Assembly: GCF_000003605.2 (NCBI RefSeq)
Contig: NW_003155737.1
Coordinates: 903,129-963,109, forward strand
Source: Saccoglossus kowalevskii
Lineage: Eukaryota; Hemichordata; Enteropneusta; Harrimaniidae
DNA length: 59,981 bases
Direction: 5' to 3'
Shown here: positions 1-59,981 of the stretch, piece by piece
How positions within the stretch are numbered: position 1 is the stretch's first letter
Layout of the letters: every line of letters starts with the position of its first letter
The notes under the pieces: model-generated
Databases searched by the model: none
What the model saw: the letters and a program-made list of their open reading frames with translations, nothing else
What the model was told of the DNA's origin: nothing
Made by a program: the position numbers and the translations under genes

Positions 1-3000
1 TTACAGCCTGTCACCGTGATTTTAGTCTGAATGTCAACATGAAGAGGCTAGTCCATTTTACGCAGGAGTAATTGGGAGTAGAATATGTGAGGGATAGTAT
101 CAACAGAGATGTGTATAGTGAAAAGTAATATCTATCTTCATTTACATCTCTGAGCATTTCTGTTTTAGTATATTGGTTTGAAAATGTTGAACTTGCATGA
201 TTTGCAATGTGTTTTTTTAATGGGACTCCCCTATTGATCGAATCCCGGGTTTGAACGAGAACGGCACACCACGTGATTCGTTTGAATACAATGCTGATGG
301 CAAACATGCCGTGTTACTGCGGTACTCCACTGACGGGATGACTTACTGCATGCTACAACTTCGCTTGTGATGTTGCTTGTTAGCCATGGATTACATGAAT
401 CTTGATTACCAGTCAAATGTTGCTCATTTGACGTTGGTAATCTTTATTTGGAACTGAGTAACTTCCTGGTACTTCGTACTATGATAAAACTCAGTCAACA
501 TACATCAAGTTCTCTCAATCGTAGTATTCCATGTGATGTACACCTAATATGCCAAAAATGTTGCTGAACGATTTGAACTGAATAAAAATAGCAGACGAAA
601 ATTTGTTTACAAAATAGTCTATTTCTTACACTAGATACCAGCCGATAACACCCCCCCCCCCCCGCTCATAAACACTGCGTACTACAGTTGATTATAGTTC
701 CTGGGCTCCCTGTGCTAAAACCGGGCACCTTATACGAGGTTTGCAAAATAACATGGCAGTCATTAGAAGTCACTTTATTTTATTGTTAGGACGTATTCAA
801 CCGTTAAATGTATAATTTCCAATCGTTTTGCGATAGTATTTTCTAGATTGGAAGCAGCATTTACATTTTATTCAAAGTTCAAAGCTGCGTTGGGATTCCG
901 TTGACAGTAGTAACAATGTCGGCGCCGGTGATCTCTTACCAGTGCGCAACGTAGCCAAAATAAAGGCATGATCATTTGGGCACTGCTATTACAAGACTTT
1001 GGCTGTTGCCATGGTAGCGGTGGGTCAGGATTGTTTTTCCAATTAGTGATGGTACGACCTGCCTGTCAAGTATGAACCGTGACAAAATCAGCCAAGCCAA
1101 AAAAAATCACAGAAGAGTTAAAAAGCCATTCCTGCTGAACAGTTACTCTAACTTCGGGGTCAACTTTCTCATTAATGAAAAAAGATATCAAAAATTCAAA
1201 TAGTAACTTTTTGCCCACACTCCAGCCGAGTACAATGAGCTATGTCTGAGGTGTTGTATCACAGGGAGTTGGACAAACTTGTGTATTTTAATAAATTATT
1301 GAATAATAAAATGTTATATAACTTTTCTTTTACCCCCCTCCCCTTCCTGGTATCTATTTCAAGTATTTTTGTCAGGTTCAAATCGTTCACCAGCATTTTT
1401 GGCATGTTAGATGTACATCACATAGAATACTAGGATTGGGAGAACTTGCATACTTGCATAACTTGCATACGCAATGAAAGCCACGGGGAGGGTATCTGTC
1501 ATAATACTTCATTATCACTGAAAACATTTTTCCCCTGAAATAAATTCCAGTGAATATGCCATTTCCCTCATACTATATTGAGACACAGCACAGTGAAAAT
1601 TGGATTCACATGTAATGCTTGAAAACATGTCAGCAAAAATAAATTAAGTGAAATTCTACGTGACTTCATAATAGTTGGAAATGAACACATTACACCCGAA
1701 CCTACCACTCCATATACAATGTAAACTACACCCCAAAACATCCTTTCACCCACAGTTACTACCGTGTTTCACCAGTGTATTCTATTTGACGTCAGGAGAA
1801 ATTGAAATAAACAAATTAATTATAATTTCAGCCTTTAGTTGACCACTGATTAAATAAACTACCTCGTCTTTATGTCAACTTGCAGTTATTCGTTGCCTAC
1901 ATCAGTGACTTCAAAATATATGTTTCAATCCCAGGAATTTCACTCGCTGTTAATTGCATGGGAGTGGCAGTCTTTAATGAATTTCTATTGTCATGTCAAT
2001 TTCTTGCGATTACTCGAACATTAAGCTGTAAAAACATACCGCCTAGGTGCTGTAATTAAATCCTGGTGTAAGCACCATATGAACTATGAACAATGCATGT
2101 GAAGCCAGCTGTGGGGTATATTCAATCCTATAGATTTCTCATTGTTTGGTAACTATTTGCTGCAAATGCAACAAAAATCAATAAAAAAAATATTACCCAC
2201 ACAGTATTCTACAGGTTACTTGTTTTTAGAGTATAGAATTGACCAGAAACAACATCACCTAATGTGTGAACAAGCAAACTGACACTGTCCTACCGAGTTC
2301 TCGTCAAATACACAACAAATTGATTCACATGAAAGTAGTTTCAATGCCTTATATCTGCAAGCATTGAGTAGAATATATGTACTGAAATTCAATGCTACTG
2401 ATATTACGTACTTTGTTTGAACAAGTCCTGGGCTCAGATAATCCCCTTGAAAATATCTCTCATAAAAATAATAGTCATATTAAAAAATATCCACTCATTT
2501 TCATAAAAAAAAGCACACATACGAATGGATTAATTAGTGAAATCAATCAAATTTCCAATTTGACTAAAAAGAAACATTAATTTAGTATACAAGACCATGT
2601 TTTAATTACATGTATGGAAGACCTTCAATATTTTCCAGCTTAAACGGAGAGTATATGTTCAACTCAGTTCAAATTATATATTGGGCTTCCACTCTGGGTA
2701 AAATAGCAACATTGGTTAACCCATGTAGTTACAAACAGAGAGAAACTAATCAATGAATATTCATTAAAATTAGAAAATTAAATATTATACTTATTACATT
2801 TTTTTACTTTTCAGAAGGAGATGACAGGACATTTTTTTAAATTATCTAAATCTAAATTGGCAACTGATCACTAGCAAAAGATTAGCCGAAACATTCTACT
2901 GGTAGACAAAACAAGGTTTAAAAAATTGAATTCATAGTACTGTACACTGTAGTCAGTGTCATTAGTTATCAAATTTAAGATATATAGTTGTGTTTATAGT

Positions 3001-3736
3001 AATATAGTTGGAATATAAACATGTCAGCGATATGGATACAGAAGCTGATGCTTGATTATGATGATTTTTTAACATTAAAGTGGTTGACATTCAGTCGTCT
3101 TGTATCTGATCATCAAACAAGTACTTGTCCATATAGAGATATATTGCTCTGGAACAGCATTAATTGAAACAAAGTGGCCACTGGTCGGCCCTTTTGAATA
3201 GATCTGTATATCTATGACATGCTGTATTATGAATATATACATTTTGAACATAATCAGTCAAAGCATGTTAGAGATATGGCTCCAAAACCGCTTCATTAAA
3301 ACAAAATGGCAGCCAGTCAGCCATTTAAAATTTGATCTGAAAAACAAAATGACATGCATTAGGGACTCAGTGTCTAATGTTTGTACCAAATTTGAACAAA
3401 ATCCATCCATAAACAACTGAGATCCTGTTCTGGAATGCCAGAAATGCTTGATTTCGATGATTTTTCAGCACAAAAATAGCCTCCATTCGGCTATCTTGAA
3501 TCAGATCCAGGCATGTTCAAGATGTAGGGGCGGATGCATGCTCCCATACACATGCATGTCCGCATAAAGGTCAATACATAAGTTTTTGGTTTTCGATGGC
3601 ATCTGAATTGAGCTTAAAAGTGTATATGTAGATGCACTTGTCAGAGGTGTGTGGAAAAAATACAGCCTCTTCCATCCATTACCGCCCCCCTCTTAATATG
3701 AAATGATAACACTCCTATAAAAACAACAAAAAAGAC
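1..3736. other. Left flank without a supported gene
   Basis: No exon could be supported here on either strand. If the prolyl iminopeptidase gene continues normally, this stretch is intron 2 and possibly later exons of that minus-strand gene, but no sequence matching its nucleophile-elbow region was found by eye. The stretch holds a run of 13 C at 651-663, a TGACGTCA word at 1788-1795 and, at its right end, copies of a dispersed repeat (3018-3560). Short open frames here show no family resemblance. Confidence 0.5.
3018..3560. repeat. Dispersed repeat family, locally duplicated
   Basis: The segment contains related words such as AAAATGGCAGCCAGTCAGCC (3303-3322), a weaker form near 3171 and another near 3474, each followed by a GATCTG-like word. 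The stretch from about 3018 resembles the one from about 3263 ('CATGT.AG.GATATGG'), and 3050-3120 resembles 3445-3510, so the element is partly duplicated in tandem. Related copies lie near 10640-11060 and 36480-36690. No long open frame is present, so it is probably a non-autonomous mobile element or its remains. Confidence 0.55.
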
Positions 3737-3864
3737 CTGCCTTCAATTCTGCAGCTGGTGTTGATTTACCAGCTCCACGCTGGTCAAACATAACAATGCG
3801 ATAAATATTTGGATCAAAAAATCGCCTATCATGTTGGTTAACACCACTGCCTGGTCCACCATGT
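3737..3864 (-). CDS. Prolyl iminopeptidase-like hydrolase, exon 2 (partial gene)
   Basis: This exon encodes HGGPGSGVNQHDRRFFDPN followed by YRIVMFDQRGAGKSTPAAE. HGGPG is the oxyanion-hole motif and FDQRG a conserved strand-turn motif of the S33 prolyl iminopeptidases, alpha/beta hydrolases that remove N-terminal proline. The acceptor (ATACAG) and phase 2 join exactly to the exon at 4716-4840, completing a leucine codon before HGGPG. The donor (CAG/GTCTTT) is weak, so the left boundary is the least certain. The catalytic Ser, Asp and His lie in exons not seen in this window. Confidence 0.85.
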
Positions 3865-4320
3865 CTGTATATGTGAAAAAAAAACAACAGAAAAACACTA
3901 CATTTGCCAGGTTTATGTGCTGCCTAATTTTCATAAAATTCATTGCTTTTCAACAAATATGAAATCTACATTCCTTACAGTGCAGAGTTTGTTCTTCAAT
4001 TAGATAAGATCTGCTGAAATACTGAAAAAAGTTTTTGAGTGTTTGATATGTAAATTACTTTCATTATTTCAATATGGTTTACTGATACATGCAAATATAC
4101 ATAAATAAAAAAATATGGAAAATGAATTCAGATTTGCTTGAACTTTATTTGTTATTGTTTTCACATACTGGATGATGATTATAAATTATTATTAAATTAT
4201 TAAATACATGTATGCATGAAACAAATTTGAGGGAATTACCCCAGTACATATTTTTGTTTTTCATGTTAGCAATTGTTATATTAATAGTAGAATTACATTG
4301 TATGGATTTTTGATGAAATT

Positions 4321-4528
4321 ATATACTGTAAAATACTTTATTTTAGCTGGAATTAATTTTTGCTGAAAAGGCTTTTTGGGTGTTTCGTATGGGATTTATT
4401 TTCACTGATTTTTGTTGAGTTGAATGTGAAAGATAGGAAAAAAGTATATTCGCTGGATTTTATTTTCACTGAAGCATTCCTTCAGCGAAAATAGATTTCA
4501 AGCGAAAATAAAGTATTCTATAGTATAT
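4321..4528. mobile_element. MITE-like element with ~50-bp inverted ends
   Basis: The left end, starting ATATACTGTAAAATACTTTA, is an imperfect inverted repeat of the right end, whose reverse complement starts ATATACTATAGAATACTTTA. The match continues through TTTT.GCT.GAA and ATTTT.GCTGAA for about 50 bases on each side. The element is about 208 bp and has no coding capacity. It lies in intron 1 of the minus-strand hydrolase gene. I could not define target-site duplications with confidence. Confidence 0.6.
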
Positions 4529-4715
4529 AGTTATACATGTTTGCATATGCAGTGATTCGTATTGTTAGAAATTGTAAACAATATGACCTTCATACAAAAA
4601 TACGTGAACGATCAATTAAGTGCAATACGTGTAAGGTAAATGGAAGACTTACAGTACAACTTATTTTTTTGATGAAATTAAAATAATTTAGATATAAAAT
4701 TATGCATTTACTTAC

Positions 4716-4840
4716 AAAAATAAAACTGGTTTACCGTTTTGTTTTCCACTTTGCTCATAGTAGAGTTCATGGACATGGTCAACCTTTAAACGACCAATGT
4801 TGTATGGATTGATCTCGGGGTAGAGATGTACTGCCGCCAT
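4716..4840 (-). CDS. Prolyl iminopeptidase-like hydrolase, exon 1
   Basis: This exon starts at ATG 4840 and encodes MAAVHLYPEINPYNIGRL, then VDHVHELYYEQSGKQNGKP and VLF, typical of the N-terminus of prolyl iminopeptidase ('LYPEI.PY..G.L.V...H..Y.E..G...GKP'). The donor is TTT/GTAAGT. The ATG lies in a GACATGG context. An in-frame upstream ATG at 4969 would add 43 residues of unfamiliar sequence and overlaps an ETS-like promoter site, so I prefer 4840. With exon 2 it gives 84 complete codons of one frame. Function (aminopeptidase on proline N-termini, cytosolic) is inferred from the family. Only the N-terminal part of the gene is in this window. Confidence 0.87.
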
Positions 4841-4959
4841 GTCGGTCGAGTAAGGTGGACGACAGACAAAACTACCTACCCGCGATAAAAACTGAGTGCA
4901 CACCGTTATCGATTTGATGACCACAACTCGTTTGGTTAGCACAACAGAACATGCCGGGA

Positions 4960-5050
4960 ACATAATCACTTCCGGAATCTAGTTGTATATGACGTGGAGA
5001 CCACGTTGTTATGACGTCACAGCTTCATGTGTATTTTGTTTCAGTAGACA
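4960..5050. promoter_or_regulatory. Divergent promoter with ETS-like site and CRE
   Basis: Between the minus-strand hydrolase start (4840) and the plus-strand ankyrin gene lie ACTTCCGGAA (4968-4977), an ETS-type core, and TGACGTCA (5012-5019), a perfect palindromic cAMP-response element, with a further TGACGTGG at 4989-4996. There is no clear TATA box. These are common elements of housekeeping bidirectional promoters. That it drives both genes is inference. The plus-strand gene would need a non-coding first exon, since its first ATG is at 5986. Confidence 0.5.
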
Positions 5051-5985
5051 GCGCATGCAGCAGACGACTAACGGTTCGAAATATATACATGTGGTTTCAG
5101 AAGCGGGTTAGTATTAATAGAGCGTTTAATTATATTTTTTTTTGCACATGCAAGTCAGCCTCTCGATAAACAGTTGACAAAATCTCAAGAGAGAAGGTTT
5201 GTTACGACAACTTGAACAAAAGACGAACAATGTGGTTACCTGTAGTAAATAAGTTACTGATTTGTTTCAAGTATGGAAGATACTTCATTGGAAAAAATTA
5301 TAAGAATGTGCCATCAGCACCTGTATATACCCGTTTCAGCCAGAATTCAAAAAAAAGATACCCCTTAACTTCCAGACACTTTTGCTGAAAATGTACTAGT
5401 CATCTCTTCTCAGACTATGGGTATTTTTCGACAACGTTTATGACTTACATCGAAAATTACATTGGCTGTTTTTCTGTCGGATTTGACAATTTTTATGGTG
5501 TGAACTATACTTTTTAGCGATTTTGGAGAATAATATGCATAATTTCAGTAATGAATGCTAGATTTGTGCACATATAGAAATGTATATACCGGTACACATT
5601 TTCAATGGCGGCACCCCAACCCCGAGTGCATCACTATTTTATTTCAGATATATATATGTTCAATAAAAAAACAGTTGGAACTGACAATTTGGAACCGACA
5701 ATCTATCACACATATTGAAATTAAACAAGTTTTCAGTCGCGTGAATAACCACTGCAAATGAACAAGTATCGAACTGACTTTGGTGGGTGTGGTTCCTGAG
5801 TTATTTCACTCACTCAAACTGTAGAGCTGAAGGAAGACCAATCTATACATTTTGTATCAATACATAGAAAAAGACTATTTATTGGCAATGAATGGATTTA
5901 TAAAAGTTATTTTTCATTGCAACTGACTAAAGTTTGAGCTGTTCAATTTTTTAAGATATAACCAAATTTTTACAGAACTAACAGA

Positions 5986-8900
5986 ATGATACTTCCTTGG
6001 ATTTGGATAGAAGAACATTTTCAGTTCTGTATGGATTATATTACTCGTAATGCTGGTTACCCAGATATTAAGAAAGTCTGTAGTGTCATCACACAATATG
6101 TAAATGGTACTACAGTAACAAACCTACAAGCTTCATGGTCATTACTATCTGCTTACACCAAATCAGTCATGGATAATTTGTTGGATACAGGTATGTTTTA
6201 CATTTGTACCAAGGATTGATGAGATTTAAAGGTGTGCAGTGTATATTGACACACCACAACATTTTGCATGGAGGAACAAGATCTTCTCATCCCTCGAGTT
6301 GAAGGCGCAACCTTACTAGGGGGTCCAGGGGCATACTCCCCCTAAAAAATTTTGAAATCTAGACCTTTTGAAATGCTATTTTCTGCATTTTGAGGGGCAA
6401 ATTTTGCAGGGTTTCAGCTTGATTTTAGAGGGGACGATGCCCCCAACATTTGTTTTTAGGGGAGACCACCCTCTCTGCTCATGATTAATCATAACTGATT
6501 TATGTGGAATATAAATTTATTCGAAAGGCCTCACTTTTATGGAATTATAAATAGAATAGAATATATTGGAGGCATTTATCAACTAAAGCATTTTGATTGC
6601 TGACTACATAATGTTCCCTTCCATACATAAAATGTTGCACCAACAAATCATTAGATTAATTATTTTCTATTTTCAGAATAGTATTATCATGCCTAAACCG
6701 ATAATTTACTGAAACTTAGGAAGTATAAAGGATGATGCATGCAATATATTTTGTCTTGTTCAAGCATTGACCTAGTTATCTTTTGATGAAAAGACATGCA
6801 TGTGGTACCAATTTTAATCTACCAATGAGATTGTGTCATTTCAATAATTGGCAGTGCACAGTAATTTAATGCTCTATCTGTATCTCTTTACTGTATCTTT
6901 TTAATAAATTTGTTGTTTTTCAATATTGATCTTAGTATAAGCACACAATAATATCATCTTATTTCAGACGCAATCAGACGTGAGAATGGATGGATCAACT
7001 TCATTGCTATAATGCTATTCATGTTATTTATTGTATGCATCTTCAAATATTTATTTCCATTCTCAGGTATGTATTTATTGTTCTTATATGCAAACACGAT
7101 GTTCAAAGGAATTATAAGATGTATGACAAAGCGCCCTCTACAATTTGAAAATAAAAACAGACTACCAGTGTAGCTTGGATTGTTTCAACTTCATAAATTT
7201 CTTGTAGATTTCTCAGCTTCCCATTCTGCAATGAGATAGAATAGTAAAAAAAAGGTGAATTCAGTGTTGTACAACAAATTTAATGAAATTTCCTTCACAC
7301 TGGTTATAATTGTAAATTTTGTTTTTATTACTACGGTTTTAATTTATAATTATTGTTTCTTTTAGGCAGAAAAAAAAAAGAAGTATTTTGTAAACAAGTT
7401 CAAGGAGATGTGTATGATTTAGCAAAGGTACATATAATATTTCTCAATATAGCTCTAAAGTATTTTATAATTTTGTGAGAAATTTATTCACTTGCAAGGT
7501 ACTCAATTTAAAAACTTGTACTGGTAGTAATCAATACATAAAATGTAAAAATAAAATATTTTAATTGTCATTCCGACATTGCTAGGAAAAGACAATCCCA
7601 ATAAAATCACATTTCATTATGTTTGATTGGCCAAAAACAACTGAAAAACTACCGAAAAAAATGAGTGGAGCTTGCATTTACACAAATCTATAATTATAAG
7701 ATGTGAAATGTTTATTCATATAAACAAATAAATAGCTCAGTATGATGGATGAAATTGTGTGTAATTTGAACACTGGGTGGCGCTATACCTATTCAAGTGT
7801 GTTTTCATCGAGCTGTATATGGAGAAAATATTACAAAGTTAAGAAGGCTGCTGTATTTGTCAGTGTTGAAAAAAATAATACAGAAATAGTAATTCTCCCC
7901 CTGTTGTTTGTCTTGTCACACCAGTGAATACAGTGACGACTATTCAAAGTTAATATCGCTATGGTTTACAGAGTTACAGTATTCAGTAAGATGTCTATAC
8001 ATTCAAATTAATTTTTGGCAAAATGGCCGGAAAATTAAGTTAATATTTAGATTACACATTATTTTGGATTAACCAAATTTCCCTTCAATTGCCAGTATTT
8101 TTCTAACTGAAAGAGATTATCTGCAGTCTGACTGACAAAGGCACAATACTAAAGCCGTACACTGAAATAAGCATATAGTTAAAAATTTTCTTGAAATGGC
8201 TTTTGAGAATATGTATCACAAAATATATACTGTATGTGAACATAATAAACATTGCTTTCCATCAGCTACATCAAAAAACAACAGAATATCTTATATATAT
8301 GAAAACACATGTTTTGTCGCCTATAATAATAAAATACAATAATTTATGTATATTCTTGATGATTCCCTCATTACTTGATAGGCAAGTGTTTTTGTAGATT
8401 TGTTCTCATTTGTGGATATTTTTATTAAATGATTAGTAGGAGGGGTCAGAAAAAAAAAATTCTGATATATTTTTAGCCAGGTTTATTTGTTGATAACTGG
8501 TACAGTCATTTATTATATCCCTACAATCATTATATGATGCACTCTTCTTATTTAGACAGCATACAAACCTGGTCACACTGAATTGGTAAAATTTTTAGTA
8601 GAAGAACAAAGTATTGATGTAAACCATGTAGTGTCTGATGCTGGAATGACTCTTTTTCTGGTAAGTTAGTTAATGTAGTTATCTTTTCATCCAGGTCAAA
8701 ATCCAAGAAAATTTGTGAAACTAGGCTACAGAAAAAACAATTCGTGGTCGTAAAAATAATTATTTTTTCATAAACATGAATTAATAAACTCCTTTTTGGT
8801 TGATTCAATAAACTGATTCATTTTTTTGGACAAAAATAAATACATTTGCCATAATATGATTAGCAAGAATTTCACCTACACAACTAAATTTACACCCAAG

Positions 8901-11900
8901 ACAATAAAAAACAAGGTACATTTGTCTTCCCTTAAATACAAAATGCATAATTCATAATACATTTAATTTTTTTAGAATGAATTGGGTGCTCAAAATAATA
9001 GAAACTGTAAATGTTTTGTCCACTGGACAAATTGGATCAAAAAGCGCTCTCTATTGGTGAACAATCTAACAACTTTTGTTTTCAATAGGGTTGAAGCAAT
9101 TGAAAATTAAATGCCATATTCTGCATACTTTTAATGTTATTGTCTTAGGAATAACCATTTTTTGAGAATCAAGTACCTGAGATTGGTAACAAAATCATGA
9201 ATTTTTTTTTTTTCAAATATAAAAATTATATTATGGATAGAAATTAAATTTTATAGTTGACTGGCTGACTGACCTGCTTTGTAATAAATGCAACCACAAT
9301 ACAAAATCCTCAACAATAAATATCAGATATTTTGGAAATTAATGTTTCTATTTTTTTTCCAGTGTGCTTGTGTAAGTGGACAGAAAAGATTGGTAAACTT
9401 TATGTTGGACAGAGGTAAGCTATATGAATAGAAAGTTACAGTTCAGTATCAATCACATCATATCACACACCCACATATTAACCAGCTCTACTTTTTCTGT
9501 AAGCATTTTGAAATAATGAATGTATACCTATTTATTAAGCAGAAACATTTATTACCATTACTCCTAGAATTCTTGTATGAGCAAGGTACTGATGCACCAA
9601 TTCATTCTAAATTAATGGTTGTGCCAGACATTAACCTCTTGGGAAACCACTTCTTTGTAATCTGCTAAATAACAGAAACATGTTTTAAGTTGGCCAGTTT
9701 AGAGTTAGTTAACATACAAAAGATTGATATTGATCAAATACATGTACTATTGTTTTTACCAGTCTGTCTCAACCAACTACAATGTACTGTAATCCTATTA
9801 CTCCCATATATAAGCTATTTACAGCAACCTTTCTGGGCAGAAACGTTTCAAAAATCGAATGTTATCAGTAATTGTATCTAAGTATACTTTACCATGTCCA
9901 CATGTCATACACTTCTGATCCTGAAAAACGTGCTATACTATTTATATTCTTCGCTCCACATCAAGCTAGTCAGCTTAATGTGTCATTTACTGTAGCATGA
10001 ATCTCATGGTAGATTAATTTAACCTGAAATGATTGATGATTGATCTAATAGCTGAACTATCCAGCTATAATCCCTACGTCAAAGAATAATGAATTTGACC
10101 CACTATGACCAATAGTCAACATTGACGACTAGATTTAATAATATTAATTATCACTATTAATTATTATAATAAAAATATTTTGGTAGCTGATAAACAAATT
10201 ATTTGTTGAAATGATATGAAAGAAACTTAATTAATCAATAAAAATTAGGTTACACAAATACAATAAATACAGTTTTAAAGTCAGAAATGTGTTGTTTTTC
10301 ATTATTAGTTAATATTTTGTTAGTTAATCTTTGTGCATGAATGTCAGCCCACATGTATGCTGTAACAGCAGGCTGGTTCTTGTATGTCAATTTTTGAGGT
10401 ACTCTATTTCCACTTACTTACATTTACCATCTGTATTAAAAAGGTATAAGAAAATTAATATTCAGCATATATCTAAAAATTGTATGCATTTATTCAAGGT
10501 GCTAACATACATAGTAAAACAAGTGATGGAGACTCTGCGTTATATCTAGCAACATTTGCTATCACAAATTCTGACAGGATGGATATTACTTTGATTGAAC
10601 TCCTCATCAAAGCAGGTATTTATAAGTTTGTTATTGCATTATAAAAGATGTTTTTCATCCAAAGAGGCCCGAAACCACAAACGAAATAATAATTTTTAAA
10701 ACAAACATTGGTCACATGGTCAACAAGAGCTTGCATTTTAATGCAATAAGGCTTCTAGTCAGTCATTTTGAATTAGACCTGACATGCATCAAGAATCCAT
10801 TATGTTAATTGGACATACTAAGTTGGAATGAAATTCCTTTTCAGAAATAGTTGTTTTAGTTTTAGTACTCAACCAAATGACTGCCATTCTGCAATCTTCT
10901 ACATTTAAGTTGAATCATGAAACAAAGGCATAAGAATGTTATGATGTATTATGTATATGCTGAAATTTTAACTAATTTTATCCAGGCATATTAATTGAGA
11001 TACAGGTGTGGACACAAGCATGCACAAAGGGGACTACGTCTGAATGAGAAATATAAAACATTATACAGCCTGAATACTGACATGTAATAGCAGATACTAC
11101 TAAACACAAAATACGCCTATACTTTATTTACTCTATAGTAACATAAGTGTCTACTTATATTGCATTATTAGGTGTTTCTATGGTCAAAATAAGTAATATT
11201 TTAATGATCCAAAAAATGCTCTCATATGTGCTTCTATTGGAGATGTGCTTCTAATATTAAACAAATATGCTGAAATTCATAAATTTGGACTTTTAATAAA
11301 ATTATTCAAAAATTATGATCAAAACATGTGCAACAATCATACTAAATTTTGACAAAATAATGTTTTTGGTCAAATGTTTGAAAACTACTTTACCCAATTT
11401 TTTTGTGTATAGTTATGGTTATGAAAAGTATAAAAGTACATACACATTGTAATTTGTTAGGTACAATTTTAACTAGTTTGTAGTTCCACGTGTCAAAATA
11501 TTGCAACTCCACTAGCATAAAAAGGGTTCTGGTATTGAACAACCAAACACAGCATTCAATCAATCAATCAATCAATCAAGCAAGCAAGTTTATTTTAATC
11601 TAAATTTTCGCAAATATGGTATTTCCAATTTTAATTGCCAATATATTCTCTGCAGAAACAGTTGTTCAGTGATACAAATCATCCCCAATTGACAAAAAAG
11701 TATAGCATGTAGGTCAAATATTAACTATATTGACTAACCCGGTATTATATAGCATATCAATTTCTATCACAAAACTATGTCAATACTGTTTTTTAGTAGC
11801 GTTTTGGTTTGCCACTTGAATGTTACAGCAAATACCAAACATTCTTATTTGGGTGGAACAAAACCATGATGTGTGTGTGCAAAGCGTAAAGACATCACTC

Positions 11901-14900
11901 ATTTGATTGAAAGCAATTGGTGTCAAACTGTATGCAGTTTGTAAAACTATTCAAACACATTTAACCACTTTAAACTCTTAATATTTATTGTGGGCTTGAT
12001 TTGTAACTACAGAAGATTTCCCCAAAATCTGAGATTCATGGATGATATTGGCAATAGAGGGTGTTTATACTTTTAGGGAAATAGCTTGCATGATTTGCAG
12101 TTGGATTGAATGTATTTCATTGTATATTCAATTGTCGCTAAAGGGATGAAACACTCAAAATTGCCAAATATAAACTTTAGTTTTCACATTATGTGCCTTT
12201 TTTTTCAAGTCAAGATTAAGTCATAAATTTATATTCCACAAGGTAAATCCTTGATAGATAAATAAGGATTTTAGGGGTTTTCCTACTTGTGATGCAATTG
12301 TAAACCTAGTCGTATTGTTATTGCTTAAAAGGAGTTTAAATAGATTAAGTGAAAAGCCATGTAACATTGTATTATATTGTTTAAATGGAGTGGTTGGCTG
12401 TCAAAGGGTGACCTACGAATTATACACCTTCAGTTAACCTTGAAACCTAATCACATACCTGTCAAAAACAAACAGCAGGTAGCCTTACATGAATAATAGT
12501 CTTAAATTACACTTCCCATTCTGGAGAATCAATATTCTGACAATTTAGTAACTAGGAGACATCATCCGACTGCAAGATAACTGATCAGTAGATTCTCTTC
12601 TTGTAACAGGTCAGCAAAACATTTGGTGAAAATGGGGTACCAAAAGTTAGCAGTGTGAAAATAAATGAGTATCTCTTTCAGTGATTAGAGGAATCACTTT
12701 GTTTATTTATTTATTCTTATTACTAAGCATTCAATAAGCTTTGTCCAATTATATTGGGTGCACATATTAACTGGGCATGCTGTAACCAAAACAACTATAA
12801 TGCAGACTGAACATCTGAGACGGGCAAAGAATGTTTGCTATTGTTAAAACCCAAATTTAAAATGGTCTCATTTGTTGTGAGGAAAGGTGATCACTGCTTG
12901 AATGTCTGGTAAACGTACATTCTCAGTTTGCAGAAAACACTGGTAAGAAACATTACCTTTGTTCACATTGTCAACTCCCTGTTCAAATACATACAGAGGT
13001 AAAAGCGAAAAGCTGAACTGTGGATATCATTTTGATATCTTATGGAATGTGAAATGGAAATCATGCGTAAATTGCAATTGAATAAATATCTTGAGAGGAT
13101 ATTAATATTCTTGTACACCAGCAAAAACATTTGTCAGGGGTAAATACTTTAGAGCGAAAGTGAATTTATAAATAGAGTATATTATCAATGTAACTTAGTG
13201 CAGGATGTTTATGCTAGGTATAAGCGACATTAAATCTTAAGATTGTAGTAAAAGCATGTATCTTATTCCAGCATTCCGCAATACTCTCGTTATTTGACGA
13301 CTTCTCTGAAGATTACTTTGTATTTTGGCATCAATCCGTAGTGTAATGAAATATAATAAAAGTAAAAGAACAGTAACCCTATACACATATTTTTGTAACT
13401 TTGCATAAAACTAAAACAAGAAAACATTGTGATAATTGGCTTCCACTTAATGCTTGACTGCTTGCAGGGCTTCTATTTTTTTTCAATGCATGTATTGAGC
13501 TTCTTGAGTTTCAGACCTCACACACAATGATCAACATTATTTTAACAGAAGCCAAAATAAAAATATTTTTCAGAAAAAAACTTTATGATGTACAAGCCTA
13601 CTTCTGTTCTAAGTTGTAAGCCAGAAAAACTCAAATTACCAAGTGTTTATCTGCATTTCTCAGGTACCTTAGTTTAATATATTCCTGGCATGTTGTTTTT
13701 GGATCAGGTGTATGTGTTGGAGTTGTGGCAATATACCTTTCGTGATAAATGAGGTAATCAAGCTACACTTCGAAACAAAGTGGATAACTAAGTGCTTAAC
13801 AAAGTGCTAGTAAGAGGTTGCTTCGAAAAACAATACGTGAAAACTATGAAATTCTATGTAAATGCCAAGTTACAAGGTGTCTATTTATACAGTTGACACT
13901 GGTAATGTCTAACATATTTGTCTGGTAGCCTTTATTTGATATTTCACTGTGTTTTTTATATGTTTTTTATATTTTATTTGTTAGTTGTCTAAGAGAGCTT
14001 GTTTGAACTAAATTAGATTGTCTGTTGATGCAAAATTTATAAAATTAAGATTCACTCCATCTGATGAGATTTCACCTTTAATTCAAAATACAGAGCTATA
14101 AAATTCGGGGAAGTTGTTCCTGTTTCACTGGCTCATTTTCATGACACATAAAAATATTAGAATGAATTTTCTTTTTCTCTTAGCAATATAGCAATAGCAA
14201 TATATAGCAAGTAGCAATATTATACACACTATTACACATAATCCAGCAAAAAAACAAATTCTATAATTGAAACAAATATTATCATACACCTTGTATTATC
14301 CGGCCTCGTAATGCTATGGGAAATGCACCCTCACATCAAGGCAATAATTTCCCGTATTACACCCAGCCCAGCGTGCCCAGCTTTCCTCAATCAAAACAAA
14401 ACAAGTCATTCTAAATTACGTTGTATGTTTGAGGTCACACCATGGTAAAATTGTAATTACACCTATAAGGTGTATGATGAAACCTTATGGACTGGATACA
14501 ACTTTTGCTAATTAAATAACAAATATTTAAATTAAAAAAATTATTTTAAAATTTATGCCATTTCTGAGAAATATATTTTAAATCGTAGTTTAAACATTTT
14601 ACATTCATGTGTGGGAAGTTTTAAAAGTTATTTTTGTCATAGTACTTTCAATTCAAGGAAAAAATAACAGATTGTTTTAAAAGCCTTGTTGTCATAACCA
14701 CCTGCGAAAATGTATTTAATTCAAACATGGTACAAATTTTATCATAATCCATTTCACAGAATAGAGTTTTTTAAGAATTAGTACTCTTCATAGTAGGAGC
14801 AGGGGAAAAACTAGTAAAAAATTGATTTGTCATTTAGAAATTCTCTAAAAGTTACTAAGCATGCTACTATAAAAACCTATACGTCATCTGAAAGCTTTGA

Positions 14901-16094
14901 TATAGTTAAATAATGCCTATGCCATACTAATGTTTGTCTTGGAAATTACCTGATGGATTGCTAGTAGCATGTCAGAAGGCAGTGAAAGAAAAACAAGAGG
15001 CACATACTCCTCCAGCCTACAGCTTTACGAACATCCTGTGTAATTCACAGGTCATTCATGTGTTTCAATAGTCAGAATAGTCAAACAAGTATAATAGCAG
15101 TCAGTTAATCTCTTAGACAAACATTGGTATATAATATCCACTACTACCTTTGCCTATATCTAAGCTTTCAAATAATCTGTAGGTTTTTATAGTAGCATGT
15201 AACTTTTAGAGAATGTCTGATCACAGATCAATTTTTTAACTTGATTTTCCCCTGTAGCAGAAATTCATCAGTTTTAAAAGGGGCAAAAATACAGTTTTCA
15301 GGAAGACTTTTTAATGGGTTTGATTAAATTTCCACAATATTTTCTATCATAACATACTCATGTTGCTCATTAAAACTTGTTGCAGGTTGTGATGTGAATG
15401 GACAGAATTACAATGGCAATACTGCATTACATAGAGCTGCAATGAAGGGCAATCCTGTACTCATTAAAACTCTTCTAGATTATGGTAAGATTCTGATTGT
15501 CAATATTTATATCTCAATATGTGTATTTAATCATTAGTATATTAATTGCTATGTATTCATTCTTAGATGCAGATCCTTATATAAGTAATAATGAATTGAT
15601 TTTGCCTATTGACTGTGCCATCAATGCAGGTAAGACACATTAACTTATTTTAAAGTTGCACTCTCTGATGGTATATTTAGATTTATGTGTGAATATGCAT
15701 GAATTGACATTTAAGTTTCAATAACTTCAGCAAGTTCATTGGTAGAAATACTCATTGCATTAAATTTGCATAACGTATTTGATACAATAAAAATATGTTT
15801 GTAAAAAATCACCAATATATAGTTAAATAATAATAAAATCTTTGTATAATAGATTTAATATATTTTAACATTGGTAGAATAAAAGAGAATTTTAAATTAA
15901 TATTAAATTTTATTGTTATTGCAGGACATATTGGAGTAGCCCAGATATTAAAAATTAATATCATCAGTGAGAATGATGAAGATGGTGACTCCCCTTACAC
16001 ACCCACAAGAATAAAACTTGGCTTACAAAGTCCACCATACAAGAACCACCTTGTGGAATCCACATTTCATCACAAAAAAGTGATTCTTTCCTAA
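5986..16094 (+). CDS. Ankyrin-repeat membrane protein (nine coding exons)
   Basis: Coding exons, each with AG and GT borders and matching phases: 5986-6190, 6968-7066, 7366-7427, 8556-8660, 9363-9414, 10499-10615, 15386-15484, 15567-15629 and 15925-16094. They join into 323 codons plus stop. Residues 1-68 are an unrecognised N-terminal part (MILPWIWIEEHFQFC). Residues 77-100 (GWINFIAIMLFMLFIVCIFK and on) form one membrane helix followed by basic RKKK. Residues ~125-290 are about five ankyrin repeats, with NGNTALHRAAMKGN and GHTELVKFLVEE as the clearest. The last ~35 residues are a polar tail. The basic flank suggests the ankyrin part is cytosolic. Start: first ATG after an acceptor at 5975; upstream exons are probably non-coding. 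I do not recognise a named orthologue; ankyrin repeats bind proteins, but the partner is unknown. Confidence 0.82.
6230..6480. repeat. Intronic dispersed element with GGGGGTCCAGGGGC core
   Basis: The intron between coding exons 1 and 2 of the ankyrin gene contains CTAGGGGGTCCAGGGGCATA, then runs such as GAGGGGCAAATTTTGC and GAGGGGACGATGCCCCC. The G/C-run layout, unlike the AT-rich surroundings, suggests an inserted repetitive element. No terminal repeats or coding potential were found. The remainder of the intron (to 6967) shows nothing notable. Confidence 0.35.
10640..11060. repeat. Diverged copy of dispersed repeat family
   Basis: This lies in the large ankyrin-gene intron (10616-15385). 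The part around 10745-10800 (CTTCTAGTCAGTCATTTTGA, then ACCTGACATGCATCAAGAAT) corresponds to the segment near 3310-3370. The tail near 10990-11040, with AGATACAGGTGTGGACACAA, may correspond to that near 3515-3560. It is strongly diverged and non-coding. Confidence 0.4.
11556..11588. repeat. Short CAAT microsatellite
   Basis: A tetranucleotide run of (TCAA)n changes to CAAGCAAGCAAG at its right end. It lies in the 4.8-kb intron of the ankyrin gene. The rest of that intron (about 11600-15380) contains no exon that I can support. Confidence 0.8.
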
Positions 16095-19000
16095 AAACAA
16101 CAGATTTATTACCGAGTACTAGTGTATGTTGTTACTTGCATTTCAAAGTACATTGCCATTGACGTCATACAAAGGTAGAGTGAAGTTTCATGCTTCTTTA
16201 TCATGCACAGGGTTAAATAAATACTATAAATCTATTTTGCAAATTATGTTTAAGTAGGATAAGAAATACACTAGATTTTTATTAGTTATGTGATTTTAAA
16301 TTAGTGGTAAAAACTTGCTTATTATTCATATACTTCAATGTTGAATGTTTCACTACCATTGTAGAGAGTTTAAAACAGGGATACATGTTGAACCACTTTC
16401 AATTTCAAGTTTCTATTTAACTGTCTGTTTATGTCAGTCAGGATTATTTCGTTCATATTTTTCACTAGAACATATTCAATTGTTATATTCATATAAGCAA
16501 ATGATGAAACAGTGAAACAGTTACTTTAAAGGGTGGAGGCTGTTGCGAAAGACAAATATAATGAAAACACAATGAAAGATCTTATAGTTTGGATGTGGAA
16601 CATTGCTATTATGCATATATTTCCAAATGTTCAAATGAAATATGATTAATTATTTATTTTAGTTTATGTTTAGTCCCCAATTGGAACAATAGTAGTTGTT
16701 GGTATGAACATTGATAGTAGTTTTAAGCATACTGATGTTTTTTGGATGACTGGTTGCTTGGGGATATTGAAAGACTGCAAACTGAACACAGAAAATATTT
16801 GTGTCTTCAATCCCTTTCATGTCTAGCAAAATACAATGTGCTTCTCATGCATGTCATTTGAGGATAAACTTGAAGTGAAAGATTTCTGGGGAAACGGTTC
16901 AACATCAAGTTTCAGACAATAATTATATTATTTAGTACTATTTAGAGACACATTTTATTTTGTATACACCTGTATATCCAGACGGTAATGTTGTGTGATT
17001 ACATTCACAATGAATTGTAACATAATGATTAACAATATCTAGTTGTCCAGTCCAATAAGATTTTGTATTTCGAATGCAGAAGCCAAATTTTGTCATCTTT
17101 CACAAAATCAATCTGAATGTTTGGGAGCTACAACGTCAGTGTTAGTCATGTTTGGATGTGCTTTTCAAATAAAGTTAAACCTCAAAAGTATGTTACAGTC
17201 GTTACAATGGCATTTCGAACGTAAATGATGTCTTTTTTTAAATTTTTAACATTGTCCCGATTGTTATCAGTTCGCAACTTTGTAGGCAACCAGTGTCGCT
17301 GGAATAGAATCACATCTGCCAGATTACTATGTAGGCGATGGAAGTTTTAGTAGAACCTTAGTTTAATATTATTCTTTGTACAACTCTATGCGCTCAAGTG
17401 TATAACACGATGCTCAACTTTGGACACACTGTAAAACCACCAGTTCGAAACAAGCAGACGCTGCAGACTTTGAAGCACCTACTGCATTTCAAATGTCACC
17501 TAATGACAATTTTTTGTGCGGAGTGCAATCTCTTGTCGACTTCGTAACAGGGTGGCAGCAAGTGAAGTGGGTTATACCATGTAAACTCTGTGCATGCACA
17601 TGTATGGACGGCGACACCAAGTCTGTTCACAATGTTGCAAACCTGACAACATGCGGGACAATGTCTATAAATTCGCTAGTAATGTTAGAAACCAGTGTTC
17701 AGGTAACATTTCGCCGAAGCTCTGTTATAACGCCAGTAAAACCTGTATTTTTTTTTCAGCAACGATGTACGTACTATGGTAACACTACATTGGACGATGT
17801 TAATAGTAATTTATGTATTTATGTTTATGGTTATCCCAAAAGAGAAAACGAAAACTAGTTTTCGTATTTTGTTACCCCATGACAAAAGTTGTTGTCCCGG
17901 ACAACCGCCCATTTCTGTCCCTGATTGTTGCTTTGTTTAATATATCGTAAGGACCACTTACACTGTTATTCAATGTGTAATGATATTTACATCTTTATTC
18001 ACTTTTATAAATATATAGTGGTGTGTATATTAGGAGTCATTAAAAGTGTTCTGCGACAACACTGGTGTATTTTGTTGCTATACCCGAGTTGAATAAAACT
18101 GACAGAAAGAAAACCTTGCGTGATTAGTTTTGTCCCTTTATATACCGTGTCATGGGATATTTCAGTTAGCAAACATTCCTATTTGAAGTTTCCTATTTTT
18201 CTGAAAACCTTTTCATGTTTGCTACATTTCCACCATACCGCATGGATATCTAGACAAGTTGGCGTTCTGTTTCTTTGTACTTCCAAACTCAAAATACAAG
18301 AAATGTCTGGACCATGTTGCGGCGCTTGCATACTTAAAACCCCGTGCTTCTGGAGGATTTCGCCGACATATGTAGATGTATGCGCAAGTTTTTGAAGTTG
18401 CCATATCAATCGCGAATTGTGATATTTTTTTTATTATTCGTCGTCTATATTCGGTTTGTAGAAATACTCATTATACAGACAGGATACCTTTGGTGTAAGT
18501 GAGTAGTTTACGTTGGGAGAGAACCAACATGAACACGATATTGATTTGAAGCGTAAAGTTCTGATAAACAACCTGTTTTACGACAACAAACACCTGCTGA
18601 ACAACTCGGCTGTGTTAACGTGTCATGTGTGTAAACTGTTGCGCAGCTACCCCTGAAACACGTTCAGAGGTTACTTATATTATGTGAAACTAACAGAACC
18701 CCTAAACTAAGTGCTATGATGACAAGTATGTTTATCCATCACTATTGGTTTTATAAAGTCGTGATTTATATAGGAAGTCATGCGTGATGGAGGCAAAGAG
18801 TGGATTCTGTTTGATCCTCTCTAAACTGAGGGCAGATTGTTATGATCCGCATAACCCAGTACTCGGACTTAGCACACGACAGTGTTCTCGTGTATCATAT
18901 CAACTTTATTGGAAACAAAGTGGCTGGACTTTGTTTCACGTCAGTTGAGTCAGTCGATCTGGTCTAAATTACAAAGGCCTCGTGTGGATTGTTTTCATGT

Positions 19001-20086
19001 ACACGATTATAGCGTAGTCCATTATTAAACCATATTCAGAATTTTGTTTGGTGACGTCTGGCAGTATATCACATGGAAACTTGGAAAAAGACGGAATTTG
19101 TTGTTAATAAAGTCATTGAATGAATAGGTGTTTGGGATGGCGAAAGATGTTCAGTAGTTTTGGCACTTATTTTGGTATGACGTAACGTATAAGTGACCAT
19201 GATATGGTTTGTCGTATATGATCACTGAGATTTAACGTATTACTCATCTCTACCCTCCACAAATAAATGGTTCATCCCTTTGTAGCACTTGTTCCTATCA
19301 AGTGTCACGGCAGTGTCAGTTAGTGTAGCATACTTAGTACATGGAAAAGCGACCGCCCAGCTCTGTCAGAAATTAAAACTCCCAAGACGAGCGCCAGCAG
19401 AGTCTGACATCAATGCGTTTTACTGATAGATATAGTCTTTCATATGCGTGGACTGCGAAACATGCCTTGTAAGAAAAGTAGGTGGGTAAACATGATCTAA
19501 ACCACGTCATCCCGTCAGCAGTCACCAGTAGTCGGCATAGGATGTAATACACACAAGTTTCTACCACCTGCTAGTCTACAGGGTTTACTTTTCCGTGCAT
19601 ATCCTGATACGTCCTTCGACTGAAACACCGAAGTGTTCTGTGTCAACTTTGTACTAGCCTCAACCAAGCATATATTTGGTATGTTTTAGAAGACCTCAGA
19701 AGAATTAACGATTTCCCCTGATTACTTTCGGAGTTACCTCCATATGTTATACCCCAGAAAAGGTTGGTAGTGCTTTGATCCGTTTTATGAGTATAGTATT
19801 TGCTGTTATTTTATTTAGACAAGGCACTTATAGAATGGCATGTTACTCAAAATGCATATTTCATCGTCTGCAAACCTTCGTTTTTTATTCATTTATTTAG
19901 TTGTTTTGACATTTTCGAATCTAGAACTTTTTGTGAAACAAATCTAAAAGTTGTGTGTTTGCTTTAACTGTTACGACAAACAGTACTACAGCTACTTTGA
20001 GTATTGAGCTACGTCATAGCTGTCATCATGGAGAGTGGTATTCGTGTTTGCCTCGTACATAACTTGGGTGTATTTTGTTTTTACAG
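16095..20086. other. 3' UTR and intergenic region, no supported gene
   Basis: The left part is presumably the 3' UTR of the ankyrin gene. From about 17.2 kb the base composition changes to noticeably more CpG-rich sequence. A plus-strand open frame at 17493-17858 (121 codons) and frames on both strands at 18120-18409 lack family resemblance. The right part must contain the promoter and probably a non-coding first exon of the giant gene, because an acceptor-like TTTTTACAG ends at 20086. A possible partner donor TTTG/GTATGT lies at 19680. No TATA box was identified. Confidence 0.45.
16216..16221 (+). terminator. Candidate poly(A) signal of the ankyrin gene
   Basis: AATAAA lies 122 bases after the stop codon of the ankyrin-repeat gene. 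A second AATAAA at 17168-17173 would give a 1.1-kb 3' UTR. Sequence alone does not decide between them. Confidence 0.35.
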
Positions 20087-20123
20087 CTTCGCATACCAAG
20101 ACTAGGTGATGGCTTGAAACAAC
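20087..20123 (+). promoter_or_regulatory. 5' leader with two-codon upstream ORF
   Basis: After a likely acceptor at 20086, the leader contains ATGGCTTGA (20109-20117), a complete start-Ala-stop frame. It sits in a strong context (G at -3, G at +4) and ends six bases before the main ATG at 20124, itself in strong context (A at -3, G at +4). If transcribed, this could reduce or tune translation of the giant protein. Its presence in the mature mRNA depends on the inferred acceptor. Confidence 0.4.
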
Positions 20124-20529
20124 ATGGCTAACATATGGTCTACAGTTTTACTATTAGGTTGCATTGTGAGCATTGCCAATGCAAAGTTGTATGCCACTTT
20201 GAATGGATCGAATGGCGTTCTTGAAAACTCAACAGCGCTTGAACTATCCGAAGGAGAGACGTTTCAATACTACTTACAAATCGAGGAGCAATACCTGGAA
20301 AATGTTATTCTCAAGCCACGTGAGCCTTCCCTGCTACTCACAACGCTGGTAGATACGTTTTCCCTTCACAACGACCATACTGTAAAGTTTAATATCACTG
20401 CGTTGGATGACGACGTTCCACGCATGTCGCCCTATCGAGCCCACGTGGATATATATGCCGGAGGGAACAGCGAACACGAACTGGTGATAACGGGCACAAT
20501 CGTAGTTTGGATTCGTGATAACGACCATG
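20124..20529 (+). CDS. Giant protein exon 1: signal peptide and N-terminal domain
   Basis: MANIWSTVLLLGCIVSIANA is a clear signal peptide, with predicted cleavage before KLYATLNG. The following ~115 residues include FQYYLQIEEQYLEN, FNITALDDDVPRMSP and VVWIRDNDHG. The last resembles the end strand of a beta-sandwich domain (Calx-beta or Ig-like), but I cannot name the family. Donor CATG/GTACGT; the exon ends in phase 1. Confidence 0.8.
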
Positions 20530-23500
20530 GTACGTATCAACAATTTATATCAACGTATCAACAGTTATACATATAGGATATGTATTTTATTGTGACACAC
20601 TCCCAAAGTTCTGTTCTTGGGCGACATTTTTGTTAGGTTATTAGGACATAGTTACGGAAATTAAATTAGTGACGGTATGCTGCGAAGCTCATGATTGTGT
20701 CTCATGTCTTTACGACTAAAAATAACTCGCATCATGCAACTCAAATTCTTCAACAAATGAAAAAGACTTCCAGCCCACAATATCTAAGAGGCGGAGGTTA
20801 GCTACGGAATAGAAAACAACAACAACGTGACCCGTTAAACATATACATTAAAATAGTAGCTATAACTTGTTCTCTGGATATGTTAATTTAAGAGCCATAT
20901 AATGTTTGATTTAGGACCGTTTGTTCGATATAAAAGTTAGGGTGTCATAGGGTGAATAATGCGATAGTTATTGAAGTCGCGGACAAAACTGCCGTATACA
21001 TTTTTACTACTTCGTATTTATATATTGTTTTTAGAGATTCTCGTAAAATTGGCACTGTATTTTTACCAGATGACAGGGGCTAAAAGTTTATCTCAGCTTG
21101 TAACTTTACACCCACTTTTTAGGCCCGTTTGGAAAATCGCTAGCCTGTTTACACCATTCGGAAGACGATATAAATCTTCGATGTCAAGATCTGTTTAGAT
21201 TCCCTGGTGTTTTATTTTTAGAACGTGGGATGGTGTTGTGTATGCCAAGAAAGTCGTGAAGGTTGTCGAGATAGACTGGTGCGGTCGATGCGTCAAACTA
21301 ACTACATTAACATGCTTTTAACATATATAACTGCTATTAAGGTGATAAAATAAAAGCAATTTATTTTCAGTTAAATAGTGCAAAGTAATGGCATGGAGTA
21401 TAAACAATTCGGATAGGATACGCGGGTGAATGTTCAAAATGCACAGTATTAAATAAATTATCGGTAATTGCTGCATGGACCGATACATAAATAATAAAGT
21501 AGGTATAAGTAATCACATCAATGAATACTGATCCTAAATAACTAGACGTTGTCAAAATATACTTGGAGTTTTGGCAACAGACGAACCGCTGGTTTACAGA
21601 GCCATGAATGATGTTATCAAGCGCACAGTAGGAAAATGTTGACTGCTGATAACATGCGAGAGTAAACAGAAACGCCAATTTCGTGCAGTCTTTGACATTT
21701 TAAGCATATACAATTCCTATGTTTTGAATGGTTTAGTAGTTAATCACATGCGCAGTCTCATGCACGTACACAATCATAAAGGAAAGTTTGTATAGTTATT
21801 TTCCAAACCCATTACCTTTTATGAGATGGCATTATGGAAACTCTATAAATTGTTTATTTTAAAGTCTGGTGGATCAATCAAAAACAAATGTGATTTTTAA
21901 AATAATCGCGGTCATGTAATGACAATGAGCTTGAAACTAAAAAATCAAACAAAAAAAGATCCACAGAAAAAATGAGTAAACCAAGAAAACGACGAGCACA
22001 TTGAATACTATAAGTGAACTCAGAAAACGAATCATATATGCAAAAACAATTTGTGAACCTGTAAAAAGACATAAACCTGTGAATGGGTGAATCCAGAAGG
22101 GTGGACCCAGAAAACAATTCAAACCTGCAGAAACGGTGAATGAAATAAGAAATTAAACTAAGCCCATGTAATCGAGAACCCAGAGAAAAGGATATAAATT
22201 TGTAGAAACAATAAGTGAAAGTAGAAAATGGCAAGCCTGTCAATACAATAGAACGATTTAGACCCGCATAAGCAATGAGTGAACCCAGAAAACGATATAG
22301 ACATGAAGTAACAATGAGTGAACCCCAAAAACGATATAGACATGTAGTAACAATGAGTTAACCCAGAAAACGATAGAGACATGCACTAACAATAAGTGAA
22401 CCAGAAAACGATATAGACATGTAGTAACAATGAGTGAACCCAGAAAACGATATAGGCATGTAGTAACAATGAGTGAACCCAGAAAACGATATAGACATGT
22501 AGTAACAATGAGTGAACCCAGAAAACGATATAGGCATGTAGTAACAATGAGTGAACCCAGAAAAAGATATAGACATGTAGTAACAATGAGTGCACCCAGA
22601 AAACGATATAGACATGTAGTAACAATGAGTGAACCCAGAAAAAGATATAGACATGTAGTAACAATGAGTGAACCCAGAAAACGATATAGACATGTACTAA
22701 CAATGAGTGAACCCAGAAAAAGATATAGACATGTAGTAACAATGAGTGAACCCAGAAAACGATATAGACAATGTAGTAACAATGAGTGAACCAGAAAACG
22801 ATATAGACATGTAGTAACAATGAGTAAACCAGAAAACGATATAGACATGTACTAACAATGAGTGAATCCAGAAAACGATATAGACATGTAGTAACAATGA
22901 GTGAACCCAGAAAACAATATAGACATGTACTAACAATGAGTGAACCAGAAAACGATATAGACATCTACTAACAATAAGTGAACCAGAAAACGATATAGAC
23001 ATCTACTAACAATAAGTGAACCCAGAAAACGATATAGACATGTAGTAACAATGAGTGAACCAGAAAACGATATAGACATGTAGTAACAATGACTGAACCC
23101 AGAAAACGATATAGACATGTAGTAACAATGAGTAAACCCAGAACACGATATACACATGTACATAGTAACAATGAGTGAACCCAGAAAACTATATACACAT
23201 GTAGTAACAATGACTGAACCCAGAAAACGATATAGACATGCAGTAACAATGAGTAAACCCAGAAAACGATATAGACATGTAGTAACAATGAGTGAACCCA
23301 GAAAACGATATAGACATGTAGTAACAATGAGTAAACCCAGAAAACGATATAGACATGTAGTAACAATGAATGAACCCAGAAAACGATATAGACATGTAGT
23401 AACAATGACTGAACCCAGAAAACGATATAGACATGTAGTAAGAATGAGTGAACCCAGAAAACGATATAGACATGTAGTAAGAATGAGTGGACCCTCGACA

Positions 23501-26500
23501 CGATATAGACATGTAGTAACAATGAGTGAACCAGAAAACAATATAGACATGTACTAACAATGAGTGAACCCAGAAAACGATATAGACATGTAGTAACAAT
23601 GAGTGAACCAGAAAACGATATAGACATGTAGTAAGAATGAGTGAACCCAGAAAACGATATAGACATGTAGTAACAATGAGTGAACCAGAAAACGATATAG
23701 ACATGTAGTAACAATGAGTGAACCAGAGAACGATATAGACATGTAGTAACAATGAGTGAACCAGAAAACGATATAGACATGTAGTAACAATGAGTGAACC
23801 CAGAAAACGATATAGACATGTAGTAACAATGAGTGAACCAGAAAACGATATAGACATGTAGTAACAATGAGTGAACCAGAGAACGATATAGACATGTAGT
23901 AACAATGAGTGAACCAGAAAACGATATAGACATGTAGTAACAATGAGTGAACCAGAGAACGATATAGACATGTAGTAACAATGAGTAAACCAGAAAACGA
24001 TATAGACATGTAGTAACAATGAGTGAACCCAGAAAACGATATAGACATGTAGTAACAATGAGTGAACCAGAGAACGATATAGACATGTAGTAACAATGAG
24101 TGAACCCAGAAAACGATACAGACATGTAGTAACAATGAGTGAACCCAGAAAACGATACAGACATGTAGTAACAATGAGTGAACCCAGAAAACGATATAGA
24201 CATGTAGTAACAATGAGTGAACCAGAAAACGATATAGACATGCAGTAACAGTGACCGAACCCAGAAAACGATATAGACATGTAGTAACAATGAGTAAACC
24301 CAGAACACGATATAGACATGTAGTAACAATGAGTAAACCCAGAACACGATATAGACACGTAGTAACAATGAGTAAACNNNNNNNNNNNNNNNNNNNNNNN
24401 NNNNNNNNNNNNNNNNNNNNNNNNNNNNNNNNNNNNNNNNNNNNNNNNNNNNNNNNNNNNNNNNNNNNNNNNNNNNNNNNNNNNNNNNNNNNNNNNNNNN
24501 NNNNNNNNNNNNNNNNNNNNNNNNNNNNNNNNNNNNNNNNNNNNNNNNNNNNNNNNNNNNNNNNNNNNNNNNNNNNNNNNNNNNNNNNNNNNNNNNNNNN
24601 NNNNNNNNNNNNNNNNNNNNNNNNNNNNNNNNNNNNNNNNNNNNNNNNNNNNNNNNNNNNNNNNNNNNNNNNNNNNNNNNNNNNNNNNNNNNNNNNNNNN
24701 NNNNNNNNNNNNNNNNNNNNNNNNNNNNNNNNNNNNNNNNNNNNNNNNNNNNNNNNNNNNNNNNNNNNNNNNNNNNNNNNNNNNNNNNNNNNNNNNNNNN
24801 NNNNNNNNNNNNNNNNNNNNNNNNNNNNNNNNNNNNNNNNNNNNNNNNNNNNNNNNNNNNNNNNNNNNNNNNNNNNNNNNNNNNNNNNNNNNNNNNNNNN
24901 NNNNNNNNNNNNNNNNNNNNNNNNNNNNNNNNNNNNNNNNNNNNNNNNNNNNNNNNNNNNNNNNNNNNNNNNNNNNNNNNNNNNNNNNNNNNNNNNNNNN
25001 NAAACCCAAAACACGATATAGACATGTAGTAGCAATGAGTGAACCAAGAAAAAGATATAAACATGTAGTAACAATAAGTGAACCAGAAAACGATCTAGAC
25101 ATGTACTAACAATGAGTGAACCAGAAAACGATATAGACATGTAGTAACAATGACTGAACCCAGAAAACGATATAGACATGTAGTAACAATGAGTAAACCC
25201 AGAACACGATATAGACATGTACATAGTAACAATGAGTGAACCCAGAAAACTATATAGACATGTAGTAACAATGACTGAACCCAGAAAACGATATAGACAT
25301 GCAGTAACAATGAGTAAACCCAGAAAACGATATAGACATGTAGTAACAATGAGTGAACCCAGAAAACGATATAGACATGTAGTAACAATGAGTAAACCCA
25401 GAAAACGATATAGACATGTAGTAACAATGAGTGAACCCAGAAAACGATATAGACATGTAGTAACAATGACTGAACCCAGAAAACGATATAGACATGCAGT
25501 AACAATGAGTAAACCCAGAAAACGATATAGACATGTAGTAACAATGACTGAACCCAGAAAACGATATAGACATGTAGTAAGAATGAGTGAACCCAGAAAA
25601 CGATATAGACATGTAGTAAGAATGAGTGAACCATCGACACGATATAGACATGTAGTAACAATGAGTGAACCAAAAAATAATATAGACACGTAGTAACAAT
25701 GAGTAAACCCTTATCACGATATAGACATGTAGTAACAATGAGTGAACCCTTATCACGATATAGACATGTAGTAACAATGAGTAAACCCAGAAAACGATAT
25801 ATAACAATATTGCGAGTGGGCCCAGGCAATGGCAATACAATGCGCCATAATAGATATACATATTAGTAATGCAATGTCTATTTTAAGACTGGTTAGTACA
25901 CGTGCATCTGTTATGTAAGATTTGTTTTGCCTTAGGATGACTTCGTCTGGTATTACAATTATTTATTTCTACACTGACTATTTCAAACATGCTTGTCTAA
26001 GTTTGAAACTCATTCCATTACAAATAACGGACAAACTAACCGACACATGGAAACCAAATTACACAATGATTTAAACAAAACTTGTTAACACCCATAAAAC
26101 AAATCTGTTCAGTTTAATTGAGATATTTAAACAGATTTGACCATCGTTAATGGCGTCTTCGTGTACATTATGCAGCTAGACATTTCATATTACTGAACTA
26201 CTTGCGAATGTCTGATTGATGAGCCACCCTAGCACCACCTGTCTTGTCATTTGTGGTTTCGATCATGTAAATATGTTCTTTTAAGACATACGTTGAACAA
26301 ATACCGAAGGGACATATTGCTGGCAGCCGGACTATAAATGCCCTTTGTATTACTAGGTATTAATGCAATCAAGTGTGCAGTAAATGTTCTGCACTACCAT
26401 TCTATACGTTGCTGTTGTTGTTGCTAAAGTTATAATAACAGTTGAATAAGCTTATTTTGTGAACAAGCTTCATGTACAAATCAACTTGATGTTTTTTGGT

Positions 26501-29500
26501 GGAAGTTAGGAGATTTGAGAATCATATGTATCAAGGCTGAACTTTAGTTTTATTTTTTGTGCCAAATGAACATTACTACCAATTACAATATTTTGAACAA
26601 CTATAAAACAAAATATATGCAGGCCTTGTGAAAACTAGAATGCCAATACTCAATGCACAAATTCCGGCATCATCAGAACCCACAATACCGGGAAAAAAAC
26701 AAAAGAGACAAACACAACACTGTACGACACATTCAATCCTGGGAGAGATACAAAGACCTGCTGGAAACCAACCAAAATTCAATGTCAAGAGTGAGCTCAT
26801 ACTGCCCGCTGCGGCAATCGCAACATGTTGCGATATGAATCTCAAAATTAGTCCCAATTGGAAAAAAAAAACATTTGATCATGTTGTCACCTGTAGTGAG
26901 TATCATATCAGAGGCCAGTAACAAACAAAATGGTTTCAGAGGCAGGAAATACGCTGGAACAATAACATTGATTGTCTTTTACTTCAGAGATAAAAATACT
27001 ATATAACTGTTAATTCGGGGTAGATTTAAAAGTCTACAATGTTTAGGTGAATATGAAACAAAACCTCTGATTTCAGGATAACAAACTTTTCGTATGATAT
27101 TATTACGTCAAACCTATTTTTCAAAACACATTTTAAAAATAACGCAAAGTAAACAGAACGTGTATATATTGCATTTATCGTGTCATCAACACATCATTTT
27201 GTGCACTACGTGAACCAATGATAGATAATTGTCAAAACGGTCACTATGAAAATAAGTTTCTTGAAACATTGTATGATGATGAGTAGCAGAGCATAAGTTT
27301 TTGATAATTGTTCTAGATGAGTACGATTTTGAGCACAATAAACTGTAATTTTGTATTCTTTATGGTAGCTGCTTATGTTTATCATGGATCTCTTAGTTGG
27401 TGGAGACAGGAGAAAATAGTGCAGACGATACACATCTGTATTATGTTGTCGCTGGATCTGTCATCGTTAGTTCCAGGTGCTAACAAGGGTACGGTGGTCG
27501 ATATGCCTGTGAATCTGAATTTTGGAGATGACACAGATGTCCAAGAGTCTCTTCAAATGAAGGTATGTCATTATTTTTACAAGTGAATATTATCGTTATT
27601 TTTAAATACAACGATTCTCACAGTCATTGGTTCACGTAAAGTATGTCACACGTCAACGGAGCTGACATCACTTCAGGCGATCATGTCACGCCCGAGAGTG
27701 ATAGTTTTAGAGAGTGTACTTCTAAATTATATTGGGAAAGTAAGCTTTTAGGTCGCACATATCACTTGCACCCATGAATTTGATATTGACTCACATTGTA
27801 AGATCCTTAATCCTTCTTGTGTAAATCTCTCTTTTGATATATTTAGTTAGGAATATATATTTTGGAATGTAGCCAAAAACAAGCAAATCATAGAGGCGAT
27901 ACTATTTAACGCAAATTGAATCGCTCTTCGATTTCAGATTGGCAACGCGGATGTGAGTCATTTAAGCGTACATTTTGAAATATCAGTATCGTAAATATGA
28001 TAAGCACACGTACATACGATATATATGTGAAATATATTTATTGTTTATATTGAATATCGTGGTGCTGCAATGTCACATATGACATTGAAACGTGACAAGG
28101 CAAGTTTTATGACAAGATATATTTCTTCAAATTATTCCATAGGTACTTAACATATCTGAGAATGAACAATATGTCGTGCTTATTACCATTATTGAACACG
28201 AGTATACTTTCCGCACTTCGAAAGATTTCTTCCACGTCGATTTGGTTGTGTGCTGTAAACACCACACCTTACATAATGCAGAAGGAAGGTAAGATAAAAC
28301 ATTTTGCATCGCAGACTGATAACCTGCTAAACATTAGTAATTTTCTGAACGGTAAACCACGACTGCAAGGAACGTACTATATTCGTTCTACACATATCTT
28401 GTTCACAGCTGGAAATCACATAATAATTTCATGTATCATTTAATTACTGATGTTATAAGATGTTTTGCAAACGCCAACTTTGTTGTCAGCCTGCAACGAA
28501 AAATTATATCTACAGTGAATACCGGCATGTCTTGTAATGGAGAAGGAAAAACAGAGAACACGATGACTAAAACCATTTAGCTGTGTAATGTTTAAAAAAT
28601 CTACGTTAGCTTGGCCTCCCACTTTATGAAAATATACAATAAACTCCTGTAAATGTAAACTAAGAGGCGTTCACAAGTATCCTAGCTAACTAACCTGTTT
28701 ACAAACAGTCAAGTACAAGTATTTTTTTATTATTTTGACTTTCTACTCCTTCAAAGTAATTGTTAAAGTTCATTGGGTACAGCAATTATGTGGTCTAGTC
28801 GCGTTGCGTAGGTTCGAAAATATCATTCCACCCGATGCCCCAAACGAGTGTCTCGTTGATGGATTATCTATGTCTGTGTTCTTAGCCAACATCAACAATG
28901 TTAATTCCTTTACGGTTTGTGTTATTCTGAGGTTAATTTAAAGTTAAAGACAAACGTCTGTCCCCATTGTGTTATCCCCTAAATGATCTCCTAGCGTGGT
29001 ACATATATAACATTTATTGCTGGCAACTACCACGCATTCCCGATCAATGAATCTAACATGGCATTGGCATGGCGGAATGTCATCAAGGAATGCCGTTGCT
29101 AAGTAGTCAGGAGTCATGCTATTAAAGTTCGAATGTTTTAAAAGCACATACAGTTGACTTCTCGAGACGTATGAATGGCACGTACCTTGCATCATATCCC
29201 TATTATGTATAGGACAAAGCTTTCGCACGAGAATTCTTCTGAGATATGATGTCCGACCAAGATAAAATGTCGAGGTCGCACCAAACTATTATATATATAT
29301 TTATATTTTGGGAAAATTCTCATAACTTTGAATGCATTCAATGATTCTTTTCAAGAAATCAGCACGTAAATCGTAATGAAAGGACACTATACCCTTATTA
29401 TAAAATGGAATATGCTATAAAAATCCGTGAATATTTGGTGAGCAATGCGTGAAAGCAGTGCACGTGTGCATGAGGATTGACTTTTTGGAATTTCTTCGCA

Positions 29501-30088
29501 TAAAATTTGCATACTGAAATTGTGGCAGGTGGGCCCTATACGTGCTTAATGTAAACTTATAAATATTCATAATCAAACGACGAAACATCATATTGCTTAA
29601 AAGCCAATGACCGACATTGTATTCAAGATATTCTATGAGCTCAAAGTTCGAACCCAGCCATGGTTGTTTTTTTCCTAGCACGGTAAAGCTAGGTCAGTGT
29701 TTCCTTGATGACACGTGATTTGGAAACAAAAGGCGAATAAAAATCCGAGAATAAACAAATTTCGAAAACAGGAAATTCAGTGTAATTTATACAAAATAAA
29801 GTTGAAAATGAAATCGAAAATTACTCTGTTTGGAATTTTTCAACATATAGAAAACATTTATTTATCAAAACCGAAAAAATATATTTATTTCTATCACAAG
29901 CAGCAGACTGTATAGTTGTCTTTACCTCAAATAATGATAAAAGGCCAGTCAAGACAACATCAACTTACCTAAGGATTTTTATTTTTCCAATAATTGTGTT
30001 GATTCATTTAATGTGCTCTTATATTTTCTCTATGACAATTGGTATCATCGCCAAAGATGATATGCAATATTTATTATTATTATTATTA

Positions 30089-30164
<76 letters not shown>

Positions 30165-33100
30165 GCTTTGCTCATAAATAATATGATACATAATGTGTCT
30201 GTTATTATTTATAGCATGCTTCTAAGCACAACAGTTGATGTGTTGAGTGATGGATCTCCACAACCACCAATAATACCTATGTTACATATATATCAACAAG
30301 ATAGTACACACCCTGCTTACGTAAGGGGATGGTCACCACAAGGTATGAGCTTACATAAATTGCAAAAATTGTGTAACGTGTACAATATAACCAACACACG
30401 TTTTCCGTGGCATATATATGATAATATATTTATAGATGTAGTTATAAGTCCGTTTGCCCGTCTATCTCCATGTTAAACTATCGCATCTGAATGCATGTGT
30501 GAATGTGTAATAACTTTTCAGGAACAGATACCTTGGCGATGACGTGTTTAAAGGTCGTGCTTAACTTTATTGGATTTTAATCACACTTTTAATGTTTTAC
30601 AGGCCATCCACTCGTCTATTCTATCGGCGAATACAGCCATCTGGGCAGCACAGACAGACCCAGCCTGCCTGCAGACTGTGTAACGGTGGACAAAGTTACG
30701 GGTCAGATTTCACTGCTTATTGCTCAAATTGCACCAGGACCATGGAATTTACCTCTGCTAATTAAAGATGCTGTGACTGAAGTCCAGGTTAGGTTACGCC
30801 TATTCACTCTGTCGGCAAACGACAGGATATGTGATCTGTCAAAATAAAACACTAGTTTGTCAAATTGTCCATGAAGAGAAATGCGTGGCAGTTATTTGGC
30901 CACTCATCCCATGGTCCATTTACACAGTTGGTCAATTAGTTGTTGAATGCCTCCGAAATGCAATTGAAGACGTTCAACCGAATGCACAGTGCGATTAAAA
31001 TACCGACTATGCGCGTCCCAAAATTACATTACTGAGTTTGCTTTCAGGTATCTTCAGATATCCCAGAAGGCATTACAATAATTAACAACATATTGACTGG
31101 AAGAGGTTGATGGGAAAAGATATCAACAGTATGATTAAAACCTATCATAAGTAATATCTGCATACTTACTTGTTTACGCCATTGGCACAAATAATAAGGT
31201 CTATTAGGGGTTCTGAAAGATGGGCGTGGCTAGCCTAATACCTTAACCTTTGAAACGGGAATTCGCTGAAATGTTGTCGAGTCAATCTTTGTGACTGGCT
31301 ATTTGAAAGTCCAAAGAAAGCTGCACCCAAACTAGTTTTTGAATTTTAAACTAAATATTATTTTATTTAGACCAATTCTCAATTTAAAATGTTCGTCAGT
31401 GTAGAGCTTACACTGTGGGGTCATAGTTTCCATACATTCATTTTTGGGTTACCCACTTTTTGCTTGCGCTTTTTCATTTATTTATTCGAAAGAAATTTCT
31501 TTAATTATTACCACTTAACGGCATGTTAAACCACATATGCTGTGGGTTAACCTGAGCAAAATAAAGAATGAAATGAAAAATTAAATAGTTGTTATGATAA
31601 CACGAACAATCCATCCATTAATAATCGAAGACGTAAGCGCACAGCGTAGTAGTCCGTATGTAAAGTTGTGTATATGGAACGAATAAGAGAGTAATAAAAT
31701 AAAATAACAGTACAATTAAATGTGTAACTGACGAACAACTCTACATGGGTGGGTAAGCTGTACACGGCACTGGAAATACATAAAATGCCTGCAAATAGAT
31801 AAATAACATAAAGAATGTAATAACACAGCATGGAAGATATGAAAAACTGCTTGTAGATACACATAGCGGGATACTCCGCCTCTACAGACAGCATTAAATT
31901 GATTGTGACATTTGATATGTGATTATAATACCAACTATCAGCAGTACTATTGGTTTGTTTTACACCTCTTGGGGCTAAGTCCATCCGTCCAGGATATTAT
32001 CAATTGATTTCAAGAAACGTCGCTAATCTATTTGCTACTTTGGAAATAGTTTTAAATTAGCATTTTAATAAGGCGCATGTGTGCCACTACGGGGGTTTCG
32101 TTAATATTCCAATTTCAGTCATTCCAATCGAAATCTCATGTTTGTGCTTTTAACCCCGACAAGCTTCTCGGCTGTGAAGATAAACGATGTTGAGACTTTT
32201 GTCAGATCCTTTGAACTTTCGAATGCCGGTTAAATTATCACGACACCGACGGTTGCATGTGTTTTAGTAGACCATTAGTTCTCTATTACTGATTTCTTCT
32301 GAACAAAGTAACAATAAACTTAAAGAAGTCTTGTGATTTTTAATCGCCATGGTTTTATGTCATAACTTCACGCTGACACGAAATATTTACTAAAAGAGAA
32401 ATTAATTAAAGTTCATCATTACTGTAACAGATTAATTATTAGAATATAATTATGAATCATAGATTTCCATGGAAACTGTATTGGTAATTGGTGACTTGGA
32501 CAAGAATATGCCGCCTTATATCGTAGAGCCAAAGTCACACAACTGCTGGCAGGATACCAAGTATGCGTGTGTAGATGATGAATTCGTCCTAGACATTGTA
32601 GCCAGGGATACAGATGTGTTCGACACGATGAATATCGTAGTCTTGTCGACCATTCCAGATAATGAAATGTCCATATCACGCGGTGATATACATGATAAAA
32701 AGGGATATATAGAAGGTAAACACAATATTATTTCAATAATTTGTGGTTTATAGAATGAAGAACGATAAACATAATGGTAGTATCGAGTCCCAGCACATAC
32801 CTAATTCAAAACGTGTTAGTTGGTAACCCTACATGTCTTTGGGTTCATTAGACAATCTTTGATTAACGAGGAACGTGTTTGACTGTTGGACATCCTTGTA
32901 TAAGGCAATGTTTTCCCACTTTCAAGAATACTCAATATTACCACCCACCCTCCCAATTTGCATTACCACATTCACTCGTCCAGTGGTGTTTAAGGAGGGT
33001 ACAAAATCTCATCGCTATGCTTACGTATGCAGAAAGCATAACATTATTTTTAAAAACATCGAGCGTATTGTACACGGAGGATTTGAAGCGTGTTGTATTC

Positions 33101-36100
33101 TCGATGACAGTTATGGTGATTAGTGACCTGAATGGTCTGTAAATGGTTGCCTTCTATTTTGTAGTGACATGGACACTGACATGGAAGCCAGTGACAGCTG
33201 TATATTACCCTGTATGTTTCACAGCCCTGGATAGTAAAGATTCTTATTCAAATCCCCACTGTCTGGTTTTACAAGCGTTGCGTAAATGCCACAACATGAA
33301 GGTCAGTCAGTCTGTATGTATATATATATGTATGTCTGCCAGTGAGCTCACTGGATTTAGCAACACGATAAATATGGTCGTAACTATCACTCAGAATCTT
33401 CTATTTTTTCCTGTACATCTACGATTTTGAATTAAATTTATACCGACAGCATTATTTTCTATGTGCAATTTGCCCTCTCCGTTTATATTCATCAGTTAGA
33501 TTCCTCCGGGTCACCGGGATTACCCCACACTGGATTGCTCCGAAGTAGAGAAGTTACACAAACATGGCCTCAAATGAAATACTGAAAACTTTAGACCTCA
33601 AGCAGTTCTGTCTCCATGCTGTTTATTATTAGGGATATTAATATCCCGATCCATTTATTATTTTAAACACAGTCTTACGATCTGTAGGGTCGTGTCACTA
33701 TATATGATGCGTGTGTCTCTAACCCGTAGGCGCCGGTGATTGATTTAAATGGAATGGCGGCAAATGGACATGATCACATGGTGGTGTTCATCGCTGAGAA
33801 GGACAGTGCTGTGCCGATTATTCACTCCGATACTCATATCGAAGCAGAAGACATCAAGTCAATTACACTACAGCTCGTTGGCTTAAAAGACCAGAAGAGG
33901 GAGATACTCGCTCCAATTGCTGAATGCCATACAGATAGACGATTGCGTTATTACCACTCTGACGATTTTACCAGTATTGTCATATCTGGAGATTCTCAAG
34001 GGACATCGTACGTACAGTTCCTCAGTTGTTTAAGATACATCCACACGCTTGAGTGTCCAACCGTCGGGGATAGAGATATAATAATATCGGTAAGGGACGT
34101 CAATCAAATGACTTCCACATCTATCACAGTGATCAAAATACAACAATTAGACAAATCTGCCGTAGCGGGATACAATGTTATTGCAACCACGGGACAAACA
34201 GCGGGAATAACTCAGGAGCATGTCTTGAAATTACTGCCAGACGGATTAGATATTTTGAACATGACCTTGGGGTTCAGTCCTCGAGCCATCGCGGGTGGCA
34301 GTTTGCAAATTGGCAATGATTTAGATGAGTTATCTAATGTAAGCGTTGTTCTTATAACTCACAATAAAATACTCATCTCCGGCAAAGCATCGTCTGAAAC
34401 ATACAGACGAATCGCCGAAGATGTGTTATATACGAATAAAGAAAACAGAGATCAGTGCGTCAGTTTTGAATTGCATACATTTGACGGTAGCGTCTATCAA
34501 GACAAAATATGCGGTATTGATTTGACGAACTCACATCCGAGAGAACGTAGGGATACAAGTAATGTGATAGTGTACTTTACGGAGGAAGGGGGACCCATAT
34601 CAATACCCACCAATCTGGGAATATTCGATGGCTACATGTCTGCACCAGCATTTGTGACGATCTCGCTGATCCCGTATCTTGATATTTACAAAGAATCATT
34701 ATCAGTTCAAAGTGTACAGAAACAAGAGACGTTTAACGTTGACGGGCGGCAGATCGATGCGCTCGTCACGTACACACCCGTCGTAGATTTCACCGACGGC
34801 GTCTTGAACGTCTCTGGTTTACAGACTGTGAACGAGTACGAGGACGTGTTGCAGACACTGGTCTACGATAACATCGACGACGAGCCGAGTGATGAAACGC
34901 GATGGGTTATGATTATGCCGCACGACGAAAATTCTTACACGGTACCCAGGAACGTATCTATTGTGATCAATTTAGTGAATGATTCGCCAACGTTTAACGA
35001 CAACCCACGAACCACGCCTAGTACATACGAGGATGCGACACGTGCCTCTCAATTTCCGGTCACCACATGGCATTTAGCAGGTAAGCGTACATGCACTGGT
35101 TGTTTGAATGGCATGATCTGCGATTTGTGCCGTATTTTTCTTATTATTTTAATCCATTAAATACTAGGCCAAAATTACCTAAGCGCAGAACAAGAGTTGA
35201 CACATGAAATTATGTAATATGTCACATGGCGTGTATTTATAATATTGACATGCCAGTAGCTTTCTTGGGTGGGCACAAAATATTCCAACAATAATCTTCC
35301 AGCTGTTTAAGTCTATTTACTCATTTGACATCATAATAGTTGCAATGACTCAGTATTACATGGATTAAAATATATGGAACACATTTTAACACGAATGGTA
35401 ATAAAAATATATTTATGAGTCGAATTACCAGAATCACCTCACAATAACACTATCGGTTTATATACTATATCCCAACCAACAGCATATGTATGTGTAATTA
35501 GTATATTTGATTACAGCATACTTAAAGCGGGAGGGTTGTCACCTGCGCACGGCGGGAATTGAGTCCCAACCGATGATAACAACACACGCTAAGAACGCAA
35601 AAGCTATGGCCATCTGACGCATGTGTAGGTGACGACTCCCCCGCTTTAATGAGTTTGTGTTTTCAATTGTTCACAACACGCAGTTACAACTCACACTCCG
35701 GGTTGCGCGATACAAGATCCTAGTTGAACATTATTTATTTTCAAAACATTTTCTTGGCACATCAATACTATTACATTGTATCTGTTGTTGTGGGTCGCGA
35801 TCAGTTGGTTTTCGCCACCCTGATACATAGCCCTGTTTTCTGCGACAAATGATTCTGTATAATTTTATCAAATCGATAAATCTGGAGGAACACTGCGATA
35901 AGACTTTCCGATTTCGACATTGTGAAATTCTTTCGTTTTTTGGGAGAAAAAAACCTGAAAAAAAAATTCTGAAATTTATATCAAGAATACTAGTAAGTCA
36001 CGGCGAAATGTATTTCCTGTGCGCCTATAACTAATTTTCACAAATAGCGATTAACAAGAATATTATTTACAATAAAAGAGAATTTGCTATATTTTTTGCC

Positions 36101-39100
36101 TTTTATTTGTCTTGAATTTTGACTGAATCTGAATAAAATTACAAACTACGTAAGGGTGTTCACCAACTCATGTATGAACAATAAATATGACTTTACTTTG
36201 AAAAATACTGTATTTTTACTGTATTTCACAATGTCGAAAACGGAAAATCTTTATCGGAGTGTTCTGATCAAATCAAGATGCAACATACGGTATTACCTAC
36301 GAGTACAGTACTTGTATGCAAGCTTTCAACTGAATTTTAGTGAGGCATGGATTTGAATACTAAGAACAAAAGGAACGCCAGCCGGCATTTTTTTGTTCAA
36401 ATCTTTAAAAAATATGACGTGTAACCCAATATGCATAATTATCATAAAATTGTGAATGAGATCACGCTGCTCATCTCCGAGGAGGGATCTGGGACACGTT
36501 TATATATCAGAATTTAGCAATTTTGAAGATCAAAATGGCCGCCAGTCAGACATACTTTATCAAATGAAAATTGATGTGCATATGTAAGTCATCATTCGTG
36601 GTCTGTGTATTTAGTTTGAATGTGAGTGGTCAAAGCATGTCTGGGAAATGGCTCCGAACAGCCGAAACCGAAATTAATCCGATTGCCGTCAGAAACAGGG
36701 ACTAAAAGGTTATAAATAAATTATCATAAACAATTCTAAGAATATTAGAGAGAAAGTCCAACAAGAATCTTATTTTAATCAGATCACTATGTATTTAATT
36801 ACGTATTTGACAGAAAAGGAAACAACGAATAAACGAGTCAACGCGAAGCAGCTACCATAACTTAGCGCCTGTTTATCATAGCTATACACGCTATATTGTC
36901 ACCATATATCACAAAACATCGTGTTCCTCGGTACCATTTAACAACGTGTAACCTAATATGAAAAAGCACACGGCATACTATGGTCGGATTCCCCCATGCC
37001 GTCAACATACCATACCCTCCTTAATTACACAGTAAAAAACAGAGAGAACATGAATCAAGCTGTGTATACACATTTATTAACTCTTGTTCTGTGATGGGAA
37101 CCTTTCGTGGGCACTCTTTCACATTGCAATAAATCTTCAGTCAGCACTATGTGTAAGATTTTACCAGCCAGAGCACAGACACACAAACAAATGTTTGCTA
37201 ATATTATGCTCTAGTAACGACTGAACATGGTTAATTAAATTGTTTACCAAGCCCACCCATTTTGTACACAGTTCCGGGGTAAACATCGATCATTTCACGA
37301 CTGAAATCGTACTTAACTGACTGCACCAGCTCATAGTTTAGCTCATAAATACGTTTTGTCATTCCCAACAACAAACACGTGTTCAGTAATACGATTAACG
37401 TTGCAGTTGACGATATCGTTATAAGAATGTGCACAGGACTTACCAAAATATAAAACGTAAAGCACGGAGTTCGGGTTTCGTTTACACAAAATGAAACAAG
37501 AATTCTCATTCATATAAGTAGGGCAAACAAATCTACGCGACTGACAAACAACGGGACAAGGCTAATAAGATTAAACTTTATGTACTAGTATTGCGGTTTC
37601 TCGGATTAAAGGTACGCGGGTGGGGTGGGAATATATAGTGTGAACGTGCTTCGTTCGATTGGCCTGTAAGCCTGTTTTCACAAATTCTCTTTTCTATTTT
37701 TAAATAATTGAAGTACACATTACAATAAAATTATATGTGATATATTTTTTATATGTACAATTACAATAAATAGCTGCGAATAACCCGTTAGATAATACGG
37801 GTTCTACGTAATCACTTAGCATGGTGCTGAGAGTATAGCAATGTTATTTACACATGTGACTCAATACATTGCGGAAAAGCTGTATAAACAGTCACATAGC
37901 AGTTACCATCAGCTGTCAATTGTATTTTACATTCTGTAGCATCCATTGTGAATGACAGTGACGTAGATGCAATCAGTGGTATCGCTATTATTGGAGTTGA
38001 TAATGACCATGGTAGTTGGGAGTATCTGGCTTATCCTAGTCACTGGAAAGGTGGGTGAAAATAGACCGTGATATTCTGTTAAATGACGTCATCAAGTTTG
38101 TTCACAGCATGCACACTCACTTACTCCTCCCGACCATAGGGGTCGACCATTTTAAATCATGGGGGTTGCCAGAAGATTTATTTCAATAAAAATTGCTAGC
38201 TAGACACACACACACAATTATGCAGGGGAAAGATGTTAGCACACTCATGAACAATAATAATGTACAGATAAGACAACGTGAAAATGTTTTTTTTTTTATC
38301 TATTTTTTTTTTATTTATTCCAATCGGGGGTTAGTCCTGACTGAGTCTCCGTTTAGTGAGCCAAGACGATCAAAGACAAAATATTCCGATGGAGACGCTT
38401 TTAGTACCTCGAAATGAATGTGTATCCAAGATATGTATCCCGATAGTTCGGACTGTGCATACTTAAGTATTCACCAATAGATTCTTTTTGGATCTGGCGT
38501 CGTAAATCACATCGGAACTTCAACAACAAACTTCAACGCAAATATAATATCGGATTTTATGATTTTGTCGGATAATATATCACGAGAAAGCTAATACAAA
38601 CCCGGTCAAAACACTGTTTATGGAATAATAGGCCATGATATATGTATTGTTACATGAAAAATGATTTGTATTTCTTGTAGAGATTGAATTGTCAGTAAAT
38701 ACCAACCCAGATGGATCCGTTCCCCGGAATACAACGTTGGAACACCTGTCATTGGTTCTTGCTCTCGAATTTTCCAACTTCGTTCAATTTATTCCACATC
38801 CTAACTGGCATGGTACAACGCACATAACTTTTGTTGCTTGGGACAAGACAGGTTAGTAAACTGTAGACAGCATTACTGTATGTCGGTTACAATAATTGAA
38901 TTTTGTCGGATCTGCATAATACACATGTTTTTCTATTCCCATTGACTAATTAGCACATCAACCTTATTATTTGCATTATTGAGAACACTCTTTCATTGCA
39001 TGTATGTATGTAAGCATGAAACCTTGTGTGTTTATGCATGAGAATAACTAATGCCGTGTATTTGATGTACTACTTAACACTGTGCTTGACAATGTAGAAA

Positions 39101-42100
39101 ATGCAACAATAACACTAAGCCAAATGAAACCTGCCAAGTATTTGATTTATTATCAAAATCACTGACCACTTGCTAATGATTGCCGAATATACCATTTAAT
39201 TGACCACAAAGGTCACATATACTGGTGCTTTCGTTGGTATGACAACATCACAAACATATATGTTCCAAACTGAAAAATGTTACTCAAGAAGCGAAACCAA
39301 ACAAAAAATATTACTTTTCACTGAACATCCATTCTTGTTATAGGCGTGACGGCAAGTCTAAATGATGGAGATCTCACCAATGCAACATCTTTGAGTAATC
39401 ATGACCCCTTTAGGTGAGTACACACATGGCATTACAGTAGAAATATGTAACATATAATTACAGTGATTAAAGGGAACCATGTTAATCCACCACGGTTGCA
39501 CAGTAAAATCAAGTGACACCCTCTATGCAGTTAGGGTCAACTGAGTTCACGACGGGTAAACTATAAATTCACTGTATAATAATCACCAATCTTGTTTATG
39601 GGTAGTTTCGTCAGACGACATTCTGTTTTATATATCTCACGATGCGTAATAAGTGGTTTTCTCTTCTGTAGTGAGGATGCTGTTACAATTGCATTTGTAG
39701 TACAGCCAGTCAATGACAACCCGACTGTGAATGCATCAACAATAATTGCCCTGACAACCATAAAAGAAGACCAAGACAGCGGAGATGGAGATAGTATTGC
39801 CAAGTTGCTGAGCAATTGCCATGATGTGGATGTTATTGGAGAAGAACATTTGGGAGTAGCAATAACTTGTATGTTTCATCTTACATATTCAAGCAAAACA
39901 CCTATCGTCATCGTTGCTACATAAACAAACAATAATCTTTGAGGTCGCATACAGATTTCTTCTTCGCAATATCGTCTAGTATCCTTATGAATGACAGTGC
40001 ATTGTATCATTTTAAATTATACTGATAATGTCTTTGAAGTTTTTGTCCTGAAATATCAGATTCTATAACTGATAAAGTCAACGCTTTATCCCCGCAAAAT
40101 TGCAATTGTTAAATTGCTTTTAGTGTAAACAATCCTATGTTTGTACTATTCCATAATGATTTGTTTAACATTTACTTTACTTCTGACACCTCAGATTCGG
40201 ATATAAGCAATGGCATGTGGCAGTACACTATAGATAATGGCACTGTGTGGAATAATATCACTGCGGTCTATAGCTATATGGCACTGGTACTTGGTGAAGA
40301 TGGTAATACAGACATATATAGGATCCGATTTTTACCAAATGAAGACTGGAGTGGTACAGCCTTTATTCAATACAAACCTTGGGATTTTACTGACGGCCTT
40401 ACTGCTGGGACATTGAATGTGAGCACAATTAATGCTAAATATTAATTTATTTATTATTTTTATCACTATAATATAAGGTATGATAAGATTGTTTATGTCT
40501 GTAGATGAATTTGTGTAGCTACCCAAGGTTCACCGAAATAGGATTGTGTTTGGATATATCATATGATTAGGCAATTATGATATATCATGTTATTATTATG
40601 AATTATGATACAGGTTGATACTGCATCAATATAGCCAATAGTTATATACCTTATGCCAAGGCATTATATATAATAATGTTTTTGTTATGCTGCAGGTTGA
40701 TACTACGTCAATAGACCCAGTAGTTGGAGCATATAGTCTAATTGAAGGCAAAGCAGTTATTACAGTGGAACCAGAAAACGATTCACCATCACTGTCATCC
40801 GGTAGTAATTTTTCACCTATGCAGGAGGACATCATCACCTCAACTGGTACTCTAGTAATTCAGCTCATTTGGTCTAGTTGGAGTGATAAGGACGGAGACG
40901 GACAAGGGATTGCTGTAGTCCATACTGATAACAGACACGGAGTATGGCAATATGGATTTTCATATCCAGTGACCTGGTACGATTTTATTCCAATACCAAC
41001 ACTTCACTATGCTACCCTTTTGAGTTCAAATGCTAAACTACGCTTCTTACCAGATGAAAACTTCAACACAGTGTATGACAATGATGGAAATGCCCGACCA
41101 CCAGATGATGTGCCATACATAACAATACTTGCCTGGGACCAGACAGGAGATACATCGCTCCAAAATGGTGTGGATGTTTCGGATCATGCAGCTGATTCAA
41201 CCAGTCCATTTAGTAGTGGCACATACAATGTCACCCAGCAAATCACTGCGATAAATGACAGGCCAGTTTTGAAACTGACCGACCCAGATACATCGTCTTA
41301 TGAAACAACCTTACTGGAGAATGAATACGAGGTGGCAATAGTCAGTGAGAATGTAACTTTATATGATGTAGACAGCCCGTTTCTGCAGCTGTTGAAGGTT
41401 ACAATTTCATACAATTTTGACTCAAATTCTGAAAACTCAGAAGAAATGGATTGTGAAGGAACATCTTCATCAGATGATGCAATAGAACAGATATTGTATT
41501 CCCTAACTGACCTACAAATTGATGCTACAGTACAGTCATGGTGTCCATATGAAATAGAGTTTCAGGCAATTGGTCCAACGATCCCAATTTCACAATTTAA
41601 CACTCTTCTTAGAACCTTAAAGTACTCAAATACCAAGGCTGAGCCTCACCCAGCTGACCGGACAATTTCATTTAGTGTAAAAGATACATATACCATGAGT
41701 TTGACAGAAGAAACCACTGTTCATGTCCAGTTCCAGAATGATGCCCCGAAGTTACGATTAAACCTATTAGGAAATGATACACTATATATGACATATATGG
41801 AAGGTGTAGGTTCAATGAATATTATCCCTGAATTAATCTTAACAGATAGCGACAGTACTGTGATTATGGATGCAATTGCAGAGTTAGCTGAAGTATTTGA
41901 TGATGGATTTGAGATTCTTCAGGTGCATACTGAGAACACAAACATCATGGCAACATATGTTGATGGTAGATTAACTTTAACTGGTGCTGACTCAATTCAA
42001 AACTATGAAATAGTTTTACGATCTCTTGTTTATGAAAATTCACATCAAAATCTTTCTGAAAGTGAAAGAACAATTCAGATTATGGTACATGATGGCGATA

Positions 42101-45100
42101 TGAATTCATTACCGGTGTTCTGTTTACTGTCAGTGATAGCAGTGAATAACCCACCTGTATTCTTGCAAAACTCTATCCAGTTAACACCCATTAAAGAAGA
42201 CAGTACTGACCCTCCACCAATTGCAGTAACAGACCTACTCTACTATGCAAGAGATGTAGACAATGTTGATTTAGGAATTGCAATTATCAATTCAAATGAT
42301 GGCGAGAGTGGTACATGGCAGTTTGAAACAAATGGCGTTTGGACAGACATGCATGTTACTGATATTTCCAATACGCTTTTACTCAATTCTGAGCAAGTTA
42401 TTAAATTTCAACCAAACAATGATTTCAATGGTGCTAGTTATTTGGAATACTTAGCTTGGGATTTAAGTGATGGTCATCTTAGTGGATCAATCAATTTAGA
42501 TCTTACTCAAAGGGACATGGTCACTGGTGCATTTAGTGTAGACAATGCAACTGCAATAATCATGGTGGAAGCAGTCAATGATTCACCAGTGATGATGAGT
42601 GAAGGATATTTTAACACAATTTATGAGGATATTCCAACAGAACAGAATAATGGAACAGAAGTTAGCAAGCTTTTGGAGAACACGTGCACTGATATTGATG
42701 GTGATATTGTTGGTGTGGCAGTTATTGGAGTAGATAATCGTTATGGAATTTGGCAGTGGACATGCAGCTCTTCAATGGACCGGGAGTGGCACGACCTCAT
42801 TGGTGATATAATGTATGGTAAAATTGTACCAGAAACACCAATTCCTGAGAAAGCAACATTGTTATCTGCAGACTGTTCAATTAGATTTCAGCCACAAGAT
42901 GATTTCAATAGTGAAGGAAATACTGAAATTGACCTTGGTGCAAAACATGCTATGCCATATGTCACGCTACTGGCTTGGGACAACACTGGTGATACCAATG
43001 GTAAATCGGGATGCCATGGACAAGATACAACACACAATACAGAGAATGATATAAATGAGTTCAGTTCTGATGCTTATAACTTTTCCATTTTGGTAGAAGC
43101 TACAAACGACCCACCATCATTGAAACTGGGCAATTCAGATGCTGGAAACTTTAAAACACACTTTATTGAGGATGGTGACAGAGTTCACATTGTTGATGTA
43201 ACTTTTGTTAACATTGTGGATGTTGATGACATCTTTATGAAAAACATGACAATAAGAATTAATAATGTAATAGATGGAGCTGGAGAGATCCTAGAATTGC
43301 AATCATCAAACATTGTTTCAATGTCTGGATCACAAGTCAGAATTAAGCTAACACTAAATGGAAGTGCGACTATAGTGAAACTATTACAATACTATAACTC
43401 TCATTCTGATAACTCTACTATAGGACGCACCAGCCTCACTTTCATTCCTAGTGATCAATCTGAACAAATCCACAGTGAGGCATTCATTGAATTGCTAAAA
43501 CATGTTATGTACAGTAATCATGTTGATGAACCAAATAACACAACTAGAATGATAACAATTGACATAAGTGATGGGCAGGAGTCAGGACATGCTACAACAT
43601 TGATGGAGTTTGTAATTGTGAGTGACCATAACCCAGAAATAACTATGCCCACCGCAGAATTATTTTTTACTGAAGGAGACTCAGAACTTTATATATTCCC
43701 GGATATTCAGCTAGCAGATGCTGATGACAATACATACTACCACATACAAGAAGCTGTAGTAACTATATATCCACTATTCAGTGGGACCTTAGTAGATGAA
43801 TGGCTCACCGCTGTTGACTTTAACAGTGAACTAACTTTGGATTACAATTCCACCACTGGACTTCTCACAATCAGCACACTGTCATCAATTGAGAATTACG
43901 AGGCGATATTGCGAAGTGTGGTTTATGTCAACCAAAATCCTGAACCACTTCTCATAGACAGACAAGTCACTGTCAAAATAACAGATGATGCAGGACTAGA
44001 AAGCAACATTGAAGCAGTCACAATCAGAATTCTTGTTATTAATGATAACAAACCTATTGTCTATGCTGGTGATCTTTTTCATTTCATCGAAGATACAGAC
44101 ACATCTGTGGAAGTATCAAGTGGTTTAAGATTAATCGATGCCGATAGTGGGGACCTTCCAATTAGTTATGTTAATATTTCTATTCCAACAGCTTATGATG
44201 AATTTGATGAATATCTCGAAGTGGACCTTTGTAACAACATCACAAAACAATACTTGCCAGCAATTCACACACTTCAGCTGACTGGACCAGCAACTATTGT
44301 ACAGTTTCATGCTGTTCTGGAATCATTGACATACATAAATATTGCAGAAGAACCAACTCCTGGCATACATACCATACAAGTTATTGCTAATGACGGCATA
44401 TACACCAGTTCTCCAGCGTATATTGAAGTAGAGGTTGAAGCTGTTAATGATAGCCCCATACTGGACCTTGATATTCTCTCAGAAGGAAGAAATATATCAA
44501 TGACCTATATTGAAAACGCTGGCGCTGTGCTCATACTTCAAAATTACTCACTGTCTCTGACTGATAACGATAATAAGAATCTCTCCTTTGCTGAAATCAG
44601 TTTGCATCATCCTGGGAGCGGATATTTTGAAATCATTATCACTGACACATCAGACACCAACGTTGAAGTCAGTCAACCAATAAGTTCTACTCATATTACT
44701 CTGACTGGAGAAGATACAATTGATAATTACAGGAAGATTTTACTACGCATGACATATGAGAATGTCAATAATAATCCAGTGACAGACAATCAACTAATAG
44801 AAATAACAGTATCAGATGGCCTGCTAGCATCCAGTGCATTTGTTCACCTTCATATAACAGCTGTAAATGACCCTCCGGTTGTTGAACTCAATGACTATGT
44901 AAATGAAGTTGTGTTTATTGAGGAAGGCAATGAAGTATTGATTTCACCAAATATAACAATTGAGGATTATGATGATAGTACAATAATAAATGCCAGCATC
45001 CAAATAAGAAACTGTCTTGATTGTCCATTAGAAAAAATCATTGTAGACAATGGCTTGATCAGTCACTTCGGTCTGACTGTCAGCTACAACACTACTTTTG

Positions 45101-48100
45101 GTACCATGTCAATAATAGGTCAAGGATTAACCAGCACATACCAAACGGTGCTCAGAAGTATTGCATACATAAACCATGCTGATGAGCCCAATTTTGAAAC
45201 CCGGCTAGTGGAGTTCATCGTGAATGATAATAGCGATGCCAGTATCCCGGCATATGCCAGTGCGATAATTGCAATGATCAACGATCCACCAACTTTACAG
45301 GTAAACAATCTCTCATCAGAATTTCACACCTCTTTCATTGAGCATGGTCATCCAGTGGGAATAGTTGCTGATTCAACACAAATATCAGATGTAGATGACA
45401 CCATGATAGCCAAACTGAGTGCAGAAATCCTAAATATTAAAGACCTTGGTTATGAAACTTTATTCTTTGACTTAGATGATCTTCCTGCAAGTATCATTCA
45501 ATCAGCATTATCAGTCACTGAATTAGCTGAGCTGAACTCACATGATGGCCTGATGAATTCTACTAGATCTTTCTCTGTCACCCAAGAGTTCACATTGCAC
45601 GAATGGACTGAGATCATGAAGACTCTGCGCTACTGCAATACATACAACAATGCAACAGGTGGTAAGCGTACTATAGAAATGTATATCACAGATCCTTCTG
45701 GAGCATCAAGTAACATTTGCCACAGTTATATAGATGTAATTCCAGTGAATGACCCACCAGTACTAACAAAACCATTCACCTATGAGTATGTTATTAAGGA
45801 AGATCAGAATCTCACAATTCCCGTATTAGCAAATTTTGAAGATGCAGAAGAAATTCTAGATAATGATAGTATTGTAATCCTATCTGATCCTGATTATGGA
45901 AGCGTGCTAACAATTAAAGGCAACATAGAATATTTTCCAGATTTTAATGATTATGGAAATTATACACTTTCATTCCATATTTGTGACAGTTTGTTTGCCT
46001 GTTCGGAGCCTGTGGTCATTAATATCACCATCCAATCAGTTAATGATCCTCCATATATAATAGAACCACTTGAAATCAATGTTGATGAAGATAGTTCAGT
46101 TAATATCAACCTCAGGGATTTTGTTGGTGACTACGAGGATGATCTCATTCCACATAATCCTTTCCCTGCAGTCACATTCTTAGCAGGTCCAAACACAGGA
46201 AAGAAGAATGTAAGCAGTGACAATCAACATGTTTATTTCACTCCACATACAAATATCAATGGCCAGGACCTTATCATTGTGTCATTCTGTGACAGTGACA
46301 ATGCCTGCATTGAGTATGTCGAGATAACTATTAATGTCAAGTCAGTTAATGATCTACCCGGAGTAACTGTAGTTTACCCAGACCAAAGTGAGTTCTTCAT
46401 ACCCAATGAAGACACACCATTGCAGATTGAAATAATTTTAGAGGACTTGGAGGACAGAACACCTGGTGTGCTGACGATCATATCAGTAAACAGTGGTACT
46501 GCAGAACACAATCCAAATCATCAGTCAGAATCCATCGAATATGACACAGTATATAAACTAACAACTCATATTGACTACATGCCATTTAAAGATTTCTATG
46601 GAATAGATGAAATCTTATTTGAGGTGTGTGATAACGATAATGGCTGCATAAACACTACAATTGATATAGACGTACAGCCAGTAAATGATCCACCATTGAT
46701 ATCAGTCACAACATTATACATGGATGAGGATGACATATTAACCATCAATATGCCACATGACCTAAACATCACTGATGTTGACAATACTTTAGACTACACG
46801 AATGTAGAGTTAATGAAAGATGTAAATATTGGGGATTTACACGGTCACAATACATCTATATGGGTTTACCATCCACCAGACAATTTCTACTCAGACCAGT
46901 ATACAGCTGATATTGTTTTTACCGTCAAAGCATGTGACACTGACCTACTTGATCAACAATGTACAAATGGTAATATAACTATCATCGTAATACCTGTTAA
47001 TGACCCTCCAATTACACCTGTCATTGCCATTGAAGTCGATGAAGATGGCAGTAAAATGTTCAACCTGGGTGAATACATTTGTGACATTGAAGATGGTATG
47101 GTAAGAACTGACAGAATCAGCATAATTGAACCAACACCACAACTTGTGTCAGTTAGTTATGATACTTATACAGGCGAAATCACTGTTAGTGCAAATACCA
47201 ATGTCTATGGATTCGAACAAGTGCATTATCAGGCCTGTGACTTGGACAACATTTGCAGTGACAACGGGCTGATAAATATAGATGTTATCAACATCAATGA
47301 CCCACCAGTTGCAGATGACTTTGTGTATGAAGCTAAACAAAATGAACTGCAGTTGATCAGCTTATTCGACAAAATACATGACACTGAGTTAACAGAAGCA
47401 GAAAAGATAATTTTACTTGATGTCTCGCTCATAGACCCTCAAAGTGGTCAGTACGTTGGTAACATTGTAACAGAAAATGGCGGGACTGTTAAAGTGCTAA
47501 AACACCATGCACTACTTACATATGAACCAAGAATTGATTATATTGGAATTGATTATTTCAATTACTCTGTGTGTGATGAATGTGATGAAAGGCTTGGTGT
47601 TGTAGGAGTTACAGACATCAGCTGTGTCAAACAGAGGGAACAGAGCAGTGGCTTGAGTAAAAACAAGAATGGCAAAAGTATTGCGTGCGACCATGGTTTC
47701 ATAACAGTGTATGTGCTGAATTCTAATGAAGCACCAGTCGTTTCTGAAATGTCTGCAATTACCATACAACCAGAATCAGTTCTAATACAACCATTTCAAG
47801 AACCATTAAGTGGTCTCACTACAGACAGCATGAACATTTATGACCCTGATGATATTCAGGCAGCAGGTATACTCAACCAAGGAATGGATCTGGAACAATA
47901 CAATTTAATTGACATCTCTGATATCAACATCACAAGTCTTTCTGTTGTGACACAGCCAACAATGGGATCAGCTGAAACAGTCTTCTCAGATGATGAGCTT
48001 CCAGGTTTGTTGTACACACCATTTTCTGGTCAAAAAGGCTATGACAGTTTCATATTTCAAGTCTGTGATAAATCCACTGAATGGAAGATTGGAACGTGTA

Positions 48101-51100
48101 CTTGGGCAACAGCAAGAGTACATGTTACAACTCCAGGACCAAATATAACAGCCATCATAGCAGAACCAGCCAAAGAAGAATTAGGTGACCTTATACTTCA
48201 CACTGACTGCAAATTTTCACGATGGGATACAATAAGTGTCATATTTGATCGTGATACCAGCATGCCGCCTCATGGAAAAGAGGATACAGAACTATCTGCC
48301 AATGATTTGAACACACTTTTTGAGTTTGCTGATCCATTCATTACTGAAAATATGAACAGCAACCCTTACATTGGAGTATGGAAGACTCCAAACATTCTCC
48401 AAATCACCATAGTGGACGAGGGATACCCTCAACCAGCTGTAGACATTGGAACATGGTTTCTGAAGATAAAGAACATTGAACCATGTGGAGGATTTGATGA
48501 ACTTTCACATGAACCGCTTCCAGTTGAAGAATGGTCCGTATTTTGTATGACAGATGCTGGCTACAACTCGGCTCACTCAACATCAACATCTCCATTGTTG
48601 GAGGGCAGTTGGGGGTACCACATACCAACAGTGAAGGATATTATAATTCGTAATCGTGATGTGCCTGTGCAAAAACTTAGAGAAAACAGCAACTATTTTG
48701 GTGAAAAGTCAGAACTAGTCCTGAGTCTCTGGCCACCTCTGTCTTACCTACAATTCGTAGAACTTTGTAAGCTTCAAGCAGACGAGATTATTGATTTTAC
48801 TGTATTTGGTGAAGGCACTGAACTAACAAAGGCAAGTTGTGAAAACAGAGTACCAGAAGAGGTGGCACAGACATCAGAAACCAGCAGCACAGTCTATCGA
48901 GGAACATTTCTTAGATCTGTAAATAAACGGTCATTGGATCTTCTTTCCAGTTCTGACCCGAAAGGCACCAAATTTGAATCCTGGATAAGAGACAAAAGAT
49001 CATCTTCATTTGATGGCAATTCATCAACTATCATGCCAGTGTTCACAGAGTTGGTGTTTGAGGTTACAAAAATGTCAAATGCTCTGATAAACCCAGAGGT
49101 GGACAGAGACACTTTTATCAAAACTGTCACATCATCAATAAAATTGGTGACGATAGCTAATATTGTATCAGTCACAACAGGTATGTCTGGTTTGGAAGCT
49201 TTAAACTACACAACTGACATGATAATTCCATTGGAGAAAGCTGAGCTTTACCAGGAGTACATCATTGGAGAAATTCCACAAGTCATTAGTGTAACAGCAA
49301 GTGACCCAGACAATTTAGACATGAATTACAGTGATGGAGATGTAATTAGCATTGTCTTTGATAAAGACACTGACATGCCTGCAGTAACAGAAAGGGCCGA
49401 TTTGGACAAGATTTTTATGTTTGATCCTTCGCTAGGAACTGATTATTCAGGAATGTGGAAGTCTTCCCAAGATTTGGAAATAACAATAATAGATTCATAC
49501 CACAATAGCAGAGACAGTAGAGATATTCAAAATATATCCATCACTTTTACACATAATATATTATACTCAGGACAAGAGTTCACTGGGCAGTATCTGTACC
49601 TTCCAACAACAAGGCCCAATTGTGTTGGAGTAAATGTCTGTGGTGGCAACACCACTGCACTGACTATAGGAATATGTAGTGAAGATGGACTGTCATGTCG
49701 TGCTACAGGCACATATTTCATCACTGATGGAAACTTTGGTACAGGCATTGCAAATAGTTCACTTTGGTGGATTATTCCAATTATTATCGGATGTGCTATT
49801 GTACTCTTCATTCTTATAATCATTGCAATTTGCTGCTGTAAATACAAGAAGAAAGCTTTTGAATTGCAACATGGATCATTTGATACTTCAAAACTCAAAA
49901 GAAGCTCATCCACTCGAACATCTTGGAAGGTTAATGCCAAAACACAGAAGATTGGTCGCACAGCTCCAGGGATACTTCCACAAATGATGTTATTTAATTC
50001 ACAAGCTCATTCCAAAAAACTGGTTGATGATGTCAGCAAGGCACAGTATGGGAAAAAGCAAGTGAATGTGGATTATTCAACTGTACAGTCAAATAAGGTT
50101 AGAACTTTAACCCAGTAGGGGTATTTAAAGGGTGGTAGTCATTGCACCATGCATACTCAAGATATAGGTTTCATATAACCAGCGGTAATTAGTACAAGTG
50201 ATGCCCAGGCCAAAACTCGTACCCGTGATTTCATTAGAAAAGTGCATTGGATTGTGGGAAAATTAATGTTTATCAACACAAATGTCACACATGTGCGGCA
50301 GGATGACCAACGTGCTTTAATATTTGGGTTGTGGGAAAGTAACTGTTTATCAACACAAACTATGCACATATGCTGCTTATATATACTATAATTTAGATGA
50401 ATAGCTCATTTATTTATTTGCTGATATTTATATATATTTTTCCATTACAGAGTGACGACAGCACAGATCCAACTGTATCTGCCATGTTTCCAGATCTGAG
50501 AGCTGCCTTGTTGCTTCAACGTCACACCAAGCATAGTTCTATTGGTGAATCTGAACCCAACATTCATCCCCATTCACCGACAAGATCAAACCCGACAGCA
50601 CAGCAACCACCATTGTTGAGACATAATTCAGAAATCGACATGTCTATTCCATCAAAACATGAAGACACTATTCCACAATATACTCAAGAGTGGCAAAAAC
50701 TCAGTGGTGTCATACCACCACCACCGTCACCACCCCCTCCTGACTGGGATGACAGTTCACAATCCAGTCCAAACAGAAATAATACAAAACTATCAACACT
50801 TAGAACTGACCCGGTGCAAGAAGCACTGTTGATTGGACATAGGAATTCCCTCCAAAATGCATCAAATGCAATGTCACAAAAACTTTCGCAGATGGGTAAC
50901 CAGCCATCTTCTGTACAGGGGACAATACCTCTACGCTACATATCAAGCAATATTCCTGAAGCATCAGCAACATCAAGTAACTCAAGCCTTTCTGATGTAG
51001 GATATAGGACATTTCTACAAAATCATTTTCCAAAAAGAAAAATATCTCCTTCAGTGGAGGACCTATCAATTCAAAGACCGGGAAAGGAAAGTCCCACAGA

Positions 51101-51969
51101 GGCTTTCGGAGAAGAATCAGAAATTGAAATACTAGCAAAGCAGAGAAAATCCACAATTAAAAGAAGATCTGATACAAGTATCTACAACAAAGATGGTTAT
51201 GAACTCAAAACTCTCAGGTAAGATAATGTAGAGAAAACGATATGAATTGAAGCCATGTGTAACTGTAATTTGCAGAATCTTCTATGTCATGTTCTCTAGG
51301 GTAGTCTTATATATTCATTTTGTTCTGAGACATCACAGTCAATGAGTTCTGACATGTATGTACTGTTTATGTATTCTATATTGCTGAATTCCTGTGGTAT
51401 CACCCAGATATTATTTTTGGGATGTTTGCAAGGATCAGCACCAACATTTTTTTAATACGTTATTAATTGAATCCAGGTTCCCACAACATCACAGATGTTT
51501 CATGATTCTCTATGCTCCTGCTAAAACTGTTATTGGAACAATACTTTTAGACCCTATTAAATTTCTCAGGAGTTTTATATATTTTTCAAAAGTACGTTTT
51601 GCAAAATTTCACTACTCACCTCCCCCCAAACCGCATCATGTGGAAGCTGATATTTATTTGTGAAAACAATATGGTAATGGCTGGATATCTTTACCCAAAG
51701 ATATTGTAGTTTCATGTCTTGTGTCTTTGCAAATACCATACTGATTCAGTGATCGGGGAGCTGTACTTTATTCATATCAGAGTGTCCAAAAATATTAGTT
51801 CTAACTACTAGAGCAAACATACCTTGCAGCAATCATTTATTAATGAAAACAAATGTGTTTTTGTTTCAGGGGCGACAGCCATGTTCCTGCTATGTACAAC
51901 TCTGAAAATAGCTTGCATGATTTATTAGCAAGGAGGCAATCAACAAACAAGGATAGCTCCAGGTTGTAG
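20124..51969 (+). CDS. Giant single-pass surface protein with cadherin-like repeats
   Basis: Seventeen coding exons: 20124-20529, 27477-27562, 28143-28288, 28812-28931, 30215-30342, 30603-30787, 32463-32715, 33165-33301, 33730-35080, 37940-38050, 38681-38851, 39344-39413, 39672-39868, 40195-40418, 40696-50097, 50451-51217 and 51870-51969. They total 13,854 nt, 4,617 residues plus stop, with every junction in phase. Order: signal peptide (1-20), cadherin/Ig-like N-terminal part (to ~487), cadherin-like repeats and 'GIAV..W' modules (488-2880), seven tandem-95-like repeats (~2881-3673), two copies of a C-terminal module (~3675-3835 and ~4057-4210), membrane helix (4219-4243) and cytoplasmic tail (4244-4617). 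Modules are joined by VNDPP-like linkers, as in calcium-binding cadherin-like repeats. A role in adhesion or reception is inferred from architecture only. I do not recognise a named orthologue. Exons 2 to 5 are the least certain; missed small exons are possible. Confidence 0.8.
21960..22267. repeat. Degenerate left margin of the 39-bp minisatellite
   Basis: Decayed copies of the unit are visible, such as GAGTAAACCAAGAAAACGAC (21972-21991), AGTGAACTCAGAAAACGA near 22013 and GTGGACCCAGAAAACAAT near 22101. Spacing and sequence are irregular. This pattern, a homogenised core with decaying edges, is typical of an old tandem array. Confidence 0.6.
22268..25806. repeat. 39-bp minisatellite array in intron 1 of the giant gene
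   Basis: The consensus unit is AGTGAACCCAGAAAACGATA followed by TAGACATGTAGTAACAATG (39 bp); a common variant lacks one C (38 bp). Roughly 75 units are visible, split by a gap. Because 39 is divisible by three, long open frames run through both strands (for example repeats of MSEPRKRYRHVVT), but 38-bp units shift the frame and no gene is indicated. Diagnostic variants (ACTGAACCC, AGTAAACCC, GCAGTAAC, GTAAGAATG, TCGACACG) reveal higher-order structure. Each unit carries AACAATG, a match to the SOX consensus, and the palindrome ACATGT. Confidence 0.95.
24378..25001. other. Assembly gap (624 N)
   Basis: The sequence is N throughout and lies wholly within the 39-bp minisatellite. The true length is unknown, and the array is probably longer or collapsed here. 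Confidence 0.99.
25807..27476. other. Remainder of giant-gene intron 1
   Basis: Intron sequence between the minisatellite and exon 2. Short open frames at 26576-26924 on both strands show no recognisable product. No other structured element was found. Confidence 0.4.
27477..27562 (+). CDS. Giant protein exon 2
   Basis: This exon encodes GANKGTVVDMPVNLNFGDDT and then DVQESLQMK. It accepts a phase-1 codon from exon 1 and ends in phase 0 at a good donor (AAG/GTATGT). An alternative acceptor at 27470 would add two residues. It reads as a short beta-strand segment of an unassigned extracellular domain. Confidence 0.6.
28143..28288 (+). CDS. Giant protein exon 3
   Basis: Acceptor CCATAG and donor AAG/GTAAGA. 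It encodes VLNISENEQYVVLITIIEHE, then YTFRTSKDFFHVDLVVCC. Alternating hydrophobic residues suggest beta strands. Phase 0 in, phase 2 out. Confidence 0.65.
28812..28931 (+). CDS. Giant protein exon 4
   Basis: Encodes RFENIIPPDAPNECLVDGLS, then MSVFLANINNVNSF. Acceptor (CGTAG) and donor (GAG/GTTAAT) are both weak; they were chosen because they alone keep the frame with exons 3 and 5. A donor at 28914 (ACG/GTTTGT) is stronger, but would put the next exon out of frame. Boundaries are therefore tentative. Confidence 0.5.
30070..30164. repeat. ATT microsatellite beside exon 5
   Basis: A run of about 95 bases of (TTA)n with a single phase break ends 50 bases before the acceptor of exon 5 (TTTATAG, ending 30214). 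It occupies the region where the polypyrimidine tract and branch point would be expected to begin. Confidence 0.97.
30215..30342 (+). CDS. Giant protein exon 5
   Basis: Encodes VLSDGSPQPPIIPMLHIYQQ, then DSTHPAYVRGWSPQG. The end, continued by exon 6 as GHPLVYSIGEYS, resembles the start of a cadherin-like strand. Donor CAAG/GTATGA. Phase 2 in, phase 1 out. Confidence 0.65.
30603..30787 (+). CDS. Giant protein exon 6, cadherin-like
   Basis: Encodes HPLVYSIGEYSHLGST, DCVTVDKVTGQISLLIAQ and GPWNLPLLIKDAVTEVQ. The pattern 'Y.I....F.ID..TG.I......D.E....L...A.D' of cadherin-type repeats is visible (VDKVTGQI), though the calcium-binding DRE-type motif is absent. Strong acceptor (TTTTACAG); donor CAG/GTTAGG. 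Phase 1 in, phase 0 out. Confidence 0.75.
30788..32462. other. Giant-gene intron 6
   Basis: No exon supported on the plus strand. A minus-strand open frame of 130 codons (31592-31984) has hydrophobic stretches but no recognised family. The composition near 31440-31590, with AATAAA-like words, may reflect a decayed insert. Confidence 0.35.
32463..32715 (+). CDS. Giant protein exon 7
   Basis: Encodes ISMETVLVIGDLDKNMPPYI, then SHNCWQDTKYACVDDEFVLD and IVARDTDVFDTMNIVVLST. 'NMPPYIVEP..' starts an Ig/cadherin-like domain with a Cys pair; 'DIVARDTD' is a cadherin-like 'DxD' strand. Donor GAAG/GTAAAC. Phase 0 in, phase 1 out; it continues in exon 8. Confidence 0.78.
33165..33301 (+). CDS. Giant protein exon 8, Ig-like domain end
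   Basis: Encodes VTWTLTWKPVTAVYYPVCFT, ALDSKDSYSNPHCLVLQAL. This matches the common extracellular pattern 'F.W.P......Y.VCF.A.D.....S..C..I.V' of Ig-like domains. The two Cys are suited to a disulfide. Acceptor TTTGTAG; donor AAG/GTCAGT. Phase 1 in, phase 0 out. Confidence 0.75.
33730..35080 (+). CDS. Giant protein exon 9: cadherin-like repeats, furin-type site
   Basis: A 450-codon exon starting APVIDLNGMAANGHDHMV. It holds at least three domains of the 'FTE....V.I.....L.D.D' type ending in 'Y.N...EP...R.V......VNDSP' (YDNIDDEPSDETRWV, NLVNDSPTF). Residues 758-761 (RERR, then DTSN) fit a furin cleavage site. The last residues (YEDATRASQF, TTWHLA) start a 'GIAV..W' module that exon 10 continues, linking this exon firmly to the downstream ones. 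It is CpG-rich, unlike exon 15. Confidence 0.88.
35522..35649. mobile_element. TTAA-flanked MITE-like element
   Basis: Ends TTAAAGCGGGAGGGTTGTCA and, on the opposite strand, TTAAAGCGGGGGAGTCGTCA are inverted repeats matching at most of about 25 positions (continuing CCTGCGCA / CCTACACA). TTAA at both ends is the target-site duplication typical of piggyBac-like elements, though here it also forms part of the palindrome. At 128 bp it has no coding capacity. Confidence 0.55.
36480..36690. repeat. Copy of the dispersed repeat family
   Basis: AAAATGGCCGCCAGTCAGAC (36532-36551) corresponds to 3303-3322. The following GTGCATATGTAAGTC and AGTTTGAATG words, and AGCATGTCTGGGAAATGGCT near 36637, match the layout near 3250-3400. 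Non-coding. Confidence 0.5.
37940..38050 (+). CDS. Giant protein exon 10
   Basis: Encodes ASIVNDSDVDAISGIAIIGV, then DNDHGSWEYLAYPSHWK: the diagnostic core 'D.D....GIAI.GVD..HG.W.Y' of the type A module. Acceptor TTCTGTAG, donor AAAG/GTGGGT. Phase 1 in, phase 1 out. Confidence 0.85.
38681..38851 (+). CDS. Giant protein exon 11
   Basis: Encodes EIELSVNTNPDGSVP, then NFVQFIPHPNWHGTTHITFV and AWDKTG. This is the second half of the type A module ('RF.P...ypG...i...AWD.T'). Acceptor TTCTTGTAG, donor ACAG/GTTAGT. Phase 1 in, phase 1 out. Confidence 0.85.
39344..39413 (+). CDS. Giant protein exon 12
   Basis: Encodes GVTASLNDGDLTNATSLS, then NHDPFS: the loop of the type A module between 'AWD.TG' and the final strand. 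Acceptor TTATAG, donor TTTAG/GTGAGT. Phase 1 in, phase 2 out. Confidence 0.8.
39672..39868 (+). CDS. Giant protein exon 13
   Basis: Encodes SEDAVTIAFVVQPVNDNPTV (end of the first type A module with VNDNP linker), then TIKEDQDSGDGDSIAKLLS and HDVDVIGEEHLGVAIT, the start of the second. Acceptor TTCTGTAG, donor ACTT/GTATGT. Phase 2 in, phase 1 out. Confidence 0.85.
40195..40418 (+). CDS. Giant protein exon 14
   Basis: Encodes YSDISNGMWQYTIDNGTVWN, then YRIRFLPNEDWSGTAFIQYK and PWDFTDGLTAGTLN, nearly all of the second type A module. Acceptor CCTCAG, donor GAAT/GTGAGC. Phase 1 in, phase 0 out. Confidence 0.87.
40696..50097 (+). CDS. Giant protein exon 15 (9.4 kb): modules, tandem-95 repeats, membrane helix
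   Basis: One uninterrupted frame of 3,134 codons (residues 1196-4329). Order: A3 (~1236-1382), B1-B2 (~1385-1680), A4-A5 (~1680-2000), B3-B8 (~2003-2880), seven tandem-95-like repeats (~2881-3673), D1 (~3675-3835), a Ser-rich segment with RDKR (3960-3963), D2 (~4057-4210), membrane helix (4219-4243) and CCCKYKKK. Type A has 'GIAV...D.R.GVWQ', 'LRFLPD.NF', 'LAWD.TGDT'. Type B has 'L.D.D', 'LTLTG..SI.NYE.VLRSL.Y.N', 'VNDPP'. Tandem-95 has 'ED....', 'Y.P...F.G.D', 'VCD.DN.C', 'VNDPP'. It is AT-rich and CpG-poor. Acceptor CTGCAG; donor AAG/GTTAGA. If the donor is skipped the frame stops at 50118. Confidence 0.95.
50451..51217 (+). CDS. Giant protein exon 16: cytoplasmic tail
   Basis: Residues 4330-4584. 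Polar, Ser/Pro/Asn-rich and low in hydrophobics, as expected of an intracellular tail. It contains VIPPPPSPPPPDWDD (4416-4430), a proline-rich motif suited to EVH1, SH3 or WW domains, and basic patches such as KRKISPS and STIKRRSDT that could be phosphorylation sites. Acceptor ATTACAG in phase 0, as exon 15 requires. Donor CTCAG/GTAAGA; retention of the next intron would stop immediately at 51219-51221. Confidence 0.87.
51870..51969 (+). CDS. Giant protein exon 17: C-terminus
   Basis: Encodes RGDSHVPAMYNSENSLHDLL, then ARRQSTNKDSSRL and stop TAG (51967-51969). Acceptor TTTGTTTCAG, joining phase 2 to exon 16. RRQS is a basophilic kinase-type site. The end SSRL is not a clear PDZ ligand. Confidence 0.78.
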
Positions 51970-54900
51970 ATCAATAGAAGAGATATTTAAATGGGGTTGC
52001 ATTGATGCAGTGTAACAGTGGGGGTTGGACGATGAATGTTGAATGTCAAAGATAATTTGGGATAAATACCCAAGTAAGCAGACACAAAGAAATTCTATGT
52101 AAAACAATAAGCTATTACATATAATGACGCATTTAATTATATACCCCAGAAAAGGACAGAAAAGTGAGGCACACAAATTTTAATTTGGATGAATTATGCT
52201 AGTTAGTGTTAATCACCATGGGTGCATCTTTCTAAAGTTGTTTAAATTAGTTTTGTACTAGTATGTGTATACAGAACATGAGTCAAACCATATTTTGTAC
52301 AATATGAAGGTACTAATATTCACTTCTTTATTCAGTATATTTGGCAAAAAAGGAGACAAAGTCTAGTGTTTAGCCATCATTCACATATTTTCACCACAAT
52401 ACATTGGCAAAATATTTTTAAAATGTGTTATTGTGATTATAAAACATGTCGAAACAATTAATGACAATTGACAAGTTCATTGGCCATCAGTGTATCATAT
52501 TTGCTATACCAGAAGCACATCCACAATATTAGTGCATATAAATCAAAAACGTGTTGTTTGTATATTGAAACGTTAAAATACGACTTATTTTGGCAATTAA
52601 AACATTTTTGTAATTTATGATGACTCGTTCGTTCAATCCAGATAATCGAATTACAAATTTCAATTAGTGCAAAGTATAGAGCATTGTAATGTGCCAGAGT
52701 TTCCTATCCTTCTCTAGGAGTTCATGACTTAATATTAGTGAACAAAAGAAATTGTATTTACTGTGTTAGAAGCACATAGTAGAGGTACTGTACTGAGAAT
52801 TGTTTGTTACTGCTTTTCTCAAAGCACTTAATGCAATGCATGCATGCATTTCAAATACAACAAACATAGTAATACAATTCCATCCAAAGAATGTTTAACA
52901 AACACATTGACTGTATACTGTAAACAGAATCTTTTTATTTTTTGTTCATATTTTAGCTAATATGCATTTTTTTTTTGTTAATTCAAAGTGCATCATTTAC
53001 ATATAGTTAATGTGGTGGTGGTAGTTGGAGCAGGGGTGTAAACAATAGGGGTGTAAACAGCAGGGGTGTAAACAACAGGAGTGTAAACAGGGTGTAAACA
53101 GCAGGGGAGTAAACAGCAGGGGAGTAAACAGCAGGGGTGTAAACAACAGGGGTGTAAACAACAGGAGTGTAAACAGGGTGTAAACAACAGGGGTGTAAAC
53201 AGCGGGGTTGTAAACATTGTAGTGAGTGTGAGAAGAAGGCTTTACAGTAAATAGATAAGTTTTTATTAAGACTAGGGAATATATGTATGGGGAATCAAAC
53301 AAGTTGCACACTTGTAACACTTGAAATTATTTAAAAAAAAAAGAATACAAATTGTTTTTCCTATAACAGTATTGGGAGTTTATTTTGGTTAATAAGTATC
53401 CATAATGGGAAAATTCATTATTTGACATGACACGTTTGGTTTAGAATATTACACCACAAACCTGCATAATGTAACCAATAAATGGAGATTATTTGGCTCA
53501 AATTAGCAAAGAAATCACAAGAAAATACGTAATGTGAGGTAAATAGTATGGCGGACAAAGGGTTAATGTAGCAGTATGATCCCCCAGGCTTAAATTTGTC
53601 AGTGTTCTATGGGTAGAATGTACTTTAACTTGACTGCCAAGGTAACTGATACACCGTTACACTACTCATTTTAAAGGGGATCATTGCTTATCAGTTTAAT
53701 CTAGATGTGAAAGTACATACTGGATTACAATGGAAAACAAAAGACTGTGAAATGTAAATAAAAAGTATATACAATGCATACCAATAGATACCCATGGGAA
53801 AGAAACTCTGTTTTTTTAAATACATCGTTTAAAGCCCTATTCTGACCATATAAAGAACCTAAAACAAAGGTGATCTTAATGTCTCTAATCAGCGTAATAA
53901 GCAGGCTTTCTGTGTCTTCACAGTTTACCAGACAGCTGGTTAGTACCTTGTATTTGAAGCCACACTTTGAGAAGGTTTAAGTGGCCTTTAAGGAGGTTTG
54001 AGCTGAGTTGATGATTATATGTCATATTCTTCATTTATTTAAGTTATTATTTCCATAGTGAGCTTATTTCTTCATATCTCAAAATTATGGGATTAAAAAA
54101 AAAAAAAAAAACATTTAAAAAAGGAACATATCATTTGGACAATTTCCAGTATTCTAGTTTTCCATTTATATAGAGAAATATGTTCTCTCCCACAATTCAA
54201 CACACTCAGTTGTATAAAATTTGGCTTGTATCTAATTGAAGGGGAAAGATAACAATGCCAAGGTTCGAATCACCAGCCACCATTGTTTAGAAGTTTTCAT
54301 GTCTTTTTTATTCCAATGTAATTTCAATCTGCTAAATTTGTAGTGAAATTACATTTATAGCAAGCTGTTCGTTTAATTCCATCAATGCCACAAGTTTTGT
54401 ATTTTTCAGTGTGTTATTTATTAAAATTGAAAAAATTATGCTAATATTGTGAAAGGTTACAAACCTTGACTTTTGTGTTCAAAGTGTTAAGATATGAAAT
54501 ACATTATTATAGTAAAAAATAATGTACATGAACCAATTTTGAGTTGCCATGGATACACATCAAAAAGTATAATTAAACTTACAAAAAAATTTGTAGGAAT
54601 TACCCAGATCAATAAACTAAAATAAGGTTGCAGATAAATCACCAATATTAAAACAAACTACATGTTTACACGATGGACTGCTTTATTTTTGTTCAGATAT
54701 TTTAACTTTGTGTTTAATTGTATTGATAAGTATTGTATACATAAAGCTAAAAAAAAAAAATTTCAAGGAAAAATTAAGCTATAAGTACAGCGTTTGGCCA
54801 AATATATTTTATTATCTTTCATACCCTTAAAAATGTAAACTTGTAATTCAATCATTCCCCAGATGCAATTCTTGTCATATTTGGAGTCAGTGTTTGTATA

Positions 54901-57900
54901 TGCCACCACCATATAGTGGAGGTACATGTACATTGTACTGTCTTTTACTCGGAATTGTAACACTAGCCCAGTAACATCCAAATTGATAGTAGACAGTCTC
55001 CTAGTGAGTTTTACAATAATATCCATCATTGTACTGTTAAAACTTAGTCTGTGTTAATTATGTTTATGAACTGGACTGGTCTGTTTAAAAACAAAAACCA
55101 GTACAGAAAACTGAACAAGGCAGCTAAAAGAAGAACAAGGCAGCTAAAAGAAAAACATTGCTGACAAAATGTTTTGTTCAATTTCAAACTCAGACATGCT
55201 TGAAATGGGGTAGGATCCTGAATCCAATCATAATCACAGAATTGTGGATACTGTATTTGCCTATGGAAAGTGCATATAAATGGTTTGATGGATACTGTAT
55301 CATTAAAATAAAACTTATTTTGACAATAGAAACCCCTCTAATTTATGTAAATCAATGCAGGTTTTGTAGATCATTGTTGATTTGTAGGACAACATGCACA
55401 TTTAACCATAGTTCAAACTTTTCAGAAAAACCTTGTTAATCTTGTAGGTTTACTATCTAGATTAATGTATCAATTAGTTTAATCCTTGTGTTCAAGATAG
55501 ATTAATGTGTTCAGACACCATCTGTTCTACAACATCAAGTGTACTTTTAACTTGATATTAGTTTTTTTTTTACTCCTAATGAATTTTGACACACCAGCAA
55601 AAAATATAACAAATATGACAAAATTATTTAGTAATCAAAGCAATGAGAAACTCATGGCAGCTGGACTACCATGATCTAATCTGTTTATTAGTATGCATAG
55701 AAAGGAGTTGAAGATGTTATAATAGCTGGGTTTGTCAATGAGGACAGTCTATATACTGCAGTATAGCATAATTAGTTCATCAATTCAGATACAAAACAGT
55801 GAGCAAGGTTCACCATCAAAGAGTTGCAGGAAGATACTTTGTAATAAATGGGTTGGTAGAAGGATCCCACTGCTACTCAATATTACTGCAACGTCTCCAA
55901 AATCAAAGTCATACATACATTAATATCAGATTACCCATGGATTTATGGTTACTTTTTTCTAAAAAAAAACATTTAGAAACTCAAAATGACACTTGAAAAC
56001 CGTCTGAGCAATCACAACAGAGAAATTGACATCACTAGTGCAAAGTAATATAATTTGGAAATAATATGAGAAACCACATTCGTGCACAGATGGCATACTA
56101 AATAGCCTTCCAAAATAATGAATCATAACATCTCACTTGAATTTGAATAAACATTTACACTTAACATTCATTGGTAAGCTGAAATGCGTGTAATACTGTG
56201 AATAAATTGGTGGGTTAAATTTAACTTGCAACAAAATATTTATTGTAAAACATTCAGCAGCAGTCTAATTCATAAATTGAGTAAAATACGATGCTGACAT
56301 GTGGCCATTTTCAGAAATATTACGAGTAAGAAAGCATCAGATTGTTTAAGATGATTCACTTTTCACTGCTTCAGAATTTAGTTGCTATGTATATGTAGCA
56401 ACCCAAGGTCTCCAAAAATCAGTGATCTCCAAAAATATTTACATGAGAGTAGAACCTAATTAACATTGTAAGTAAATTATCACAGAAATAAGAATGTTAT
56501 TTCTTCAAACTGCTGTGTACAAAGGACAAAGATTCTCCTTCAACAATCAAACTTTTTTACACATTTTGTCCACGGTAAAATGATGGAACAAACGTTTTCA
56601 ACAAGACAACAAATATATACTGCTCATAGATTCTGTTTAATAGAATTTTAATATATTTAAAAATAAAAGGGAATTCAGACCCATGGACTGCAAATGGTAT
56701 TCAGTTCATCTCAAGGACTGCACCATGGGACACCCTCATTCTGCATTGTGAACTTTTTTTTTTATTTGAACCAAGAAAATATATATTCGCCTTGCAAATC
56801 CAGTGTTACACTGCAACAGACACCGGAAAACTTTTATCAGTAAACAATTATATTTTTTTAGTTTTTCAGTGATTACAAGTGAAATATAGCGTTCATAGTG
56901 TTAAGAGAAACTTGTTCCCAGCATGTGCATAACATCCAAGGTGACAAGTTCATAATGGTTATTTGAATGGTATACTTTATGTGAAATGTGTATATATTCT
57001 GAACAAATGTAAAGCTTGTTAACATAATAAAGTCCATTCTAGCAGGTTTTAGTGGTTATTTACATTTTCTACTGCTCAATGTTTAAAATATTTGATGTCA
57101 ATATCACGTTTATTAGTTTCCCAAAAAACAAAAGCAAATAGAATTATGGTGAAAGAGGGTGCTGTAATAATGAAAACTAAAATGGTGAATCATTTGACAT
57201 GATCTGCCATGATAAATCTACTAACCTGATGTGTACTGATGAGATATAGCATTAATATTCACACCGCATTAAATACCGGTACATTAGACAATCCCTTTGA
57301 GAGAGGTGCTGGCTTTGGCTACTTTGCAACATTTCCTCCACAACCGTACGTGGTTGGTTGTGATCAGACACTGAAGATTGTCTATTATACAAATGAGAGC
57401 TGATACAGAACTATCAACAGGAGGACAGTGACACATAACGCAGTGATTCAAATGTTACAATATTGCCTTTATTTCTGACGAAAGGAAATAAGACATGTAA
57501 AAGATACTGAAAAAGGAAAGCTTACAAAAGTATAGATCGTCATTGTCAGACGTGACGACCAGGCTTTGACTGTACAACAAACAACTTAGACTATAGTTGA
57601 CTGTGGCTTAGAAAACATGGCATATTTTTGTGAAACGGCAGTGTGGTACTGGACAACAGACTACTCCCTTTCACTGTGAATTTCAAATCTCATATCAGCA
57701 ATACTTTCCATTACTAAATGTTGATTTTTCTAAAAAACAACACATTTTCCATATGAAACACATTTGTACATAAACAGTGTTACTCACTGACCTATATAAA
57801 GACTCTTGTATGTAGGAAACATTTGGCCAGTGACATGTTGTATCAAAGAGTAGGTTCAACCTCTTCAAGCATCAGTAATGTACACGAGGGGTCACAGTAC

Positions 57901-58678
57901 ATTTTCTGACTAAACTCATGGGTCAGATACCACAATACTCTGAAGAAAAGCTGCCATCAGTGACAACAAATGTTGTCTGAAGACTTCAGCCAAAATGATT
58001 TTAAACAGAAGTGCATTTATCGATTCTCTCAAATGTACTTTGTCATAATATCCATAATATAAATGCTTCTTTCTGTCTAATCAACAACGAGTGTGGTAAA
58101 GTCATCAACTATGATTTTCTTTAGATACAAGTTAATATTTTGGAAAGCACAGAAAACGTACTGTCGCCCAAATGTGTGTATCTCAGTGAACAATATACTA
58201 ATTGATATCTCATGATTCTAACATATAGATATACATATAAAGTCAATTACCTAATTTAACACTGGACTAAAAAATTTTTTGCATAATAGTGAGAACCACC
58301 ACGTTCATATCAAGACAACGAGATAGTTGACTAGATCCATCCATTCTACGGGGCACATAATACAACACATACGTCTTCAGAGAGAAAATACACAAGCATA
58401 CGTATGACCCGCTTGCTGTGATACTATTATTTACAAATGTCATTTTCATCAGTTCTAGTTAGAACGAATCAGGAATGGCACGTATATACAAAAGTCAAGT
58501 TAAAGTTGGTGCCATTTCTCAGACAGATCGCATCAAACTGTTTCAATGGAGTTGAAATATATATATATGTACATCTGTATAAAAAGTACCATTGGTTTCA
58601 CAGTGGGGGGAAAAGAATGTGCCATGTACCTTACAATTGAATGTTCTCACTAGCCATGTTTGCCACCATCTGTAATTG
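51970..58678. other. Convergent 3' UTRs and intergenic region
   Basis: Between two tail-to-tail genes. For the giant gene, ATTAAA at 52596-52601 and AATAAA at 53477-53482 are candidate poly(A) signals. For CNOT9, TTTATT at 57468-57473 (AATAAA on the minus strand) would give a 3' UTR of about 1.2 kb. A 15-bp minisatellite lies at 53030-53216, and a short direct repeat with AACAAGGCAGCTAAAAGAA near 55112-55151. No coding exon is supported. Confidence 0.5.
53030..53216. repeat. 15-bp minisatellite rich in GTAAACA
   Basis: Units of the form CAGGGGTGTAAACAA, with two shortened 11-bp units (GGGTGTAAACA). I count 13 occurrences of GTAAACA, the forkhead-factor core, on the plus strand. The combination of a GGAGTGTAAACA unit followed by an 11-bp unit occurs twice (about 53076-53097 and 53162-53183), showing a secondary duplication of about 86 bp. 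It lies 1.06 kb after the giant gene's stop and may be in its 3' UTR. Confidence 0.93.
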
Positions 58679-58844
58679 TCATTGCGGTGGCAAAGGAATG
58701 CCTGTTGTGTTGACAGGGCTATCTGTCAAGTTCTTGATAAGCTGTGCTAACCATCGCTTGGTAGAATTATCATCTTTTAATACAGCTGCAAATGTGGTGT
58801 CTTTTAATTGGTCCGGAAGACACTGACGTAAAGCTTCTCTTGCT
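58679..58844 (-). CDS. CNOT9, last coding exon
   Basis: Encodes ARALRQ-like sequence read as [20 protein letters not shown], then [20 protein letters not shown] and [14 protein letters not shown] followed by stop TGA (58679-58681, complement). This is the conserved C-terminus of CNOT9 (RQCD1/CAF40), including the terminal GIPLPPQ. CNOT9 is an armadillo-repeat subunit of the CCR4-NOT deadenylase complex that binds CNOT1 and recruits GW182 and other repressors. Acceptor CATAG; the first base completes an Arg codon from the upstream exon. The stretch DSPVNTT is less conserved than its surroundings. Confidence 0.96.
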
Positions 58845-59672
58845 CTATGATGGAAACAGATTGCAGTAGTTCAGTATTACAAAGGTTAGGACTGAATTAA
58901 TGATAACATGTTTCCTCATGAGTTCACAATATGGTTAGAACACAGAAAAACGAAACAGATTTGGGAAACCGGGCAAATTTTCATGAAAAGTCAGAAATGA
59001 AAATGAGAAATTGTCATTTTTCGCATTGGTTTCTATGGTGAGAGTATTTCAATTTTTTATGTTAATAATAACATGGGATGAACAAGTCATATATTGGTAT
59101 AAATATTAAAATCAGTTGAAAAATTAAATTATTAATGTTTTCTCACACATTGCATTGCCAAATATGTTCATTATGACGATGATGGTCTTCACTACATGTT
59201 ATGTTCAGTGTAGTCCCATATGACATATACAATACATGTTAAGTTTAGATACACATAATATGAATGTGTTCTGCCAAACCACTTCCCTTTAAGACGCTGA
59301 CATTTTCATAGCAAGAAATGTTTGCAGTAGCTAACTTGTGAATTCACACAAGAAGTTAATTTAATAAGTGATGCTGACTCCAACTCAAGTGAAAATTGCT
59401 ACACAATTTACGTGATTTTACCGGACTTTTAAATTATACATTTTGTACTGTATATTTGATAACCAAGCTTTTGATATTTATTTTGTGAGGTCTACAACAA
59501 TTAATCATGACATGAAAGTAATACGTGTATTAGTTGGATCTTGAACCATCAGATATCCATGAAGGTGTGCATAGGTGATAGATGCTACAATCCTGCACAT
59601 ACAATGTGTGTGTGTAAAGAAACCACAACACATAGGGAACAGAGTGAAATGCATGGTTGAATCACAAATTAC
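58845..59672 (-). other. CNOT9 last intron
   Basis: Bounded by donor AAG/GTAATT at the high-coordinate end and acceptor CATAG at the low end. AT-rich; nothing notable inside. Confidence 0.8.
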
Positions 59673-59764
59673 CTTGGGTTATCAGACAGCCTGAGATAAC
59701 ACCTTACTACATGTTTCAATAGTCTTGCAGATGGTTCTTTACCTAGTTGTATCACCATTTTACC
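59673..59764 (-). CDS. CNOT9, penultimate coding exon in view
   Basis: Encodes [20 protein letters not shown] and [11 protein letters not shown], matching the conserved C-terminal armadillo region of CNOT9. Acceptor TTTTTCTGCAG, donor CCAAG/GTAATT; phase 2 out, joining exactly to the last exon. Earlier exons lie beyond the right end; 59765-59981 is intron. The gene is tail-to-tail with the giant gene. Confidence 0.96.
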
Positions 59765-59981
59765 CTGCAGAAAAATACAGTTTGATTGTAATGAGTACAA
59801 GAACTGGTTTGTATTTATTAGATACAGGAAATGGATGTGTTGAAAGTCATAGGGATGTAAATACTGTTTTCTTTTCCAAAATGTTGACTCTTTTATGAAA
59901 ACACAAGTGTGCATATCATTGCTACATATATGTAAGTGCACATACCATGATTATTGCTATGTAAATGTACTTACCAGGATT

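Follow-up and report, generated by a model that had tools for sequence, protein, structure and literature searches.

A candidate giant surface receptor of the hemichordate Saccoglossus kowalevskii with an ectodomain resembling giant bacterial adhesin-like proteins

The hemichordate Saccoglossus kowalevskii possesses a giant gene, whose product we interpret as a type I single-pass adhesion or recognition receptor, stiffened by Ca2+ and built on an ectodomain kit that is shared with giant bacterial adhesins, rather than as a classical cadherin (probability about 0.62). The gene is located within a window of 59,981 nucleotides, i.e., the whole stretch of DNA that was analysed; it is genuine, and its core is beyond doubt. 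A previous, sequence-only reading had described an architecture that could not be matched to a named animal gene. The ectodomain does find its match in giant bacterial adhesin-like proteins, some of which harbour the modules termed W, B and T interleaved in one open reading frame (ORF), and the further proposal of one gene for a giant, single-pass, non-classical protein is supported.

To derive the gene model, splice sites and codon usage were modelled with the long exon as training set; the extension of exon 7 as well as exons 12 and 16 were added by sequence reading. According to this splice model, 16 exons between positions 20124 and 51969 of the forward strand form a single frame of 4,577 residues with one stop (Table 1). 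All 15 introns are of the GT-AG type and are joined in phase; the frame opens at 20124 with an ATG, the N-terminus looks signal-like by eye, and the stop codon TAG closes the frame, the gene ending at 51969. Both ends and the in-phase single frame had been correctly placed before, yet the 17 exons and 4,617 residues then counted are replaced by 16 and 4,577. A further phase-neutral exon was sought in all 15 introns, and a 17th exon was rejected, as the candidates were weak throughout (best total 9.4, in intron 1).

Exon 14 consists of 9,402 stop-free nucleotides or 3,134 open codons. It is secure as coding sequence, because among 200 mononucleotide shuffles the longest ORF reached 199 codons (mean 100). 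The coding signal, scored with a measure trained on the gene model itself, amounts to 0.32 bits per codon for exon 14, 0.03 for exon 3 and -0.06 for exon 7. Since exons 3 and 7 are almost devoid of coding signal, the N-terminal exons 2-7 constitute the softer, less certain part of the model.

Table 1. Features of the giant gene (positions within the window).
Feature	Position	Strand	Description
Exon 1	20124..20529	+	start codon; N-terminus signal-like by eye; initial extracellular region without Pfam match
Exons 2-7 region	27477..33301	+	N-terminal extracellular; exons 2 and 4-7 without Pfam family
Exon 2	27477-27562	+	
Exon 3	28143-28288	+	weak coding signal
Exon 4	30215-30342	+	
Exon 5	30603-30787	+	
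Exon 6	32463-32715	+	
Exon 7	33165-33301	+	weak coding signal
Exon 8	33730..35080	+	B repeats a to c (a weak, b very weak); start of W1
R-E-R-R	34540..34551	+	residues 718-721, furin-type consensus
Exon 9	37940-38050	+	exons 9-13: remainder of W1, most of W2
Exon 10	38681-38851	+	
Exon 11	39344-39413	+	
Exon 12	39672-39868	+	
Exon 13	40195-40418	+	
Exon 14	40696..50097	+	last part of W2, followed by W3, B, W, B, T and C modules; membrane helix and beginning of tail
W3	40774..41250	+	found by bacterial W query
B repeats d, e	41266..42156	+	e slightly overlaps start of W4; bacterial B query
W4	42142..42588	+	37% identity over full module to Azospirillum giant proteins
W5	42574..43116	+	W model
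B repeats f to k (six)	43117..45759	+	bacterial B query
T1-T7, tandem-95 type	45760..48090	+	NCBIfam tand_rpt_95
C1	48130..48630	+	C-terminal ectodomain module
R-D-K-R	48988..48999	+	residues 3920-3923, furin-type consensus
C2	49231..49719	+	membrane-proximal, related to C1; not found in bacterial sequences tested
Transmembrane helix	49765..49845	+	hydropathy peak
Exon 15	50451..51217	+	cytoplasmic tail, proline-rich stretch
Exon 16	51870..51969	+	end of tail, C-terminus SSRL, stop

Several other features are found in the window. Two exon-like frames on the reverse strand (3693-3923 and 4712-4978) carry the sequences HGGPG and FDQRGAGKST, which we take to be proline iminopeptidase motifs, and probably represent a neighbouring gene; the second frame shows no Pfam match above the cut-off. 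Upstream of the giant gene, a 150-codon open frame on the forward strand (17406-17858), containing cysteines and without a Pfam match above the cut-off, may represent either a 5' exon or a separate small gene. Intron 1 harbours a 39-bp minisatellite (22273-25801) of about 75 copies, which is open in several frames and interrupted by an assembly gap of 624 N (24378-25001). At the right edge of the window, about 7.7 kb downstream, lies an exon fragment matching the conserved animal gene Rcd1/CNOT9 on the reverse strand (59672-59950; E 3.3e-8, 33.7 bits, below the Pfam cut-off of 37.7).

The ectodomain is composed largely of three recurring module types, and the inventory drawn up earlier (five “GIAV..W” modules, at least ten type B repeats, seven tandem-95-like repeats and two C-terminal modules) proved largely accurate. 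There are five W modules, and the B repeats comprise nine clear copies plus two weak ones in exon 8 (residues 461-585, E 4.7e-8; residues 654-686, E 0.005), scored with a B model that was built from the nine clear repeats and left the two weak ones outside. The T model was built from six repeats; a seventh is recognized by it with E 1.7e-4, and NCBIfam likewise reports seven stretches. C1 and C2 represent the same module in duplicate, sharing 39% identity over 71 residues (E 1e-8). Among the W modules, W4 is the counterpart of W2 and W5 that of W3 (36% identity in either pair), and the best match of Bd is Bf; these pairings suggest the duplication of a W-W-B block.

Among the profile libraries, NCBIfam tand_rpt_95 (NF012211) matches exon 14 with E 1.8e-48 (162.5 bits versus a cut-off of 90 bits), and the T region alone reaches 141.8 bits, also above that cut-off. 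The Pfam matches of exon 14 are Cadherin_4, Big_9 and Cadherin_5, with the best stretches in T1. W4 on its own matches Cadherin_5 above the cut-off (E 7.7e-7); W3 and W5 match nothing in Pfam at E 5, and a search for a dedicated W model in Pfam and NCBIfam found none. Exons 1-2 and 4-7 yield no Pfam family even at E 5, and the Ig/cadherin-like domains formerly assigned to the N-terminus are accordingly not upheld; a by-eye impression of a Calx-beta first domain and cadherin-like exons 4-7 is without Pfam support and is not claimed. A sequence search for relatives of exon 14 among solved structures returned none at E 0.01, and one B-W pair is predicted by modelling to adopt a tandem beta-sandwich fold.

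Hydropathy analysis reveals one hydrophobic helix near residue 4179, followed by a tail of 373 residues, in good agreement with the membrane helix and the 374-residue tail proposed earlier. The tail comprises a proline-rich stretch and terminates in SSRL, which presumably fits a class I PDZ ligand, an end that is not rare by chance. Two R-x-K/R-R sites, which we take to conform to the furin-type cleavage consensus, are present versus 0.15 expected and suggest that the protein is processed. Upstream of the helix, 61 extracellular sequons are found compared to about 44 expected, an excess that would fit a surface glycoprotein.

The window lies on contig C4504 of the host genome (572 Mb, 4,830 contigs). 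In the mitochondrial contig of this genome, TGA is read as Trp, and ATA, AAA and AGA stand at positions expected to be conserved Ile, Lys and Ser; the 12 protein genes read contain 98 ATA, 48 AAA, 4 AGA and no AGG. Its genes, named by eye apart from COX1, which was identified with its Pfam model, are arranged as ATP6-COX3-ND3-ND4L-ND4-ND5-CYTB, ND6 reversed, ND2-ND1, COX1 reversed and COX2. Such a code and order would point to a hemichordate. The host genome was searched exon by exon in a loose first look, which a split or diverged copy could escape. One bacterial W query hits four places and one bacterial B query six places (E 0.01), all of them in the giant gene. C2 matches itself and C1, and the two halves of the exon 14 frame match themselves plus, weakly, exon 8 of the same gene. 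The gene thus looks to be single copy at the sensitivity used. Tand_rpt_95 matches seven places, four in the giant gene and three weak ones elsewhere, namely C2222:274433-274705 (L029), C762:247244-247489 (L031) and C3978:10830-10961 (L028). On C2222 and C762 the tandem-95 frames are followed by EGF-like cysteines, and both seem to belong to a single further gene family whose repeats are related. Moreover, classical cadherin repeats are densely packed in long open frames on the host contigs C2180 and C347; one such frame has 4,971 codons, which points to cadherin genes that are large or arranged in tandem.

Relatives of the W and B modules were found in bacteria. W4 matches 17 plasmid records, all over at least 80% of the module and 14 of them from Azospirillum (best match 37% identity, E 1e-15), and two adjoining B repeats match 18 plasmid records, seven over at least 80%, the best being a Variovorax “tandem-95 repeat protein” (E 1e-18). 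A W scan of 84,980 prokaryote genomes gave 290 pattern matches and 153 relatives, of which 80 were kept. Those kept are distributed over Pseudomonadota, Cyanobacteriota, Bacteroidota, Planctomycetota, Verrucomicrobiota, Nitrospirota, Acidobacteriota, Myxococcota and Chloroflexota. W was not confirmed in any of the viral contigs scanned.

Module profiles built solely from the animal protein were run on the ORFs of 86 bacterial loci (the 80 kept and six from plasmids). W is recognized in 83 loci, B in 41 and T in 47; as the loci were chosen for W, co-occurrence alone is informative. W and B share an ORF in 37 loci, W and T in 45, and all three in 24. The module order reads TWTWBBBWWTB in a plasmid of the marine Indioceanicola (L016) and WBBWTWBB in another locus (L085), and direct B-then-W joins occur at 18 places in 13 loci. 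The module models matched neither 33 ORFs from eight host cadherin loci nor shuffled ORFs. C2 was absent from the plasmids at E 0.01, and the C model gave 0 matches in the ORFs of the fetched bacterial loci. Four plasmid loci are annotated. At two of them, L015 (with W) and L019 (with B only), the repeat gene is adjoined by export genes of the TolC and HlyD families; none are found within the stretch examined at L017 and L018. From annotation and literature we infer that the matching bacterial giant proteins are adhesins. W, B and T accordingly appear to be module types of bacterial adhesins, forming an ectodomain kit common to giant bacterial adhesin-like proteins.

An artefact of assembly or annotation, be it bacterial DNA or two genes wrongly joined, could be suspected from the large intron 1 with its minisatellite and assembly gap, and from the missing coding signal of exons 3 and 7. 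It is nevertheless very improbable in view of the 15 in-phase GT-AG introns, some of which fall inside W1 and W2, the host-like codon usage and the Rcd1/CNOT9-like exon about 7.7 kb downstream. The codon usage of the gene correlates with that of host cadherin exons (r 0.81) and inversely with that of two bacteria (-0.54 and -0.60), and its GC3 of 0.31 is close to the host set (0.36) and far from the two bacteria (0.92 and 0.85). Bacterial contamination is rejected by the introns, the host codon usage and the neighbouring gene.

Classical cadherins are likewise rejected. When exon 14, the 11 B repeats and the other pieces examined (exon 3 not among them) were compared with Pfam, PF00028 was not listed, and the canonical Ca2+ motif DxND.[AP]P occurs 0 times in the protein. 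The designation “cadherin-like type B” in the sequence-only reading may be apt for the fold class, which is predicted to be similar, but not for the family; PF00028 is missing and the Pfam model touched is that of the calsyntenin C-terminus (CLSTN_C). With a threshold of E 5, six of the 11 B repeats touch this model, the best at E 0.00088, and exon 14 as a whole does so with E 1.2e-11 (44.6 bits, cut-off 27); the best stretch covers positions 143-218 of 354, no single stretch passes E 0.01, and the match does not extend over most of the model length. These matches leave room for a divergent receptor of the calsyntenin/cadherin family, in which B would be an animal-born expansion of a calsyntenin-type repeat and the likeness to bacteria due to convergence or very remote kinship. 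We consider such a descent improbable, given that W aligns along its entire length with bacterial sequences (37% identity) and is not recognized by any calsyntenin model, that the bacterial B query matches the giant gene alone in the host genome at E 0.01, and that W, B and T co-occur in bacterial ORFs. Calsyntenins are single-pass animal surface proteins, and we know of none with W or T arrays.

The two furin-type sites (residue 718 and residue 3920, the latter about 260 residues ahead of the helix) and the surplus of sequons before the helix would also suit a component of an apical matrix or cuticle, the ectodomain of which is freed by cleavage and assembles in the glycocalyx or extracellular matrix, with the helix serving for delivery only. 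This role appears rather unlikely, as a proline-rich tail of 373 residues with a presumably PDZ-like end exceeds what delivery needs. The preferred reading remains an adhesion or recognition receptor. Bacterial proteins of such build are believed to project outward, with Ca2+ stiffening their joints. In the animal protein, 21 to 23 W, B and T modules stand in tandem and are followed by C1, C2, the helix and the proline-rich tail; by analogy with the giant adhesins, acidic residues at the domain junctions would probably bind Ca2+ and stiffen this string into a long stalk. The stalk, possibly after furin cleavage, would present the N-terminal part with a putative recognition region far from the cell, and the tail would couple the receptor to a cytoplasmic scaffold.

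The module trees bear on the origin of the ectodomain. A first W tree comprised one W per locus from 82 loci. A second used W2-W5, with W1 omitted due to its very long branch, and considered the best 45 loci, reduced to 40 by dropping five near-duplicate rows (L015, L038, L039, L044 and L045). The B tree contained nine animal B repeats, Ba and Bb being left out, and at most two B per bacterial locus (64 from 37 loci). In all these trees the animal modules are on long branches, and the free trees do not unite them, requiring three and two changes for the W trees and three for the B tree. An animal W clade appears in 0% of 200 bootstrap trees of the second W tree; a single animal clade is not rejected, with p-AU values of 0.417 (W2-W5) and 0.613 (nine B). 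No bacterial donor group emerges in the module trees, so that the W and B trees demonstrate no donor and no single origin either.

Judged from the host genome and the bacteria compared, the animal-bacterial likeness is probably old and reflects either ancient transfer or deep shared ancestry. We tentatively entertain as one possible history, held with less than even confidence, that an animal lineage long ago acquired a bacterial gene for a giant adhesin, either whole or as a large portion in which W, B and T were already joined, and that this gene gained introns, C1/C2, the helix and a scaffold-binding tail. It would now serve as a giant cell-surface receptor, perhaps meeting bacteria by means of the very adhesion modules that they use themselves. 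The amoeba Vermamoeba vermiformis harbours an expressed tandem-95 gene, which matches a bacterial tandem-95 repeat protein best and is discussed among genes with bacterial best matches in the accessible part of that study (PMC7125106), and a bacterial symbiont of tunicates expresses giant proteins of the tandem-95 class, as far as the accessible text describes them (PMC10264598). Since an amoeba holds such a gene and an animal symbiont expresses such giants, raw material for a transfer is at hand.

We recognized no description of this gene, or of tandem-95 proteins in animals, in the open-access literature. An echinoderm cadherin survey, which also used the genomes of a hemichordate and others, does not mention the protein in its accessible sections; this is expected, because the protein is without cadherin repeats (PMC10734073). 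The name “DUF4347 domain-containing” is given by BLAST to a 24.7-kDa protein of a snail secretome (PMC6744689) and appears in a green-alga table (PMC10451321), in both cases with no sequence or architecture in the parts available, and the accessible text of a sea-anemone pedal-disc paper mentions cadherin-like repeats as a class only (PMC6626399). The module kit is known in bacteria, and the intron-containing, membrane-anchored animal carrier is, to our knowledge, new. If the W-B-T ectodomain was transferred, an animal would have adopted an adhesive ectodomain of unusual size; in the case of deep common heritage, the kit of giant bacterial adhesins was in use outside bacteria and has been retained in one gene of the host genome. 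W provides a clean sequence tag for mapping the distribution of the family in animals, and the findings show that repeats of this kind in an animal protein, contrary to what one would naturally assume, need not signify “cadherin”.

Compared with known systems, the giant protein differs from classical, proto- and Fat-type cadherins, as no PF00028 match and no DxND.[AP]P motif is found in it. With calsyntenins it shares B repeats that touch CLSTN_C and the single-pass topology; it differs in its length of about 4,600 residues and in yielding no classical cadherin repeat, and W and T arrays are not known from calsyntenins. BapP of Pseudoalteromonas tunicata is reported to be a Ca2+-dependent biofilm adhesin with tandem cadherin-like and Big_9 beta-sandwiches; in contrast to the animal protein, it is bacterial, has 1,600 residues, Calx-beta-matching repeats and a propeller, and the accessible part of its description does not mention W modules (PMC12153261). 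The Vermamoeba tandem-95 protein is likewise eukaryotic and bacterial-like, yet it belongs to an amoeba, and the available account describes no architecture, W/B modules or anchor (PMC7125106). The type I-secreted giant adhesins of bacteria share the modules, but with 15 GT-AG introns, a helix and a tail the animal gene is not one of them. The closest counterparts are the bacterial tandem-95/DUF4347/Ig-like/VCBS giants of Azospirillum, Indioceanicola, Variovorax and others, which likewise carry W, B and T, interleaved within one ORF in 24 of 86 loci. These giants are encoded by long open frames, some with adjoining TolC/HlyD genes, whereas the animal gene combines the shared modules with a signal-like start, introns, C1/C2, a membrane helix and a cytoplasmic tail.
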